Shown here: positions 1 to 64,000 of the stretch, one piece after another | Position numbering within the stretch: the stretch's first letter is position 1 | How the letters are laid out: every line of letters begins with the position of its first letter | Source: an uncultured Bacteroidia bacterium | Lineage (GTDB): Bacteria; Bacteroidota; Bacteroidia; Bacteroidales; UBA932 | Assembly (NCBI GenBank): GCA_902797435.1 | Contig: CADBSV010000039.1 | Coordinates: 26,142 to 90,141 of the forward strand | Direction of reading: 5' to 3' | DNA length: 64,000 bases | The notes under the pieces: model-generated | Told to the model about the DNA's origin: nothing | Databases searched by the model: none | The model's input: the letters and a program-made list of their open reading frames with translations, nothing else | Position numbers and translations under genes: made by a program

Positions 1-1
1 A

Positions 2-355
2 TTCGACGTGGTGGCCACAAAGGGCCGCTTCGGGCCTTACCTCAAATGGAACGGGCAGAACTTCTCCCTCCCAAAAGGCAAGGATCCCCTCCAGGTCACC
101 CTGGAAGAATGCTCCGCCATCATCGCCGGCGAAAAGGACAAGCCCGTAGCCGGCACTCCCATAGCCGAATTCGGAGAGATCCAGGTGCTTGACGGCCGCT
201 ATGGCGCATACATCAAGTTCAAGGGGAACAACTACCGCCTGCCGAAGGGAACGAAGGCCGAAACCCTCACCGAAGAGGACTGCAAACGCATCATCAGCGA
301 GAGTTCTCCCACTTCCGCCGGAAGGAAATACCATAAACGCTACAGCCGTAAATGA
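2..355 (+). CDS. topA: DNA topoisomerase I, C-terminal end (partial)
   Basis: This is the C-terminal end of a gene that begins before the window; the reading frame is open from base 2, so a GTG at position 8 is not a real start. The visible 117 residues hold two copies of the topoisomerase I C-terminal repeat, each with a K-G-R-[FY]-G-x-Y-[LI]-K core followed by a [FY]-x-LPKG motif. In the family this zinc-free repeat follows the Toprim and catalytic domains and binds DNA. The enzyme relaxes negative supercoils. The stop overlaps the start of the Lrp-type regulator (ATGA), so the two are probably translationally coupled. Identification rests on the repeat motifs only. Confidence 0.85.
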   Translation, partial: FDVVATKGRFGPYLKWNGQNFSLPKGKDPLQVTLEECSAIIAGEKDKPVAGTPIAEFGEIQVLDGRYGAYIKFKGNNYRLPKGTKAETLTEEDCKRIISESSPTSAGRKYHKRYSRK

Positions 356-813
356 AGTACAACATCGACGACATAGACAGGAAGATACTCTATCTTCTGA
401 TAAAGGACGCCCGCAAGCCTTTCCTGGAAATAGCGAGGGAGGTGGGAGTGTCCGGAGCGGCCATACACCAGAGGGTGGCAAAACTGCAAAGCAAGGGCGT
501 CATCGCCGGCTCCAGGCTTCTTGTCGCGCCGTCAACGCTGGGCTACAACGTGTGCGCTTTCGTGAGCATCGTGGTCACCGAACCCGACAAGCAGAAAGAG
601 GTTATAGCGGCCCTCAAGGGTATCCCTGAGATAGTGGAGTGCCACTTCGTCACCGGCAAGTACTCACTGCTTATCAAACTCTACTGCCGCGACAACAACC
701 ACCTTATGGAAGTGCTCATGGGCAGCATCCAGAACATCTCCGGCATTCAGAGCACGGAGACCATGATTTCGCTTGACGAGGCCTTCCAGCGGCAGGTGTG
801 GGTCAAAGAGTGA
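352..813 (+). CDS. Lrp/AsnC-family transcriptional regulator
   Basis: A 153-residue protein of normal length for the family. Residues about 5-65 form an AsnC-type helix-turn-helix (D-x-x-D-R-K-I-L, then I-A-R-E-V-G-V-S as the first helix-turn). Residues about 70-150 form the RAM ligand-binding and oligomerisation domain, with the typical V-x-x-C-x-x-V-T-G-x-Y segment. Family members bind amino acids or related small molecules and act as dimers or octamers on DNA. It overlaps topA by four bases and its last 11 bases overlap the end of convergent ispD. The regulated genes cannot be read from this sequence. Confidence 0.9.
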   Translation: MKYNIDDIDRKILYLLIKDARKPFLEIAREVGVSGAAIHQRVAKLQSKGVIAGSRLLVAPSTLGYNVCAFVSIVVTEPDKQKEVIAALKGIPEIVECHFVTGKYSLLIKLYCRDNNHLMEVLMGSIQNISGIQSTETMISLDEAFQRQVWVKE

Positions 814-1477
814 GCAGCAGCTCCGCAAGGCGCAAATCCTCAGGAACAGTTATCTTGATATTGAATTTCTCCCCCGGGAAGAAGTCCACGGGGATGCCGT
901 GCGCCCTGGCCACCGAGGCGTCGTCGGTGAAGGCGGTGCTGTAACCGACCGAAGAGTAGGCTTCCTTTATGTCTTCGCTGCGGAAGATCTGCGGGGTCTG
1001 CACAGCGACGAAAGCGCTGCGGTCGGGGTCGGGAGCGGAGCCGTCACGGCTTTTCAGCGTGTCCGTTACAGGAAGTGCCGGTACCAGGGCCCTGTGGGAG
1101 TCCATTGCCGCAAACATTTCCTTTATGAGGGTCTGCGAAACGAGAGGCCGCACGCCGTCATGTATGGCAACGAGCGCTCCGCCGGGAACCTTTTCAAGGG
1201 CGTTCTTTACAGAGTGGTAGCGGGTGATTCCCCCGGGCACGACGATATGCGGACAGGTGAATGCATGCCTTTCGCAGAGATCTTTCCAAAGGGGCACCTG
1301 CGTACGGGGAAGAGCCACGATGAGCTTTATGCCCGGCTGGGCGTCGAGAAAACGGGATATGCTGCGGATGAGCACCGGAACGCCGTCCAGGAGAAGGAAC
1401 TGCTTGGGGATGTCGGAGCCCATGCGGGAACCGCTTCCGCCGGCCACGGCCACAAGATATTTTTTTCTTTCAGTCAA
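803..1477 (-). CDS. ispD: 2-C-methyl-D-erythritol 4-phosphate cytidylyltransferase
   Basis: This enzyme transfers CMP from CTP to methylerythritol phosphate in the MEP pathway of isoprenoid synthesis, in the cytosol. The 224 residues carry the nucleotide-binding G-G-S-G-S-R-M near the N-terminus, K-Q-F, the H-D-G-V-R-P motif and the C-terminal K-I-T-V-P-E-D-L motif, all diagnostic of IspD. The start is TTG: no ATG is available upstream before an in-frame stop, and a TAnnTTTG box ends only 7 bases upstream, suggesting a leaderless or nearly leaderless message. It is divergent from mreB and convergent with the Lrp-type gene, overlapping its last 11 bases. Confidence 0.93.
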   Translation of the reverse strand: MTERKKYLVAVAGGSGSRMGSDIPKQFLLLDGVPVLIRSISRFLDAQPGIKLIVALPRTQVPLWKDLCERHAFTCPHIVVPGGITRYHSVKNALEKVPGGALVAIHDGVRPLVSQTLIKEMFAAMDSHRALVPALPVTDTLKSRDGSAPDPDRSAFVAVQTPQIFRSEDIKEAYSSVGYSTAFTDDASVARAHGIPVDFFPGEKFNIKITVPEDLRLAELLLTL

Positions 1478-1484
1478 GATATGG

Positions 1485-1492
1485 CAAAATTA
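1485..1492 (-). promoter_or_regulatory. -7 promoter box for ispD
   Basis: On the minus strand this reads TAATTTTG, a match to the Bacteroidetes sigma-70-type -7 consensus TAnnTTTG. It ends 7 bases before the TTG start of ispD. No clear -33 TTTG is seen at the usual distance. Confidence 0.55.
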
Positions 1493-1504
1493 GTCAATTT
1501 TATG

Positions 1505-1512
1505 TAAATTTG
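1505..1512 (+). promoter_or_regulatory. -7 promoter box for the mreB operon
   Basis: TAAATTTG matches TAnnTTTG and lies 26 bases before the mreB start. It is back to back with the ispD box, 12 bases away, so the two promoters share one short divergent region. Confidence 0.6.
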
Positions 1513-1538
1513 TCTGATTTAAAACCAGAACGACAGAA

Positions 1539-2561
1539 ATGGCATTTTCCTTCCTGAATCAAGAACTCGCAATAGATCTCGGCACGGCCAACACCGTCAT
1601 CTACCAGAATGACGAAATAGTGCTTGACGAGCCGAGCATCGTGGCTATAGACAACAACAGCGGCAAGTGCATAGCCATAGGCCAGCAGGCCAAGCTCATG
1701 CACGAGCGCAGCAATCCGGGCATCAAGACCATAAGGCCCCTGCGCGACGGCGTAATAGCGGACTTCAACGCCGCGGAAATGATGATACGCGGCTTCATAA
1801 AGCAGGTGAACAGCAAGCACCGCACCATATTCACCCCCAACCTCAAGGTGGTTGTGGGCATTCCTTCGGGCAGTACCGAAGTGGAGATAAGGGCCGTACG
1901 CGACTCCACCGAGCATGCCGGGGGCCGGGACGTGTTCCTGGTGTACGAACCCATGGCAGCGGCGCTTGGCATAGGCCTGGAGGTGCTCCAGCCTAAGGGC
2001 AGCATGGTGGTTGACATAGGCGGCGGCACCACCGAGATTGCAGTCATCTCTCTCGGCGGCCTCGTGCTGCAGGACAGCATCCGCACCGCAGGAGACGTCT
2101 TCACCAGCGACATCCAGTACTACCTGCGCCAGCAGCACAATATCAAGGTCGGTGAAATCACCGCGGAAAAGATAAAGATCGCCGTTGGGGCCGTCATTCC
2201 CGACCTCGACGTGGTTCCCGAACCTTACGTGGTGCGCGGCCCCAACCTCATGACCGCCCACCCCGTGGAGGCTACCATCACCCATGCGGAAATAGCGCAC
2301 TGTCTCGACAAGAGCATCGCCAAAATCGAATCGAGCATTCTCCATGTACTGGAGCTTACGCCTCCTGAACTCTATTCCGACATTGTAGAGAACGGCATCT
2401 TCCTCAGCGGCGGCGGCGCGCTCCTGCGCGGTCTCGACAAACGTCTCACAGACAAGGTGAACATCCCCTTCCACGTGGCCGAAGACCCGTTGCATGCGGT
2501 GGCCCGCGGAACCTGCCTTGCCCTCAAGAATACCGACAGCTATCCCTTCCTCATGAGATAG
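1539..2561 (+). CDS. mreB: rod shape-determining protein MreB
   Basis: A bacterial actin homologue of 340 residues that polymerises under the inner membrane and positions the cell-wall elongation machinery. The N-terminal phosphate-1 motif (D-L-G-T-A-N-T) and the phosphate-2 motif (D-I-G-G-G-T-T-E, around residue 159) are present, as is the C-terminal L-S-G-G-G-A-L-L adenosine motif. Length is normal. It is the first gene of the run mreB-mreC-mreD-mrdA-rodA, all on the plus strand with tiny gaps or overlaps, and a TAnnTTTG box lies upstream. Confidence 0.97.
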   Translation: MAFSFLNQELAIDLGTANTVIYQNDEIVLDEPSIVAIDNNSGKCIAIGQQAKLMHERSNPGIKTIRPLRDGVIADFNAAEMMIRGFIKQVNSKHRTIFTPNLKVVVGIPSGSTEVEIRAVRDSTEHAGGRDVFLVYEPMAAALGIGLEVLQPKGSMVVDIGGGTTEIAVISLGGLVLQDSIRTAGDVFTSDIQYYLRQQHNIKVGEITAEKIKIAVGAVIPDLDVVPEPYVVRGPNLMTAHPVEATITHAEIAHCLDKSIAKIESSILHVLELTPPELYSDIVENGIFLSGGGALLRGLDKRLTDKVNIPFHVAEDPLHAVARGTCLALKNTDSYPFLMR

Positions 2562-2564
2562 CAG

Positions 2565-3380
2565 ATGCCGGGCAAGGGGTACAGCCACATCATAAGTGCG
2601 GTAATCTTCGTAATTCTGGAGATTGCCGCAGTCTTTATGCTGGGGGGTACCAGGAGCCTGCAGAACATCTGGCTCAACCGTGCGACCCACAGGGTGCTCG
2701 GAGCCATCTGGAGCGGCGGCGAAAACATCCGCAGTTACTTCGGGCTACGGGAGCAGAACCGCGCCCTGGCGGAGGAGAACGCCCGCATGACGGAAGTCCT
2801 GCGCCATCTGGAAGGGCAGAAACAGGCCCTGCGAGGCGCAATTGCCGACACCGTAACCGGGCACTGGCGCTACACCCCCGCCACTATCGTAAAGATGAGC
2901 CGCAATTCGCAGCACAACTACATCATCCTCGACAAAGGCTCCTCCGACGGCATTCTCCCGCGCAGCGGAATCATCACTCCGGGAGGAGTAGTAGGAGTCG
3001 TGAATGCGGTGGACGAGCATTTCTGCTACGGCATCACCATCCAGAACACCCTTGTGAGCGTGAGTGCCCGCATCGGGCACGACGGCACAGTGGCACCGCT
3101 CGAATGGACAGGGCGCAGGGGAAGGGGGGCAGCGCTGAAGAACCTTCCGGCGCACCTTGAAACCTCTCCCGGGGACACCGTATGGACAAGCGGATTCTCA
3201 GGCATCTTCCCCCCGGACATCCCGCTCGGAATCACCGGACGCAGCCGCCTTGTTGACGGCTCGGTAGGAGAAACGGAGGTGGAACTGTTCCTCGACTTCG
3301 GAGCCCTGCGTTATGTCTCGATAGTAGAGAACCTGGACAATCCGGCCATCAGGAGGCTGGAAAAAGGAGGTGAGCAGTGA
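2565..3380 (+). CDS. mreC: rod shape-determining protein MreC
   Basis: A 271-residue inner-membrane protein that links MreB to the periplasmic wall synthases. One membrane segment lies at about residues 8-27, then a coiled-coil stretch at about 50-85 rich in Glu, Gln and Leu, then the beta-rich periplasmic domain containing S-S-D-G-I-L-P-R-S-G-I and V-V-G-V-V-N, typical of the family. It starts 3 bases after mreB and its stop overlaps the GTG start of mreD. Confidence 0.93.
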   Translation: MPGKGYSHIISAVIFVILEIAAVFMLGGTRSLQNIWLNRATHRVLGAIWSGGENIRSYFGLREQNRALAEENARMTEVLRHLEGQKQALRGAIADTVTGHWRYTPATIVKMSRNSQHNYIILDKGSSDGILPRSGIITPGGVVGVVNAVDEHFCYGITIQNTLVSVSARIGHDGTVAPLEWTGRRGRGAALKNLPAHLETSPGDTVWTSGFSGIFPPDIPLGITGRSRLVDGSVGETEVELFLDFGALRYVSIVENLDNPAIRRLEKGGEQ

Positions 3381-3895
3381 GAGGACGCTACTGGCTGATT
3401 TACCTTCTGCTCCTTGTGACGCAGATCCTGCTCGGGAATTTCCTCAACCTGGGGCAGCTCATCACCATCTGCCTGCTCCCGGTGCTCATCCTGAGCCTGC
3501 CCATAAGCTACAGTTCTCCCGTCGTCATGGGAATAGCCTTCGTCACCGCACTGGCGGCCGATTTCCTCACTCACGGAATCCTCGGCCTCAGCGCCGTCGG
3601 GCTGCTCCCCGTAGCCGCGGGAAGACGCTTTCTCATCTCGGCGGTATTCGGGTCCGAAGTCTATGCCCGCGGGGAAGACATTACGGTTAAGAAGCAGGGG
3701 GTTGCGAAGATGGCTCTCGCCGTCCTCATCGCCACGGCAGTTTACTTCCTTATCTTCGTCTGGGTCGATGCCGCCGGCACAAGAAGTTTCGGCTTTGTAA
3801 TGCTGCGCTGGTTCCTTTCAACCACCACCAGCGTCGTGGCGGAACTGCTCGTCATGGGGCTTCTCAACGGACGGGAGGATGGACGATGGAAGTAA
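3377..3895 (+). CDS. mreD: rod shape-determining protein MreD
   Basis: A 172-residue integral membrane protein with about five hydrophobic segments and almost no soluble domain, the expected form of MreD. Assignment relies on this topology and on its place between mreC and mrdA. The chosen start is a GTG that overlaps the mreC stop (GTGA); no ATG gives a complete first membrane segment. Its end overlaps the mrdA start by 10 bases. Confidence 0.88.
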   Translation: MRGRYWLIYLLLLVTQILLGNFLNLGQLITICLLPVLILSLPISYSSPVVMGIAFVTALAADFLTHGILGLSAVGLLPVAAGRRFLISAVFGSEVYARGEDITVKKQGVAKMALAVLIATAVYFLIFVWVDAAGTRSFGFVMLRWFLSTTTSVVAELLVMGLLNGREDGRWK

Positions 3896-5700
3896 ACAAC
3901 CGGACCCGCATACTCCAGATAGGGCTTCTCGCAGTGGCGGCCATCCTCATCGGCCGGCTCTTCCAGATACAGATACTGGACGGTTCCTACAAGCGCGACG
4001 CCTCCAACAACTCAATGGTTTATGAGACCATCTACCCCCCGCGCGGCATCATCTACGACCGCGAAGGCAGGGTGCTTGTGGGAAACAAGGTGTGCTACGA
4101 CATACTCGTCACCCCGCGCGAAGTAAAAGCGTTCGACACCCTCGCCCTTGCCGAAGCCCTTGGCATAAGCCCCGATTTAGTACGGGAAAAGATGGCCTAC
4201 TACAGGGAAAGGCGCACGCGGATAGGCTACCAGACGCTCACATTCGTAAAGCAGCTCCCGGTGGAGCAGTACCTGCGCTTTGCCGAAACACAGTACGCTT
4301 TTCCCGGATTCAGGGGACAGGTGCGCAGCATACGCGAGTACCCATACGATGCCGGAGGCAATCTGCTCGGATATATAAACGAGGTTAACGCCGACGAAAT
4401 AAAGGCCGAGCCGGACGTTTACAAGGGCGGCGATTACATAGGCAAGACGGGGCTCGAAGCCATAAAGGAAAAGGATCTCAGGGGGAAGAAAGGATACCAC
4501 ATCTTCCTCAGGGACTCCCGAAACCGCAGACAGAACGCATATATGGACGGCGAATATGACCTCCAGGCCGTTCCGGGGAAAGACATTGTCACCACCATCG
4601 ACGCCCCCCTCCAGCAATACGGGCAGCGCCTGATGAAGGGCAAGAAAGGAAGCCTCATCGCCATCGAGCCCTCTTCGGGTGAGATTCTGGCCATGGTTTC
4701 CAGCCCCGGAATCTCGGTTAACGAACTGGCTGACATTGGGCAGAACTACGGCAGGCTCATAATGGACCCGAACCGGCCCATGTTCAACCGCACGGTGCAG
4801 GCCTCATATCCTCCAGGATCGGTGTTCAAACTTGTCAACGGCCTCATCGGCCTCCAGGAAGGCGTGCTGCAACCATGGTATGAGTATCCTTGTTCAAGGG
4901 GTTATGCATACTCGTCAAGGCACAAGCTCGGCTGCCATGAGCACCGCTCCCCCATCGACCTCACGCAGGCAGTGATGATGAGCTGCAACGCCTATTTCTG
5001 TTATGTGATGAAGAACGTGCTGGAGAGCAGCCGGTTCAGCGGCACCGCCGATGCATTCGACCACTGGAGGGATTATGTGATGAGCTTCGGTTTCGGCGCC
5101 CCGCTGGGCAGCGACTTTCCTTCGGAACTCGGCGGCAATATCCCCACCTCCAAATACTACGACCGCATATACGGAGCGCGCAGATGGCGTTTCAGCAACA
5201 TAGTGTCCCTGTCCATAGGCCAGGGCGAGATTGGAGCCACTCCGCTGCAGATTGCCAATCTTGCCGCCATAATGGCGAACAGGGGATGGTTCAAGGTTCC
5301 CCATATCGTCCGCACCGACGACGCCCACTTCACCGAAAGGCACTATACCCTCGTGGATACGGCGCACTTTGAAAAGGTCATCCCTGGTATGTGGCTGGCC
5401 GTGAACGGAGGATGGGGGAACGGCGGAACAGCTTCGGCCGCGGCCGTGGAAGGGCTGGACATCTGCGGCAAGACTGGTACGGCCCAGAATCCCCACGGAG
5501 CCGACAACTCCGTATTCATCTGCTTTGCGCCAAAGGACAACCCAAAGATAGCCGTAGTGGGTTATGTGGAAGGCGGCGGCTGGGGAGGCAGTACAGCCTG
5601 CCCCATAGCTTCGCTGCTTGTGGAAAAGTACCTCACAGGGGAAATCTCCCGCCCCGAACTGGAGGAGAGAATGATGAACCTGAGATTCATAGATGAGTAG
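3886..5700 (+). CDS. mrdA: penicillin-binding protein 2 (elongasome transpeptidase)
   Basis: A class B penicillin-binding protein of 604 residues that cross-links peptidoglycan during cell elongation. It has one N-terminal membrane anchor (residues about 10-27), a PBP dimerisation domain with Y-P-P-R-G-I-I-Y-D-R near residue 50, and a transpeptidase domain. The three catalytic motifs are visible: S312-V-F-K315, S366-C-N368 and K529-T-G. It overlaps mreD by 10 bases and rodA by 8 bases, so the SEDS polymerase and its partner transpeptidase are coupled. Confidence 0.96.
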   Translation: MEVNNRTRILQIGLLAVAAILIGRLFQIQILDGSYKRDASNNSMVYETIYPPRGIIYDREGRVLVGNKVCYDILVTPREVKAFDTLALAEALGISPDLVREKMAYYRERRTRIGYQTLTFVKQLPVEQYLRFAETQYAFPGFRGQVRSIREYPYDAGGNLLGYINEVNADEIKAEPDVYKGGDYIGKTGLEAIKEKDLRGKKGYHIFLRDSRNRRQNAYMDGEYDLQAVPGKDIVTTIDAPLQQYGQRLMKGKKGSLIAIEPSSGEILAMVSSPGISVNELADIGQNYGRLIMDPNRPMFNRTVQASYPPGSVFKLVNGLIGLQEGVLQPWYEYPCSRGYAYSSRHKLGCHEHRSPIDLTQAVMMSCNAYFCYVMKNVLESSRFSGTADAFDHWRDYVMSFGFGAPLGSDFPSELGGNIPTSKYYDRIYGARRWRFSNIVSLSIGQGEIGATPLQIANLAAIMANRGWFKVPHIVRTDDAHFTERHYTLVDTAHFEKVIPGMWLAVNGGWGNGGTASAAAVEGLDICGKTGTAQNPHGADNSVFICFAPKDNPKIAVVGYVEGGGWGGSTACPIASLLVEKYLTGEISRPELEERMMNLRFIDE

Positions 5701-6985
5701 CCCGGTAAAAAGAAGCCTTATAGGTTCCGTGGACTGGCGGCTGGTGCTGCTGTACCTGCTGCTGGTGTTCATCGGATGGATAAACATCTACGCCTCGATA
5801 CATTCTTCCGAGCCGGCAAGCATACTCGACTGGAGCTGCCGCAGCGGCAAGCAGGCGGTATGGATACTCACGGCTTTCGGCCTTGCAGTACTGATTCTTT
5901 TCGTGGTGAACCCCAGGTGGTGGGAAGTGGTTTCGGTGCCTGCGTATTTCGTGGTGCTGCTTCTGCTGGTGGCGGTGATTTTCGTCGGCGGAGACGTGAA
6001 GGGCTCGCACTCGTGGTTCCGCTTCGGGCCCATATCGTTCCAGCCTGCGGAAATTTCCAAGATAAGCACTTCGCTGGTGCTGGCCGCCATAATGGGCAAG
6101 ACGGGATTCAGCTTCTCGCGGCGGCGCGATTTCCTCAGGGTTGCGGGAACGGTGGCGCTTCCGATGCTCGTAATCATAGCTGAGAGCGAAACCGGCAGTG
6201 CGCTGGTGTACGTGGGATTCCTGTTCGCCCTTTTCCGCGAAGGTCTCTCGGGCTGGTATCTGGTACTGATTCTGGTTGCGATAGCGCTTTTTATCCTGAG
6301 CCTGAAGGCAGGCGTTATAGTTTCGCTTGTCACAGTGGCGGTTGCGGCCTTGGCGGGACTCGTGGCCGTGCTTCGCAAGACACGCTCCCATTCGAGGGAA
6401 AGGCGCAGGGTCCTCAGCCTTCTTCTTGCCGGAGCCATAGCTTCGGTGATAATGGTGCTCAGCACCCGTTTCGTCTTCGACAAAGTGCTGGCCGACCATC
6501 AGAGGGGCCGTATAGAAGTGCTCCTGGGAATGAAGGCCGACCCTAACGGAGTAGGGTACAATGTGCGCCAGAGCATGATAGCCATAGGCTCCGGAGGGCT
6601 TTTCGGAAAAGGTTTCCTGCAGGGCACCCAGACCACCTACGGCTTCGTTCCCGAACAGAGCACCGACTTCATCTTCTGCACTATAGGGGAAGAGTGGGGC
6701 TTCGTCGGATGCGTGGCGGTAATCCTGCTGTACGTCTTCCTCATATTGCGGATAATCCAGGATGCCGAGAAGAGCCGGGAAGCCTTTACGCGCATCTACG
6801 GCTACTGCCTTGCCAGCTGCCTGTTCATGCATCTGTTCATCAATATAGGCATGACCATAGGGCTGATGCCCGTGATAGGGATACCGCTGCCGCTGCTCAG
6901 CTACGGCGGTTCCTCGCTCTGGGCCTTCACCGTCCTGCTCTTTATCTTCATCGCCCTCGACCGGCAGGAGAACAAGTATTTTTAG
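5693..6985 (+). CDS. rodA: SEDS peptidoglycan polymerase RodA
   Basis: A 430-residue polytopic membrane protein of the SEDS family that polymerises glycan strands from lipid II together with the class B PBP encoded just upstream. Signature segments are H-S-W-F-R-F, the P-E-Q-S-T-D-F-I-F loop with G-E-E-W-G-F-V-G, and the C-terminal G-I-P-L-P-L-L-S-Y-G-G-S-S. About ten membrane segments can be traced. It is the last gene of the rod-shape run; the next gene has its own promoter box. Confidence 0.95.
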   Translation: MSSPVKRSLIGSVDWRLVLLYLLLVFIGWINIYASIHSSEPASILDWSCRSGKQAVWILTAFGLAVLILFVVNPRWWEVVSVPAYFVVLLLLVAVIFVGGDVKGSHSWFRFGPISFQPAEISKISTSLVLAAIMGKTGFSFSRRRDFLRVAGTVALPMLVIIAESETGSALVYVGFLFALFREGLSGWYLVLILVAIALFILSLKAGVIVSLVTVAVAALAGLVAVLRKTRSHSRERRRVLSLLLAGAIASVIMVLSTRFVFDKVLADHQRGRIEVLLGMKADPNGVGYNVRQSMIAIGSGGLFGKGFLQGTQTTYGFVPEQSTDFIFCTIGEEWGFVGCVAVILLYVFLILRIIQDAEKSREAFTRIYGYCLASCLFMHLFINIGMTIGLMPVIGIPLPLLSYGGSSLWAFTVLLFIFIALDRQENKYF

Positions 6986-6993
6986 TATATTTG
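6986..6993 (+). promoter_or_regulatory. -7 promoter box for aminopeptidase P
   Basis: TATATTTG matches TAnnTTTG and ends 7 bases before the ATG at 7001. Such spacing leaves almost no 5' leader. Confidence 0.55.
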
Positions 6994-7000
6994 TAGAACT

Positions 7001-8395
7001 ATGTTCAGTAAAGAAATATACATTTCGCGCCGGCGCTCCCTGCTGGAGCTGCTCCGCGGCGAAAAGGGGCTTGCGCTGTTCATCGGCAATGTCGAAGCCC
7101 CCGCCCAGTATAAGGACAACTGCTACAAATTCCGTCAGGACAGCACCTGGCTCTATTACTGGGGCATAGACGAACCCCGTTTCGCCGCCGTGCTCGACCT
7201 CGAAACCGGCAAGGAAACCATCTTTGCGGACGACGTTTCCATAGACGACATCATCTGGATGGGACCGCAGCCCTCAGTGGCCGAGCAGGCCGCTTCCGTC
7301 GGGGTTGCGGATTCGGCCCCCTACAGCAAGCTGAACCTTATCGTCAGCGAAGCCATAATCAAGGGCCGTCCGGTGCATACAATACCGCCGAGCCGCTGGT
7401 ACAACACCCTCAAACTGCAGAGCCTGGGAGTGGACAAACCGTCCGAAGCCCTTATAAAGGCCATCATAGCCATGAGGCTCGTAAAGCAGAGCGAAGAAAT
7501 CGCGGAACTTGACGCGGCGGGAGTGCTCGGACAGAAGATGCACACCGTCGCCCGCAAGGGAATACGAATCGGAAGGGTGGAACAGGAGATAGTGGGAGAA
7601 ATGGAAGGAGTGACCCTTTCGGAGGGCTGGGGAGTGTCTTTTGCAACCATACTCACGCAGCACGGAGAAGTCTTCCATAACCACGGACATGCCGCGATTA
7701 TCGAGCCCGGAAAACTGATGGTAATCGACGCCGGTGCTGAGGGAAACTCCCACTACGCATCCGACTTCACCCGCACCTATCCGACCTCGGGCAAATACAC
7801 CCCCAAGCAGCGCGACCTCTACCAGACGGTATGGGAATGCCACGAGCTGGCCTTCTCCCTCATCAAGCCCGGAACGGCCTACCGCGACGTGCATCTGGCC
7901 GCATGCAGGCACATGCTGGAGAACCTTTCGCAGATCGGCATCGTGCACGGCTCCATCGACGACATGATGGAAATCGGCGTAGCCGGCCTGTTCATGCCGC
8001 ACGGACTCGGGCACAACATGGGCCTTGACGTCCACGACATGGAAGACCTCGGCGAAGACCTCGTGGGTTACGACCCCGACCAGAAGCGTTCGAAGCAGCT
8101 CGGCCTCGGGAGCCTCCGCATGGCCAGAAAGCTCGTCCCCGGCAATGTGATAACCGACGAACCGGGAATCTACCTCATTCCCGACCTCATCGCCCTCTGG
8201 AAGAAGGAGGGGACCGACCGCGGTCACGTTAACTACTCACTTCTGGAAAAGGAATACCTCGACTTCGGAGGAATACGTCTCGAAGATGACGTGCTGGTCA
8301 CGGAAGATGGCGCACGCCGCCTCGGAGGCAAACGGCTTCCCGCTTCGGCCGACGAAATAGAAGAAGCGATGCGTTTGGACAAAGAAAACAATTGA
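7001..8395 (+). CDS. pepP: Xaa-Pro aminopeptidase (aminopeptidase P, M24B)
   Basis: A 464-residue metallopeptidase that removes N-terminal residues preceding proline. Residues 1 to about 170 form the aminopeptidase P N-terminal domain. The pita-bread catalytic domain follows with all five expected metal ligands: the D...D pair in V-I-D-A-G-A and Y-A-S-D-F, the His in G-L-G-H-N-M-G, the Glu in T-D-E-P-G-I-Y, and the Glu in R-L-E-D-D. It has no signal peptide, so it is cytosolic. It stands 15 bases after rodA but has its own promoter box, and fabG begins one base after its stop. Confidence 0.93.
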   Translation: MFSKEIYISRRRSLLELLRGEKGLALFIGNVEAPAQYKDNCYKFRQDSTWLYYWGIDEPRFAAVLDLETGKETIFADDVSIDDIIWMGPQPSVAEQAASVGVADSAPYSKLNLIVSEAIIKGRPVHTIPPSRWYNTLKLQSLGVDKPSEALIKAIIAMRLVKQSEEIAELDAAGVLGQKMHTVARKGIRIGRVEQEIVGEMEGVTLSEGWGVSFATILTQHGEVFHNHGHAAIIEPGKLMVIDAGAEGNSHYASDFTRTYPTSGKYTPKQRDLYQTVWECHELAFSLIKPGTAYRDVHLAACRHMLENLSQIGIVHGSIDDMMEIGVAGLFMPHGLGHNMGLDVHDMEDLGEDLVGYDPDQKRSKQLGLGSLRMARKLVPGNVITDEPGIYLIPDLIALWKKEGTDRGHVNYSLLEKEYLDFGGIRLEDDVLVTEDGARRLGGKRLPASADEIEEAMRLDKENN

Positions 8396-8396
8396 T

Positions 8397-9134
8397 ATGG
8401 GACTTCTCGATGGTAAAGTTGCGCTCATTACGGGCGCGTCAAGGGGGATAGGCAAAGCCATTGCCCTGAAGTTTGCGGCAGAAGGCGCAGACATAGCTTT
8501 CACCGACCTCAAGGTCGCTCCGGAAACGGTTTCCGAGCTTGCGCAGACAGGCGTGCGGGTGAAGGCCTGGGAGAGCAATGCAGCCTCCTTTGAAGACACC
8601 GCTCGCGTAGTGGATGAGATTACCCGCGAATTCGGCCGCATAGACATACTCGTCAACAACGCCGGCATCACCAAGGACGGCCTCATGCTCCGCATGGAAG
8701 AAAGCCAGTGGGACGCCGTGCTCACGGTGAATCTCAAATCCGCCTTCAATTATATACATGCCGTATCCCCTGTGATGATGAGGCAGCGCTGCGGCAGCAT
8801 CATCGGCATGGCATCGGTTGTAGGGCTCCACGGGAATGCAGGCCAGGCCAACTATGCGGCATCGAAAGGCGGCATGATAGCCCTGCACAAGAGCATTGCC
8901 AAGGAACTCGGTCCCCGCGGAATCCGCGCCAACTGCATCGCTCCCGGATTCATCATCACCGACATGACGGCAGCCCTTCCGGAAGCAGTGAGGAACGAGT
9001 GGGTAAAGACCATTCCCCTGCGACGCGGAGGCACTCCAGAAGACATTGCCGGAGTAGCCCTCTTCCTTGCCAGCGACCTCTCCGCCTATGTGAGCGGACA
9101 GGTGGTGAACGTCTGCGGCGGCATGGCCTGCTAA
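8397..9134 (+). CDS. fabG: 3-oxoacyl-ACP reductase FabG-like SDR
   Basis: A 245-residue short-chain dehydrogenase. The NADP(H)-binding T-G-A-S-R-G-I-G motif lies at the N-terminus, N-N-A-G in the middle, and the catalytic residues S140, Y153 and K157 are in place. Close overall agreement with FabG (including the A-P-G-F-I-x-T-D-M segment) suggests the keto-reduction step of fatty acid elongation, but SDR substrates are hard to predict and another reductase role is possible. It starts one base after aminopeptidase P; comF follows after 12 bases. Confidence 0.85.
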   Translation: MGLLDGKVALITGASRGIGKAIALKFAAEGADIAFTDLKVAPETVSELAQTGVRVKAWESNAASFEDTARVVDEITREFGRIDILVNNAGITKDGLMLRMEESQWDAVLTVNLKSAFNYIHAVSPVMMRQRCGSIIGMASVVGLHGNAGQANYAASKGGMIALHKSIAKELGPRGIRANCIAPGFIITDMTAALPEAVRNEWVKTIPLRRGGTPEDIAGVALFLASDLSAYVSGQVVNVCGGMAC

Positions 9135-9146
9135 GGAGGACTGCTG

Positions 9147-10007
9147 ATGGATGGCAGAATCGCCGGAATCACGCTGAGGCGTGCGTGGCGGTCTGTGGCC
9201 GACCTGGTGCTTCCTCGCGTATGCGTGGTATGCGGGCGGCAACTGCTGCTGAGCGAAGAGCATATCTGCACTGTGTGCGAGGCCGGACTGCCCCGCACTT
9301 TCTTTTCGTCCTTGCGCGACAACCCCATGGCCCGGGCTTTCAATGCGTTGGTGGACAGGGAATTGGGATGGGCGCAGGGGGAGAGCAAGGCCCCGTGTCC
9401 GGAGTTGGACGCGCCTTCCGGGGCCCGCTCCGTGCCAGCCACACAGCCTTACGGCTATGCGACGGCGCTTCTCTTCTACCGTGGCGATTCTCCATACAAG
9501 AATATACCTATGGGGCTCAAGTACGGGAGAGGTTTAGGCGAAGGCCGGCATTTTGCCAGGATGCTCGGGCGGGATCTGGCAGCTTCTCCGCTGTTTGCCG
9601 ATGTGGATGCGGTGATTCCCGTGCCGCTGCACCGGGCCCGCAGATGGAGGCGCGGATACAACCAGGCGGAGGTGGTAGCCCGCGGAATAGCAGAAGGAGT
9701 CTCGCAGGTCGCTTCCGGAAATGGACCGCTTGTCTTTACCGGCATCCTCAAACGAGTGCGACGTACAAAAACGCAAACAAGGCTGCACAGCGGCGACCGA
9801 TATGCAAATGTAAAATCGGCTTTCGTGGCGGATGCCAGGAAACTGAAGGCCGTTAGTCATATTCTTCTTGTGGACGACGTTTTCACCACGGGGGCCACTC
9901 TTCTCGCCTGCGAGAGGGCCCTCCGTGCCGGCCTTGCGGAGGTTTTCGGTCCCGATGCCGCCTCTAAGGTCCGCATATCGGTTGCGACCCTCTCTTTCGT
10001 CGGATAG
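9147..10007 (+). CDS. comF: ComF-family phosphoribosyltransferase-like protein
   Basis: A 286-residue protein of the ComF family, related to DNA uptake and recombination in naturally transformable bacteria and possibly coupled to PriA. Near the N-terminus are two C-x2-C pairs (C-V-V-C-G and C-T-V-C), a zinc ribbon. The C-terminal half has the P-V-P-L-H-R-x-R-x-x-x-R-G-Y-N-Q-A signature and the PRPP loop D-D-V-F-T-T-G-A-T. It is longer than the usual 220-240 residues, partly because of a low-complexity stretch at about residues 74-100, between the zinc ribbon and the transferase fold. A double hairpin and terminator follow. Confidence 0.88.
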   Translation: MDGRIAGITLRRAWRSVADLVLPRVCVVCGRQLLLSEEHICTVCEAGLPRTFFSSLRDNPMARAFNALVDRELGWAQGESKAPCPELDAPSGARSVPATQPYGYATALLFYRGDSPYKNIPMGLKYGRGLGEGRHFARMLGRDLAASPLFADVDAVIPVPLHRARRWRRGYNQAEVVARGIAEGVSQVASGNGPLVFTGILKRVRRTKTQTRLHSGDRYANVKSAFVADARKLKAVSHILLVDDVFTTGATLLACERALRAGLAEVFGPDAASKVRISVATLSFVG

Positions 10008-10070
10008 GGGATGATGCGGGGGCTCTGTGCGGAGGCACTGTGCGGGGTTGCAGGGAAGGGGGTAAGGTAC

Positions 10071-10130
10071 GGGGCCGCAGGGCGAGGGCACAGGGTGGGA
10101 GCGCAGGGTGGGGCCGCAGGGCGAAGGCAC
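10071..10130. repeat. GC-rich direct repeat after comF
   Basis: Two 21-bp copies at 10071-10091 and 10110-10130 differ at one base and are spaced 39 bp apart, in a GC-rich tract (about 10010-10140) that has no convincing gene. Its texture resembles the larger 51-bp arrays, but it lacks their core. Confidence 0.6.
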
Positions 10131-10150
10131 GGACTGGACGTCGGCTGCAA

Positions 10151-10239
10151 GTTTCGTCGGCAAAAACCGCCCGATTTGCAGACGAAACCCCTTTTTTGAG
10201 CTTTTCGTCGGCAAAAACATAGGGTTTTGCAGACGAAAA
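10151..10239. repeat. pair of near-identical inverted repeats
   Basis: Two imperfect palindromes sit in tandem. The first has arms 10151-10164 and 10175-10188; the second has arms 10202-10216 and 10225-10239. Each arm carries TTTCGTCgGCAAA against TTTGCaGACGAAA with a single central mismatch. The two left arms are exactly 51 bp apart. They lie between comF and the tRNA and may form stable RNA hairpins. Confidence 0.75.
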
Positions 10240-10240
10240 C

Positions 10241-10270
10241 AACCGCCAGAAAATCTGACGGTTGTTTTTG
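10241..10270. terminator. bidirectional terminator between comF and tRNA-Pro
   Basis: Stem arms AACCGCCAG (10241-10249) and CTGACGGTT (10255-10263), with one G-T pair and a 5-base loop, are followed by a T-rich tract on the plus strand. Read on the minus strand the hairpin is also followed by TTGTTTTC, so it can end both comF and the tRNA transcript. Confidence 0.75.
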
Positions 10271-10276
10271 CTTTTG

Positions 10277-10349
10277 TCGGGAAGACTGGACTCGAACCAG
10301 CGACCCCGCGCCCCCCAGACGCGTGCGCTACCAACTGCGCCACTTCCCG
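10277..10349 (-). tRNA. tRNA-Pro (anticodon GGG)
   Basis: The minus strand folds into a complete 73-base cloverleaf: acceptor CGGGAAG pairs perfectly with CTTCCCG, the D stem is GCGC/GCGC, the anticodon loop is CTGGGGG giving anticodon GGG, and the T arm has TTCGAGT in its loop. The discriminator base is A and the CCA end is not encoded. It reads the proline codons CCC and CCU. No other RNA gene was seen in the window. Confidence 0.93.
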
Positions 10350-10394
10350 TAAGCGGACCGCAAAGATAGCTATTTTTCTGAAATCTGCAAAAAA

Positions 10395-10523
10395 TTACAG
10401 ATTTATAATGGTTGCTATGACAGCGATTACCACAAAAAGAACGAAAGCCACCACGTTCCATGGTGACTTCCGCTGTTTTTCGGACGCCTCGTATTCGCGA
10501 AGAAGACGCTCTTTACGGGACAC
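10395..10523 (-). CDS. small single-span membrane protein (hypothetical)
   Basis: A 42-residue frame with a GTG start begins 12 bases after the rubrerythrin stop, on the same strand. The N-terminal half is highly charged (M-S-R-K-E-R-L-L-R-E) and the C-terminal half is one hydrophobic helix of about 20 residues, giving a small anchored protein with a cytosolic basic end. There is no family I recognise. Tight spacing after rubrerythrin and the clean charge-then-helix layout support it, but a chance frame is possible. Confidence 0.4.
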   Translation of the reverse strand: MSRKERLLREYEASEKQRKSPWNVVAFVLFVVIAVIATIINL

Positions 10524-10535
10524 GCTCAGGACAGT

Positions 10536-11078
10536 TTAATAGTTTTCGTTCTTGAGTTCGAAGAAACTCTTGGCGTGGTTGCAGCATGGGCAGAGCTCGG
10601 GAGCCTTCTTGCCGATTACCACGTGACCGCAGTTGCGGCACACCCAGATGCAGTCGCCGTCGCGGGAGAATACCACGCCGTCCTTGATGTTCTGGGCGAG
10701 CTTACGGTAGCGCTCCTCATGATGCTTTTCGATTGCGCCAACCATGCGGAACTTGGCTGCAATCTCCTTGAAGCCTTCTTCGTCGGCTTCGCGGGCCATG
10801 CGGTCGTACATGTCGGTCCATTCGAAGTTCTCGCCGGCTGCGGCCTCCTCGAGATTGGAGACGGTGTCGTTAAGCTGGCCTCCGTTAAGATACTTGAACC
10901 ACAGTTCGGCATGTTCTTTTTCGTTCCCTGCCGTTTCCAGGAAGATGGCCGCAATCTGCTCGTAACCCTCTTTCTTTGCCTTGGATGCGAAGTAGGTGTA
11001 CTTGTTCCTGGCCTGGGACTCACCTGCGAAGGCTTCCTGCAGATTCTTTTCGGTCTTTGTTCCTTTTAGGTCTTTCAT
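10536..11078 (-). CDS. rbr: rubrerythrin
   Basis: A 180-residue non-haem iron protein that reduces hydrogen peroxide in anaerobes, using electrons from rubredoxin or NADH systems. The four-helix ferritin-like domain has the di-iron ligands in two E-x-x-H motifs (E-K-E-H and E-K-H-H) plus further Glu residues. The C-terminal rubredoxin-like domain has C-R-N-C-G and C-P-C-C-N, giving the Fe(Cys)4 site. Length is typical. It is divergent from thrA; its TAnnTTTG box lies 30 bases upstream. A possible 42-residue membrane protein follows directly. Confidence 0.95.
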
Positions 11079-11108
11079 CGTATGTGATTGTTAAGAATTC
11101 TACATCTG

Positions 11109-11116
11109 CAAATGTA
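11109..11116 (-). promoter_or_regulatory. -7 promoter box for rubrerythrin
   Basis: The minus strand reads TACATTTG, matching TAnnTTTG, 30 bases before the ATG. It lies 12 bases from the thrA box, so two promoters share a 66-base divergent gap. Confidence 0.5.
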
Positions 11117-11128
11117 GCAAAAATAATC

Positions 11129-11136
11129 TATCTTTG
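11129..11136 (+). promoter_or_regulatory. -7 promoter box for thrA
   Basis: TATCTTTG matches TAnnTTTG and ends 8 bases before the thrA ATG, leaving room for only a few leader bases. No leader-peptide attenuator fits in this gap. Confidence 0.55.
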
Positions 11137-11144
11137 TAAGAATT

Positions 11145-13319
11145 ATGCAGGTACTCAAATTCGGCGGTTCGTCGGTTGCGAACGCCACAAATATTTCGAG
11201 AGTCCTCGATATCGTGGGCGCCGCTGCCGCTAAGGACAGGGTGGTACTCGTCTGCTCTGCCATAAAAGGCTGCACGGACGCCCTTCTGGAGCTAGCGCGA
11301 CTGACAGAACAGCAGAAAGCCGAAAGTACCGCAGAACCCGAAGCCGCCTCGCTGGAATTCGCAGGGAGCGTCCGCGATCTCAAAACCCGGCATCTGGAAA
11401 TTATCCGCCGTCTGTTCACGGGGGCCGAAAGGGCCGACGCCGAGGCCGAATGCCACGGCCTCTTTGCCGAAATGGCAGCATCCCCCGCCGATGAAATGGT
11501 CACCTTCGGAGAAATCTTCTCCACCCGCATCATAGCCAGAAAACTTGCCTGCGACGGCATCATGACCAAATGGCTGGATTCCCGCATTCTCGTAATAAAA
11601 GACAACAAAGAGCTTACTTACAGCAATATAAGCGCGGCGGTGGCGCTGCATCCCCAGGTGCGCGTCTTCGTGGCGCCTGGTTTCGTGGCCAGCACCTACG
11701 AGGGGAAGCGCACCACCCTGGGACGCGGAGGCAGCGACCTCAGCGCCAGCATCTTCGCAGCCGCACTGAGGGCGGACAGCCTGCAGATATGGACCGATGT
11801 ACCGGGAATCATGACCGCCAATCCGAAAGACGTGCCGCAGGCCCGCACCGTGGCGGCAATGTCCTATCGCGCTGCCCTGGAAATGGCATCTTCCGGCGCC
11901 AAGGTGCTCTATGCGCCCAGCGTGAAGCCCGCAATGGAAGAAGGCATACGCATCCAGATTCTCAATACATTCGCACCGGAACACCCGGGAACCGTAGTGG
12001 GAGACTCATCACTGGCAGGCTGGGCCGGAGTAGCCAGCGCCCCCTGCGGGGAACTTGCTGCAATAACGCTCGTAGCGGAAGGCAGTTTCGAAGAAGAAGC
12101 GGCCTCGCTCCGCCTCCGGGGATGCCTGCGTAAAGCGGGGATATTGCCGTTGGAACTTTCTGCCGGAAGCACGGCCATCTGCTTCAAAGTAAGGCCTTCC
12201 GTAGAGAATGCAGCCCTGTGCGCCATTCACCGGGAGTTCTTTGAAAACGCCCCGGAAAGCGTACTGAACCTCTATATCGCCGGATTCGGAGCAGTGGGGA
12301 AAGCCTTTGTGGAGCTGCTTGGCAGCAGAGCAGACGGGATTGCCGCCCGAAGCGGACGGGTCCTTCGAATCGCCGGCCTTGCAAACAGCCGGACCTATGT
12401 CATCGACCCGGACGGAATCAATCCTGCCGAGGCAGCTCAAAGGCTGGCTGCCGGCACCCCTGACGGCAACGGCTTTGCAGAGGCAGTGCGCGCATCGGCT
12501 CCTCGCCGGAGCATCTTCGTGGACCTTACCGACAGCGAGACCATCTGGAAAGAATACACCGGCCTGCTAAGGGACGGTATCAATATAGTAACTTCCAATC
12601 GCAGAGCGCTTTCCGTGCCTTTTGCCGACTACTCCGCGATAATGTCGGCAGCAGCGGAAAACGGTTGTTTCGTGCGTCACGAGACCACTGTCGGCAGCGC
12701 CCTTCCCATGCTTGGAAGCCTCTCTGCCAGCGCCAACGCCGGGGAAGAAATAGTCAGCCTCGAAGCGGTGGTGAGCTGCACCCTCAACAGGATTCTGAGC
12801 TCCTACGCCAGATACCCGGGCAGTTTCGCTCAGACGGTACGGAAGGCCCAGGAGGAAGGCCTCACCGAGACCGACCCGAGGACAGACCTTGCCGGACGGG
12901 ATGCGCTGCGAAAGCTCCTCATCCTTGCCCGCGAAGCCGGAATTCCATTGGAAGAAAGCGACGTGGAAGTGGTGCCTGCCGTTCCTTCCTCCCTGTTTAA
13001 GCTCCCGCTGGAAGAGTTTTACCGCCATCTGGAAGAGATGGAGCCGGAATTCGAAGCGGCAGAGAAAACTGCTGCCCATTCGCAGTGCCGGCAGAGATTC
13101 ATCGCCACGCTGGAGCTCAATCCTTCTTCTCCGCTGGGATACAGGGCCGTCATAGCAGTCAGGAACGTTCCCCGCAGCCATCCGGCCTTCCGCATCCTCG
13201 GAACCGAGAATGCAATCATCCTGCGAAGCGCCCTGCATCCCGATCCGCTGGTTATACAGGGTCCGGGAGAAGGTGCCCGGATGGCCGCAGGAAGCGTATT
13301 AAATGATATTCTGAAATGA
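11145..13319 (+). CDS. thrA: bifunctional aspartokinase/homoserine dehydrogenase
   Basis: This fused enzyme catalyses the first and third steps from aspartate to threonine and methionine. Residues 1 to about 290 are the aspartokinase domain (K-F-G-G-S-S at the N-terminus, G-R-G-G-S-D-L). Residues about 372-724 are homoserine dehydrogenase, opening with the NAD(P)-binding I-A-G-F-G-A-V-G. The regulatory stretch between them is only about 80 residues, enough for one ACT-like unit, where ThrA of enteric bacteria has about 170 residues. At 724 residues the protein is roughly 90 shorter than usual ThrA. Its stop overlaps asd by 4 bases (ATGA), the next enzyme in the pathway. Confidence 0.93.
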   Translation: MQVLKFGGSSVANATNISRVLDIVGAAAAKDRVVLVCSAIKGCTDALLELARLTEQQKAESTAEPEAASLEFAGSVRDLKTRHLEIIRRLFTGAERADAEAECHGLFAEMAASPADEMVTFGEIFSTRIIARKLACDGIMTKWLDSRILVIKDNKELTYSNISAAVALHPQVRVFVAPGFVASTYEGKRTTLGRGGSDLSASIFAAALRADSLQIWTDVPGIMTANPKDVPQARTVAAMSYRAALEMASSGAKVLYAPSVKPAMEEGIRIQILNTFAPEHPGTVVGDSSLAGWAGVASAPCGELAAITLVAEGSFEEEAASLRLRGCLRKAGILPLELSAGSTAICFKVRPSVENAALCAIHREFFENAPESVLNLYIAGFGAVGKAFVELLGSRADGIAARSGRVLRIAGLANSRTYVIDPDGINPAEAAQRLAAGTPDGNGFAEAVRASAPRRSIFVDLTDSETIWKEYTGLLRDGINIVTSNRRALSVPFADYSAIMSAAAENGCFVRHETTVGSALPMLGSLSASANAGEEIVSLEAVVSCTLNRILSSYARYPGSFAQTVRKAQEEGLTETDPRTDLAGRDALRKLLILAREAGIPLEESDVEVVPAVPSSLFKLPLEEFYRHLEEMEPEFEAAEKTAAHSQCRQRFIATLELNPSSPLGYRAVIAVRNVPRSHPAFRILGTENAIILRSALHPDPLVIQGPGEGARMAAGSVLNDILK

Positions 13320-14545
13320 AAGTAGCAGTCGTTGGGGCCACCGGCCTCGTAGGAACAAGAATGTTGGATCTCCTGGAAGAGCAGAACTTCCCGGTAAGCG
13401 AGCTTCTGCCCGTAGCCTCCGAAAAGTCGGTGGGACGCACGGTCAGGTTCAGGGGCAGGGAATGGAAGGTCGTGGCGGCTGAAGATGCCATTGCCGCACG
13501 CCCGCAGCTGGCCCTCTTCTCCGCCGGAGGAAGCGTTTCCGAAAAACTTGCGCCAAAGTTTGCAGAAGCGGGATGCCGCGTAGTGGACAACTCCTCGTTC
13601 TGGAGGATGGATACCACAAAGAAACTGGTGGTGCCCGAAATCAATGGAGACGTACTTGGCCCGGACGACTGGATTGTCGCCAACCCAAACTGCTCTACCA
13701 TCCAGATGGTACTGCCCCTCGCGCCAATTCATAAAGAATTTGGAATCAAGAGGATAGTGGTTTCTACATACCAGAGCGTCACGGGCACCGGATATAAGGC
13801 CATCGCCCAGATGAATACCGAGCGCAGCCTCGCCGAACGCGACCGGCTCGGAGCTGGCGGTGCGGGTGCAGCGGGCGTTGCGGACGGTGCGGGTGCCGGC
13901 AGTGACGCGGGTGCAGCTGGAGTTGCGGGAGGCGGCAGTGACGCGAGTGCAGCGGGCGTTGCGGACAGTGCGGGTGCAGCGGGCGTTGCGGGCGACGTTC
14001 CGGGCAGCATGGGTGGCGTTTTGGACAGCGCGGCCGATTTGCTTCGGCCGGCGACAGCGCTGCCTCACTGGGGTTCATATCCGGCCGTCTATCCCCACCC
14101 CATCGACCAGAACGTACTTCCTCACATCGACTCTTTCCTCGAAAACGGCTACACCAAAGAGGAGATGAAGATGGTTAACGAAACCAAGAAAATCCTGCGT
14201 GATCCTTCCATCGCCGTGACAGCCACCACCGTGCGGGTTCCCGTGCAGGGAGGACATTCGGAGAGCATCAATGTGGAGACGCTGAGGCCGTTCACCCTGG
14301 AGCAGGTGCGCGAACTCATGGCCTCGGAACCCGGAGTTGTGGTACAGGACGACCCTTCCCACAACGTATATCCCATGCCCATTTACGCCTGGGGCCGGAA
14401 CGAGGTGTTCGTGGGACGCATCAGGCGCGATTTCACCCTTGAGAACGCCTTCAACTTCTGGTGCGTGAGCGACAACATACGCAAAGGAGCCGCCACCAAT
14501 GCCGTGCAGATAGCCATGCTGCTACTGAAGAAGGGATTGCTCTGA
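13316..14545 (+). CDS. asd: aspartate-semialdehyde dehydrogenase with a Gly/Ala-rich insert
   Basis: The enzyme reduces aspartyl phosphate to aspartate semialdehyde, linking the aspartokinase and homoserine dehydrogenase steps and feeding the dap genes near 57 kb. The N-terminal G-A-T-G-L-V-G NADP site, the active-site Cys126 in N-P-N-C-S-T and the G-Q-G...H-type C-terminal segment (V-Q-G-G-H-S) are present. The protein has 409 residues where the family usually has about 330-340. The excess is a low-complexity insert at about residues 178-249, made of Gly, Ala, Val, Asp and Ser repeats, between T-E-R-S-L-A-E-R and Y-P-H-P-I-D. The frame is intact on both sides. Confidence 0.93.
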   Translation: MKVAVVGATGLVGTRMLDLLEEQNFPVSELLPVASEKSVGRTVRFRGREWKVVAAEDAIAARPQLALFSAGGSVSEKLAPKFAEAGCRVVDNSSFWRMDTTKKLVVPEINGDVLGPDDWIVANPNCSTIQMVLPLAPIHKEFGIKRIVVSTYQSVTGTGYKAIAQMNTERSLAERDRLGAGGAGAAGVADGAGAGSDAGAAGVAGGGSDASAAGVADSAGAAGVAGDVPGSMGGVLDSAADLLRPATALPHWGSYPAVYPHPIDQNVLPHIDSFLENGYTKEEMKMVNETKKILRDPSIAVTATTVRVPVQGGHSESINVETLRPFTLEQVRELMASEPGVVVQDDPSHNVYPMPIYAWGRNEVFVGRIRRDFTLENAFNFWCVSDNIRKGAATNAVQIAMLLLKKGLL

Positions 14546-14591
14546 GGAGCGGCCTCCAAAAGGCACGGCAGGTTTTGTTTTTTGCAGGGCT

Positions 14592-14657
14592 GCCGTTTTC
14601 TGTGGGATCGATTGTTTTTGTGGGATTGGACGTTTTCAGTGGGATTGGCCGTTTTCT
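14592..14657. repeat. short tandem repeat after asd
   Basis: Three imperfect units of about 18-22 bp sharing GTTTTC-GTGGGATTGG lie between convergent asd and lplA. No gene is evident in the 202-base gap apart from this and the inverted repeat that follows. Confidence 0.55.
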
Positions 14658-14687
14658 GCAAACAACTGGTTTTCAGCTATTTATCAT

Positions 14688-14718
14688 AATCAACCTGCTC
14701 AAATCACGCAGGTTGATT
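14688..14718. terminator. perfect inverted repeat between convergent asd and lplA
   Basis: Arms AATCAACCTGC (14688-14698) and GCAGGTTGATT (14708-14718) are perfectly complementary with a 9-base loop. Position between two convergent gene ends suggests a bidirectional terminator, although the flanking T tracts are weak. Confidence 0.55.
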
Positions 14719-14747
14719 TCAGTAAATAACTATGTCTTAGCAAGTTA

Positions 14748-15824
14748 CTAAAAACGGTAAATCCAGTCTTGCGAGGCAAATTTAGCCCCGGCCAGCGAGT
14801 CGATTTCGGCACGCTGGCTTTCTGTAAGGAAGAATTCGCAGGATTGCGAATCGGAGTCTTCGGGGCTGCGGGAGAGTATTTCCTGAAGGGCAGCCTGAAG
14901 TTCGTCAAGCGAGGAAAACTGCGGGAAATAGTCGCGGACGTTTGCGACGCGACTGCGTACGGAAGCCACCCCTTTAAGAGCCAGCTTCGATGAACCCTCC
15001 ACGTTGAGCACGGCCGTAAGAGTGTCTATATCAACGTTGTACATAAGGGTACCATGGACCAGCTCGCGGTTCTTCCACAAGCTTCTTGCGTATCCGGAGA
15101 CCTTGCGGCCATCTACGAAGATGTCGTTGCGGCCAGTTAGTGAGGCGGGAAGCCCCAGGTCGCGAAGAGCCCGTACAAACAGGGACGGAACATCAAGCCC
15201 CGGGGTGCAAATCGGGGCGTCCTGCTCCCCGGAGGGGTGCACAGAGGTGTCCGGGGTGCAAATCGGGGCATCCTGCTCCCCGGAGGGGTGCGAAGAGGGG
15301 GCCGGGGTGCAAAGAGGGGTGTCCTGCTCCCCGGAGGGGTGCGAAGAGGGGCCCGGGGTGCAAAACGAGGCGTCCCGCTCCCCGGAGGGGTGCAAAGAGG
15401 GGCCCGGGGTGCAAAACGAGGTGTCCTGCTCCCCAGAGTGGTGCGAAGAGGGGTCCGGGGTGCAAAACGAGGTGTTCTGCTCCCGGGAGGGAGGCGAAGA
15501 GGTGTCAGGGGTGCAAATCGGGGCGTTCTGCTCCCGGGAAATACCGGCAAAACTGCCGATGGGCCCCGCAAATGAATAGTTGAGATTCTGCAGGTCGTGA
15601 TAGACGGCTCCCCCACCGGTAACCCGGCGGGCAAGCTTTATTCCATGAGCTCGCAGATACTCCAGATTCACCTCCGCCTCCGCTACCTGATTGTATCCTA
15701 TGATTACCGACGGGGAATTACGCCAAAGCCAGAAAACGGGTTCATCAGGGCCGCTGTGGAGCATCCACTCGTCGAGGGCCATGTTCCACCAGGGATCGGT
15801 GCACGAATTCAGGAGGTATCGCAT
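14748..15824 (-). CDS. lplA: lipoate-protein ligase A interrupted in frame by seven 17-residue repeats
   Basis: The enzyme attaches lipoate to E2 and H proteins. Recognisable parts are W-R-N-S-P-S-V-I-I-G, the lipoate-binding R-R-V-T-G-G-G-A-V-Y-H-D, G-R-N-D-I-F-V-D-G-R-K-V-S-G and G-V-A-S-V-R-S-R-V-A-N. Between N-Y-S-F-A-G and the L-P-A-S-L-T-G-R-N-D segment is an insert, at about residues 95-211, of seven 17-residue units with the pattern S-G-E-Q-D-x-x-x-C-T-P-x-x-S-x-H-P. At the DNA level these are 51-bp repeats of the same family as the intergenic arrays. Without the insert the protein would be about 240 residues, short for LplA. It lies 25 bases after the M20 peptidase gene. Confidence 0.87.
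   Translation of the reverse strand: MRYLLNSCTDPWWNMALDEWMLHSGPDEPVFWLWRNSPSVIIGYNQVAEAEVNLEYLRAHGIKLARRVTGGGAVYHDLQNLNYSFAGPIGSFAGISREQNAPICTPDTSSPPSREQNTSFCTPDPSSHHSGEQDTSFCTPGPSLHPSGERDASFCTPGPSSHPSGEQDTPLCTPAPSSHPSGEQDAPICTPDTSVHPSGEQDAPICTPGLDVPSLFVRALRDLGLPASLTGRNDIFVDGRKVSGYARSLWKNRELVHGTLMYNVDIDTLTAVLNVEGSSKLALKGVASVRSRVANVRDYFPQFSSLDELQAALQEILSRSPEDSDSQSCEFFLTESQRAEIDSLAGAKFASQDWIYRF
15202..15540. repeat. 51-bp repeat array inside lplA (array B)
   Basis: Seven repeat cores (GCTCCCCGGAGGGG-type) start at 15226, 15277, 15328, 15379, 15430, 15481 and 15532, so all six periods are exactly 51 bp. The last two cores read TCCCGGG. Each unit also contains the arm GGGGTGCA. The array belongs to the same family as those at 19480-20350 and 55095-55446, but here it is translated on the minus strand as part of lplA. 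Confidence 0.92.
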
Positions 15825-15849
15825 GACAGGGCTGAGAACAGTGGCAGGG

Positions 15850-17097
15850 TCAGGCGTTCAGGGTCTTGAACATGGCCACGTACTGCTCTGCCGCCTTTTC
15901 GAGTTCGGAGAGGGTGATGTGTTCATCATCCCGATGGGCAAACCTTATGCTTCCGGGGCCGCAGATTACCTTGTGTTCAAAGCCGGAAAGATGCGGAGCG
16001 TCGGAACCGAATGAGACCGGGGCACTGTCGAAGAGGGGGAGCGTCAGATAACGGGAGGGTGAATCTCCTCCGATGGATGAAATAACTACAGGCAGGCGGC
16101 AACTGTCCGCTCCGCTACCGCCATGCGCCCGACCCTCGCATGAACGCTCTGCGGACAGTTCAGCACATCCAGCCGCGAGGTTCCTCAGCTCCTGTTCCAC
16201 CCGGCCGTCGGAAAGGAAAGTGGTGCGAAAATATAGCCTGCAACGCAGCTCCGGGCTCAGTACGTTCTGCGGATTGTCGCTCACGAGCCGGCCGATGTTC
16301 CATGTAGTGGCGCCAAGGAGCGGATCTTCCCCGAAATCCACCTTGCGAAGGGCACTTACGAAGTCCACGAAGATATCAACGGCGCTGCGGCCCCACTGTG
16401 GGTATCCGCTGTGGAATGCCTCACCATGGAATGTGAGTTCGAACGCCTTTGTGCCTTTGGAGGCCGACACCATTTTATTGTCAGTCGGCTCTCCCACAAT
16501 AAGATACGGCGCCTTGAAACCGGTCTTCGAAAAGGCCTTCGCTCCCCAGGAGCCAGTCTCTTCTCCGCTTACCAGCAGAAGGGCAAACCCATCGAACCCC
16601 TCGGCGGACAGTTCCTTGCATGCTGCAAGCATGGAAATCATCTGCCCCTTGGCATCGCATGCTCCGCGCCCGAAAATCTCTACACTCATCCCTTCTCCAA
16701 AATCACGGATTAAGTGTGCTTCGGTAGAAGGGAAGAACGTAGGAGGAATGTATGGCGGAACCGTATCGAGATGAGTGCAGAAGACTACACGGGGAGTTCC
16801 CCAGGAGAAAAGCAGGTTTCTGCCGCCTTCAGGAACCGGCCAGGACTGCAGCTTCGGGGATATAGCGGGAGTGCCTTGAAGAGGTGCGGAAGCAGAGTAG
16901 CCGGGAGATTCCTGGCAGGCCTTCGGAACACCGGGCACATTCTCCGGAGAGGCCGGGACGTCTGCCGCTGCCGGGCAATCCGGTGCGGCAAACCATTCCG
17001 GAAGCCGGCCCTCAAGGAAGCCGGCAAGGGCCTCCTCCGACCCCGAAGTGGAGTCGAAGGAGAGGATTTCCCGGAAAAGCTGCAGATCTATCTTCAT
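15850..17097 (-). CDS. M20-family metallopeptidase (ArgE/DapE-like deacylase)
   Basis: A 415-residue zinc amidohydrolase of the family that includes acetylornithine deacetylase and succinyl-diaminopimelate desuccinylase. Metal and catalytic residues appear in order: T-H-L-D-T-V-P, G-R-G-A-C-D-A-K-G, S-G-E-E-T-G-S, V-G-E-P-T-D, and the C-terminal A-H-R-D-D-E-H. The usual substrate cannot be decided from motifs; ArgE-type and DapE-type uses are both possible. About residues 37-88 are a Pro/Ala/Ser-rich stretch where the family has only a short loop. Its ATG directly abuts the glpF stop, so it is co-transcribed with the glycerol genes. Confidence 0.83.
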   Translation of the reverse strand: MKIDLQLFREILSFDSTSGSEEALAGFLEGRLPEWFAAPDCPAAADVPASPENVPGVPKACQESPGYSASAPLQGTPAISPKLQSWPVPEGGRNLLFSWGTPRVVFCTHLDTVPPYIPPTFFPSTEAHLIRDFGEGMSVEIFGRGACDAKGQMISMLAACKELSAEGFDGFALLLVSGEETGSWGAKAFSKTGFKAPYLIVGEPTDNKMVSASKGTKAFELTFHGEAFHSGYPQWGRSAVDIFVDFVSALRKVDFGEDPLLGATTWNIGRLVSDNPQNVLSPELRCRLYFRTTFLSDGRVEQELRNLAAGCAELSAERSCEGRAHGGSGADSCRLPVVISSIGGDSPSRYLTLPLFDSAPVSFGSDAPHLSGFEHKVICGPGSIRFAHRDDEHITLSELEKAAEQYVAMFKTLNA

Positions 17098-17859
17098 TTA
17101 GATTACGGCGTATGTGATAAGGTAAACTGCCGCAGCGAAGGCACCTCCGCAAAGGGGTGCTATTGCCGGAATCCAGCTGTAGCTCCAGCCGCTGTCGCGC
17201 TTGCCCCTGATGGGAAGGATTGCATGGGCAATTCGGGGCGAAAGGTCGCGAGCAGGGTTCATGGCATATCCGGTGGTGCCGCCGAGCGACATGCCAAGTG
17301 CCATAATGACGGCCGTTACGGGGAAGGCCCCAACTCCGCCGAGGCCAACCGGAACTCCGTCAAAAGCGGCTACGTTGCCGCGCGAACCGAGGGCCATGAT
17401 AAGGAACACCAGCACGAAGGTGGCTATGAATTCGCTGAAGAAGTTGACGGTCTTATGCTCTATGGCCGGCATTGTGCAGAAGCAACCGAGCATGCCGTCG
17501 GGATTGTCGGAAGTGGCGGCAAAGTGGTCGGCGTAGAAAGCATATACGAGGACGGCTCCCAAAAAGCCTCCGAGCATCTGGGCGCAGATGTAGGGAATCA
17601 CTGCCCCCCAGGGGAAAAGGCCGGCCAGAGCCAGACCGAGACTCACTGCAGGGTTCAGATGGGCTCCGCTGTACGGACCGGCCACGAACACACCGGCCAT
17701 TACGGCGAATCCCCAGCCGAGGGTTATCACCACCCAGCCGGCTCCCTGTGCCTTGCTCTTGTTAAGGGTGCATGCCGCACATACTCCGTCTCCGAAGAGA
17801 ACCAGGATAAGGGTTCCGAGGAACTCGAAGACGCATTTCATGAAAAGACTGATTTCCAT
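17098..17859 (-). CDS. glpF: glycerol uptake facilitator (aquaglyceroporin)
   Basis: A 253-residue membrane channel for glycerol with six spans. The two pore motifs are A-H-L-N-P-A-V-S and Y-A-M-N-P-A-R-D; the Asp after the second NPAR is the glycerol-type signature, separating it from water-only aquaporins. The ATG at 17859 is chosen because the frame upstream has only a TTG overlapping the leader. It follows glpK by 24 bases and is followed without a gap by the M20 peptidase. Confidence 0.93.
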   Translation of the reverse strand: MEISLFMKCVFEFLGTLILVLFGDGVCAACTLNKSKAQGAGWVVITLGWGFAVMAGVFVAGPYSGAHLNPAVSLGLALAGLFPWGAVIPYICAQMLGGFLGAVLVYAFYADHFAATSDNPDGMLGCFCTMPAIEHKTVNFFSEFIATFVLVFLIMALGSRGNVAAFDGVPVGLGGVGAFPVTAVIMALGMSLGGTTGYAMNPARDLSPRIAHAILPIRGKRDSGWSYSWIPAIAPLCGGAFAAAVYLITYAVI

Positions 17860-17883
17860 AGAATTATAGTTTATTGTCAAATA

Positions 17884-19368
17884 TCATTTTTTGCCCTTGC
17901 CGGAGAGAGTGCGCCCCATGGCATCCGCCCAGCCGGCCTTTTCGGCCTCGCGGGAGGCCTGCGGGTTGAACTCCGCCTCGGCCTTCCAGTAGCGGCGTAT
18001 CTCGTCTATCCCGTTCCAGTACCCCACTGCCAGTCCGGCCAGGTAGGCCGCTCCCTCGGCGGTGGTTTCGGTAATCTGCGGACGGACTACCCGGGTGCCC
18101 AGCACATCGGACTGGAACTGCATAAGCAGGTTGTTGCGGGAAGCTCCCCCGTCCACCTTAAGGGTTCCAAGGTGCACTCCGGCATCCTTCTCCATCGCCC
18201 TTGCGATATCCATGGTCTGGAATGCAATCCCCTCCAGGGCGGCGCGGGCTATATGGGCCGCAGTGGTTCCGCGGGTGATTCCGCAGACGGTGCCCTTGGC
18301 GTACGGATCCCAGTAGGGAGCCCCCAGCCCTGTGAGCGCCGGCACGAAATAGACTCCGCCGTTGTCGGGTACGGAGAGGGCCAGGGCCTCAACTTCGGAA
18401 GAGGCCTTGATGATGCCGAGTCCGTCACGCAACCACTGCACCACGCTGCCGCCTACGAAGATGGAGCCTTCGAGGGCGTAGCTGACCTTGTCCCCAATTT
18501 TCCAGGCTATAGTGGTAAGGAGATTATTGCTGCTCATGATGGGACGCTCGCCGGTGTTCATGAGCAGGAAGCAGCCGGTGCCGTAGGTGTTCTTTATGTC
18601 TCCGGGGTCGGTGCACATCTGTCCGAAAAGGGCTGCCTGCTGATCGCCTGCGATGCCGGAAATGGGCACTTCGTGGGCGAAGATGGTGGTCTTGGTGTGA
18701 CCATAGACCTCCGATGATGCGGCCACCCTCGGAAGCATGCTCTCCGGTATGCCGAAAAAGTCGAGCAGCTCTCTGTCCCACTCCAGGGTGTGGATGTTGA
18801 AAATCATGGTGCGGGAAGCGTTTGAGACATCGGTCACATGCACTTCGCCGCGGGTAAGGTTCCATACCAGCCAGCTGTCAACGGTACCGAAACGCAGTTC
18901 GCCCCTTTCTGCCCTCTCCCGGGCGCCGGGGACATTGCAGAGTATCCAGCGGATCTTGGTGGCGGAGAAGTACGGGTCGAGGATAAGGCCCGTCTTTTCG
19001 CGTATGGTCTTAACCATTTCCAGAGCGATGCTTTCACAGTAGTCGCTGGTGCGGCGGTCCTGCCAGACGATTGCGTTATAGACCGGCTCGCCTGTCTTGG
19101 CGTCCCACACTATGGTGGTTTCCCTCTGGTTGGTTATGCCGATGGCAGCTATATTGAGGCCGTTTATGTCCATTTTGGTGATGGCCTCCGCAATTACGGA
19201 CGCCTCGCTGGACCAGATATCCCTGGGGTCATGCTCCACCCATCCCGGACGGGGAAAATGCTGTGGAAATTCTTTCTGAGCTACGCTGCAGATATTGCCT
19301 TCGTGATCGAAAACGATGGCCCGTGAGGAGCTCGTTCCCTGATCCAATGCCAAAATATACTTGTCCAT
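17884..19368 (-). CDS. glpK: glycerol kinase
   Basis: The enzyme phosphorylates glycerol to glycerol 3-phosphate, trapping what GlpF admits. The 494 residues have the normal FGGY-kinase length and motifs: D-Q-G-T-S-S-S-R at the N-terminus, N-Q-R-E-T-T, W-Q-D-R-R-T, the [10 protein letters not shown] phosphate motif and the C-terminal V-D-G-G-A-S-x-N-N-L-L-M-Q. It is the first gene of the glpK-glpF run. A TAnnTTTG box sits 29 bases upstream, and the 51-bp array A lies immediately beyond that promoter. Confidence 0.96.
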
Positions 19369-19397
19369 AGTTTACCTGTTTTAGTGTATGCGAAGGA

Positions 19398-19405
19398 CAA
19401 ATATA
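19398..19405 (-). promoter_or_regulatory. -7 promoter box for glpK
   Basis: The minus strand reads TATATTTG, matching TAnnTTTG, 29 bases before the glpK ATG. The repeat array starts about 75 bases further upstream. Confidence 0.55.
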
Positions 19406-19479
19406 ATGATTTGCGGGGAATTTGCAGCGTCCCCCGCCATTCAGGCACCGAGGATTTTTTGCGGCATAGGATGGTTTGT

Positions 19480-20350
19480 TCCCGGGAGGGTGCACGAAGG
19501 TGGCACGGTAAGCAAGGAGGCCCGTTTTGCACTCCGGAGGGTGCACGGAGGAGACACGGGGTGCAGGGAGGCCCGCTTTGCTCCCGGGAGAGTGCATGAA
19601 GGTTGCACGGTGAGCAAGGTGGCGCGGTTTGCTCCCGGGAGGGTGCGCGGAGAAGGCTCGGGGTGCAGGAAGGAGCGATTTGCTCCCCGAAGGGATCGCT
19701 GAGAAGGCTCGGGGAGCACAGACGGGTGGTTTCGCTCCCCGGAGGGTGCACGGAAGGTGGCACGGTGAGCAAGGAGGCGCGGTTTGCTCCCCGAAGGGTG
19801 CATGAAGGTGGCACGGTGAGCAAGATGGCGCGGTTCGCTCTCGGGAGAGAGCACGGAAGGGGACCGGGGTGCAGGGAGCCCCGTCTTTCACCCGGAAGGG
19901 ATCGCAGAAATGGGTCGGGGTGCAGGGAGGCCCGTTTTGCTCCCCGAAGGGTGCACGGAAGGGGACCGGGGTGCAGGAAGGAGCGATTTGCTCCCGGGAG
20001 GGTACGCGGAAAGAAAACGGGGTGCAGGAAGGAGCGATTTGCACCCCGAAGGGTGCACGGAGAAGGCTCGGGGAGCAGGGAGGCCCGGTTTGCTCCCGGA
20101 AGGGTGCGCTGAGAAGGTTCGGGGAGCACAGACGGGTGGTTTTGCTCCCCGGAGGGTACGCGGAAAGGGACCGGGGTGCAGGGAGGCCCGTTTTGCTCCC
20201 CGGAGGGTGCACGGAGAAGGCTCGGGGAGCACAGAGGGTGGTTTTGCACCCGGAAGGGATCGCTGAGAAGGCTCGGGGTGCACAGAGGCGCGTTTTGCTC
20301 CCGGAAGGGACCGCAGAGAGTGACCGGGGTGCAGGAGAGGGGCCGGGGTG
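19480..20350. repeat. 51-bp GC-rich tandem repeat array, 17 copies (array A)
   Basis: Seventeen units start at 19480, 19531, 19582, 19633, 19684, 19736, 19788, 19839, 19890, 19941, 19992, 20043, 20094, 20146, 20197, 20248 and 20299. Thirteen periods are 51 bp and three are 52 bp. Each unit has a core near GCTCCCCGGAGGGTGC and an arm GGGG(T/A)GCA, so complementary arms alternate along the array and can pair. Between these fixed parts only a few variant segments occur, combined in different orders. No convincing gene lies in 19369-20424; long open frames across the array are a by-product of its composition. Confidence 0.93.
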
Positions 20351-20424
20351 CGCAAAAAAGGAAGGGGGGGCGGGAAACAGAAGATGCACCCGGTTCATAC
20401 CCGGGTTCGAAAGTGCGCGAATAA

Positions 20425-22287
20425 TCAGAAACGTACGGACTGCCAGCCGGAGGTGGAGGAACCCGCCACCGGGCGGACGGACTGGAGGGATTCCGCATCG
20501 GCAAGACAGAAATTTATCTTCATTGAAGACAGGGCCGGAGAGGATGGCGCCCCGGCGCCGGCAGACGGCTCGGGACTTGACAACACAGGACTTGACAACA
20601 CGGGGCAAGACGACAGAGGAAGGGAGAATTCTGCAATGAACCACCCGTCTCCGTCCTTCACGCTGCAGGACACATCGATCCCGGCATTCCGCCATCCGCC
20701 TTTCCAGCTGCTCGCCCTCACCGAACCATCGGAAGAAACCCGGACTGCGACATCCCCTTCTTCAAAAGCATCAGAACCGGAAGAAGCCAGATAAACCGAC
20801 ACATAGGCCCCGGAGCTGCCTGACACCCAGGAAGGATTCTCAACTTCGGCAAGGAAATAAATGCGGCCGTCGCGGACACTGCTCCTGAGCGTGGAATGCA
20901 TCTCGTCCCTGGAACCTACGAAAAGGGCCTGCCCGGTCGCCGGCCACTCATCATTGTTTCCGTCCACCTTCACTGAATGGCCGGCTGCGTAGATGTCATG
21001 ATTGAGATAGTAAGTGCCTACCTGGAGCGAATAGCCTAGCCCTGATGCGCCTCCCGAGCCCCCGACGCCTGCCACAAGGATGTGTCCGTCCGGGAGCACG
21101 GAGCCCCAGAATCCCCTGCCCTGTATGCCTTCGGTGCCGAAGAAACGCTCCTGCTCGGAAAAGACCCTGGCATCCTCGCCCGCGGTGCGCATATAGAAGG
21201 TATTGTTGTTATTGTAGGTCAGAACCACTTCGCCCGACAGGAACTGCTCTATTGTGGGAGCGGCGCCCTTGAACGCGGCATTGATCCTGTCCTCAGGCAT
21301 GTTGCCGTCGGAGTCGGGGCTGCCCCAGTCGTAACCGGGACCGCTGTACGAAAGGCTTACATGATAGTTGGTCGTAGTGGAGGTGCATGGCGCAAGATTC
21401 GCCTCCCCTGTCCCTACGAGCCTGTCGGTTCCGCGAAGGCAGATCACTCCCGGCATCTGGTCGGTATAGACTCTCTGCACGCCTTTGGAATCGCGCAGCT
21501 GGCGGAACGCATGAATATGATCGCCAAGGGGATCTTCCGGCAGCCAGGTCTTCCCGTTGTCGTCGGAATAGATATAAGACACCCCGGAGCTTACTATCGC
21601 ACTGCTCCATACCCCTTCGATGAAAGGACATGAGTCGGTATAATAGATTACCACCCTCCCCGAAGGAAGCAGCAGCGGACGCGGCTCCCAGTTGGTGCCC
21701 ACATTGATGCGGATCTCCTGCGACCAGGTAGCACCTTCGTCGGAACTGAACTTCAGGGCGAGACCGTTGTCAAGGAGTCTGTGTCTCATGTCCTCCGATC
21801 CGCGGTAAGAAGCCACCACCATCAGCCTGCCGTCCGCAAGCCGCACGGGATGGGCACCGGCATAATAGCGGGTTATTACATTGTCGTAATGTCCCTGGAC
21901 ATTGCGCTGGATAGGGAAAATCTGGCGTACGAAAGTCCAGTTCCTGAGGTCGCGGCTTTCGGCGAGGGCGCAGTAGGTTCCCGCCCATGACTCCGCTGTT
22001 CCGGCATGGAAGAACATAAGGTACCTGCCGTCCGTAGTCTTTATGAAACGGGGATAGATGGGCATGTCCATCTGCGTGGCATCCTTCCCCACAAGGGTCC
22101 AGCTGCCGCCGATGAAGGTAAGGACCGACGCCGAGGTGTCGTGATACAAATCCGCAGACTCACCCTGGTTGAGAAGATTGCAGGGTGTGATTCCCGAAGG
22201 AGTTCCGGAAGAGGGAGCCTCATGCCTTCCGCACGAAAAGAGCAGCAGACAAAACGGAAACAGTATCAGCGCAAGCCCTTTCCTCAT
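20425..22287 (-). CDS. sialidase-fold lipoprotein with CBM9-like tail (paralogue 1)
   Basis: A 620-residue lipoprotein (lipobox L-L-F-S-C) in the sialidase/BNR beta-propeller superfamily. It has the family blocks shared by four genes here: Y-P-R-F-I-K-T-T-D-G with a conserved Arg, Asp-boxes S-S-D-E-G-A-T-W and S-D-D-N-G-K-T-W, W-E-P-R-P-L-L-L-P-S-G, and Y-T-D-Q-M-P-G. Residues about 440-620 form a CBM9/DOMON-like carbohydrate-binding domain opening with V-K-V-D-G-N-N-D-E-W. A Ser/Pro/Ala-rich stretch interrupts this domain near residue 560. Substrate unknown; sialidase activity is not shown. It is the last gene of the PUL, one base after the DUF4886 gene, and array A follows. Confidence 0.75.
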   Translation of the reverse strand: MRKGLALILFPFCLLLFSCGRHEAPSSGTPSGITPCNLLNQGESADLYHDTSASVLTFIGGSWTLVGKDATQMDMPIYPRFIKTTDGRYLMFFHAGTAESWAGTYCALAESRDLRNWTFVRQIFPIQRNVQGHYDNVITRYYAGAHPVRLADGRLMVVASYRGSEDMRHRLLDNGLALKFSSDEGATWSQEIRINVGTNWEPRPLLLPSGRVVIYYTDSCPFIEGVWSSAIVSSGVSYIYSDDNGKTWLPEDPLGDHIHAFRQLRDSKGVQRVYTDQMPGVICLRGTDRLVGTGEANLAPCTSTTTNYHVSLSYSGPGYDWGSPDSDGNMPEDRINAAFKGAAPTIEQFLSGEVVLTYNNNNTFYMRTAGEDARVFSEQERFFGTEGIQGRGFWGSVLPDGHILVAGVGGSGGASGLGYSLQVGTYYLNHDIYAAGHSVKVDGNNDEWPATGQALFVGSRDEMHSTLRSSVRDGRIYFLAEVENPSWVSGSSGAYVSVYLASSGSDAFEEGDVAVRVSSDGSVRASSWKGGWRNAGIDVSCSVKDGDGWFIAEFSLPLSSCPVLSSPVLSSPEPSAGAGAPSSPALSSMKINFCLADAESLQSVRPVAGSSTSGWQSVRF

Positions 22288-22288
22288 A

Positions 22289-24094
22289 CTATTCGACTAT
22301 CGAAAAGCTTACCTTGCCGGGGTCGCCCCAGAAATAGAAAACGGATGAGAACTCTCCGCCGGCTATATTCGGGGTCTCCCTCTGCACGGCTCCGTCTGCG
22401 GTAGCCTGGATGCTGCCGTCGGCGCAGCGGAAGCGGAAGCGAAGATACCCTTCGGATATTCCGTTTTCGAATGTAACATCCTGTGTTATACGGGTTTTTC
22501 CATGAGCTATTGCAAACGTAGCGTCCCTTTCGAAAGCTCCGTCCCAGGTAGGAATCTGGGAATGGGAGCAGCGCCACTCACCGCCGTCTTCGTAGTCAAG
22601 ATACCAGAAGCACGGCCCCTGGCGGGTGTAGAACGGGGCGTCAACACGCACGGTGGTTCCGGCGCGGAAGTTCTTCACCGGAATGGTGAATTCGAAATAG
22701 TCACCCGTCCACACCGCATCGAGAGCCACAGAAGAGATGTTGCTGTCCTTTGAATTGGCAAACGTGCGGTTATACATAAGCCCGTCCACCGGGAACGAAA
22801 CGGGGACCCATCTCGCAAAAGCCTGCGGCTGGGCAGACTGCCAGAGGGCGTACCCGTTCCAGTAGCCCTGGGTAGTGCTCGTGTTGTATGCGTACGTAAC
22901 CGGGAATTCCACCGGGAACCTCACCGGTATGATATCTACTCCGGGGCCGTCGAAACGGAAGCTTCCCGGCACGTTCTCGTGCCTGGTATCTGCCGTGTAA
23001 GCCGACATGTCGGTGATTTCGAGGGGATGTTCGAAGGCTGCGTCCACCGCGGCATTGACCAGATCCCAGTTGGCATCGGTGATGGGCGTGCGGCGCCTGA
23101 CAAATCCAGGCTGATACTCGCTGATCCTGAATTTGACATCTTTCGCCTTGATGCCTGTGCAAGGCTCGATGATGGTTTTCCAGAAAAGCAATGACGCAGC
23201 CACGCGGCTTAGGCCGTAGTCGAGGTGGCAGCCGTCTCCGCGAAGCATGTCGGTGCCGTCTCCCGGATCGAGGGCGGAGGTGCGCAGATTCTCTATGAGG
23301 GCTCCTGTGGAGATAATCTTCCCAAAGGGGAATCCTTCTTCGGGATCCATTACATGCGCCGCGTTTTCGGAGACGCAGGTTTCGAACTGCCTGACGTGGC
23401 TTCCGCCGAAATTATTGGCGCAGATGCTATATGAAGATGCATGACAGTGCGAAAGGAAATATACCAGTTCCGCATTGGGATTGGCTTCGAGAATCTTGTC
23501 GCACAGGGCGCGGATGGCGTCACGCTCGGTGTCATCCCATTTCCAGCAGTGCGAGTTTCCGGTGTATTCCTGAATCACCACAATATCGTAGGGAGCGTCC
23601 TCCACGGCTTCGCGAAGAGAGTGCGTGAGGTTGAAATTGCCGCGCCAGATATCCTGCCCGGGCTGCCATGTGGTAATGGAACAGATTGAAGGATTGTCGT
23701 AGTTGGCATTGTATCCTACGATATAATAACCGCCGTGATACACCCTGGTGAACTCGATGTTGCGTACGCCTTCGCCATTGAGCATAAGCGGTAGCAGGTC
23801 AGTGGAGTCGAGGGTATGGCTGTTGCCGATAAAGAGGATACGCACCGGGGCGTAGGTGCCCAGCGGGTCTATCCCGAATGCAAGGCCGCCCTCTTCCTCT
23901 CCCGGGTCATCGGGGTTTTCGGGACCCGAAGGATCGTCGGGCCCGGGATTGTCGGGATCGTCGGGCCCGGGAGTATCCGGAGTGTCGCTTCCCTGTTCCT
24001 GCTCCTCGGGTTCACTGCCGGAAGCATCCGGCTTTGCACAGGAGCAGAGACTTATCCCCAACATACATACGAGGCAGAACAGTATTTTTTTCAT
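22289..24094 (-). CDS. DUF4886 SGNH-hydrolase-like lipoprotein
   Basis: A 601-residue lipoprotein (lipobox S-L-C-S-C). A spacer rich in Pro, Asp and Glu follows the lipid anchor to about residue 70. The catalytic domain begins with R-I-L-F-I-G-N-S-H-T, in which Ser92 is the likely nucleophile of an SGNH hydrolase, and contains D-G-C-H-L-D-Y-G, a plausible Asp/His pair. These match the DUF4886 family of Bacteroidetes, predicted esterases or deacetylases of glycans. The C-terminal half is beta-rich and unassigned. An in-frame ATG two codons upstream (24100) is an alternative start. Tightly packed between two sialidase-fold genes. Confidence 0.72.
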   Translation of the reverse strand: MKKILFCLVCMLGISLCSCAKPDASGSEPEEQEQGSDTPDTPGPDDPDNPGPDDPSGPENPDDPGEEEGGLAFGIDPLGTYAPVRILFIGNSHTLDSTDLLPLMLNGEGVRNIEFTRVYHGGYYIVGYNANYDNPSICSITTWQPGQDIWRGNFNLTHSLREAVEDAPYDIVVIQEYTGNSHCWKWDDTERDAIRALCDKILEANPNAELVYFLSHCHASSYSICANNFGGSHVRQFETCVSENAAHVMDPEEGFPFGKIISTGALIENLRTSALDPGDGTDMLRGDGCHLDYGLSRVAASLLFWKTIIEPCTGIKAKDVKFRISEYQPGFVRRRTPITDANWDLVNAAVDAAFEHPLEITDMSAYTADTRHENVPGSFRFDGPGVDIIPVRFPVEFPVTYAYNTSTTQGYWNGYALWQSAQPQAFARWVPVSFPVDGLMYNRTFANSKDSNISSVALDAVWTGDYFEFTIPVKNFRAGTTVRVDAPFYTRQGPCFWYLDYEDGGEWRCSHSQIPTWDGAFERDATFAIAHGKTRITQDVTFENGISEGYLRFRFRCADGSIQATADGAVQRETPNIAGGEFSSVFYFWGDPGKVSFSIVE

Positions 24095-24101
24095 ATCCAT
24101 C

Positions 24102-25811
24102 CTATTTTAACACTATTGGTATCCATTTATTCACTTCCGTGGCTCCGATGCCGTCGAAAGTATCGGTGACATCGCCCTTATAAAGAACGGCATTGAAGTA
24201 GAGCCTGCCGTCGGAAGAAACAGGCAGCGAGGTCTTGTCTATTGCAAATTCTGCGATGTAGCCTTCCTTCCTGGAAGTGTAGGCCGCACCCTTGCAGCCG
24301 GGTGAAGGGATTATCCTGGCTTTGCCGGAAACGTCGGCAAAAGCCATGCGTATGCTCCCCTTGCTGCTGCCGTCGCTGAACATAAGGGTGAGTCCGTCCC
24401 CGCTGGAAAGCTCCTCGTCGAGGCATTCCGCCAGCACGTACACCTTCCCCGCATCATGGGCAAAGCGGAGGCAGCACTGGGCCGGGGTGTCGCTGCCGAG
24501 GAAAAGCACCTGCCGGACGCCCTCCCATTCATCGTTCTTGCCGTCCGCCTTGACCGGCATGGAAGGAGCTTCCACGCTGCGGTTAAGATGCATCTGGGTG
24601 AGCATCAGTTTGCCGCGTTCGACATTGCTGCCACGGTAGAGCCAGGTGGTGACGGCGGCAAGGGTCGTGGGACCCACTATCTCAAGGCTTCCCCATCTGG
24701 AAGTCCTGAAACCGAAGGGGAAGAGCGGTGCTGCGGACGGAATGTCCTCTCCGGTGCTGCCGCCAAGACGAACCGCAAAATCCCCTGCGAAGCCATAAGA
24801 GACGACCGTCTCTCCCGAGGGGAACTGAACCAGATAGGGTCCGGAACCTTCGAAAGCGGACTTTACCCTTTTGCTGGGACCGGCCATTTCTCCGGTGAGG
24901 GTGACAGGCCAGCGGTAATCCTCCCAGGCAAGGGAAACCGACAATTGATGGTCGGGGGTTTCCGTTTCAGTTACCGCCATGGCTGTTTCGGTTCCGCGGA
25001 GTATCCTTACTACCGGCATCTGGTCGGTGAACACGGTACGGGTGGAATCGGGCTTGAGGCGGGGAGTTCCTACAGAGCGCTGGGCTGCGACAGCCTTTCC
25101 GCGGACCTGCCTTATGGCCTGCTGCTGAAGGGTCCAGGTGTATCCTCCGTCCTTACTGCGAAGCAGGCTGCAACCAGAAGAATTGGGATCCCAGTCCCAG
25201 TCGGAATCAGTGAAGAACACCAGTATCTCGCCGTCCGGAAGCACCATGGGATAGGGCTCCCAGTCAACCGAAGTGTGAAGCACCTGCTCGGGGCCCCATG
25301 TGCGGCCGCCGTCGCTGCTGCGTTTCATGCTCAGGCCGAATTCGCCGAGATGCTTGCCGTAATGCTTCTGCGAATGGAAGATGCAGAAGCAGAGGATATC
25401 CCCGTTTTCAAGCTGCACCGCGTCGGCGGTAGCATATTTATGGTCATCCTCCTCTCCGTCGCCGTTTTTGAACTTTCCGCCCTCGAAGACACGCTGCCCG
25501 CGCGTCCAGTGGATACAGTCGCTGCTCAGCGAGCAGTAGATATGGTAACCATGCTTTAAGGGCTGGTAGAAAAGGATATACGAGCCGTCGCGAAGCTTTT
25601 TTACCCGGCCGTAGTCGAGCATCTGCTGGCCGAGGGTCTCCTCGCCCAGCACCACCGATGTACGGTAGTCTTTTTCGAGCGAACTCCTCGAAGCGTCGCA
25701 TACGGCCGGATCGCCTGCCCGTGCTCCGATTTCCGAAAAGGAATGGATATGGGTCTGCGCCGAAAGCGTTACGGCACACAGCAGGGAAAGCGGGAACAAA
25801 AGACCTTTCAT
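24102..25811 (-). CDS. sialidase-fold protein with CBM9-like tail (paralogue 2)
   Basis: A 569-residue exported protein (signal peptide ending near S-A-Q-T-H). It shows the family blocks Y-G-R-V-K-K-L-R-D-G, S-S-D-G-G-R-T-W and S-K-D-G-G-Y-T-W Asp-boxes, W-E-P-Y-P-M-V-L-P-D-G, F-F-T-D-S and F-T-D-Q-M-P-V. A CBM9-like domain starts at P-V-K-A-D-G-K-N-D-E-W. The conserved Arg in the first block is placed like the RIP-motif Arg of sialidases, but the family is not a recognised sialidase. It lies 4 bases after paralogue 3 and 7 bases before the DUF4886 gene. Confidence 0.72.
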   Translation of the reverse strand: MKGLLFPLSLLCAVTLSAQTHIHSFSEIGARAGDPAVCDASRSSLEKDYRTSVVLGEETLGQQMLDYGRVKKLRDGSYILFYQPLKHGYHIYCSLSSDCIHWTRGQRVFEGGKFKNGDGEEDDHKYATADAVQLENGDILCFCIFHSQKHYGKHLGEFGLSMKRSSDGGRTWGPEQVLHTSVDWEPYPMVLPDGEILVFFTDSDWDWDPNSSGCSLLRSKDGGYTWTLQQQAIRQVRGKAVAAQRSVGTPRLKPDSTRTVFTDQMPVVRILRGTETAMAVTETETPDHQLSVSLAWEDYRWPVTLTGEMAGPSKRVKSAFEGSGPYLVQFPSGETVVSYGFAGDFAVRLGGSTGEDIPSAAPLFPFGFRTSRWGSLEIVGPTTLAAVTTWLYRGSNVERGKLMLTQMHLNRSVEAPSMPVKADGKNDEWEGVRQVLFLGSDTPAQCCLRFAHDAGKVYVLAECLDEELSSGDGLTLMFSDGSSKGSIRMAFADVSGKARIIPSPGCKGAAYTSRKEGYIAEFAIDKTSLPVSSDGRLYFNAVLYKGDVTDTFDGIGATEVNKWIPIVLK

Positions 25812-25815
25812 ACGT

Positions 25816-27498
25816 TTATTCTACGATGCGTATAGGCATCCATCTTTCATATTGTTTCTCTCCGACTTCGGTAAAGGCGTCAACGATTCCCGGCTTGCGG
25901 ATTTCCGCGTAGAGGAAAACGCGATCCTGAATGAAAGGCAGTTCCGCGCGGGGGATGGCAAGTTCCGCCACGTACCCGACCCCGTCTTCCCTGATAACGG
26001 AAGACAAGACCTCGGAGCCGGCTTTCACGCGGCCGTCGAAGCCGCAGCGGAGGCGGGTCTCGAAGATGCCGTTTCCATTCTGCCCGTTGCTGAAAAGGAG
26101 CCGGATGTTGTCCCTGGGGATAAGGTCTTCGTCGAGGTACTCCACAAGCATGTAGAGATACTGCTCGTCATAGGCGAAACGCATGCTGCATTGCGCCGGT
26201 GACTCGCTTCCGAGGAATAGAGCATCGGTGATGGCGCCCCATTCTATGTTGTTGCCGTCGGGGCGGATATGGGCATACGGGGCATCCACCCTGTGGTTGA
26301 GACGCATCTTCCCGAGCATTATCGTACCGCTCCTTTCATCCTGGCTCAGGCTAGGTGCGGTGGCATAGAGGGTGTGGGAGTCTATGGTCGTCATGCTTCC
26401 CCAGAGGCTGTGCCTTCGGCCGAAAGGCTGGAAGGCATAGGCATTCCTGATGCTTATGAAATCGCTCTTGCCGAGCTTGATGTTGAAGTATTTTCCCTGG
26501 AACGAAAGGGCCGTTTCCCCGGAAGGGAAATGCGCCAGGTACGGGCCACCTCCGGAACGGAAATTGTCGAGCCTGTCGGCAGGTCCTGTCTTGTCTCCGG
26601 TAAGGGTTTCCGTCCAGTTGGTGTCGTCCGAAACGAGAGTGATTGTGAAATGGTTGGTGGAATCCTGCGATTCGACTGCCGCAAGGATGGTGCGCCCGTC
26701 GCCAAGAAGCACTGCGGAGGGCATCTGATCCGTCCAGACCTTGCGCGTGCCTGGTTTCCCGTCGGCCCGTTTTGCCGTAGCCCTGTACTGGCGTATTACC
26801 TGACAATGGGTGGTCCAGCTGCGGCCGCGGTCGAGGGACCTCAACATAGTGACGCCCGATGAAGCCGGCAGCCAGTCGTGGTCGGAGTCGGTGAAATACA
26901 CCTGCACTTCTCCGGATGGCAGCTGCATGGCATAGGGTTCCCATGTGATGCTGGTGTATATGTCGGTCACCTCCCCCCAAGTTCTGCCGCCGTCGGTACT
27001 GCGCCTCATGCTGAGGCCGTCATCCTGTGGGAAACGTTTGTATCCCTTTACGGCGCGGTACGACGCAAATGCCAGGATGTCGCCGTTATCAAGCACAACA
27101 GCATCGGCCGTGGAATAGGCCCTCGTATCGGGCTCTCCCCCGGAGTTGATGATTTTTTTGGCCTCGAAGACCCGCCCGCCTTTCGTCCAGTTGATTCCGT
27201 CTTTAGACAGGGCGCAATAGCAGTGCACACCGATTCTGGAACTCTGGTAAAAGAGGATGTAGGTGCCGTCGGAGAGTTTCTTGATGCGAGGATAATGCAG
27301 GTTCCTGTGCCCGAGCTCAGCTTCCCCGAGTTCCACTATGGTGCGGTAGTCCGGTTCGAGTCTATACCTGTTTTCACGGAGATGGGAATCCACCCCGAAA
27401 TCGCAGTTGAGTTCTTCTATTCCGTGGATATGGACTTTCTGCCCGGAAAGTGCGATTCCGGACAGAAGGCAAAGGGCACAGAGGAGGATCTTTCTCAT
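25816..27498 (-). CDS. sialidase-fold protein with CBM9-like tail (paralogue 3)
   Basis: A 560-residue exported protein; the ATG at 27498 gives a clean signal peptide and overlaps the preceding stop by one base (TAATG), so translation is coupled. Blocks: Y-P-R-I-K-K-L-S-D-G, S-T-D-G-G-R-T-W and S-L-D-R-G-R-S-W, W-E-P-Y-A-M-Q-L-P-S-G, V-W-T-D-Q-M-P. The CBM9-like domain opens with H-I-R-P-D-G-N-N-I-E-W. It is the closest relative of paralogue 2 in the window, judged by motif spacing, which suggests a recent tandem duplication. Confidence 0.72.
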   Translation of the reverse strand: MRKILLCALCLLSGIALSGQKVHIHGIEELNCDFGVDSHLRENRYRLEPDYRTIVELGEAELGHRNLHYPRIKKLSDGTYILFYQSSRIGVHCYCALSKDGINWTKGGRVFEAKKIINSGGEPDTRAYSTADAVVLDNGDILAFASYRAVKGYKRFPQDDGLSMRRSTDGGRTWGEVTDIYTSITWEPYAMQLPSGEVQVYFTDSDHDWLPASSGVTMLRSLDRGRSWTTHCQVIRQYRATAKRADGKPGTRKVWTDQMPSAVLLGDGRTILAAVESQDSTNHFTITLVSDDTNWTETLTGDKTGPADRLDNFRSGGGPYLAHFPSGETALSFQGKYFNIKLGKSDFISIRNAYAFQPFGRRHSLWGSMTTIDSHTLYATAPSLSQDERSGTIMLGKMRLNHRVDAPYAHIRPDGNNIEWGAITDALFLGSESPAQCSMRFAYDEQYLYMLVEYLDEDLIPRDNIRLLFSNGQNGNGIFETRLRCGFDGRVKAGSEVLSSVIREDGVGYVAELAIPRAELPFIQDRVFLYAEIRKPGIVDAFTEVGEKQYERWMPIRIVE

Positions 27499-29291
27499 TA
27501 TTTGAGCGTTACGGACATCCATTCAGCCGGATAGTCGCGGCTTTCGCCTTCCATGTCTTCCAAAATGATGCCCGATTTCACTTTGTGGGCCTTCTTGCAT
27601 ATGCGCCTCAGGTGAACCTTGAGCTTCTCGCCGCGTGAGGGCTTTCCGCCGAGCAGATCCCAGGGCAGGGACACTTTTGCGCTGTAGCCAAGGTCTGTGT
27701 CGGAGGGGTCGTTGAGCGTTCCTTGCAGGGACACTTCCGCTTTTCCGTATTCCCAGACGAGCGGCTCCCAGGAGAATCCGTCTTCACGGTAAACGGTATA
27801 GTCTCCTGCGGCATTTACGGTTATCTTCCAGGTCCCCTTACCTTTGCGCGCAAGGAGTATCTGGAGCGCGTCGGAGTTTTCGGGGCTGTAAGAAACTATG
27901 CTCTGGGAAAAGACATAAGAAGCGAACTGGAAAGCGTCGGGAGTCCATCCGAAGTCGGCATAAGCCTTGGTTCCGGCAGTACCGCCGAGCATCCAGAGAC
28001 CATCCGGCTTGAAGGCACGGAGATCCTGCATGGCCAGCTCTCCGCGTGAGATGACGCGGCTGCGATTGACCCAGGCCCTGCGGACAAGCACTTTGCCGCG
28101 TTCCTTGCCGTCCTGGTCGCGGTAACGGAGCGTCGCCGTGGCAAGTAGTTCGTTCTCGCTGAGGCAGTCGATGGAACCCCAGTAGGCACCGGGGACGGGG
28201 AATGCTGTGGAAACTACGCCGAAATTGTCGCCGGTCCTGTCGCCCACGGCCGCGAAGACCCCATAGGTGCTGCCGTACCTGCCGTTGGTAAGGATTACCA
28301 TCTCACCGGTAGAGAGTTTGCAGCTGTAGGGCCCGAAAGCCTTGAGTTCCTTGTTGACCTGCTTCTTTTTGGGATATGCCGGGCCTCCGTTCTCGCGGAT
28401 GGCGGCTCCGTCCACATGCCAGTTCTCTTCCATGGTGGTGCGGACCACTATCGGGGAGATATCATAGACATCTCTCCCGCTCCATGTCTCAAGCGGAACC
28501 ACTATTCCCTTGCCGTCATCGAGAAGCACTGCCGTAGGCATGCCGTCCATGCCGCGTTCGTGCCACTTGGTGCGGCTGATAGGTTCAGTATCGGTCCAGA
28601 GGGCCATATCCTTCCCCTGCCATGTGAGTCCTCCGTCGAAAGAGCGGATGACCGAAGTGCAGGCGTAGGAGCCTTGGTTACGGATTTCCTGAGAATCGGT
28701 AAGATACATCTGTATCTCGCCCGACGGCAGTTCCAGGAAAGCCGGCTCCCAGCAGCGGCCGCGGTAAACCTCGCGGGGTTCGCTCCAGGTCTGCCCGCAG
28801 TCGTCGCTCACTATCATTTCGATACCGCAGTTCTCGTTGGTATTGGGAAGGTCGTTGTATCCGGCCTTGTACCTCCATTGCCAGGCCATGAGGATGCGGC
28901 CGGACGAGAGCTGGTAGAAATCGGGGTTCACAAAGACCTTGAGGTCCTCTCCCACGGTGGATACCGCAGGATGGGAATGGCGCAGAAGCCTTGCAGGGCT
29001 CCATGTGCGGCCGCCGTCGGTGCTCTTCTTCAGATAGATGTCCCAGCCGTAATGGTGGTTTTCGAAGCAGAACAGAAGGCTCCCGTCGGAAATTTTCTTT
29101 ATCCTCGGATAGTAAAGGTCGGGCTCATCCGTGTATGGAGCACCCGTAACTTCGGTAGAAGTGAATTCCTCAAAGGATGATTCATCCCATGAGAGCCTGA
29201 CGTCTCCCTTGTCCAGACCGGCGAAATCTTGTCCGGAGGAGCACGCCGTAAGCGCACTAAGCGCAATTATGATTCCGATATTCCTTTTCAT
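27498..29291 (-). CDS. sialidase-fold lipoprotein with CBM9-like tail (paralogue 4)
   Basis: A 597-residue lipoprotein (lipobox L-T-A-C-S). Blocks: Y-P-R-I-K-K-I-S-D-G, three Asp-boxes (S-T-D-G-G-R-T-W, S-D-D-C-G-Q-T-W, S-F-D-G-G-L-T-W), W-E-P-A-F-L-E-L-P-S-G and Y-L-T-D-S. It diverges at the fourth block, where T-D-Q-M-P is replaced by G-M-D-G-M-P-T. The tail is a more distant CBM9-like domain. It follows the DUF5107-TPR gene by 3 bases. Function is inferred only as glycan binding or cleavage. Confidence 0.7.
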   Translation of the reverse strand: MKRNIGIIIALSALTACSSGQDFAGLDKGDVRLSWDESSFEEFTSTEVTGAPYTDEPDLYYPRIKKISDGSLLFCFENHHYGWDIYLKKSTDGGRTWSPARLLRHSHPAVSTVGEDLKVFVNPDFYQLSSGRILMAWQWRYKAGYNDLPNTNENCGIEMIVSDDCGQTWSEPREVYRGRCWEPAFLELPSGEIQMYLTDSQEIRNQGSYACTSVIRSFDGGLTWQGKDMALWTDTEPISRTKWHERGMDGMPTAVLLDDGKGIVVPLETWSGRDVYDISPIVVRTTMEENWHVDGAAIRENGGPAYPKKKQVNKELKAFGPYSCKLSTGEMVILTNGRYGSTYGVFAAVGDRTGDNFGVVSTAFPVPGAYWGSIDCLSENELLATATLRYRDQDGKERGKVLVRRAWVNRSRVISRGELAMQDLRAFKPDGLWMLGGTAGTKAYADFGWTPDAFQFASYVFSQSIVSYSPENSDALQILLARKGKGTWKITVNAAGDYTVYREDGFSWEPLVWEYGKAEVSLQGTLNDPSDTDLGYSAKVSLPWDLLGGKPSRGEKLKVHLRRICKKAHKVKSGIILEDMEGESRDYPAEWMSVTLK

Positions 29292-29294
29292 GCC

Positions 29295-32200
29295 TTACTT
29301 TTTTAGAAGTTCATTTGCCCAGAGATTGTCATAATCGAGGGCGACAACCTTCTTAAGATACCTGCGGGCGCGAAGCTTGTGGCCGAGGCCGAGTTCACCG
29401 AGGGCGCGGGTATAGTATGCCGCGGCATTCTTGCCGTCCACGGTGACTCCGGTAGTACCTTCAGCGCCGTAGAAATTGATGTATTCCTTGATGATGCCGT
29501 CCTTGCCTTCCCTTACCATCTTGCGGAGGATTTCCCTCGCCTCAGCCTTGCGGCCGAGTTTCTTCATAGCCATTGCGGAGTAGTAGCGCCAGTTCTTGCT
29601 TCCCTTGAGCTTGTAATCCTGGTTCGCGGAAAGTTCGAAGTACTTGCGGGCGCTGTCCCTGTCGCCGAGTTTTTCGTATGCAAGGCCGAGCTCGTAGTTG
29701 ATCTGCGAATCGTGCGTCGCCCGCTCGTCCACAAGGAACACCTGATGGTTCTCCGGATAGGTGAACGCCTTGTTGTACAGTGCTATCGCTCCTTCAGCAT
29801 CCCCTTCGCGGAGCTTCTTCATGCCGGCAAGTACGCAGGCGTCAACAAAGTTGTCGTGGAAGTTCGCCACGCCTTCGCGGGTGGGGAAGTAGCACTTGTC
29901 AAGAAGGTCGAGGGCGTAGTCATAATCTCCGCAGAAAGTGCCGAGAACAACCTCCTGGGCAAGCGGATAGTAACGCTTTACTGCCACGTCATGATGGCTC
30001 TTCAGGAGCTCATAACGTTCCCTCACCGGGACGCGGGCCGCCTCGGCGGCCTGGTCGCCCTCTTCCAGGTAGAGAGGCTGCGGGTTCAGTTCGACAGCCT
30101 TGAGATAGCATTTCGCCGCCTCGGCATAGTCCTTTGTATGCAGCCAGTTGCCCCAGCCCAGATTGCGCCAGGCAAGGTCGTCCTGCGGATTCATCTCCAC
30201 GCATTTCTCCCATTCGAGCATTGCATTGTCGGGCTGGATGTTATACAGGAGGTTGCCCATATAGTAATAGGGCCTCTCGCTGCCGGGACAGGCCGCCTTG
30301 GCAGCATTCAGAACATCTATGGTCTCGAGACGGAACGGGGCGCAGTAGCCTACCGGAAGAGAAAGGCCCTCTGCATAGAGGGAGTCGTCCCCAGTAAGAT
30401 AGGCGAGCCAGAGCTTGACCGTAGGCCACTGGACGCGGGTGTTGATATCCTTAAGGAGCGATACCGCCGTATCCTTGAATCCGTTGTGCAGATATAGTAT
30501 GGCAAGTTCCAGATAGCTCTCGGGCTGCTCCCGCATGAAGCGGCGGAAGCCTTCCGGGGACAGAGTCTGGTGAAGCGCCATGGCATTCACCGGGTCCTCG
30601 CGGAGCACATCCCTGAAGCAGGCGTCGGCTTCGGCCCTGCGGCCCAGCTTTTTCAGGATGCTGCCTTTGAATGTCTTCGCCTGGTAATTGCGCCCGTTGT
30701 AGGCGATGGCCTCGTCGAGACGGTCGAGTGCCATCTCCCAGTTCCCCTGCTGGGCGTAGATCTGGGCCAGCTGGGTGTTCGCCCCGGAGTTGTACGTATA
30801 GTTCCACGTCGCACGGTAGAGAGTATCCAGCGCGGCATCCGTCTTTCCCTGCGCCTTCAGGACAAGACCGAGGTTGTACATCGCCTCCGCATCCTTCGGA
30901 CGCGTGTAGTCGTGCGTCTGACGGCGGATGGCGGTGCGAAGGTAACCCGCAGCCTTCTCATACTCGCCGCGGAGACGGTACCACACTCCCATCTGAGTGT
31001 TCGCACGAGTGTCCCCCGGGTCGCGCCGCAGCACCTCCAGGAAATAATCGGTAGGATCGATGAAAGGGTTGTGGAACTGAAGGTTGCGAAGACCTACCAG
31101 GAAGCACTCCTCCGTGTTCGCTATATCCGAGGGTTTCTTCGGGCGGTCCACAATCGGAGGAAGAGGGGATGACGGGTCCTTCACCACTGGGGTATAGGAG
31201 AGCATCTTGACGCCGCGGGCATCGAAGAGTTCGAGGGTAAGGTCGGATTCGGCGAGGGCGGGATCGACTGCCACGGTCTCGACAATCGGACGGGCCGGGT
31301 CGATGGAGGAGCTGCGCTCGTGGAGAACCTTGCCGCCGCTGCTCAGGCGAAGGGTAACCTTGGACATCTTCTCAGTGGCGTTGGCGCCTATGAGCACCTG
31401 CCCGGGGGACTTCACCTCCATGTTGATGGCGGCGTGACGGTTGCCCGCCTTTACGCCTTCCATGTCACGGATGCCGTACCAGTACTGGCTGAAAGTCTTG
31501 GTCTCGTAAGGGAAGTTCCAGTTGTAGTCGGGCTGGTTGTCGCTGTAGGCGCCCACCATGAGCTCGATGTAGTGGCCGGAGGTGTCGGTGAGGATCTTGG
31601 TGTCCCATTCGCTGTTGGGACCCCAGAGCCAGAACTTGCCGCCCTTTATGATGTTATGGTTGCCGGTGAGCATCGTACCAGCGTGACGGCCGTGGTCGTA
31701 ACCCGCCACGAAGTCGGCTTTCTGGTCATATACGAACATGGAGTTGGACATGTAGTGGTTCTTCCACCATGATGCATCGATGCCGTCCTCGTAGAAGTCC
31801 ATGTTGTTGTACTTCTCATGGGTTACGGGCCAGTGGGCGAACCAGTTCTTGCAGTGGAAGGTGACGAATTCGGTCTGCTGCGGGAAGATGATCTGGTAGT
31901 TCTCGTCCACATGCGTGGAGACATTGGCCCAGAACAGCATGGAGTTGTTGTTCTGGGTGCCGTTCATCAGGCGTCCGCTCACCTCCATGTAGCTCTTTCC
32001 TGGATAGAGGGTCACGCCGATAGCCCACTGCATACGGTGGCGGTACTCGGTCTCCCCTACCCACACAGTCTTCGAACCGTCTGCATTCTCCACGATGCGC
32101 CAGTCGCACGGGATGTGGCTCGTCTGGCGGTGGTGGTGGAACACGTTCCACTCCACTCCACCGGAAATCCAGGCGCCCGTCATGCCGACGTTCGCCGGCT

Positions 32201-32558
32201 TCACCACGTGGTTGTGGTAGAAGATGTCGTAGCCGTTCGTCTTGTCAACCGCGTACAGAAGACGGCCGCCGATCTCCGGAAGGATGCAGAGCTCGATATA
32301 CTCGTTCTCCATATATATGCAATCGTAGGTGACATCCTCACGGTTGCGGGTCATATTGTCGTTCAGCGGATAAGGATACACGCTTCTCTTTGCCCTCTGG
32401 TAGGACCAGTCCCGCTCGAAGATAGGCGCCTTCTCGGCAGGATCGAGCAGATACGTCGGCATCGTTATTTTCCCTTCATAGGCCCTCACTCCCTGTGCAA
32501 ATGAGGGAAGAGAAGAGGCCATCATCAACAAAACAAGCGGTAAGAGTACTTTTTTCAT
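29295..32558 (-). CDS. DUF5107 and TPR-repeat exported protein
   Basis: A 1087-residue protein with a signal peptide ending near S-F-A-Q-G. The N-terminal half (to about residue 480) matches DUF5107, a beta-sandwich with features of aldose-epimerase-like folds (L-P-E-I-G-G-R-L and a His-rich W-N-V-F-H-H-H-R-Q segment). The C-terminal half consists of tetratricopeptide repeats (for example A-M-Y-N-L-G-L-V-L-K-A-Q-G and A-W-R-N-L-G-W-G-N-W). Proteins of this architecture accompany carbohydrate genes in several phyla; their reaction is not established to my knowledge. Within the PUL it sits between the DUF5689 lipoprotein and the four propeller genes. Confidence 0.75.
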   Translation of the reverse strand: MKKVLLPLVLLMMASSLPSFAQGVRAYEGKITMPTYLLDPAEKAPIFERDWSYQRAKRSVYPYPLNDNMTRNREDVTYDCIYMENEYIELCILPEIGGRLLYAVDKTNGYDIFYHNHVVKPANVGMTGAWISGGVEWNVFHHHRQTSHIPCDWRIVENADGSKTVWVGETEYRHRMQWAIGVTLYPGKSYMEVSGRLMNGTQNNNSMLFWANVSTHVDENYQIIFPQQTEFVTFHCKNWFAHWPVTHEKYNNMDFYEDGIDASWWKNHYMSNSMFVYDQKADFVAGYDHGRHAGTMLTGNHNIIKGGKFWLWGPNSEWDTKILTDTSGHYIELMVGAYSDNQPDYNWNFPYETKTFSQYWYGIRDMEGVKAGNRHAAINMEVKSPGQVLIGANATEKMSKVTLRLSSGGKVLHERSSSIDPARPIVETVAVDPALAESDLTLELFDARGVKMLSYTPVVKDPSSPLPPIVDRPKKPSDIANTEECFLVGLRNLQFHNPFIDPTDYFLEVLRRDPGDTRANTQMGVWYRLRGEYEKAAGYLRTAIRRQTHDYTRPKDAEAMYNLGLVLKAQGKTDAALDTLYRATWNYTYNSGANTQLAQIYAQQGNWEMALDRLDEAIAYNGRNYQAKTFKGSILKKLGRRAEADACFRDVLREDPVNAMALHQTLSPEGFRRFMREQPESYLELAILYLHNGFKDTAVSLLKDINTRVQWPTVKLWLAYLTGDDSLYAEGLSLPVGYCAPFRLETIDVLNAAKAACPGSERPYYYMGNLLYNIQPDNAMLEWEKCVEMNPQDDLAWRNLGWGNWLHTKDYAEAAKCYLKAVELNPQPLYLEEGDQAAEAARVPVRERYELLKSHHDVAVKRYYPLAQEVVLGTFCGDYDYALDLLDKCYFPTREGVANFHDNFVDACVLAGMKKLREGDAEGAIALYNKAFTYPENHQVFLVDERATHDSQINYELGLAYEKLGDRDSARKYFELSANQDYKLKGSKNWRYYSAMAMKKLGRKAEAREILRKMVREGKDGIIKEYINFYGAEGTTGVTVDGKNAAAYYTRALGELGLGHKLRARRYLKKVVALDYDNLWANELLKK

Positions 32559-32577
32559 TTTTTATATTGATAGTTTA

Positions 32578-34938
32578 TTATTTCTGGCAGCGTATTCCCA
32601 CATAATTGAGGCAGGAGCGGCGGTTGTTACTGATGGGGGCATCGTCATACGACACCGCGCCTGCACCATTGTATCCGGATTTATCCTTGGCCGGATAGAG
32701 CCGGATCCATATCATCTCCTTGCCCCACACATCGGCGGACGAAGGGAGATTTATGCTTATGTATTTGTTTCCGGGCAGATTGTACTGCCTTTGGGAAGAA
32801 ATGATCGGGAAATCCGGAATGGTGTAGGTGTAGTCCTCTCCCTTGGCGGTATCGTCCGTCCATGCCTCGGAGGCGTAAGAGGAAGCCGTGACGGGATGCC
32901 AGGAGGTCTTGTCGTCCGACCATGAAAGCATCCAGTAGCGGGGAGCGCCGTTATCGTCCCCGTAAGCGTTGCTGACGCCAAGGGTGACGGAAAGCGGAGC
33001 CATCGACGCACTGAGTCCTTTCGTCGAGAAACCTATCTCCCAGTAATGTTCTTCGAGTTTGGGGTTGGCATGGTCGCCGCTGTACCAGGTGCCTCCGTGC
33101 CACGAAGAGCCGTTCTGTCCCTGGATGATTCCGCAGAGGTTGCAGTAACTGAGAGGATTCCAGTGAATGGACCTTCCGAGAGCATCGAAGACGCCGTTGG
33201 TGCCGGGAATGTCAGTGATGACGCCGCCGGAGACTGGGCCCAGGTGTGTCCAGTCCTGACCGGTGCTTATCTTTCCCTTGGAATAGATGAGATAACCGTT
33301 GACCTCTTCTGAGGCGAGCGGGTCGGGAACTGCCGGCCAGGAGGGGAAGATGGTGTCGTTACGGGCCGTGAGAACCAGCTGGTCGGGATACAGGGAGTTG
33401 CAGTATCTCCACTCCGAGACCAGTTTGGAAAGGCCGGTGGAAAGGTCTTCTTCTATGGCTATCTCGTCCTTGGTCACCGGACGGATCTGATACTTTCCGA
33501 TATATCCTTCATCGGTGAAATAGTCGCCGAGCAGGGTGCTCTCGCGCGCTTTTGCCGAATCCCACTCAAAATTGTCGCAGCGCTCGTGCACGATGATGCC
33601 GCTTATGTCTCCCGAACCCTGTGGCATCCCCTTGCCGTCACGCGCCCATGCACAGTCGGTATTGCTCACCATATACATTATGCTTCCGGACGCGTCGCGG
33701 ATTACCATGGGATATTTGTTCACTATGTTGCGGTAGCGCAGGTCCACAGGGCAGAAGGGCCCCTTGCGGACCGGAATCTCACAGGAAGCAAGGGTCACGA
33801 AAGTATTGACGTCGTCCTCGCACAGGGTGTTTATCGTCCTCTTTATCACCGGAAGGTCTTCCTTTGTACCGCCGCTGCAGGAGACGATATTCACAACCCC
33901 GGCATCCGAAATGGTCACATGGGGAGGAACGCCGGTGCCGGCCTGCCCTGAAGCGGAATACAAAAGGCCCTTCAGATTGATTTCCAGCAGGTCGTAACGG
34001 CTTGCCGAGTTGTCTTCCGGAGTCTTGAATACGATCTTTATGCCATGGTACTGGCCGCCGGCGTCAGGTTCCTCGCTCTGAAGGTAAACGGTGCGCGAAG
34101 ACATGGTCCTGTCCTGGGTTATGATGGATATGTTGCGGCAAGGCCCGCCGTTGCCCTCGGAGTCGTCGTTTATGACCCTCCCCCTGACAACATAATTCTT
34201 ACGGATGCGGTTCTCGCCGTCAAGGTCGTCCAGAGTAAGGTTCTTCACCTGCAAAACGCTCACCGGAATGGTTTCTTCCTCGCCTCCGGCCTTCTGGGAT
34301 ACGTAAAGGCGGGCTGTCATGAGGCGTCCCACCTTGTCCGGGGCGGAAAGGGTTATAATGGCTCCGCGGCGCTCGGGCTGCATATTCTCAAGGGCGCTGA
34401 ACCACATCAGCCCGTCAGCTGCAACGCCGGGAACCGGCTCCTCTATCCAGCCGTCTCCGTCTTCATATTCAACGGAATAGGAAATATCGGAAGCCTTCAC
34501 GGAGCTTGTGAAGGGAATGGAGAACACTCCTCCTTCAAAGCCTATCAGCATATTGTGCTGGGGGAAATAGAACTCCTGCCCGGAGGCGTTTTCCTGAATG
34601 AGGGTAAGTGTCAGCGAGCGGCGGCCGGAGGTTACCAGCACCGTAGCCTTGCGCTCTTCGGAAGTATTGGCGTCGTAGTCTATGACAACGGCTCCGTCTC
34701 CTTCCCCGGAAAGGCTTCCGGAGGAGACCCCGGAGATTCTCGCCCAGCCGGCGCCTTCGGAAATGGTGGCCTCGAAGGAGTCTCCGCACAGGATTTCAAA
34801 TGTATATGTTCCGGCCGAAGCGTTCACGGTGACTTCGGGTATGGCGCATCCAAGTTCGACGACTTCGGAGCGCTCCGCCTCTTTCACGCAGGAAAACAGG
34901 CAGGACAGGATGCAAACAAAAGGTATGAATCGTTTCAT
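32578..34938 (-). CDS. BACON/DUF5689-type surface lipoprotein
   Basis: A 786-residue lipoprotein (lipobox L-F-S-C-V). The ATG at 34938 is chosen because it opens the signal peptide and lies 7 bases after the previous stop. The N-terminal region contains BACON-like Ig domains (G-A-G-W-A-R-I-S and similar). The middle part, near residues 255-490, resembles DUF5689, an OB-fold domain common in PUL-encoded lipoproteins, with I-R-K-N-Y-V-V-R-G-R-V. The C-terminal third looks like a beta-sandwich. Position two genes after SusD suggests a cell-surface glycan-binding protein. Confidence 0.65.
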   Translation of the reverse strand: MKRFIPFVCILSCLFSCVKEAERSEVVELGCAIPEVTVNASAGTYTFEILCGDSFEATISEGAGWARISGVSSGSLSGEGDGAVVIDYDANTSEERKATVLVTSGRRSLTLTLIQENASGQEFYFPQHNMLIGFEGGVFSIPFTSSVKASDISYSVEYEDGDGWIEEPVPGVAADGLMWFSALENMQPERRGAIITLSAPDKVGRLMTARLYVSQKAGGEEETIPVSVLQVKNLTLDDLDGENRIRKNYVVRGRVINDDSEGNGGPCRNISIITQDRTMSSRTVYLQSEEPDAGGQYHGIKIVFKTPEDNSASRYDLLEINLKGLLYSASGQAGTGVPPHVTISDAGVVNIVSCSGGTKEDLPVIKRTINTLCEDDVNTFVTLASCEIPVRKGPFCPVDLRYRNIVNKYPMVIRDASGSIMYMVSNTDCAWARDGKGMPQGSGDISGIIVHERCDNFEWDSAKARESTLLGDYFTDEGYIGKYQIRPVTKDEIAIEEDLSTGLSKLVSEWRYCNSLYPDQLVLTARNDTIFPSWPAVPDPLASEEVNGYLIYSKGKISTGQDWTHLGPVSGGVITDIPGTNGVFDALGRSIHWNPLSYCNLCGIIQGQNGSSWHGGTWYSGDHANPKLEEHYWEIGFSTKGLSASMAPLSVTLGVSNAYGDDNGAPRYWMLSWSDDKTSWHPVTASSYASEAWTDDTAKGEDYTYTIPDFPIISSQRQYNLPGNKYISINLPSSADVWGKEMIWIRLYPAKDKSGYNGAGAVSYDDAPISNNRRSCLNYVGIRCQK

Positions 34939-34945
34939 GGCCGTC

Positions 34946-35347
34946 TCAGATGAGATAATTGTCAAGGTCGGCGTCCTCCAGTTCCGAGGCCGCGAGGTCC
35001 TGTGAAGATATCACTATATATACCGGTATCACCTTGCCTCCGCCTTTCACCTCCATGATAACCGCCCTGGGCACGCCGGTTAGATTGGGATGGCTGGTGC
35101 AGTAAATGTATCCGGTTCCCGATCCGGACGCCCCTGAAATGCTGAGCCAGTCGCCCCCGGCAACTATTTCGGCCGTCCAGCTTCCGGAGGAATAGACCGG
35201 GAAGGTGAAGTCGAAGGAAGACTGTGCGCTGGACCAGGGGATATTGATGCGGGTATCGTTTACACCGAGGTCTATCGATGTCTGGAAAGGCTTGTTGCAG
35301 CAGAGCGCCAGACAGGATGCGAATATTAGTATTATAATGCGTTTCAT
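34946..35347 (-). CDS. small BACON-domain lipoprotein
   Basis: A 133-residue lipoprotein with lipobox L-A-L-C-C. After the anchor there is a single Ig-like BACON-type domain with S-G-S-W-T-A-E-I and G-G-D-W-L-S-I-S-G, the characteristic Trp-containing strands. BACON domains are thought to bind glycans or mucin or to act as spacers. The start at 35347 is chosen because the frame upstream runs back into susD. It begins 4 bases after the susD stop and ends 7 bases before the larger BACON/DUF5689 lipoprotein gene. Confidence 0.65.
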   Translation of the reverse strand: MKRIIILIFASCLALCCNKPFQTSIDLGVNDTRINIPWSSAQSSFDFTFPVYSSGSWTAEIVAGGDWLSISGASGSGTGYIYCTSHPNLTGVPRAVIMEVKGGGKVIPVYIVISSQDLAASELEDADLDNYLI

Positions 35348-35351
35348 CTTC

Positions 35352-37010
35352 TTATTCTCCATATTCCTTATTGTCCAGGGCACCGCCTGAGGCCGCTACC
35401 TGGTCGGACGGGATGGGCCAGTAGCGATGGCATGGACGGATGTTTGCCACGAGGTTCGAAGCGGTGTTGTACTGGGTGGTACGTTCGTACCAGATTCCCC
35501 ATCGCACCAGGTCGAACTTGCGCTGGAATTCTCCGAAGAGTTCCTTTGCGCACTCGCATCGGATTTCCTCCATGAGCCTTTCCTTTTCCCCTCCCACGTC
35601 CGTAAGCGAAAGGTCCGACAGGCCTGCGCGGCGGCGGGTCTTGTTGAGATATTGAACGCTGCGGGACATGTCGCCGAGCTCCAGCCATGCCTCGGAGAGG
35701 CCGAGCAGGGCAGAAGCGTAGCGGAACACTTTGTAATTGTTGTAATCCCTGGTATATTTCATGTCGTAGCACCAGAACTTGTTCCCGAGCCACGGGCAGG
35801 CGCTCGCCTTCCCGACGGCGGTGAACCAGTAAACGCTGCGGGCTGCAGGTGTCCAGCTCTGCTCGGGAGTAGTGGGATCATAACCGCTCCATCTCCAGGC
35901 AAGGGTTCCGCTGCCGCCGCGGGGAGTGTTGCTTCCGTTGGAATACTCTCCCGTCCTGAGGTCGGGGGAACTGTAGGGAAGCAGATTCTGGTAAACGTAG
36001 GCGGTAGGACGTGCGCAGGTGAATATATGCGATTCCTTACCGAGTTCCGGGATGGCTATCCCGTTGTAGAAGCAGTGAGTGGAGTCGGTAACGGCCTCTT
36101 CGTCGTCGGAATACACCATGCGCCTCACAGGCATCGACCAGGGAGCTATCGCAGCCACAATCTGCAGTCCGTAGGGTTCGTATGTCTGCGACACCTCCCA
36201 GATGGACTCGGGAGTGTATTTACGGCTGAACGGAACATCCGTAAGGGGATATTTCGAGAGTTCGCCATAGATGTCCTCAAGGGAGGAGAAGAAATCCACG
36301 GCATCCTGCCAGCGGTGGTTCCAAAGCGCCATTCTGCCGCCGAGGAACAGGCCTACGGCCGCACCCATACGGTAGGAAGTGCCGTCTTCGTATGTTCTGG
36401 TAAGCGGAAGCGCTTCACCGCCGCCCCTGGAAGAGGGAAGAATCATGGTGCGCAGCTCCTCTATCATGGCATCGCGGGTGGCATCGGCGCTCATTCTCGG
36501 AAGGGTGGATATGCGCTCCCTGTTTTCTTCGGTCACTTCCTCCTCATAGAAGGGAATATCTCCGAAGGTTGCCGTGAGCACATAGTAGAAGAATGCCCTG
36601 AGGACAGTGGCCTCCGCTTTCAGCTCTTCTTCCTCGGAAGCGGAAATCCAGCCGCTTGCCTTTGCCCTGGCTATCGCCGCAAGCATGGTATTGGCCCTCG
36701 AGACGCCCTGGTATCCCGCCCTCCAGATGGTGATTGCACAGCCTGGACGCGAGGGGGTCACATTGCAGATGGCATTGTACTGATTATGCACATTGAGGTA
36801 CATAAGGTCGGTGGCGCACTCCGTCATCTGCCAGAAACTCACGTTCGCGTATATTTCGCGTATCGGCGAATAGCATGCGTTAAGGCCTGTCTGTATCTCC
36901 TTTGCATTCCGATAATATTCTTTCTGAACGGAATATGAGGTGAGTTCCTCTTCAAGCGAACAGGAGCACACAAGCGCAGCCGCCAGGATTATGATCAGTC
37001 TTGCTTTCAT
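35352..37010 (-). CDS. susD: SusD/RagB-family glycan-binding lipoprotein
   Basis: A 552-residue outer-membrane lipoprotein (lipobox V-C-S-C-S) of the RagB/SusD family, the lid that captures oligosaccharide for the SusC channel. Typical features are the N-terminal helical stretch with Y-Y-R-N-A-K-E-I-Q-T-G-L-N-A-C-Y, TPR-like helices with R-A-F-F-Y-Y-V-L, and the C-terminal R-R-A-G-L-S-D-L followed by E-C-A-K-E-L-F-G-E-F-Q-R-K-F-D-L-V-R-W. It follows susC by 4 bases. Ligand cannot be read from sequence. Confidence 0.93.
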   Translation of the reverse strand: MKARLIIILAAALVCSCSLEEELTSYSVQKEYYRNAKEIQTGLNACYSPIREIYANVSFWQMTECATDLMYLNVHNQYNAICNVTPSRPGCAITIWRAGYQGVSRANTMLAAIARAKASGWISASEEEELKAEATVLRAFFYYVLTATFGDIPFYEEEVTEENRERISTLPRMSADATRDAMIEELRTMILPSSRGGGEALPLTRTYEDGTSYRMGAAVGLFLGGRMALWNHRWQDAVDFFSSLEDIYGELSKYPLTDVPFSRKYTPESIWEVSQTYEPYGLQIVAAIAPWSMPVRRMVYSDDEEAVTDSTHCFYNGIAIPELGKESHIFTCARPTAYVYQNLLPYSSPDLRTGEYSNGSNTPRGGSGTLAWRWSGYDPTTPEQSWTPAARSVYWFTAVGKASACPWLGNKFWCYDMKYTRDYNNYKVFRYASALLGLSEAWLELGDMSRSVQYLNKTRRRAGLSDLSLTDVGGEKERLMEEIRCECAKELFGEFQRKFDLVRWGIWYERTTQYNTASNLVANIRPCHRYWPIPSDQVAASGGALDNKEYGE

Positions 37011-37014
37011 ATCC

Positions 37015-40000
37015 TCAATAAGTCAGGTTGATGTTAAACACAAAAGTGCGCGGACGCGGATAGGACGCGTTGTCTATCCTCCTCGCCCCGGACTCCGTAG
37101 AGACATCCGGGTCGAAGCCTATGTAGTTCTTCAGCAGGAAGATATTCTCGGCGCTAAGCCCTATTACCGCGCTCTTCACCCATTTGAACTTTGCAGGGAG
37201 TTTTATGCGGTAGTTCACCGAGAGTTCCTTGAGGCGGAACCACGAGGCATCATAAATCATGCGGTCGCTGCCTACGAAATCCTCATATCCCGCCCTCGGG
37301 ATGTCGGAATCGGGATTCCGGACCGGATGCCAGGAATCCAGCATGAAGCGGTATTTGTTGTAGGCCCTTGAGCCCGAGCCGTTCCAGAACTCCCATATAT
37401 TGTAAATCTTTCCGCCGAGCGAATAGGCGAAATACGCCTTGAACGTGAGGTTCTTCCAGTTGAAGACATTCTGGATTCCGCCGTAGATCACCGGGTCGGA
37501 ACTCCCCTGGAAAATGAGGTCGTTCTGGTCGAGAATGCCGTCGTTGTTGATGTCGGCAAAACGGGTGCCTCCCAGGGACGGATTGGAGTCGGATACGTAT
37601 GTGTGAGTGATTTTGTTGCGGTCTATCTCCTCCTGGCTGTGCCATACCCCTGCGTACTGGTATCCCCAAAGTGAGTTGACGGGATAGCCTTTCTTGTAGC
37701 CGTAAAGCGGCTGGGTGGTGTTGCGGGGGTTGTAGAACGTGCCCACGAGGCCGTCCTGTCCCACATCCTCAACCTTCTGAACGTTGTGCGATACGGTGAT
37801 GGTGGTGCTCCATCCGAAATTCTTTTTTACGATGTTCCGGGTGGTTATGCTCCCCTCGATGCCGGTGTTTACAGTGCTTCCCACGTTGTTGAACCAGGTA
37901 TCGTAACCGGTGTCACGGTTTATCTTCTGCGCAAGGAGCAGGTCTTTGGTGCGGGAATGATATGTGTCCGCCTCGATCTGTATCCTTTCGCGCAGGAACG
38001 ACGCATTGACGCCAAAGTTGTAGGAATCGGTGGTCTCCCAGGTGAGGTTGCTGTTGGCCAGACGCGTGTTGTAGTAGCTTATGGGCTGATAATCCCCGAA
38101 CAGCCAGTTAGTACGGGCGGCGGTGAGAGTTGGTATCGACAGATACGTGGAAATGGCATCGTTGCCGCTGCGTCCCGCGCTCGCGCGAAGGGACACGTTC
38201 TTGTTTATGTTCCAGCGGAAGGCTGCAGCAGGGAAGAATCCCCATTTGCGGCTCGAAGCGAAGTTGGACGCTCCGTCCGCCCTGGCCGTAAGGGTGATGT
38301 AGTATTTCTTCTTGTAATTGTAATTGGCCCTGGCCAGAACCGAAACCCGGGTGCGGATGGTTTCGTAATCGTTGATGCTGTAGTTTCGCGGGTCGAGCAG
38401 ACTGCCCATGTTCTTGGCGGTCACGTTGTCGTCCATATATCCCGAACCCCTGGTGTAGGTGTAGTCCACGGTCCTGTTCTCGAATGTGAATCCTCCGAGA
38501 AGGTCGATGTTGTGATTGCGGGCCAGCGTGCGCTTGTAGGTGGCAGTGGTCTCGGAAATGGCCATGCGGCTCCTGTAGGTTTCGGCCACCGCCGTTCCAC
38601 CGGTAAGGTAGCGCTGGGCCACGGGAAGGGATGACGGAGAATAATAGAAACGCTTGTCATCCTGCTGGACGTAGGAGAACTTGCTCAACACTTCGGTATA
38701 GGGACCAAGGTACAGATGCAGATAAGGCATCATGTTCACGTTGGCCATGTACTTGCGGTTGGTTATGTTGTTGGCGACAATGTAGGGATTGTTGAAAGCG
38801 GAACCGCCGGAAGCGACTTCCGAACCGTAGGAGTTCCAGGTATCCTCAATGCCGAGGAGAGGACTCAGGTAGATGGCCGCGGTGGTGCTGGTGCCTGTGA
38901 TGGATGCCGTGGTTATGTCGGAAATCCTGTTGGCATAATACATCCTCGCCCCGAGCTGGAGCCACTTTAACGGCCTCGCCTCAACGAGGACGCGTCCGGT
39001 CCAGCGGCGGAAGCCCGAACCGATGACGATACCTTCGGTGTTGTTGTAGCCTATATTCGAATCTATCTTCACCACCTTGGAGCGGCCTGACATAGAAAGG
39101 TTATAATCCTGATAGAAGGCCGTACGCGACATGGTCCTCACCCAGTCGGTACCCTCCCCGAGCTTTGACGGGTCAGCGAAATAATAGGTGGAGGCCGTCT
39201 GCGGCTTGCCTGAAAGGGAAGAATCGAACCAGCGCGTCATGTTGCAGTATTCAGCGAACTCGCTGGCGTTCATTATGTCGATACTTCCCGCAAGGCGGCT
39301 GACCCCGGCCGTGGCTTTGAGTTTGACCGTGAAATTGGATGCGGTGGGGCTGTCTGTGGTGATAAGTATAACGCCGTTGGCACCCCTGCTTCCGTAAAGG
39401 GAGGTGGAAGATACGTCTTTAAGGATTGAAATGGACTTTATGTCCGACGGATTGATTTCGTTGAGGCTGGATACGGCATCCACTACGCCGTCCACCACTA
39501 TAAGGGGTTCGTTTCCGGCCGAGATGGACCTGGCTCCGCGGATTTGCACCGATGCCGAAGCTCCGGGTTCGCCGGTGGAGGATACGAACTCCGCTCCGGC
39601 CACTCTGCCCTGAAGGGCCGATTCCACCGACGTGGCCGGTACGTCTTCGAGGGATTTCATGTCAACCGTAGCCACCGCGCCCGTAAGGTCGGATTTCTTT
39701 GCGGTGCCGTATGCTATTACCACGACATCGTCAAGGGCGTAAGTATCCGGCATCAGCTGCTTGTCGATGACCGTGCGGGAATCTACCCCCTCGAGCACCG
39801 TAGTGAACCCCAGGCAGGAGAATTCCAGGAATCCGTCCTTGAAAATCCTGATGGTGTATTTGCCGTCCTTGTCGGTGAGAGCGGCATTGGCGGGCTTTGA
39901 CTTGTCAATTACCGCAACCCCGGGAAGGGGCTGCCCCTCATTGTCCGTAACCGTACCTTTCACAGTTATGTTCTGCGCATATGCCACGGCAGATGTCAGG

Positions 40001-40035
40001 AACAGCAGGAGGGAAAGTATAAGCTGTCTTCTCAT
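37015..40035 (-). CDS. susC: SusC/RagA-family TonB-dependent transporter
   Basis: A 1006-residue outer-membrane beta-barrel that imports glycans using TonB energy. After the signal peptide (A-Y-A-Q) comes a carboxypeptidase-regulatory-like domain (residues about 24-100: V-K-G-T-V-T-D-N-E-G-Q-P-L-P-G-V), a TonB-box-like A-L-D-D-V-V-V-I-A-Y-G-T, the plug (residues about 110-225, with S-L-Y-G-S-R-G-A-N-G-V-I-L-I-T-T) and the barrel. There is no STN domain, so no direct anti-sigma signalling. It lies 7 bases after a beta-helix lipoprotein gene and 4 bases before susD. Confidence 0.95.
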   Translation of the reverse strand: MRRQLILSLLLFLTSAVAYAQNITVKGTVTDNEGQPLPGVAVIDKSKPANAALTDKDGKYTIRIFKDGFLEFSCLGFTTVLEGVDSRTVIDKQLMPDTYALDDVVVIAYGTAKKSDLTGAVATVDMKSLEDVPATSVESALQGRVAGAEFVSSTGEPGASASVQIRGARSISAGNEPLIVVDGVVDAVSSLNEINPSDIKSISILKDVSSTSLYGSRGANGVILITTDSPTASNFTVKLKATAGVSRLAGSIDIMNASEFAEYCNMTRWFDSSLSGKPQTASTYYFADPSKLGEGTDWVRTMSRTAFYQDYNLSMSGRSKVVKIDSNIGYNNTEGIVIGSGFRRWTGRVLVEARPLKWLQLGARMYYANRISDITTASITGTSTTAAIYLSPLLGIEDTWNSYGSEVASGGSAFNNPYIVANNITNRKYMANVNMMPYLHLYLGPYTEVLSKFSYVQQDDKRFYYSPSSLPVAQRYLTGGTAVAETYRSRMAISETTATYKRTLARNHNIDLLGGFTFENRTVDYTYTRGSGYMDDNVTAKNMGSLLDPRNYSINDYETIRTRVSVLARANYNYKKKYYITLTARADGASNFASSRKWGFFPAAAFRWNINKNVSLRASAGRSGNDAISTYLSIPTLTAARTNWLFGDYQPISYYNTRLANSNLTWETTDSYNFGVNASFLRERIQIEADTYHSRTKDLLLAQKINRDTGYDTWFNNVGSTVNTGIEGSITTRNIVKKNFGWSTTITVSHNVQKVEDVGQDGLVGTFYNPRNTTQPLYGYKKGYPVNSLWGYQYAGVWHSQEEIDRNKITHTYVSDSNPSLGGTRFADINNDGILDQNDLIFQGSSDPVIYGGIQNVFNWKNLTFKAYFAYSLGGKIYNIWEFWNGSGSRAYNKYRFMLDSWHPVRNPDSDIPRAGYEDFVGSDRMIYDASWFRLKELSVNYRIKLPAKFKWVKSAVIGLSAENIFLLKNYIGFDPDVSTESGARRIDNASYPRPRTFVFNINLTY

Positions 40036-40042
40036 AGTTTCT

Positions 40043-42361
40043 CTATTTGAGGGTGATGGTTCCGAAAATCTTGCCTTCGTTCTCCGCCATGGCCACGTTC
40101 GCGAGCGTTACGGGGTCGCCGTTAATGGTTCCGGAGAAAGAATTGGTGCCGCTCAGGGTAAGTGAAGCATAACCCACATTGGCCACATGCTCCTTTATGT
40201 TGCCGTTGCGTGCCGCTCCGCCGACATAGCCGGTTCCCCGGTAGCCGGTTGCGCCTTCCTTGTCGAAGAACAGGGTGCCCTCGCAGTCCTTTACTTCCAT
40301 GTCACGCAGCGCCAGGCCCAGCACCGCCCCGGACAGGCCCATGTACTTGGCCGCATAGAGGGTGTTTTTGGAAAGGCCTACGGCGACCTCGCTCCTGCAA
40401 TTCTCTATGGTAAGATATCCTCCGCCGCCAACGATGCCTCCGGTGATATCGGTTGCCGCCAAATGGCCCGTTCGGATGGATCCCGTATTGGTGCAGCCGG
40501 AAACCTTTGCCCAGTTGCTCCACTGCGACTGCAGGCAGCCGGCGATTCCGCCCACATACACCTGCCTGGCACCGGAATCCGTAGGCTTGAATGTCTGCGA
40601 GGCGATGCTCACGTCGATGGCGCCCGAATTGCGGCAGTCTTCAATCTTCACATAATTGCCGTCATGGGCTGTTGCATTGGCTCCGCCTACCAGATAATAG
40701 AAGTCGGTGGAGGGATTGTACTTGCAGCAGCGCCCAAGGATGCCTCCTACGGAATAACTGTAATTGGCGTTGGTGTGCTTGTCGTCCTGCCAAACCGTGA
40801 TGCTTCCGCTGTTGGTGCAACCCTTTATGGTTGAAAAAGCATCGTCCCGAACCCCGTAGTCGAGGCAGCCCACGATTCCGGCTATGGCCAGCCTGCACAT
40901 GGAGAAATTGCCCGTTGCAGAACGGTGAATGGTTATGGAACCGGTGTTTTCACAGTTGATGAAGGTGCCGCAGTACTGCACGTCCGAGAGCGGACGGAAA
41001 CCGCGGCCGCAGATTCCTCCGCCGTAAATGTTCCTGTTGGCGGAAATAGTCAGGGATATGGATATTTCCCCCGTGTTTTTGGAGTCTTTTATAACCCCGG
41101 CATTGTCCGTAACGAGGCCTCCTATCACAAGGGAGGCATTCACGCCGGTGAGCCGCACGTCCATCTCGCTGGTACAGTTCTCTATAAGGCCCCTGTTGTA
41201 TGCCGCCAGATTCCCGGTTCCGCGGTCTGCATTGGCACTTGCCGCCACGCGGGTTCCGCCGACGGTAAGGTTTTTCACAGTGGCGCCGCTGTCCACGAGG
41301 ATGATGAGCGCCTCCGTTGCGGCAGCCCTCTTGATGACATGGCCGTTGCCATTGAGCACCATCCCTGCCGGCAGGGTGGTGATGGCGGTGAGGTCACCTC
41401 CATAGGAAATGTCTCCCACGATATTCACTTCGCCCGTATCTTCGTCAACCCACCTTTCATAGTCGCCTTCGTTCACCGCTGCAGCAAATTCGTTCCAGGA
41501 ATCGATACTGTCGATAATCTTGGTGTTGGAAGGCTTGAAGGCAATCTGCGACAGTGTCACCATTACTCCGGCGGGCACCGCCGTGGAGCCTGTCCATTCA
41601 CAGAGCATGCTGCCCTCTTCGTTTGCAAGAATGATATTGAACCCGTCGGGATACTCTCCTCCGGGTATGCAGATATGGAAATACTGCGGTTCGCTCTCGT
41701 CCAGGACTATCCCCTCTTCGGGAAGGGACATCAGCACCGTCGCCCCTCCTTCCACGATATCGAGTGCCCCGTCTTCGGTGTTCAGATGGAAGCGGCCGGC
41801 TATGGGAGCTGCAGAAGAAGAACTGGAAAGGGTTATGGAAGTAATTTTTCCGCCATAAGAAGCTCCCTTGACAATGGGAATCCTTACCACTCCGCAGAGA
41901 TTTCTGAGAGTGAATTCACCCTGCCTGGAAGTGCCGTACAACATGGCTGCACCGCTGGCAAAGGACCCCGGAACCCAGGCCTGTACTGCCGGAAGGGACA
42001 CTTCCGCAACGCCATCCTCCGACATGGAGCCGCAGCGTATGGAGGGATAAACGACATGATATGGCGGCTTCACTCCTTCTACAGTGAATTCTCCGCTCAG
42101 GGCCTTTTCCCCAGCTCCGATGAGCATGGAAGACTTGACTCCGTTTACGCAGATGCGGTCGCCGTCGGTCCACCAGACATGGTACACCCCGTCTTCCTCG
42201 TCGCCGAGAACGGTCCTTGTAACCGCCTCCGAACTCAGCTGAAGGGTAACCGGAGCCGTTTGTTCCCCGGTATCGGTATTGTCGGTCGGTGCAGGGTCCT
42301 CCCCGCAGGAAAGCGCAAGCAGCGCCCCTGCCAGAAGAACGGGTATAACTTTTTCTTTCAT
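40043..42361 (-). CDS. fimbrillin-like/beta-helix lipoprotein (copy 1)
   Basis: A 772-residue lipoprotein (lipobox A-L-S-C-G); the ATG at 42361 starts the signal peptide and lies 7 bases after the preceding stop. The N-terminal part has a fimbrillin-like pattern (A-V-T-R-T, then W-T-D-G-D-R-I-C-V-N-G). The C-terminal half has repeated C-x-N-[ST]-G-x-I and G-G-I-x-G turns, as in GLUG-type right-handed beta-helices. It is a paralogue of the protein at 46049-48580. Likely a surface glycan-binding or adhesin-like protein; catalytic residues are not evident. Confidence 0.65.
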   Translation of the reverse strand: MKEKVIPVLLAGALLALSCGEDPAPTDNTDTGEQTAPVTLQLSSEAVTRTVLGDEEDGVYHVWWTDGDRICVNGVKSSMLIGAGEKALSGEFTVEGVKPPYHVVYPSIRCGSMSEDGVAEVSLPAVQAWVPGSFASGAAMLYGTSRQGEFTLRNLCGVVRIPIVKGASYGGKITSITLSSSSSAAPIAGRFHLNTEDGALDIVEGGATVLMSLPEEGIVLDESEPQYFHICIPGGEYPDGFNIILANEEGSMLCEWTGSTAVPAGVMVTLSQIAFKPSNTKIIDSIDSWNEFAAAVNEGDYERWVDEDTGEVNIVGDISYGGDLTAITTLPAGMVLNGNGHVIKRAAATEALIILVDSGATVKNLTVGGTRVAASANADRGTGNLAAYNRGLIENCTSEMDVRLTGVNASLVIGGLVTDNAGVIKDSKNTGEISISLTISANRNIYGGGICGRGFRPLSDVQYCGTFINCENTGSITIHRSATGNFSMCRLAIAGIVGCLDYGVRDDAFSTIKGCTNSGSITVWQDDKHTNANYSYSVGGILGRCCKYNPSTDFYYLVGGANATAHDGNYVKIEDCRNSGAIDVSIASQTFKPTDSGARQVYVGGIAGCLQSQWSNWAKVSGCTNTGSIRTGHLAATDITGGIVGGGGYLTIENCRSEVAVGLSKNTLYAAKYMGLSGAVLGLALRDMEVKDCEGTLFFDKEGATGYRGTGYVGGAARNGNIKEHVANVGYASLTLSGTNSFSGTINGDPVTLANVAMAENEGKIFGTITLK

Positions 42362-42368
42362 AGCAAGA

Positions 42369-43952
42369 TCATTCATTTGGGGACAAGCCCAGCCATTCGA
42401 TGAAATCTTTTTTATCGCACACCGCGGCACCCACCTGTGAAATGCCCGGGCGGAAATAATCCTTGTCACGGTCGGCCACGAATCCCTCGCGGCCCCATGC
42501 TTCATAGTACATATAGAGTTTTCCCTTATGCTCGAATATCATGGGCAGCCATATTCCACCCTGGTCCCAGGCACCGTGCGGGCCGCGGGTGAAAAGGGGC
42601 TTCTCATTATCGACCTTGGTCCAGTGCACCAGGTCGTCGGAAATGGCGGCGTGTGCGCGGTCGGGGAAATCGATATGCGAAGAACTGCCGTAATAGGTCA
42701 TAATCCACTTGTCCACCCCTTCGAGGCGGAACACCCTGTTGCCGTACACGCACATACGGTCGAAATTCGCGGGACCGTCTCCCGCTTCGAGACATTTGAC
42801 CACTTCCGCTTCGCCAATCTTCATTGGGTCGGTGAAGATTCTCAGCCAGCATCCCTGATAGTAGTAGTACTTCCCGTCATGGAAGATTACGCAGGCCGGA
42901 TTGCCCTCGAAGACGGGGCCGTCCGACTGCTTTTCAAAACGATACCAGTCGCGGCTTACCGCCAGGCCGCAGAGTTTGTTGCTCTTGTCGCCGTAGGGCC
43001 GGCCCTTGTAGAACATCTGCACGCTTCCGTCCGGCATCACGCAGGGCGCGGGGCCGAGGATGCGCCAGTCATCCCATTCACCGGAGGCTCCCACGTCGAT
43101 CACCGGGTTGCCCTTGTAGTCGTCCCATTTCCCGAGAGGGTCGAAATCTTCGGCCTTCTGGGTAAGCAGCCCTATGGTCTGGTGCTCGCTCCTGCCGCTG
43201 CTCATGCTTCCGCTGCTTCCGCGGACATAGTAATACCAGTTGCCGTCCGGGGTCTCTCCGGGACCGAAGACATATCCTGCGGCGATGCACACGCTGCGCC
43301 ATGGATAGGCCGGATCGGCCTCGATATACGGATGACTGAACGGACGCTGGAAAAGCGAAATGGAGCTGAGGTCGTCGTCGGGGCCCTCGATGCTGTCAAA
43401 ATACCAGGCTTCGCCGGAAACGTTTCCGCCGGGGTCGAAATAGAAAACTATCTTCTGGTACCAGTTGTCCACCGGAGCCTGGCCGCTGAAGTCGAAAGTA
43501 TAGTCCTCCCACTCGCCGGCCTTGGTCGTGGTGGCGTAAACGTTCAGGTGCGGACACTCAGGAGCGTCGCCGTTTGCCTTGCGCTTTATCTGGCAGCAGA
43601 TCTGCACTCCGGCGCGCGGAGCGAGGATCTTGGCCTTGATGACAGGAGCGTTAAGGGTAAAGTCCATGGTCCTGGAAAGGGTAAGCGCCACGCCGCCGTA
43701 TGCGGCTCCCTGCGAAACGGCCACGCCGCAGCGCTTCGAGGAGTTTACTGCATCCTTGCGGGGATTTGCAGCCTCGGAGACGGTGATGTTGTTTCCGGAA
43801 ACCCCGAGACGGTAAATGTCAAAGTCGCAGTACATCAGCCTGCCAGGTTCCGTGGCACGGCGTCCGCTCCCTGAAGGCGGCACTGAAGACGAACCGCACG
43901 ACAGGCATACGAGCAGCATCAGGACAGACTGGCGGAAGATGTTCATTTGCAT
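42369..43952 (-). CDS. five-bladed-propeller glycosidase-like lipoprotein
   Basis: A 527-residue lipoprotein (lipobox C-L-S-C-G). Residues about 40-190 look like a carbohydrate-binding beta-sandwich. Residues about 200-520 show propeller blade patterns of the GH43/GH130/GH117 superfamily (L-G-P-A-P-C-V-M-P-D-G, M-F-Y-K-G-R, W-L-P-M-I-F-E-H-K-G-K-L-Y-M-Y-Y-E-A-W). The exact family and catalytic acids cannot be fixed by eye. An alternative ATG two codons in (43946) would be equally good. It is 3 bases after the DUF6259-like gene. Confidence 0.68.
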   Translation of the reverse strand: MQMNIFRQSVLMLLVCLSCGSSSVPPSGSGRRATEPGRLMYCDFDIYRLGVSGNNITVSEAANPRKDAVNSSKRCGVAVSQGAAYGGVALTLSRTMDFTLNAPVIKAKILAPRAGVQICCQIKRKANGDAPECPHLNVYATTTKAGEWEDYTFDFSGQAPVDNWYQKIVFYFDPGGNVSGEAWYFDSIEGPDDDLSSISLFQRPFSHPYIEADPAYPWRSVCIAAGYVFGPGETPDGNWYYYVRGSSGSMSSGRSEHQTIGLLTQKAEDFDPLGKWDDYKGNPVIDVGASGEWDDWRILGPAPCVMPDGSVQMFYKGRPYGDKSNKLCGLAVSRDWYRFEKQSDGPVFEGNPACVIFHDGKYYYYQGCWLRIFTDPMKIGEAEVVKCLEAGDGPANFDRMCVYGNRVFRLEGVDKWIMTYYGSSSHIDFPDRAHAAISDDLVHWTKVDNEKPLFTRGPHGAWDQGGIWLPMIFEHKGKLYMYYEAWGREGFVADRDKDYFRPGISQVGAAVCDKKDFIEWLGLSPNE

Positions 43953-43955
43953 GGA

Positions 43956-46040
43956 TTACTTTCTGTCTTTCCGATAATCAGCAGCGTCGAAAATGTCGAA
44001 GCGCATCTCGTCTGGACGAAGAAGCACTCCGTCGAAAGTGGCATTTGTCCTGTAGGAAGCGTTGTAGAGTATGCGGAGCACCTTGCTGCGGTCGGCATTG
44101 TAGTACTCGGAGAGCTTCACATAGTTGGGCCTTTCCCTTGAATCTATCACGGTGAAGCGGCCGTCGAAGAAGTATTCGCCGTACTCGACAAGCTTATCGG
44201 TGCAGAACTTTACGCACTCGGCGTAGGCGGGATCCTTGTCGATGGTAGCGCGGCACACATAAACTTCGGCGTCCATGCGCATACCCGTCATCATCGCATA
44301 CTTGAGCTGCCGGTCGTACTGGCCTTCCGAGCAGCGGACCCCACGGTTGGAGGTTATCACCTCGGGATAGACATAACGGAACAGCTGCGGGAATTCGTCG
44401 CTCTTGATTGCGAAAGAGGCGTTCACGTTGCCGTGGATGAACTGGTTGTAGCATGCGGCGCCTTCTGAAACGACTTCCGTCGCCAGCACGCGTCCGGATT
44501 CGTCGGCATAGGCCTCGGCCGCCTCCCAGAAAGCCCGCTTTCCGGCCCATTCCTCGTCAATGCGGTTGCCGTGCTCGTGGGCAGGATTGAAGCATGGCTG
44601 GAAGGGGCAGCCGCCATAGCAGTCAGCAAAGACGCACTGGGCATCCAGCTCATCACCCATGAAGCGCAGCTGCGAGAGCACCTGGTTTCGCCACAGAGGC
44701 GTGCACGAGCAGATGAGGGGGAACTGGTTCTTTCCGTTCACCAGCCTGAACTCTCCCCTGCCGGCATAAGAATACTGTGCACGGACGTCGCTGCCGTTGA
44801 TGTCGATTATCTTCACCTGGTCTCCGAAGGCCTTGTAGAATTCGGAGTTCTGGTCGAGGAAATGGCAGTTGCACTCCAGGATTACATGTCCGCCCATTTC
44901 CTGCACCTTCTGGATATTCTCTTTCAGCTCCTTGAAGGCTCCGGGCCACGGCTCCTCGTATTTGGGATACGCGCGGTCCATGCCCTCGAGCCACCATGCG
45001 AAAATAAAGATGGTGTTAAGGCCGTAGCGCTGCCCTATGCGGAACACTTCCGGAAGGTCGGAAGGCTTAAGAAGGTCTTCTCCGAACTGGGTGCGGAACA
45101 TAATTCGCTGCCAACCGGTCATGTTCTTTACCCAGTCTGCCTTCGCAGGAACCTTGTAGAAAGTCTTTTCGGCATAGGAGCGGTACCGGTCTGCCGCCGC
45201 TCTCCAGTCTCCGTCGAGAAGGCCGACGCAGGACGGGGGAAGGGTTATCTTCTCGCCCGGACGGGCCATGGGGAAGTGGTTGAAACCGAGGGTGAGTTCG
45301 GACGGCTGCGCGTGAATCTTCTGCCTGATGGACAGGAAACAATAGCGCATGTCGCGGTCGGGACGCACAAGATAGAGGAACTTGTCACCGCTCTGGATGC
45401 CGTACCAGCTCATGGTGGAACGGGGATAGGGAAGGTTGAACGTGTTCTCCTTCTCGTCATGCAGATAGTACTTCGCCGTTGAAGCCTCCATCCATGCCCA
45501 GGGGTTTTCCACCCTGCGGCCGAGCCCTGTGGGCAGATAAAGGGCATCCTCGGCCTTTGGGCCGCAAAGGGAGGAGAATCCAGCCATGGGGCACTGGACC
45601 TCGTTGATGCGTACGCCCTTGGTGTTGTTCTCTACGGTGGGAGTAAACTTTATAAGCCCGTCCTCGGCTGCTATGTCCAGTACGAAACGAACGTCGTAGC
45701 TTTCTCCCCACTCCGAAAGAAGACTCTCGTAAACAATCCTTATGGAGCCGTCTGTTGCCACGGTTACGTTCCCCTTCTGCTGAGAAGACAGGACGGGAAT
45801 TTCGGTCTTGAGCCCGTCGTCGAGGATAAGTCGCCAGAAATCGGTGCCGCGCAGGGCTTCATCATCTTTTCCCTCAATTGCAAAGACACCGCTGCTGCCG
45901 TCGGAAGAGAGGCTGAAAGAAAGGTTTGGTACGGATACCACCGGCTTCTTTGCTGCGGCCTGCCTTGCCTTCCTGGCTCCCGCCTGGGGAGCCGGGAAAA
46001 GGGCGGCAAGCACAAGGATTGCTGACAAGAGTCTTTTCAT
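43956..46040 (-). CDS. DUF6259-like TIM-barrel exported protein
   Basis: A 694-residue exported protein (signal peptide ending near A-G-A-R). An N-terminal beta-sandwich (to about residue 300) precedes a TIM-barrel-like domain with Y-G-L-N-T-I-F-I-F-A-W-W, G-G-H-V-I-L-E-C-N-C-H-F-L-D and A-Q-C-V-F-A-D-C-Y-G-G. These match the DUF6259 type of putative glycosidase; candidate acids are the Glu in L-E-C-N and the Asp in F-A-D-C. No activity is assigned with certainty. It lies between the second beta-helix lipoprotein and the propeller glycosidase-like gene. Confidence 0.65.
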   Translation of the reverse strand: MKRLLSAILVLAALFPAPQAGARKARQAAAKKPVVSVPNLSFSLSSDGSSGVFAIEGKDDEALRGTDFWRLILDDGLKTEIPVLSSQQKGNVTVATDGSIRIVYESLLSEWGESYDVRFVLDIAAEDGLIKFTPTVENNTKGVRINEVQCPMAGFSSLCGPKAEDALYLPTGLGRRVENPWAWMEASTAKYYLHDEKENTFNLPYPRSTMSWYGIQSGDKFLYLVRPDRDMRYCFLSIRQKIHAQPSELTLGFNHFPMARPGEKITLPPSCVGLLDGDWRAAADRYRSYAEKTFYKVPAKADWVKNMTGWQRIMFRTQFGEDLLKPSDLPEVFRIGQRYGLNTIFIFAWWLEGMDRAYPKYEEPWPGAFKELKENIQKVQEMGGHVILECNCHFLDQNSEFYKAFGDQVKIIDINGSDVRAQYSYAGRGEFRLVNGKNQFPLICSCTPLWRNQVLSQLRFMGDELDAQCVFADCYGGCPFQPCFNPAHEHGNRIDEEWAGKRAFWEAAEAYADESGRVLATEVVSEGAACYNQFIHGNVNASFAIKSDEFPQLFRYVYPEVITSNRGVRCSEGQYDRQLKYAMMTGMRMDAEVYVCRATIDKDPAYAECVKFCTDKLVEYGEYFFDGRFTVIDSRERPNYVKLSEYYNADRSKVLRILYNASYRTNATFDGVLLRPDEMRFDIFDAADYRKDRK

Positions 46041-46048
46041 CCTAGAGA

Positions 46049-48580
46049 TTATTCAAAAGCAACAAACTGGAGGTTGCCAGCCTTGCGAAGGTAGGTGCCG
46101 CTGGTGGTAGCCTTTCCGTAGAAAACTTTCGATTCGGCCTGGTAATCGGAAGCAAGAGATGCAGCCGCTTCGGTAGTGCCGTCGGAGTGTTTGATGGCAA
46201 AACCGAAGTGGTTGGATCCGGAAGACTCAAAAATGATAAGAGGTGCCTCGTTGGCTCCGGTGATAGCTCCTGCTGCATTCTTTGAAGCCTGAGAGGTTAC
46301 GCCTATTCCCTCGCCGAATACAGTGAGCCCAGAAAGGCCGCTTGCATCCATCTTGAGGGTAACCGTAGAGGTGGGAACGGCAATGCAGCGCTTGACTATC
46401 CATCCCACCATGGGAGATATGCCTCCCACCTTGGCCGGAGTCCTTTCGGGATTGTCGGACTTTTCAAAAACGGTGGTGGAATTGCCAAGATAATCGAACG
46501 TTACGAACCCTCCGCCGCCAAGAAGCCCGCCTGCGGCCTCGCACCCGATCTCGGAACCGAGCTTGATGGTGGAGTTGTTGTACCCGCGGATTACGGCATA
46601 GTAGGTGTTGCTGGTTTTAGCTGCCGGATTGTTGCTGCCCATGGCGAATCCCACAAGGCCGCCCACATAGGTCTGGCGGGCGCCGGACATGCCATTGACC
46701 ATCGCCTGCTTGTTGTTGCCGGAACTCACGTCGATGGTTCCGGTGTTATGGCACTGGTCAACAACGAAATAATAACCGGAGTCATTTGCGCCGACATAAG
46801 GACAGTTTGCATTGAATTTTGTGCTCATGCCGATGATACCGCCTATACCTGCCGCGAGCTGGTCACTGCTCTTGGTTCCGGATTTCTCTTCCCAGAACTT
46901 GATGGTGCCGCTGTTGCTGCACTGCACAAAGCGGGAATAGTGCCCCTCGTAATTCGTTCCGGGCTCGCCCAGAAGCACAATTCCGCACACTCCGGCTATG
47001 GCACAGTTCACAAGACACTGAACTCCATCGCCTTCAGCTTTCTTCACTATACTGATGTCGCCCTCGTTCACGCAGCGGACAAAGTCTCCGCAGGATGTTT
47101 CATACCTGTTTGCAGAAGCAATGCCTCCGAGATTGAAGGCGCGGTTCGCATCACTTATCAGGGTGATATCCATATCGCCCCTGTTGGTACAGTCGGTTAT
47201 CATGCCTCCGTTGGAAACCGCGAGACCTGCCAAATAGATGGGGCTGTGGGAAGCGGAAGTCTCGGTATAAACGGTGTTGATTTCGTTGATGCAATTCTCG
47301 AGGGTGCCGCCACGGAAAATGCGCACGGCAAAAGCGGCGTTGCCCCATGTGCCGGGATTATTGCAGCTTCCTGCAAGTGTAAGGTTCTTTACGGTGCCGC
47401 TTTCGGTTGCACTTCCAAGCCATGCCACAAGGGGAACGGTGGATGCATTCTGGGTGAGGGTGTGGCCGTTTCCGTCGAGAGTCTCGAGGAAATAGATATT
47501 ATTGGTGGCATTTTCGTATTCGGCCATATTGCTTCCATGGCGAAGGAGATTGGTTGCGACGGTGAAATCCTTGTAGATGTTGATTTCTCCGTCATCACCC
47601 TTCCACGCGTCGGCATTTTCCTGCTGATAGGAATCGGTAGTGAACTTGGATTCGTCGGCACACACGAATGATTTCCAGTCTTCCTCGCAATAGATGCCGG
47701 GGCCTTCGTATGTGTCGAGGGAGGCAAGGCTCCTGCTCTTTTCCGCCAGAACGCCCGCCTTTGTGGAAAGGTCGGCGGCTCCGGTATGCATAATCTGGTA
47801 CTTGTCGTCGGTGGTGACCACAAAGAGATTGAGCCCTTCCGGATAGTTTCTTGCAGGAACGGCGATAATAACCGGGCTTCCCGCAGCCGCACCTGCTCCG
47901 CAGTCGAGGGTTACGGTATTGTAGTTCTTGCTGGAAGCATAGTGGTCCGCCATTGCACAGGTGCCGAAGTCCACATCCATGCGGCCCCTTACGCGGGTGC
48001 CGTCATTCGCCATTACCCTGACACTCTTCACAGCCTTGTCGAAGGTGAGCTTGAGGTAGGCCGGAGCATGGGCGAAGGCCACGCCGTCGGTACCGGTGCC
48101 TATCATCACGGCAGTGGCAGGGTCGAACGAGCCAGCCACGTATGTCTGCGTAGAAGGAAGGGTTACGCGGGCACTGCCGGAAGTGTAGGATCCGGCCTCG
48201 TAAGCGCTTGCAGGATAGACGGCCTCATAGGGTGCCGTGAGAGCTTCGTCGAATTCGAATTCGGCGCTGGTGGGAGTTTTGATTTTTCCCGCATCGAGGG
48301 GCTTTGAGACTACACCGTTGACCACAATCTGGTCGCCGGCAGTCCAGGTTACATCAAGTCCCGAAAGGGCTGTCTTTACGGGAGCCTGGGCCGGTTCGGA
48401 AACATCCTTCACCGGGGCGGTGGCTTCAAGGGTGAATACTGTTTCTCCGAACACCGGTTCGGAAATGATTTCCTGTTCTGAAACAGTGACGTTTTCAGAA
48501 GCTTTCTGGCAGGAGACGAGAGCGAGTGCGGCGGCTGCCAAACCCGCAATAATGAGTGATTTTTTCATTGTCTTGTTCAT
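46049..48580 (-). CDS. fimbrillin-like/beta-helix lipoprotein (copy 2)
   Basis: An 843-residue lipoprotein (lipobox A-L-V-S-C-Q). The internal ATG at 48568 would give a signal peptide of more usual form. The N-terminal region has the pattern V-K-T-A-L-S-G-L-D-V-T-W-T-A-G-D-Q-I-V-V-N-G seen in fimbrillin-like proteins. The rest carries repeated C-x-N-x-G-x-I and G-G-[IL]-x-G beta-helix turns. It shares this architecture with the protein at 40043-42361. A 45-residue peptide gene lies just upstream and probably shares its transcript. Confidence 0.65.
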   Translation of the reverse strand: MNKTMKKSLIIAGLAAAALALVSCQKASENVTVSEQEIISEPVFGETVFTLEATAPVKDVSEPAQAPVKTALSGLDVTWTAGDQIVVNGVVSKPLDAGKIKTPTSAEFEFDEALTAPYEAVYPASAYEAGSYTSGSARVTLPSTQTYVAGSFDPATAVMIGTGTDGVAFAHAPAYLKLTFDKAVKSVRVMANDGTRVRGRMDVDFGTCAMADHYASSKNYNTVTLDCGAGAAAGSPVIIAVPARNYPEGLNLFVVTTDDKYQIMHTGAADLSTKAGVLAEKSRSLASLDTYEGPGIYCEEDWKSFVCADESKFTTDSYQQENADAWKGDDGEINIYKDFTVATNLLRHGSNMAEYENATNNIYFLETLDGNGHTLTQNASTVPLVAWLGSATESGTVKNLTLAGSCNNPGTWGNAAFAVRIFRGGTLENCINEINTVYTETSASHSPIYLAGLAVSNGGMITDCTNRGDMDITLISDANRAFNLGGIASANRYETSCGDFVRCVNEGDISIVKKAEGDGVQCLVNCAIAGVCGIVLLGEPGTNYEGHYSRFVQCSNSGTIKFWEEKSGTKSSDQLAAGIGGIIGMSTKFNANCPYVGANDSGYYFVVDQCHNTGTIDVSSGNNKQAMVNGMSGARQTYVGGLVGFAMGSNNPAAKTSNTYYAVIRGYNNSTIKLGSEIGCEAAGGLLGGGGFVTFDYLGNSTTVFEKSDNPERTPAKVGGISPMVGWIVKRCIAVPTSTVTLKMDASGLSGLTVFGEGIGVTSQASKNAAGAITGANEAPLIIFESSGSNHFGFAIKHSDGTTEAAASLASDYQAESKVFYGKATTSGTYLRKAGNLQFVAFE

Positions 48581-48595
48581 TTTACAGGTTCAACA

Positions 48596-48733
48596 TTAAT
48601 CCTCCCAATCGAATACATCGCTTTCCTCCGTGAGAGGAACGAGGCTGCCGTTGACACACAACGAAGCCTGAGCACCGAGAAGGATTTCGGTGATTTGCGG
48701 AGTCTGATACTCCTTCTTGTTTTGTTTTGTCAT
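48596..48733 (-). CDS. small 45-residue peptide of PUL-associated type
   Basis: An ATG-started 45-codon frame 15 bases before the beta-helix lipoprotein, same strand. It has a basic N-terminus (M-T-K-Q-N-K-K-E), then Y-Q-T-P-Q-I-T-E-I, a single Cys in A-S-L-C-V-N-G-S, and a strongly acidic, aromatic C-terminus (D-V-F-D-W-E-D). This Y-x-x-P ... E-I ... L-C ... D-W-E pattern recurs in many short Bacteroidetes proteins next to surface lipoprotein genes. Their function is not known to me. It is the first gene after a palindrome-bearing leader. Confidence 0.65.
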   Translation of the reverse strand: MTKQNKKEYQTPQITEILLGAQASLCVNGSLVPLTEESDVFDWED

Positions 48734-48764
48734 ATTACTGCGCAGTTTTGATTGTTTCAGTGTT

Positions 48765-48782
48765 ATGGGGATTTATCCCCAT
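48765..48782. promoter_or_regulatory. perfect palindrome upstream of the SusC/D operon
   Basis: ATGGGGAT-TT-ATCCCCAT is a perfect 8-bp inverted repeat with a 2-base centre, 31 bases before the small peptide start. A near-match to the -7 box (CATATTTG on the minus strand, 48784-48791) adjoins it, so the palindrome falls at the likely transcription start. It may be an operator or a 5' hairpin. Confidence 0.5.
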
Positions 48783-48853
48783 GCAAATATGAGTTTTCCC
48801 AAAACAACCCTACGAAAGATTATTTTCAGAAAACGCAAAAAAAATGGCAGCCC

Positions 48854-51800
48854 CTAAGAAGCTGCGTATTCCGAGGGGGTTACGCCGTATTGTTCCTTGA
48901 AACACTTGGCAAAATAGCTTTCGCTGGTGAAACCGGCGGCATAGCAGATTTCGGTTATGTTGTTGCCATGGCTGTTCTTCAGCATGGCGGCAGCCGACAT
49001 AAGCCTCTTGGTGCGTATGTAATTGCTCGGCGAGGTGTTGAGCATCTTGCGTATTTTGCGGATAAGGGTTGACTGGCTGATGCAGAGTTTGTCGGCTATC
49101 ATTTCATTGGAAAGTTCGGAGTTGCCGAGGTTTTCCTTTATGAAAGAATCGAAAGTGCGGAAGAATTCTTCGTCGCGCTTCGGAAGGCCGAACAACGAAA
49201 TATCGGTATCGGGCACTCCCGAAACAAGGGCGTCTCGCATCAGTTTCCGCCTCTCCAGAAGCCCGCGGATGCTGCTGCGCAGATACTCCAGGTCGAAAGG
49301 TTTTTCAAGATAGAGGTCCGCCCCGGCCTCCATGGCCTGAATCTTCGACTCTACCGATGCCCTGGCCGAGAGGATTATGATGGTGACATGCGAAATCTCA
49401 ACGTCGGAACGGATGCGTCGGCAGAGCTCAAGGCCGTCCATTCCCGGCATGGTGATGTCGGTCATCACCAGCTCCACGTTATTCTCCCTCATCACCTCCA
49501 GGGCCGATGCCGCACCCGTGCTGCGCATCACCGTGTATTCGTCGCTGAGCTTGCGGTAAAGGAAGTCCCTGAGCTCGGCATTGTCGTCCACAAGAAGGAT
49601 TATGGGCTTGGAGGCCGTATTCCCCTCAGACATCTCTTCGGACTCATTCGTTACCGGGTGGGGGGGGCAAGTTCGGGGTATCGTGAATACAAATGTTGTC
49701 TTTTCCTGGCCGGACTCCAGCACCAGGTCGCCGGAGTGCTTGCGGGCAAGTGAGCGGGCCAGCGGGAGACCTATGCCGAAGCCTTTGTGAAGACTGGAGC
49801 CGTCCTTGTGATACTGTACAAACGGCTTGAAGATGTCTTCCCTGAATTCTTCCGGTATCACTTCTCCGTCGTTCGACACCGCAAGACGGGCGAAGCCGTC
49901 GCGGGTAACGGAAAGCGATATGGCTATCGTCGTTTCGGCAAACTTGAGGGCGTTGATGAGCAGATTGTTGAGGATCTTGTTCAGTGCAGGCGCATCGGCA
50001 GACACCCAGACCTGCGGTTCGGAAACTGAAAGATTTATGCGGATATTCTGGTTGGTCGCGGTGTCGGAATAGTTGAACACTATCGAGCGCAGGGTCTCCA
50101 CGAGGTCGATATCCTCATTGTTGAGCACATACCCGCTCCGTTCTATCCTTACGAACTCCAGCAGCTCGTTCACCAGCATGGAGAGGTAGTCGGTGTTGCT
50201 CTTCATCACTTCCAGGTCGTGGCGGGTGTCTTCGTCAAGGCCCTCCTTTGATATCACGCTCTGCAGAGGCGTCTTTATCAGCGTAAGAGGAGTCTTTATC
50301 TCATGCACCACATGGCTGAAGAAATTGATCTTGTCGTGGAAGAGTTCATCCTCGGCCTCGCGGCGGTAGCTTGTCTCTTTGCGGCGCAGGATAAAGCGCA
50401 GGGCAAAGATAAAAACAAACGCCAGGACAGAGACAATGATGGCAATCCCCTGAAGCGAGGCGAAGAAAGTGGGTTTTATGGTTATCTCTACCGGAGCATG
50501 GGCCTCGACCCACCGGTTGTCGGATACGCAGGCCTGTATTTCGAGATGGTAGTTGCCGGACGGGACATTATAGTAATATACCGACTTCGTCACCGAAATG
50601 TCCTGCCAGTCCTGCTCGAAACCGTGAAGCCGGCAGCGAAGCTGATTCGAGGCCGGGAAAGCCAGGTTCATCACGGAGAATTCGAATCCGAATGAATTCT
50701 GCCTCGCCCTGAGGGTTATCCTGTCCATGAGGTCAGTATTCCCCGCAAGCGGGTCGGGGCCTATCAGCATCTCGGACAGAATCACCGCCGGAGCCGTCTC
50801 CATGGGACGGAAAGACGAAGGAGCGAAGAGCACGAAACCATTGTCTGACCCCGCCATCAGCTCTCCGGATCGGAGGATGATGCTGCTGTTTGTGAGCTTC
50901 CGGTCAAGCAGACCGTCGAACTCTCCATAGAGATTGAGGGCCTGCGAATGCGGATTGAAACGGAACAGCCCCTTGTCGGAATTGAGCCAGAGGTTTCCGT
51001 CGGCATCCTGACTTGCACAGAAGAAAACTCCGGTGGTAAGGGAAGGTATGGTCGAGGAGTCGTAAACCTCAAAGTGGCCGCTGTCGAATTTGGCGAAGCC
51101 GCTGCTGAAACCGATGGTCCAGACCTGGCCGTCCCTGTCTGCGAATACCGAAGATATTTTGTCGGAAGGCAGCCCTGTTCCGTCGCCATAGCGGTAGTTG
51201 CAGACAAGTTCGCATGTAACCGGATTCCAGACGAAAAGGCCGGTGGCATAACTGGAAATCCACATCAGCCCGTCCGGAGTTTCGTCCATCGAAGTGATGA
51301 ACACCCCGTCGAAGGCCGGAATCTGCACGAATCCGTCTGAAGAACGGTCGTAACGGAACATCCCGAGGGTATTTGCAAAATAGAGGCTGCCGTCTTCACT
51401 TTTGTAAATGACATACACCCTCGGGTCGGAAACTCCGGCAGAGCGGTGCAGCGTGCCGTAATGACGCACTGCGCCGGTAGGAATGTCGAGGCAGTAAAGG
51501 CCGTCCAGCGAGCCGAGCCAGAGTCGGTTCCCGTCCACGCAGGGGGCGCAGAGGCTCTTGGGAAGACTGCCTCCCGTCGGACGGAACGGGGACAGCTCGC
51601 AGCTGACGGGATTGTAAGTGAACAGTCCGCCTTCCTCGGTGGTAATCCATACGCGGCCGGATGCATCCTGTGCGAATCCGCTGACAAGAGTATTCTTGAG
51701 GGTTCCGCCGGGGTATCTGTCGGTCTTGCGGATAATCTGCTGCGACTTTCCGGAATAGCTGACGCCTCCGTCCTTGGTGCCCACCCACAGGCCGCCTTCA

Positions 51801-52783
51801 CGGTCGATGCAGATGGTCATCACATAGTTGCCTGATATGGAGTTGCGGTCGGACGGGTCGCTGTACAGATGCAGCGGAGCGCTTTCCTTCTGCAGGTCGT
51901 AACGCCAGACTCCGCTGTTGGTGGACAGCCATACCCAGCGGCCCTGCTGCAGCACGGCATCCACCAGGGTCGTACCCTCAGGTATGCGGAACAGGGTTTC
52001 AACCGTTCCGGCAGCTGGGTCGTAAAGGCTCAGTCCCTGAAGGTTGCTCGCCACCAGGAGCTTCCCCTCCAGCATGAAGAGCTGCTCAATTTCATCTCCC
52101 TTGTAGAAATCCCTGTCCGACGGAATATCCACCGGTTTCACATGACGGAATCCGGCATCGGCATGAAAGAGGTTAGAATGGTATTTGGACACCCAGAAGC
52201 CTCCGTTTCCGTCTTCCGTAAGGCGCCGGAAACTGATGCTGAGTTCGTCGGTATTGTATTCCGGGGTCCGCTTGACACCGTCACGGAAGTTGACAAGCGA
52301 CCCGTCCGAAGGGTCATAGCAGAAACAGCCCTGATAATTGGCCACGAACCATACTCGGCCATCTTCCCCGCAATGTAGGAAAGTAACCTTGTTCCTTATT
52401 CGCGTGCCTTTGTCGCTCTCAAGCAGGAAGGGCTCGAAACGGTCTTCCTTCCAAATGTACTGCGAAACTCCTGCATCGGTGCCTATCCACAGGTTGCCAT
52501 CCAAGTCCTCCGTTATGCAGTGGATGAAGTCGGACGCCAGGCCGAGCTCCTTCTTGCGGTAATGCTTGAAATGGGTTCCGTCGTATCGGTTGAGGCCGCT
52601 GAACGTCCCTATCCAGATGTAACCCCTGCTGTCCTGGACAATCTTGCTGACGCCGTCGTAACAGAGGCTGCTGTTGGACGTATTGAGGTGGGTGAATTCA
52701 TATTCTGGCAAACGCGCCTGCCCGCCGGCATGCAAAGCGCACGCAAGCAGCACAAGCATTGTTATGAACGCCTTCGCTTTCAC
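48854..52783 (-). CDS. hybrid two-component system sensor/regulator (HTCS)
   Basis: A 1309-residue one-protein signalling system typical of Bacteroidetes PULs. Order: signal peptide; about 14 Reg_prop propeller repeats (residues about 25-690, with G-L-N-R-Y-D-G, V-W-F-V, G-L-S-L-Y-D); Y_Y_Y domain (about 695-765); one membrane span (about 768-792); HisKA with phospho-His827 in V-V-H-E-I-K-T-P; HATPase (N-box near 936); receiver domain with phospho-Asp1109 in M-T-D-I-T-M-P-G-M-D-G; AraC-type helix-turn-helix at the end (residues about 1205-1305). The periplasmic part binds an oligosaccharide and the DNA-binding end activates the PUL. The start is GTG, directly after the preceding stop. Confidence 0.95.
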   Translation of the reverse strand: MKAKAFITMLVLLACALHAGGQARLPEYEFTHLNTSNSSLCYDGVSKIVQDSRGYIWIGTFSGLNRYDGTHFKHYRKKELGLASDFIHCITEDLDGNLWIGTDAGVSQYIWKEDRFEPFLLESDKGTRIRNKVTFLHCGEDGRVWFVANYQGCFCYDPSDGSLVNFRDGVKRTPEYNTDELSISFRRLTEDGNGGFWVSKYHSNLFHADAGFRHVKPVDIPSDRDFYKGDEIEQLFMLEGKLLVASNLQGLSLYDPAAGTVETLFRIPEGTTLVDAVLQQGRWVWLSTNSGVWRYDLQKESAPLHLYSDPSDRNSISGNYVMTICIDREGGLWVGTKDGGVSYSGKSQQIIRKTDRYPGGTLKNTLVSGFAQDASGRVWITTEEGGLFTYNPVSCELSPFRPTGGSLPKSLCAPCVDGNRLWLGSLDGLYCLDIPTGAVRHYGTLHRSAGVSDPRVYVIYKSEDGSLYFANTLGMFRYDRSSDGFVQIPAFDGVFITSMDETPDGLMWISSYATGLFVWNPVTCELVCNYRYGDGTGLPSDKISSVFADRDGQVWTIGFSSGFAKFDSGHFEVYDSSTIPSLTTGVFFCASQDADGNLWLNSDKGLFRFNPHSQALNLYGEFDGLLDRKLTNSSIILRSGELMAGSDNGFVLFAPSSFRPMETAPAVILSEMLIGPDPLAGNTDLMDRITLRARQNSFGFEFSVMNLAFPASNQLRCRLHGFEQDWQDISVTKSVYYYNVPSGNYHLEIQACVSDNRWVEAHAPVEITIKPTFFASLQGIAIIVSVLAFVFIFALRFILRRKETSYRREAEDELFHDKINFFSHVVHEIKTPLTLIKTPLQSVISKEGLDEDTRHDLEVMKSNTDYLSMLVNELLEFVRIERSGYVLNNEDIDLVETLRSIVFNYSDTATNQNIRINLSVSEPQVWVSADAPALNKILNNLLINALKFAETTIAISLSVTRDGFARLAVSNDGEVIPEEFREDIFKPFVQYHKDGSSLHKGFGIGLPLARSLARKHSGDLVLESGQEKTTFVFTIPRTCPPHPVTNESEEMSEGNTASKPIILLVDDNAELRDFLYRKLSDEYTVMRSTGAASALEVMRENNVELVMTDITMPGMDGLELCRRIRSDVEISHVTIIILSARASVESKIQAMEAGADLYLEKPFDLEYLRSSIRGLLERRKLMRDALVSGVPDTDISLFGLPKRDEEFFRTFDSFIKENLGNSELSNEMIADKLCISQSTLIRKIRKMLNTSPSNYIRTKRLMSAAAMLKNSHGNNITEICYAAGFTSESYFAKCFKEQYGVTPSEYAAS

Positions 52784-54988
52784 CTATTTTGCATAGAACC
52801 TCCACTCGGTGGTGCTGTAATACTTTTCGCCCGGACGCAGCACGGTGGACGGGAACCTTGGCTGGTTGGGGCTGTCGGCGAAATGGATGGTTTCGAGCAG
52901 CATCCCGCCATATTTGTCAACCGGGCCGTACTTGCCCTGCATGGTACCGTTGAAAGCGCGTCCGGTGTAGGTGAGAATCGCCGGTTCGGTTGTCCAGGTC
53001 TGGACTCCGCGACCGCTTTCTGGTTCGTACAGGTCGGCTGCAAGACGGAGGCTTCCGTCCCATCCGCGGACCACCCAGCAGGCGGACATGCCCTTCATGA
53101 TGCGAAGATGCTCATTGGGAGTGTCGAGGCGGTAGTCAACCCTGTGCGGAGTGCGGAAATCGAACGGAGAATCCTTTACGGGGAGAATGAGGTCGGGGCA
53201 CATCTGCTCGTTGTTCTGGATGTATTCGTCGGCTTCTACCTTGAGCAGGTGATCCATCACATAACCGCCCTTGCGCCCCTTCAGGTTGAAGAAGGAGTGG
53301 TTGCTGAGATTGACGACCGTAGGCTTGTCGGTGGTGGCGGCATACTCCACTTTAACCACATTGTCTTCTGTAAGCCAATAGGTTACGGTGCAGTCGCAAT
53401 TGCCGGGGAAACCCGACTCACCGTCAGGAGAGATGCGGTGGAAACTGACCCCCACGCGGCCATCTTCCTTAAGTGTCCTGCCTTCCCAGAGGAAGCGGTC
53501 GAAACCCTGCGAAGCACCGTGGCACTGCACCGGCTCCCCGCCGAGGTTCTCGTTGGCCTCGAGCTTATACTCAACACCGTCGAGGGTAAATGAGGCGTGG
53601 TTGATACGGTTGCCGTATCTGCCTATAACGCAACCGAGGAAGCGTTCCGGCTTGGCGTTTTCGAATGTCTTCAGGTCGTCGGGACCGACAATTACGTCAT
53701 CCACGGCGCCGCTGCGGTCGGGCATGCAGATTTTCACTATGCGTGCACCGTAATCGGAAAGCACCACCGAGGCTCCGGCCTTGTTGGTGAGCACGTAGCG
53801 GTGAGCCTTCTTGCCGGTAGAGAGGGTTCCGTAGTCCTGGGTGCGGACGTCAAGGGAACCGTTTCCCGCCGTCATCGCCTTTATGAAGCGTACTTCGTCG
53901 GCGTTCCATGGAGTTCCGTCGGCACGGAAGATATCGTGGAACCACACGGGAGGTTCTTCGGTCCAGGGTATCCTCTTTCCGTCCACTACGGCATTCCAGG
54001 GGAGATGGCACTGCTGCTTTCCGTTCACAAGGCCGTAGCTGAACGAACCGATCTTGTACTTTTTGAAAAGGGGAAGTATCGAGAAATAGTCGGATCCCTT
54101 GGTGCGGGCCATCCATTCCGAACAGAGTATGGGCCTGCCGAACTGGCGCATGTAGTTCACGAATTTGCTGCACTCGGGATACGAGGAGTAGCAGTGGAAG
54201 GAGACTATGTCGCTCGCATCGCAGACGAACGAAACGATGGGAAGGTTGGTTCCCGCGCTTCCGGGACACTGCCACACCGGAGAGGTGAGCGGCTGGGAAG
54301 GATTCACTTCCCTTGCCCATTTATACACTTCGCGAAGGAACGGCAGGGTATTGAAACCCTTGGTGTTCTCGGGCTCGTTGTAAAGGCACCATGCCAGGAT
54401 GCGGGGATCGTCCTTGTAGCGGGTAATCACCTGCTTGAGGTATTTCTCTATCACGGGCCACTTGGCGGGATCGTTCACGACATCCTTTCCGGGAGATGAC
54501 ATCCATGTGGAGTTATGGATTCCGGGTGCCGGCTGGGGCTGCGGACCGAGATAGGGGTTCTTGATGGTTCCTCCGTTGGTAAAGAAAGTAAGGAGGATGC
54601 GAAGCCCGTGACGGTCGGCAAGGGAGACGGTCTGCTCGAGCCTGTCCATGAATCCGTCGGGATCGTTCTGCCACACTATGTCGCACAGGAAAAGCCTTAT
54701 TGCGTTGAACCCCAGCTCTTCGGCAAGGGAGAGTTCGTGATCTACGACTTCGGCGTCGAAGTATTCCGCCCCCCACATCTCGACCGGAGTGCCGGCATAC
54801 GAAGGAACGAATACGCACCCTACCGGCCACGGCTGGGCATCGTACCAGGCATTTGCCTTTTCTTCGGTCCAGCGTTCGGCAGGAACCGGTTTAGGGGCCT
54901 GTTTTTTCCTGGGGGCTCCCGAGACGGAGGCATTGAAAGTGACTGATAAAAGCGCTGCAAGGCAGATAATGGCTATGGTCTTCTTCAT
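52784..54988 (-). CDS. GH5-like glycosidase fused to aldose 1-epimerase
   Basis: A 734-residue exported protein with two enzymatic domains. Residues about 40-385 form a GH5/clan-A-like TIM barrel: acid/base Glu205 in Y-N-E-P-E and nucleophile Glu291 in C-S-E-W are both in expected places. Residues about 395-734 are a galactose mutarotase domain with G-R-Y-G-N-R-I, His564 in S-N-H-S-F-F-N-L and Glu699 in L-L-E-T-I-H-F. Such a fusion would cleave a glycan and interconvert the anomers of the released sugar in one protein. It is the first gene of the PUL; HTCS begins with no gap. Confidence 0.82.
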   Translation of the reverse strand: MKKTIAIICLAALLSVTFNASVSGAPRKKQAPKPVPAERWTEEKANAWYDAQPWPVGCVFVPSYAGTPVEMWGAEYFDAEVVDHELSLAEELGFNAIRLFLCDIVWQNDPDGFMDRLEQTVSLADRHGLRILLTFFTNGGTIKNPYLGPQPQPAPGIHNSTWMSSPGKDVVNDPAKWPVIEKYLKQVITRYKDDPRILAWCLYNEPENTKGFNTLPFLREVYKWAREVNPSQPLTSPVWQCPGSAGTNLPIVSFVCDASDIVSFHCYSSYPECSKFVNYMRQFGRPILCSEWMARTKGSDYFSILPLFKKYKIGSFSYGLVNGKQQCHLPWNAVVDGKRIPWTEEPPVWFHDIFRADGTPWNADEVRFIKAMTAGNGSLDVRTQDYGTLSTGKKAHRYVLTNKAGASVVLSDYGARIVKICMPDRSGAVDDVIVGPDDLKTFENAKPERFLGCVIGRYGNRINHASFTLDGVEYKLEANENLGGEPVQCHGASQGFDRFLWEGRTLKEDGRVGVSFHRISPDGESGFPGNCDCTVTYWLTEDNVVKVEYAATTDKPTVVNLSNHSFFNLKGRKGGYVMDHLLKVEADEYIQNNEQMCPDLILPVKDSPFDFRTPHRVDYRLDTPNEHLRIMKGMSACWVVRGWDGSLRLAADLYEPESGRGVQTWTTEPAILTYTGRAFNGTMQGKYGPVDKYGGMLLETIHFADSPNQPRFPSTVLRPGEKYYSTTEWRFYAK

Positions 54989-55009
54989 TCTGGTTGTGGT
55001 TTATTTTTC

Positions 55010-55017
55010 CAAAAATA
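55010..55017 (-). promoter_or_regulatory. -7 promoter box for the GH5/epimerase-HTCS operon
   Basis: The minus strand reads TATTTTTG, matching TAnnTTTG, 21 bases before the ATG at 54988. Array C begins about 80 bases further upstream. Confidence 0.5.
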
Positions 55018-55094
55018 ACCAATAGTCTCGAAAACCTGCAAAAAAGAAAAGTCATAAGATGAAAAAAAATTTGCAAACTGCCTTTCCCTGCCGC

Positions 55095-55446
55095 GGGGTG
55101 CAGGGAGGGGTGGTTTTGCACACGGAAGGGTGCGCGAAAGGGGGCACGGGGTGCAGAGAGGCGCGATTTGCTCCCCGGAGGGTGCGCAAAGGTGGCTCGG
55201 GGTGCAGGGAGGGGTGGTTTTGCACACGGAAAGGTCCGCGAAGGGGGTTCGGGGTGCACGAGCGGGCGATTTGCTCCCCGGAGGGTGCGCAAAGGAGGCC
55301 CGGGGTGCAAAAAGGGGTGGTTTTGCACACGGAAGGGTCCGCGAAGGGGGGTCGGGGTGCAAAAAGGGGTGGTTTTGCACCCGGAAAGGTCCGCGAAGGG
55401 GTTCGGGGTGCAGGGAGGCGCGGTTTGCTCCCCGGGAAGGGACGTG
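55095..55446. repeat. 51-bp GC-rich tandem repeat array, 7 copies (array C)
   Basis: Seven cores start at 55120, 55172, 55224, 55275, 55327, 55379 and 55429 (periods 52, 52, 51, 52, 52, 50). Unit types alternate at first between GCTCCCCGGAGGG and GCACACGGAAGG forms. One unit contains a perfect 10-bp hairpin, GGGTGCAAAA with TTTTGCACCC. The array shares a 19-bp string with array A (TTTGCTCCCCGGAGGGTGC) and has the same orientation. It fills the divergent gap between the PUL and deoD, where no gene is seen from 54989 to 55541. Confidence 0.92.
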
Positions 55447-55513
55447 CCTCATGCGGCACAAAAACGGGGGCGGTACCGAAACAATGGACGAGGCAGGGAT
55501 TGGGGAAATTTAC

Positions 55514-55521
55514 TATATTTG
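55514..55521 (+). promoter_or_regulatory. -7 promoter box for deoD
   Basis: TATATTTG matches TAnnTTTG and lies 20 bases before the deoD ATG, just after array C. Confidence 0.55.
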
Positions 55522-55541
55522 AGAAAACATTTCAAGAAACT

Positions 55542-56255
55542 ATGAGCGAAAACAAGACACCTACTCCTCACATAGGAGCTAAATACGGAGAAATTGCCCC
55601 TATTGTAATAATGGCGGGAGACCCGCTTCGCGCCAAGTTCATGGCGGAGAAATATCTCGAGAATGCCGTGTGCTTCAACGAAGTGCGCGGAATGCTGGGA
55701 TTCACCGGTACCTACAAGGGAAAACGCATCAGCATGATGGGACATGGCATGGGCATGCCCTCCATCGGCCTGTACACCTACGAACTTTACAATTTTTATG
55801 GAGTCAAGACCATAATCCGAGTGGGAAGCGCCGGGGCGTACAGCCGCGAGCTGCATATCGGAGATATCGTCCTTGCGGAAGGCGCATGCACGGATTCCAA
55901 CTATGCCGACCAATATAAACTGGACGGGATGTTCGCCCCCATCGGTGACTTTGAGCTTCTTAGGAAAGCCGCAGAAGAATGTGAAAACAGGGGACTGAAC
56001 TATATGGTGGGGAATGTCGTATCTTCCGATATCTTTTACCGGGAAAACGCCAATTCCAAGGGCTGGATGAACATGGGAGTCCTGGCTGTTGAAATGGAGG
56101 TTGCCGCCCTCTACATGAATGCCGCCCGCAGTGGAAACCGCGCGCTCGGCATACTCACCATTTCCGATCATCTCCTCACCGGGGAAGTAACCACTTCCGA
56201 ACAGCGCCGCACAACATTCACCAACATGATGGAAGTCGCCCTTTCACTTGTCTGA
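55542..56255 (+). CDS. deoD: purine nucleoside phosphorylase
   Basis: A 237-residue cytosolic enzyme of the PNP/UDP family that cleaves purine nucleosides with phosphate. Motifs: M-A-G-D-P-L-R-A-K-F, G-M-G-M-P-S-I-G, R-V-G-S-A-G-A-Y-S, V-E-M-E-V-A-A-L-Y and I-S-D-H-L-L-T-G-E, as in hexameric DeoD. The ATG at 55542 is chosen because it matches the DeoD N-terminus and follows the promoter box; the open frame extends back through array C, which is not part of the gene. dapB follows with its own promoter. Confidence 0.94.
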   Translation: MSENKTPTPHIGAKYGEIAPIVIMAGDPLRAKFMAEKYLENAVCFNEVRGMLGFTGTYKGKRISMMGHGMGMPSIGLYTYELYNFYGVKTIIRVGSAGAYSRELHIGDIVLAEGACTDSNYADQYKLDGMFAPIGDFELLRKAAEECENRGLNYMVGNVVSSDIFYRENANSKGWMNMGVLAVEMEVAALYMNAARSGNRALGILTISDHLLTGEVTTSEQRRTTFTNMMEVALSLV

Positions 56256-56274
56256 AAAGAATGCTTTTTTTGAT

Positions 56275-56282
56275 TACCTTTG
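56275..56282 (+). promoter_or_regulatory. -7 promoter box for dapB-dapA-dapD
   Basis: TACCTTTG matches TAnnTTTG and ends 6 bases before the dapB ATG, another nearly leaderless arrangement. Confidence 0.55.
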
Positions 56283-56288
56283 TGTGAT

Positions 56289-56951
56289 ATGAAAATCGTT
56301 ATTTCAGGGTATGGCCGCATGGGGCACATGGTCGAGGCCAAACTGCGGGAAAGGGGCATCGAGCCGGCAGCGGCAAGCGAAGACATCTGCTCGCTGGACC
56401 CTGCCCTTGCCAAAGAAAGCGTCTGCATTGATTTCACGGTGCCGGAAGCTTTCAGGGCCAACTATCCTTTCATCGCATCACACTTCAAGGCGGCAGTGGT
56501 GGGCACCACCGGCTGGTACGACATAAAGGACAAGGTGTTCGCCGAATTCGAAAAGCACGGCTGCACCCTCATCTGGTCGGCTAACTTCTCCATCGGAGTC
56601 AACGCACTTTTCGCCGCGGTCGAAAAAGCTTCCGCCGTCCTGAAAGGCCACGGCTATACTCCGCACATCAGCGAAACCCACCATATCCACAAACTCGACA
56701 AGCCCAGCGGAACCGCAAAGGTGCTTGGCAGCATTGTGGCCGAATCCCTCGGAGTTCCTCCGCAGATAGACTCCTTCCGCGAAGGAGAGGTTCCAGGTAT
56801 CCACACGGTGGAGTTCGGGGGAGGCTGCGACCGACTGTCATTCACCCACGAAGCTTTCTCCCGCGAGGGATTCGCAGAAGGGGCCGTCACTGCAGCCATC
56901 CTCTGCGAAGGGCTCACCGGCATCCACGAATTCAAAGACATCATAATATGA
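56289..56951 (+). CDS. dapB: 4-hydroxy-tetrahydrodipicolinate reductase
   Basis: A 220-residue enzyme that reduces the DapA product in lysine and diaminopimelate synthesis. It has the N-terminal G-Y-G-R-M-G nucleotide site, V-G-T-T-G-W, and the family signature E-T-H-H-I-H-K-L-D-K-P-S-G-T-A. It is shorter than the roughly 270 residues of enteric DapB. The ATG at 56289 is preferred over a TTG three codons upstream that lies inside the promoter box. Its stop overlaps dapA by 4 bases (ATGA). Confidence 0.93.
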   Translation: MKIVISGYGRMGHMVEAKLRERGIEPAAASEDICSLDPALAKESVCIDFTVPEAFRANYPFIASHFKAAVVGTTGWYDIKDKVFAEFEKHGCTLIWSANFSIGVNALFAAVEKASAVLKGHGYTPHISETHHIHKLDKPSGTAKVLGSIVAESLGVPPQIDSFREGEVPGIHTVEFGGGCDRLSFTHEAFSREGFAEGAVTAAILCEGLTGIHEFKDIII

Positions 56952-57832
56952 AAAATCTTACCCTGAAAGGCTGCGGCACCGCACTGCTCACCCCGTTCAA
57001 GGCTGACGGCAGCGTTGACTATGAGGCTTTTGCAGCTTCGGTGGACCGCCAGATAGAGGCTGGAATCCATTTTCTTGTTCCGCTCGGCACCACCGGGGAG
57101 ACGCCCTGTCTGTCCGAAAAAGAGCGTATAGAAATCCTCAAGACGGCCAAAGCGCACTGCGCCGGAAGGCCGGTAGTAGTGGGCGGAGGCACCAATTCCC
57201 CCGAGGGCACGATAGCCAGCATGAGGCAGCTGGAACCCTACGGCCCGGATGCTTTCCTTATCGTGGTGCCCTACTACAACAAACCCACACAGGAAGGTCA
57301 GTATCAGTACTTTAAGGCAGTAGCGGCGGCAACGCGGAAGCCCGTAATCATATACAATGTTCCGGGACGCACCGGGGCCAACATCGAAGCCTCCACGGTG
57401 CTGCGTCTTGCCAGGGAAGTGCCTAATATCGTGGCAGTGAAAGAGGCCTCTGGCCGATATTCCCAGATTTCCGAAATTATCGCCGGCGCCCCGGAAGGGT
57501 TCTCGGTGCTCAGCGGAAACGACGACGAAACCCTGTCGCTGATGGCCACGGGGGCAAACGGGGTGATTTCGGTGGCGTCGAACGTGGCCCCCGTGGAAAT
57601 GGTTCAGTTGGTGGAAGCTATGCTGGCGGACAATCTGCAGGAAGCAAGAGAGCTCCATCATCGCCTGTTCCCGCTCATGAAAAACCTTTTCGTCGAAAGC
57701 AACCCCGGCCCGGCGAAATACGCCTGTGCAAAACTCGGCCTCATAGAAAATGTTTTAAGGCTGCCGCTCGTTCCGGTCGGCCCCGCTACCGAAAAGATTG
57801 TGGACAAGACTCTTGCAGAATTATGGAAATAA
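56948..57832 (+). CDS. dapA: 4-hydroxy-tetrahydrodipicolinate synthase
   Basis: A 294-residue class I aldolase condensing pyruvate with aspartate semialdehyde, made by Asd. Motifs: G-T-T-G-E-T-P-C-L-S, the Y-Y-N-K-P-T-Q-E-G segment, Y-N-V-P-G-R-T-G and the Schiff-base Lys in V-A-V-K-E-A-S-G. Length is normal. It overlaps dapB by 4 bases and dapD by 10 bases. Confidence 0.96.
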   Translation: MKNLTLKGCGTALLTPFKADGSVDYEAFAASVDRQIEAGIHFLVPLGTTGETPCLSEKERIEILKTAKAHCAGRPVVVGGGTNSPEGTIASMRQLEPYGPDAFLIVVPYYNKPTQEGQYQYFKAVAAATRKPVIIYNVPGRTGANIEASTVLRLAREVPNIVAVKEASGRYSQISEIIAGAPEGFSVLSGNDDETLSLMATGANGVISVASNVAPVEMVQLVEAMLADNLQEARELHHRLFPLMKNLFVESNPGPAKYACAKLGLIENVLRLPLVPVGPATEKIVDKTLAELWK

Positions 57833-58584
57833 CTCTCGAAAGATTCAACGAAGTGATGGACGCCCTTGAAAGGGGCGAGGTCCGCGTCGCCGAAAAGACG
57901 GACGGCGTATGGAAGGTCAACTCCTGGGTAAAGGAAGTGATTCTGGCAGGATTCCGCCTCGGGAAACTGGTTCAGATGGGACCGTTCGTGGACAAGGACA
58001 CCTTCCCGGAGCGCCGGTTCACCCTGGAAGACGGGGTGAGGGTGGTTCCCGGGGGGTCGGCAGTGCGCAGAGGGGCCTATATGGCCCCGGGAAGCATCAT
58101 AATGCCCCCTGCCTACGTCAACGTGGGCGCCTATGTGGACAGCGGCACAATGGTGGACAGTCATGTAACCATAGGGTCCTGCGCCCAGGTGGGAAAGAAC
58201 GTGCACGTTTCGGCATCCACCCAGATCGGCGGAGTGCTGGAGCCTGCGGGAGCCCTTCCTACCATCATCGAGGACGGGGCATTCGTCGGAGGAAACTGCG
58301 GCATCTATGAGGGAACCGTGGTGCAGGAAGGAGCCGTCATAGCGAGCGGCGTCATCATCACCTCATCCACAGCCATATTCGACTCCACCACCGGAGAGTT
58401 CATAAAAAGAAATGAAGACGGCCGCATCGTTGTGCCCCGTGGCGCCGTTGTGGTAAGCGGCAGCAAGCCGGTATCGAAAGGCCCGGGAGCCTCGGCCGGA
58501 GTGCATCTGTACTGCCCGGTTATCGTGAAATACCGGGATTCCAAGACGGAAGGTTCCATCCATCTGGAAGATATGCTCAGGTAA
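57823..58584 (+). CDS. dapD: tetrahydrodipicolinate N-succinyltransferase
   Basis: A 253-residue left-handed beta-helix transferase; hexapeptide turns are seen from about residue 85 to 190 (G-A-Y-M-A-P-G-S-I-I-M-P, V-N-V-G-A-Y-V-D-S-G, T-I-G-S-C-A-Q-V-G). Strong resemblance to DapD, including V-R-V-V-P-G-G-S-A-V-R-R-G. It commits this organism to the succinylase branch of diaminopimelate synthesis, consistent with a DapE-like deacylase being needed; the M20 peptidase gene at 15.9 kb is one candidate. It ends 3 bases from convergent murA. Confidence 0.93.
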   Translation: MEITLERFNEVMDALERGEVRVAEKTDGVWKVNSWVKEVILAGFRLGKLVQMGPFVDKDTFPERRFTLEDGVRVVPGGSAVRRGAYMAPGSIIMPPAYVNVGAYVDSGTMVDSHVTIGSCAQVGKNVHVSASTQIGGVLEPAGALPTIIEDGAFVGGNCGIYEGTVVQEGAVIASGVIITSSTAIFDSTTGEFIKRNEDGRIVVPRGAVVVSGSKPVSKGPGASAGVHLYCPVIVKYRDSKTEGSIHLEDMLR

Positions 58585-58587
58585 CGG

Positions 58588-59895
58588 CTATTTCCTGGTG
58601 ATTACTGCACCGAGTGCGCGAAGACGGGAGTCGATATCCTCGTAACCGCGGTCTATCTGCTCGATGTTGTCGATTTCGCTGGTGCCCTTCGCGCTCAGGG
58701 CGGCAAGCACCATGGCGATACCGGCACGGATATCGGGACTGGTCATGCGGCCCGCCTTGAGGGTGAACTTGTGGTCGTGACCTATTACTACCGCCCTGTG
58801 GGGGTCGCACAGGATTATCTGGGCGCCCATGTCTATGAGCTTGTCGGTGAAGAACAGGCGGCTTTCGAACATCTTCTGGTGAATGAGCACGCTGCCCTTG
58901 CACTGGGTCGCCACAACCAGCAGCACGCTCAGAAGGTCGGGGGTGAGCCCCGGCCACGGAGCATCGGCGATGGTCATTATGGAGCCGTCGATGAAGGACT
59001 CTATCTCATAGCTCTCCTGCTCGGGGACAAAGATGTCGTCCCCCCTCTGCTCGAGCTTCACTCCTATGCGCTTGAAGGCCTCCGGGATGATGCCCAGGTT
59101 CTCATAGGAGACGTCTTTTATTGTGAGAGAGCTTCGGGTGATGGCGGCCATTCCTATAAAGGAGCCCACTTCGATCATGTCCGGAAGGATACGGTGACTG
59201 GCCCCGTGTAGCCTGCGTACCCCGTGAATGGTGAGAAGGTTGCTTCCGATGCCCTCTATATTCGCCCCCATGGCATTAAGCAGGCGGCACAGCTGCTGCA
59301 CATAAGGCTCGCAGGCTGCGTTGTAGATGGTGGTGTCGCCGGCCGCAAGGGAAGCTGCCATCACGATATTGGCGGTACCGGTTACCGAAGCCTCGTCGAG
59401 CAACATATATGCCCCGCGAAGCCCTCCGGGAGCGGTAAGATGATAGGCCCTTACCGACTGATCGTACTCATAGGAAGCGCCGAGGTTTACGAATCCTTCA
59501 ATGTGCGTATCCACCCTGCGGCGGCCTATTTTGTCTCCTCCCGGCTTGGGGAACCATGTCTCCCCGAAACGGGCGAGAAGCGGACCGCTTATCATCACCG
59601 AACCGCGGAGCGAGGCGCACTTCTTCACGAACTCGGGACTGCCCACATAGTCGCCGTTTATGTTTGCCGCCTGGAAGGTGTATTCGCCCTTCTCGTGACG
59701 GGTAACGGCCACCCCCATCTCTTCCAAAAGACCTATAAGGTTCTTTACGTCAAGTATTTCCGGAACGTTGGAGATGCGTACAGCCTTGTCGGTGAGGAGC
59801 ACCGCGGAGAGAATCTGCAGAGCCTCGTTCTTTGCACCCTGCGGAGTGATGCTTCCGCTCAGACGGTGCCCGCCTTCAATGATGAATGTTGCCAT
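58588..59895 (-). CDS. murA: UDP-N-acetylglucosamine 1-carboxyvinyltransferase with Asp in the active loop
   Basis: A 435-residue enzyme transferring enolpyruvate to UDP-GlcNAc, the first committed step of peptidoglycan synthesis. G-A-K-N-E-A-L-Q near the N-terminus, L-R-G-S-V and G-P-L-L-A-R-F-G are conserved. The active loop reads P-G-G-D-K-I-G-R-R-R, with Asp121 where many MurA enzymes have the Cys alkylated by fosfomycin. The ATG at 59895 is chosen because it starts the EPSP fold and lies 5 bases after a TAnnTTTG box. Confidence 0.95.
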   Translation of the reverse strand: MATFIIEGGHRLSGSITPQGAKNEALQILSAVLLTDKAVRISNVPEILDVKNLIGLLEEMGVAVTRHEKGEYTFQAANINGDYVGSPEFVKKCASLRGSVMISGPLLARFGETWFPKPGGDKIGRRRVDTHIEGFVNLGASYEYDQSVRAYHLTAPGGLRGAYMLLDEASVTGTANIVMAASLAAGDTTIYNAACEPYVQQLCRLLNAMGANIEGIGSNLLTIHGVRRLHGASHRILPDMIEVGSFIGMAAITRSSLTIKDVSYENLGIIPEAFKRIGVKLEQRGDDIFVPEQESYEIESFIDGSIMTIADAPWPGLTPDLLSVLLVVATQCKGSVLIHQKMFESRLFFTDKLIDMGAQIILCDPHRAVVIGHDHKFTLKAGRMTSPDIRAGIAMVLAALSAKGTSEIDNIEQIDRGYEDIDSRLRALGAVITRK

Positions 59896-59900
59896 ATCCT

Positions 59901-59908
59901 CAAAGGTA
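59901..59908 (-). promoter_or_regulatory. -7 promoter box for murA
   Basis: The minus strand reads TACCTTTG, matching TAnnTTTG, ending 5 bases before the murA ATG, the shortest such spacing in the window. Confidence 0.55.
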
Positions 59909-59915
59909 ACAATAA

Positions 59916-61262
59916 TTATTGAAATCTGTAGATTCTGGTTCCCTCTTTCCCGCACCAGAACACAATATACATGGCTCCGTCATGCCACTCGATACCTTCC
60001 GGTTCGAAGCGGAGAGCGCGCAGATCCTGGCAGAGCACCTGACATCCGGTGGTCTCGTCATAGACATGGAGCTTGCAGTAGTAGGGCGGGTATCCTGCCG
60101 TTAAGTAGATTTTCCCGTCCCGCACAAAGCCTCCCTGACCGATGCCCACTTCATCGTAGTACATCGTCCACAAGGCGTCATCCCCAGTAAGGTGAACCTC
60201 CTCCCTGTCAACCGGGGGAAGAGGGAAACGCTTTACCCAGCGGTCTTTCCAGCGGGTGCCGCCATAGGTGTAGAGGAAGCCGTTTTCGCGGTCAACCATC
60301 CAATCGAAAGGCCCCGGATAATCGGAACGGTCGGTATCGTAATAGATGCGCTGGACGACACGGGCCGAATCGAGGCCTATGTCGGTCACCAGGCAGGCAT
60401 GGCGGCCGTTGTCTTCGGAGATGTAAAGAAGCGGAAAGAGAGTGCCGCGCTCAGTTCCGAAAACGGCATTGTTGCAATGGGAATCATTCCCTTCGAGTTT
60501 ATAATAGGAAATAGTTCGGGAAGCCTTGAGGTCGTACAGTTCGCACCAGCCCCGGTCCCTGATAATGATGGCAGTATCCCCTTGAATGGCAAGGCCTTGC
60601 GAAGAATAATTCTGCCCGTCCCGGCATGGAATGGAGGCCACATGTACAGGTTCAAACTCCTTCATGGAGTTGCGGAAAACCCTTCCTTCGGGGCCCTTTC
60701 CGGAAAAAGCGGCAACCTTGGTTCCCTTCCGTCCGTGCGGGCCGCGGTGCCTCACGACACCCGCCTCCATCACCCCGGAAAAACTGTCCCACCCGGAAGC
60801 ATCGAAATGGTCGTGCGGTTCGAATGCATAGTAGAAGCGGATGTTGCGGTCGTGGCGTATGGTGATCCGGGCATAGATATCCCGGCTCCGGTAACGGCGT
60901 GGAACAGGGGTAGCCTCCTGAAGCACTTTCACGCCTCCGCAGATTCTCCATGCAACGATATACTGCCCCCCTGGAAGATTCTCCCGGCCGAAAACGAACC
61001 GGTTATCGTCGTCTTTGAAAACCTGATAGCCGGTCATGGCGAAGCGGCCCCGCCCCGGGGGCTCCAGCGAAGAACTCAATACGAAGCGCTCGCCCCGGTC
61101 AAGCCCCACCCATACGGTATCGGCCGAAGCGATGAGGGTGTCCTTCACGGACATTTTTACCCCCCTGCTTTCGGCAGTGGCGGGGCGAACCGCGCTGCAG
61201 GCGGCTGCAAAGGCAAGGAAGGACGCCAGCAGCAGTGCCTTGGCTATCTTATTCCCAGTCAT
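59916..61262 (-). CDS. uncharacterised propeller-like lipoprotein
   Basis: A 448-residue lipoprotein (lipobox A-A-A-C-S). The ATG at 61262 opens the signal peptide and overlaps the end of the esterase gene by 14 bases in another frame. After about residue 190 there are recurring strands such as S-S-Q-G-L-A-I-Q-G-D-T-A-I-I-I, W-M-V-D-R-E-N-G-F-L-Y-T-Y-G-G and P-E-G-I-E-W-H-D-G-A-M-Y-I-V-F, consistent with a beta-propeller. I do not recognise the family. Context with an acetylesterase and a DUF5696-like gene suggests glycan processing. Confidence 0.55.
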   Translation of the reverse strand: MTGNKIAKALLLASFLAFAAACSAVRPATAESRGVKMSVKDTLIASADTVWVGLDRGERFVLSSSLEPPGRGRFAMTGYQVFKDDDNRFVFGRENLPGGQYIVAWRICGGVKVLQEATPVPRRYRSRDIYARITIRHDRNIRFYYAFEPHDHFDASGWDSFSGVMEAGVVRHRGPHGRKGTKVAAFSGKGPEGRVFRNSMKEFEPVHVASIPCRDGQNYSSQGLAIQGDTAIIIRDRGWCELYDLKASRTISYYKLEGNDSHCNNAVFGTERGTLFPLLYISEDNGRHACLVTDIGLDSARVVQRIYYDTDRSDYPGPFDWMVDRENGFLYTYGGTRWKDRWVKRFPLPPVDREEVHLTGDDALWTMYYDEVGIGQGGFVRDGKIYLTAGYPPYYCKLHVYDETTGCQVLCQDLRALRFEPEGIEWHDGAMYIVFWCGKEGTRIYRFQ

Positions 61263-62679
61263 CTGTACGGAAAGGAAGGGCCGGAATGCCATAACAATTG
61301 TAGAGGGTGCCGACTCCCCAGTTACGCCAGCAGTAGCGCACCGCCACGGGGTTGGGAACATCGGGGGAAGAGACTGTCACGATACCGTTTCGCCTGCTGT
61401 CCACACGCGCTGCAGCAGGATGGAATACCCTGTCTTCTCCGGCAAGTTCAAAACCTGTAAGGTTCTGTCCTATAGGCGAAAGGCCCCTGGAATCGACATT
61501 CAGGGACACTACGGCTTTTCCGTTTTCGAAAGACACGCTCTTATAGGACGGGCTCTCCGCCTCTATGCCTTTCATTCCGTAGGTTTTTGTGAGCGCCAGA
61601 AGGGCCAGGCGGTCTCCCACCTGCTTCTTTTTGCAGGGATGGATGGTGCCTAATTCGCCGATATCCACAGTGGCCGCCATGCCGCTGTTCGGAATGAGCG
61701 AAAGGGTCTTTTCCTGCATCTCATAGAAGTAGCCGCTGCTGAACTTGTCGGGGTTGCTGTACTTATAGGGAGCTATCTGGACGAAGTAGAACGGGGCGTC
61801 GGGGTTTTGGAACCTGCTCCGCATCATGGCCACATAAGCGGGCTGAAGACGGCTGTACTGTTCTGCGCGCTTGCGGTTGTCCTCACCCTGGTACCACAGC
61901 ATTCCCTTGAAGGTGAAGGGGGCAAGCGGAGCCACCTGGCCATTCCACAGGGTGCATGGCTTTTTCGAAGGGATGTCAGGAAGGATGCCGGAATCGAGGT
62001 AGGAGATATCGAATTCGGAGGCGAAGCCGTTTTCTATGGTTTCCCTGTCCATCCAGGCCTCTATCGGGGTTCCGCCCCAGTCGGAAATAAGAAGGCCGAC
62101 CGGAACGTCAAGGATATCCTGGACCCTCATGGCAAAGAAATATGCCACCGCACTCGTTTTGCTCACAGCCTCGGGGGTATTCTCCTCCCATGAGCCTTCG
62201 GTGGTCGTGAGCGGGACTGCCGAAGCCTTGCGCTTAATGGTGCACATCCTTATGGGACGGGAGGCTTTGGCGGCAAGGATAACCTCGGTGCTGCCCTCCA
62301 CAGGCTGGCTTCTGAATCCGAGCATAGGCATTTCCATGTTGGACTGGCCGGAACAGAACCACACTTCGCCTATGAGAACGTTGCTGATGGTAGTCTTTTC
62401 GCTGCCATCGCTGAAAGTTATGCTGTAGGGACCTCCTGCCTTGGGCGTGGGAATCCGGAGGAACCATTTGCCGCCTTCGGAAGGTTCTGCGGTGAATCTG
62501 CTTTTGGTCCAGGATGGCGATACCGTCACCTTGTGGTCGCGGTCGGTAACGCCCCAGACTGCCACTCGGGATTCCTGCTGGAGCACCATATTGTCGCTGA
62601 AGAAAGACGGCAGGGTTACCTTTGCCTGCAACGCCGCTCCTGCAAGGAGTGCGAGGGAGATGATGAAAATCTTTTTCAT
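61249..62679 (-). CDS. sialate O-acetylesterase-like SGNH esterase
   Basis: A 476-residue exported esterase of the SASA/CE20-type family. After the signal peptide comes a small beta-sandwich domain (residues about 20-105), then the SGNH catalytic domain with nucleophile Ser113 in C-S-G-Q-S-N-M-E-M, W-G-G-T-P-I-E-A-W-M, L-W-Y-Q-G-E-D-N and the catalytic His347 in G-T-I-H-P. Such enzymes remove acetyl groups from sialic acid or from plant glycans; the substrate here is not determined. It starts directly after the DUF5696-like stop. Confidence 0.85.
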   Translation of the reverse strand: MKKIFIISLALLAGAALQAKVTLPSFFSDNMVLQQESRVAVWGVTDRDHKVTVSPSWTKSRFTAEPSEGGKWFLRIPTPKAGGPYSITFSDGSEKTTISNVLIGEVWFCSGQSNMEMPMLGFRSQPVEGSTEVILAAKASRPIRMCTIKRKASAVPLTTTEGSWEENTPEAVSKTSAVAYFFAMRVQDILDVPVGLLISDWGGTPIEAWMDRETIENGFASEFDISYLDSGILPDIPSKKPCTLWNGQVAPLAPFTFKGMLWYQGEDNRKRAEQYSRLQPAYVAMMRSRFQNPDAPFYFVQIAPYKYSNPDKFSSGYFYEMQEKTLSLIPNSGMAATVDIGELGTIHPCKKKQVGDRLALLALTKTYGMKGIEAESPSYKSVSFENGKAVVSLNVDSRGLSPIGQNLTGFELAGEDRVFHPAAARVDSRRNGIVTVSSPDVPNPVAVRYCWRNWGVGTLYNCYGIPALPFRTDDWE

Positions 62680-64000
62680 TTATTCTGCCTTTATCGTTTT
62701 CCAGTTGTTCGGGGAGAGAGCCGTCCCGTCGGGGCAGACGAATTCGGCGCCGCTGTAGTTGCAGAAGGTCACCGTGCCGTCGCCGTAGGTGGTTTTGAAG
62801 ACCCCGGGAGCCACCTCGCAGTGGTCTTCCATGGTCTCGTACTGAAGGTATCCGTATTCCTTCATGTAGTCCCATCCCTTGCGGATTTCAACCGCCGAAT
62901 TATGCACGTCGCGGCTGTCGGCGGCAAAAAGATCGCACGTTGGGGTGCCGATCCAGTTCTTGTCGTCATCCCTGTGGGCTGCATAGAAGTAGAAAGTGGG
63001 ATGGCCGCCGTATTCCTGCATCTTCATAGCCCACTCCGGCTCCTTTATGGTATAATTGACAGAGCGTGAAAACGGGCAGGAGTAGATGTATCCGTTATAG
63101 ACTATCTGCCAGAGGGGCACCTGCGCGTCGCGAAGCTTTTCGAAACGAAGGGTCCGGGGCCCGAGCATCGAAATGTAAAGTGCAAAATCGAGGTCTCCGG
63201 AGAGATGATCGTACCCGCCTTCGGAAGCAACGCCTCCGAGCCTGTCTTTCATTACACGAAGGGTCTTCCGGGCCCACTCTGCCGCCTGCGATGGATTGTT
63301 GTAGTGATTAGGATCGGTGCAGGCATGCGGAGCCACTATGGAATAGACGTCGTTATAGGCCACTCCGCGGAATCCAAGTTTCGAGAGCGAATCGCAGTAG
63401 GGAACCGCATATTTCTTGTAGGCCTGCTCGTAGCAAAGCTCGAACATCCGGCCGCCGCCGTAGCAGAACTTGGAATAACGCTCTCCGTTCGGCAGGAGAG
63501 CAACGTCGCCAATGTCGAATGAGGGGGAAATCTCGTAACTGTCTCCGGTGCAGATATGCGGCACTATCTGGAAACCGTTTTCCTGGGCATAGGCGATGAG
63601 GTGCTTAAGACCTTCTTCCCCGCCGAGGGCCGGCTCCGGAGGGAATATGGTCGGAAAGCGGCCGTCGTGTCCGCGGATGTTCCATCCGACGAGAGTAATC
63701 TGGGCTCCGGGAACCCCCTGTGCCTTGAGCGAGTCGATTATTTCGCAGACCTTGTCGAAGGTAACCGCAACCCTCATCGGCGGCTCATTCTCAAGGGTCT
63801 GATGTTCTACGGTGCAGGGAACGGGCTTCCATCCCTGACGGATGCGGATTTCGGGGTAATCCACCGCATATTTCAGCAGCGGGCGGTCCTTGACCTTCTC
63901 CTTGAGCGGCTTAAGGCCGCCCTGGGAGAGCCTGATCCTGCGATACAGACGCCCTATTCCGGCATAGGTGGCTTCCTTGCCTTCGAGGGGATAGAAACGC
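62680..64000 (-). CDS. DUF5696-like TIM-barrel protein (partial, runs off the window)
   Basis: The C-terminal 440 or so residues of a larger minus-strand gene; the frame is open to the window edge, so a GTG at 63864 is not its start. Near the edge is T-Y-A-G-I-G-R-L-Y-R-R, followed by barrel-like segments G-W-N-I-R-G-H-D-G-R-F-P, F-Q-I-V-P-H-I-C and F-R-G-V-A-Y-N-D-V-Y-S. This fits DUF5696 and distant GH101-like barrels; Asp in Y-N-D-V is a candidate catalytic acid. The C-terminus is a short beta-sheet domain. Assignment is tentative. Confidence 0.55.
   Translation of the reverse strand, partial: RFYPLEGKEATYAGIGRLYRRIRLSQGGLKPLKEKVKDRPLLKYAVDYPEIRIRQGWKPVPCTVEHQTLENEPPMRVAVTFDKVCEIIDSLKAQGVPGAQITLVGWNIRGHDGRFPTIFPPEPALGGEEGLKHLIAYAQENGFQIVPHICTGDSYEISPSFDIGDVALLPNGERYSKFCYGGGRMFELCYEQAYKKYAVPYCDSLSKLGFRGVAYNDVYSIVAPHACTDPNHYNNPSQAAEWARKTLRVMKDRLGGVASEGGYDHLSGDLDFALYISMLGPRTLRFEKLRDAQVPLWQIVYNGYIYSCPFSRSVNYTIKEPEWAMKMQEYGGHPTFYFYAAHRDDDKNWIGTPTCDLFAADSRDVHNSAVEIRKGWDYMKEYGYLQYETMEDHCEVAPGVFKTTYGDGTVTFCNYSGAEFVCPDGTALSPNNWKTIKAE

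Follow-up and report, generated by a model that had tools for sequence, protein, structure and literature searches.

The window (the whole stretch of DNA that was analysed, 64,000 nucleotides) carries a polysaccharide locus (PUL) at positions 20425..54988 on the minus strand. It codes for BNR-like proteins, a DUF5107-TPR protein, SusD, a TonB-dependent (SusC-type) receptor, a GH43-like and a DUF6259 protein, a hybrid two-component regulator and a GH5-like/aldose-epimerase protein. The PUL occupies a variable site which has the glycerol kinase gene glpK (17884..19368, minus strand) as its conserved left neighbour and dapB (56280..56951, plus strand) as its conserved right neighbour. A gene of the PNP/UDP phosphorylase family (55542..56255, plus strand), termed deoD in the first-pass annotation, lies between the PUL and dapB.

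Two arrays of tandem repeats accompany the PUL. Array A (19475..20345, end approximate, plus strand) consists of 17 units in the gap that separates glpK from the 3′ end of the PUL. It begins about 106 bp upstream of the start codon of glpK, and some 85 bp remain between its end and the nearest PUL gene, measured to the 3′ end of that gene. Array C (55094..55440, end approximate, plus strand) has about 6.5 units and is located in the divergent gap that separates the first PUL gene from the PNP gene, its start being about 105 bp upstream of the former. The first-pass annotation had described A and C as one 51-bp repeat family with 17 and 7 copies, pointing in the same direction on either side of the PUL and having a string in common. 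Family, direction, position and the count for array A were confirmed in the sequence; in array C there are six full units while the seventh is represented by its anchor only, and single units are 50-52 bp long rather than uniformly 51 bp. The common string, TTTGCTCCCCGGAGGGTGC, occurs exactly once in array A (20192) and twice in array C (55167, 55270). When up to three mismatches are allowed there are 15 matches in the window, all on the plus strand, whereas 100 shuffled sequences had 0.04 on average and never more than 1. As an imperfect inverted repeat, the unit reads GGGGWGCA - 13 or 14 nt - TGCWCCC and recurs with a 51-bp period; the spacer between successive inverted repeats is mostly 23 nt.

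A third array of the family in the window, which is absent from the first-pass annotation, has the same orientation as A and C. This array B (15200..15539, plus strand) comprises about 6.7 units, of which six are full and exactly 51 bp long, and lies in-frame within a lipoate-protein ligase gene of the LplA family (14748..15824, minus strand). The repeats encode an insert of about 119 residues, with one half of the catalytic domain on either side, and lplA is one continuous open frame through the array. In all four relatives that have the gene in the fetched stretch, the insert is missing and lplA is uninterrupted. The in-frame array is a natural experiment on protein insertion. Selection on the encoded peptide was considered and rejected, as the six units have 7, 5 and 5 variable columns at codon positions 1, 2 and 3, with no third-position excess.

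The repeat is not confined to the window. The genome from which the window derives is a draft (80% complete, 81 contigs, 1.87 Mb), and a model of the repeat (R1) gave at least 148 matches at E ≤ 1, with 150 of 1477 first-look candidates scored. These matches merge into 20 places, 18 of which have at least three matches, while C44b has two and C26 a single partial match. Array B is the only intragenic array among the 20. Where an intergenic array has called genes on both flanks (12 cases), the gene context is convergent in 8, tandem in 2 and divergent in 2 (raw counts, without a base rate). A tRNA occurs within 350 bp of 6 of the 20 places, where 0.75 are expected upon random placement within the same loci (P about 0.0001). 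A leader-like sequence is common to five arrays (C14, C57, C61, C4, C44b) and a tail-like sequence to three of these (C14, C4, C44b). A second type of 5′ flank occurs at C37, C36a and C15, and the 3′ flank of array C is similar to that of C37; the remaining arrays have none of these leader, tail or flank types. The repeat looks like an element of the whole genome and not like a border specific to the PUL block.

Within the genomes searched, the repeat is specific to this lineage. The six nearest relatives are drafts which are 84-96% complete, and R1 had no match at E ≤ 0.1 in any of them (150 candidates scored per genome). Among 199 other genomes of the genus, a single one was matched at E ≤ 1e-4, with about 1.5 units (29 candidates scored per genome); with 29 candidates scored, our own genome still yields 47 matches. 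Among the open-access papers listed on 51-bp repeats (a single one, on pneumococcal typing), on minisatellites in Bacteroidales and on PULs with tandem repeats (10 of 102), none describes this repeat family, and none was listed on tandem repeats in Cryptobacteroides.

Synteny with the relatives was compared for 7 of the 20 places (A, B, C, C36a, C36b, C44a, C44b), a non-random set chosen by window position or by one 20-kb query covering two arrays; in the DNA searches of the relatives, at most 40 candidates were scored per genome. The first-pass annotation had raised the possibility that copies of the repeat sit at the borders of variable gene blocks. Arrays B and C44b, two of the seven, are simply inserted into otherwise collinear DNA; the C44b site is collinear and array-free in relatives G232 and G255. 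The other five (A, C, C36a, C36b, C44a) coincide with a structural difference or lie close to one, and this points somewhat to a role in rearrangement. On contig C36, about 10.5 kb are inverted relative to the relatives. The left breakpoint interval (0.7 kb) contains one array and the right one (5.4 kb, its far side defined from G232 alone) contains an array in the opposite orientation, and these two arrays have at most 19 identical bases in common, 60-bp flanks included. The arrays may be occasional rearrangement points. A more far-reaching reading is that a palindromic, self-amplifying minisatellite has seeded the chromosome of one species with direct and inverted recombination points that drive inversions and the gain or loss of gene blocks such as the PUL, with no need for a dedicated recombinase, and that pairs like A and C delimit exchangeable modules. 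We put this forward tentatively and hold it to be rather unlikely; the width of the right C36 interval and its dependence on a single relative weigh against it.

A related proposal, made by the first-pass annotation, is that A and C, which have the same orientation, act as borders between which homologous recombination could deliver, delete or amplify the PUL as a module. The PUL is indeed lineage-specific in this comparison. Among the seven genomes compared, ours alone has the block that lies between glpK and dapB, and in 4 of the 6 nearest relatives glpK and dapB are adjacent, at a distance of 57-68 bp. From this adjacency it follows that these four relatives lack the leftward portion of the PUL (20.4-44 kb) at the site; copies elsewhere are possible. 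For window positions 44000-56267, none of the six relatives has a DNA match at E ≤ 1e-15 (at most 40 candidates scored per genome), and none has a match to the PNP gene at E ≤ 1e-30. Array A is close to glpK, the left edge of the block, and the oppositely oriented arrays in both C36 breakpoint intervals also speak for a recombination role. However, the lineage-specific block extends beyond array C, because the PNP gene sits between this array and conserved dapB: array C lies about 0.84 kb inside the right edge. In none of the six relatives was a residual array found at this site. The site is also variable without such arrays, since G232 has different genes between glpK and dapB and G255 has related genes after glpK.

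In addition, A and C are not a specially matched pair. Their mean unit identity is 0.732, which places them 77th among 190 pairs of array groups (the three sub-arrays of C37 taken separately; C26, C53 and the minus-strand matches of C12 left out as they have too few usable units), and their longest shared string, 60-bp flanks included, is 21 bp (rank 63 of 253). At the present divergence of the arrays, excision by recombination between A and C should be rare. Since the arrays furthermore belong to a genome-wide family, with many members near tRNAs and between convergent genes, we consider it unlikely that A and C serve as recombination borders; the proposal has partial support, from the lineage-specific block, the closeness of array A to glpK and the C36 inversion. 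In line with the first-pass annotation, a Pfam scan of 28 distinct window genes (PUL genes and PNP gene included; 1-11144 and 62680-64000 left out) revealed no integrase or transposase family. A distinct base composition of the PUL was also rejected, its GC content being 0.563 as compared to 0.580, 0.583 and 0.570 in flanking stretches (PNP gene, 0.522).

Comparison of 112 units of at least 40 bp showed that mean identity is higher within than between arrays in all 17 groups with two or more units. In 6 of the 17 groups, however, units have on average a better best match outside their array than inside it (with one tie), and therefore array growth is not purely local.

It could also be that the arrays are selected 3′-end regulatory or structural elements (terminators, mRNA-stabilising elements or supercoiling sites, roles that have been proposed for REP elements) and that the flanking of the PUL is incidental. 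The convergent gaps (8 of 12), the proximity to tRNAs (6 of 20) and the conservation of the inverted blocks agree with this, and a 120-nt stretch of array A folds better than shuffled sequences on both strands (z -3.2 and -3.3). However, corresponding stretches of arrays C and B show no such effect (z -0.4 and -0.2), and in 94 of 123 cases the W-W positions of the stem do not pair, so that preservation of the stem by compensation was rejected. Moreover, A and C are not located at two 3′ ends, and the elements were not found in the nearest relatives. A known RNA family was rejected as well, since Rfam at gathering threshold reports only tRNAs in 8 array-bearing loci. We thus regard a selected 3′-end function as improbable.

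That the arrays caused mis-joins in the draft assembly, making the inversion or the placement of the PUL false, is equally improbable: the arrays do break this assembly, as 11 of the 20 places are within 800 bp of a contig end, but the identical stretches between C36a and C36b (at most 19 bases) and between A and C (21 bases) would probably offer little for a k-mer mis-join, and lplA is a single open frame through array B.

The reading that we favour, and consider probable, is that of a dispersed lineage-specific minisatellite, similar to the BrickBuilt element of Porphyromonas, which grows partly in place, is found mostly at 3′ ends of genes and may be an occasional point of rearrangement. 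A non-autonomous element of this type would have settled chiefly in intergenic DNA at the 3′ ends of genes and tRNAs, with one copy settling in-frame within a gene. Slippage or unequal exchange would afterwards have made the arrays longer and in part more uniform, and different arrays would have exchanged some sequence. A and C would have settled in gaps around a block unique to this lineage at the glpK-dapB site and would not be its dedicated border. The distribution of the arrays, their restriction to this lineage among the genomes searched, the array-free sites, the greater mean likeness of units within arrays and the arrays in both C36 breakpoint intervals are shown directly, whereas the spreading of copies, the order of events and any role in recombination are what we infer. 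Neither a transposase nor terminal inverted repeats or target duplications could be identified, which leaves the spreading step unproved. With about 20 places in one lineage and none found in its sister species, the repeat makes it possible to test by comparison how a bacterial minisatellite arises, spreads and takes effect. The C36 arrays, together with array A at the edge of the PUL, provide a concrete test of whether repeats shape the turnover of gene blocks in gut Bacteroidales.

Several known systems have features in common with these arrays. Genomic islands with direct-repeat ends are gene blocks at a variable site with same-orientation repeats at their ends. The PUL block resembles them in being lineage-specific, in having such repeats near its ends and in having an empty site in 4 of 6 relatives. 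It differs in that array C is off the edge, no repeat copy is present at the empty sites of the relatives, the 28 scanned genes include no integrase or transposase, and the repeats occur throughout the genome.

REP elements prefer 3′ ends, and the repeat described here shares this preference. It is also similar to REP/REPIN elements as these are described, namely high-copy extragenic palindromic units associated with RAYT transposases (PMC2817692, PMC3116915). While those occur as single or paired units, no solo unit was found outside the arrays in about 0.39 of the 1.87 Mb, except for one partial lookalike (in L192). The genome has five matches to Y1_Tnp (RAYT-type), four of them above the cut-off, but within 400 bp of the five there is only a lone 8-bp half-motif, near C29a, and a RAYT-driven REP system was rejected.

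The palindromic elements of Rickettsia are described as being about 150 bp long, often intragenic, and in-frame in a metabolic gene (PMC10969869). Array B in lplA parallels the last of these features, whereas our elements are tandem 51-bp units with just one of 20 arrays being intragenic.

The closest counterpart is BrickBuilt, a MITE of Porphyromonas gingivalis, which is described as a tandem minisatellite with a 23-bp unit at about 19 loci in one genome, with a narrow host range (P. gingivalis, P. gulae), a variable number of units, a leader and a tail, IS5-like terminal inverted repeats and target duplications, and as always intergenic (PMC4596501). When the two are set side by side by description, the unit differs (51 bp as compared to 23 bp), and array B is located inside a gene. 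The proximity to tRNAs and the C36 inversion set our repeat further apart from BrickBuilt as described there. Terminal inverted repeats or a target duplication were not recognised by eye when the C44b and lplA sites were compared with the array-free relatives, a tentative result given how far these relatives have diverged. What the two have in common is that each is a tandem minisatellite with a variable number of units, dispersed in a narrow host group, at 20 places in the genome described here, and that the host is in both cases a member of the Bacteroidales.

Arrays A (19475 to about 20345, 17 units) and C (55094 to about 55440, six full units and a seventh anchor), which flank the polysaccharide utilisation locus (PUL), both have units of 50-52 bp according to Tandem Repeats Finder and direct reading. 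The first-pass annotation had considered them members of one family in the same orientation, and this is borne out, both being on the plus strand. A 19-mer common to A and C has 15 matches at up to three mismatches while the mean in shuffled sequences is 0.04, so the sharing is not due to chance. A third array of this family, array B (15200-15539), was absent from that annotation. In the 112 units measuring 40 bp or more, the best-kept positions fall into two blocks, GGGGWGCA and TGCWCCC, which are inverted relative to each other and separated by 13 or 14 nt, with the next pair mostly following 23 nt on. At the sequence level, the inverted repeat of the unit is thus clear. A 120-nt stretch of array A folds more stably than shuffled versions (z -3.2; minus strand -3.3). 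However, upkeep of a hairpin is not shown, as pairing is lacking at the middle W positions of the blocks in 94 of 123 cases and equivalent stretches of C and B do not exceed their shuffled versions in stability (z -0.4 and -0.2).

The family is spread over the genome (G000), a draft of 1.87 Mb in 81 contigs which is 80% complete and in which the window belongs to contig C39. At E<=1, the sequence model of the unit (R1) has at least 148 matches among the best 150 of 1477 candidates scored. With R1 and a profile applied to fetched stretches, and after merging of neighbours, 20 array places are obtained. Eighteen of these have at least three matches, the other two being C44b (two matches) and C26 (one partial match). 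As a contig end is found within 800 bp at 11 of the 20 places, their true number may be higher; an excerpt of PMC5771137 describes draft assemblies as broken by such repeats. A tRNA is located within 350 bp at six of the 20 places (0.75 expected, P about 0.0001). Judged from protein openings, the array neighbours presumably include genes resembling enolase, ATP synthase, feoB, rpsP/rimM, prfB and msrA. Genes around arrays were called with a codon-usage script, and 12 intergenic arrays are flanked to the left and right by a called gene or tRNA. Their flanks are convergent in eight cases (a raw count without base rate), tandem in two (A and C15) and divergent in two (C and C37). On contig C37 (L188 607-1466), three sub-arrays have flanks in common and together with these make up a higher-order tandem repeat of 335 bp with 2.6 copies. 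Tandem arrays of other families (12/36/60 bp and 17 bp) occur at L194 12528-12801 and 14753-15087.

Among 200 genomes of the genus, including our own, R1 matches at E<=1e-4 (best 29 candidates per genome) are restricted to G000, which retains 47 matches under these stricter filters, and G152. The G152 copy (L203 7000-7090, contig C35) has about 1.5 units with 51-bp spacing by eye, is outside called genes, and is possibly a low-copy form of the motif in a different species of the genus. With one mismatch allowed, an exact-type pattern is present one to four times each in 23 of 60 other genomes, compared to 8 of 61 for the reversed control; as single motifs are thus common, information comes from arrays alone.

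The PUL is lineage-specific and is located at a variable site. The six nearest relatives were picked by GlpK (84-93% identity) among 400 genus genomes. In four of them (G381, G380, G100, G045), glpK and dapB are only 57-68 bp apart. In G232, the site carries genes for an Ig-like and a LuxR-type protein and is split over two contigs, whose join is inferred by comparison with G255. The latter has related genes after glpK, and its dapB contig stops about 240 bp past dapB. The PNP gene, between array C and dapB, is without a match at E<=1e-30 in all six. Likewise, the region 44000-56267 gives no DNA match at E<=1e-15 in them, in contrast to dapB and the neighbouring genes. The PUL-PNP block is therefore specific to G000 among the seven genomes. 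A residual array had been anticipated in relatives lacking the PUL, but no R1 match at E<=0.1 was found in the six.

It had been proposed that A and C mark the PUL borders. The arrays, their placement and the lineage specificity of the PUL are real, and the left edge of the block is near array A. However, the right edge is near 56256-56279, past the PNP gene and about 0.84 kb from array C, and the family occupies 20 places. We conclude that the arrays belong to a minisatellite family spread over the genome and are no dedicated border of the PUL. It had further been proposed that recombination between A and C could delete, circularise or amplify the locus. The mean unit identity of A and C is 0.732 (rank 77 of 190), and with 60-bp flanks counted in their longest common string is 21 bp (rank 63 of 253). 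At this divergence, A and C would be unlikely to recombine often. In 17 of 17 groups, units are on average more alike within an array than between arrays, but in six of the 17 the closest unit lies, on average, in a different array. The arrays thus show local growth as well as exchange or shared descent.

A role of the arrays as occasional rearrangement points is made more likely, though not proven, by an inversion on contig C36. G232 (contig C17) is collinear up to C36 34587, continues with a tRNA and C36 45680 down to 35317, and then with 51183 onward. G255 has the same left junction and orientation, and G381 and G380 have this segment orientation beside the upstream neighbours of feoB, which itself lies at another place. 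Thus, a segment of about 10.5 kb is inverted in G000 (L187 4589-15818). Array a (34635-35255, minus strand) is within the left breakpoint interval (34588-35317), and array b (46098-46439, plus strand) is within the right one (45818-51183), which is 5.4 kb wide with its far side from G232 only. The two arrays share at most 19 identical bases, which speaks against a mis-join but, to the same degree, against recombination of the arrays as they are now. Up to 49999, the right interval has no DNA match in four relatives; the remainder was compared with fetched stretches only. The 4.7 kb past array b (46486-51183; L187 16487-20000 and L223 1-1183) may be a further lineage-specific block next to an array. 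In the feoB-tRNA gap of G232 (L236, C17 about 20010-20200), a different G+C-rich, visibly repetitive sequence takes the place that array a has after feoB in G000.

On C44, both arrays are within DNA collinear with G232 and G255. The C44b array is extra DNA, and a gene-sized stretch beside C44a is also missing in these two relatives; as it matches G380 and G381 in part, it may have been lost in G232 and G255. Five of the seven arrays compared with relatives are at or near a structural difference and two are plain insertions; there are also junctions whose gap itself has no array (C36 51183, the PNP-dapB edge, the similarity end near 59910).

Array B is inside lplA (14748-15824), where it encodes an in-frame insert of about 119 residues that separates the two halves of the catalytic domain. 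This insert is absent from LplA in all four relatives whose fetched stretch includes the gene, and its position corresponds to that between residues 98 and 117 of 1vqz. The six full units of array B are exactly 51 bp, but so are those of the intergenic array C28, and its variable columns are distributed 7, 5 and 5 over the codon positions, so that selection on the insert at the protein level is not seen.

A REP-RAYT system is not supported for this repeat. The closest known element in kind is BrickBuilt, which occurs in P. gingivalis and P. gulae and is, according to an excerpt of PMC4596501, a 23-bp minisatellite in a MITE with leader and tail and 19 copies in one strain. Leader- and tail-like sequences are common to several, but not all, G000 arrays. 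One G000 array, unlike BrickBuilt as described there, is intragenic, and no terminal inverted repeats or target duplications were recognised by eye at C44b and lplA, where the array-free relatives are too diverged for a firm call, so that we do not claim membership. The in-frame insertion of array B resembles the Rickettsia palindromic elements, as far as these are described in an excerpt of PMC10969869.
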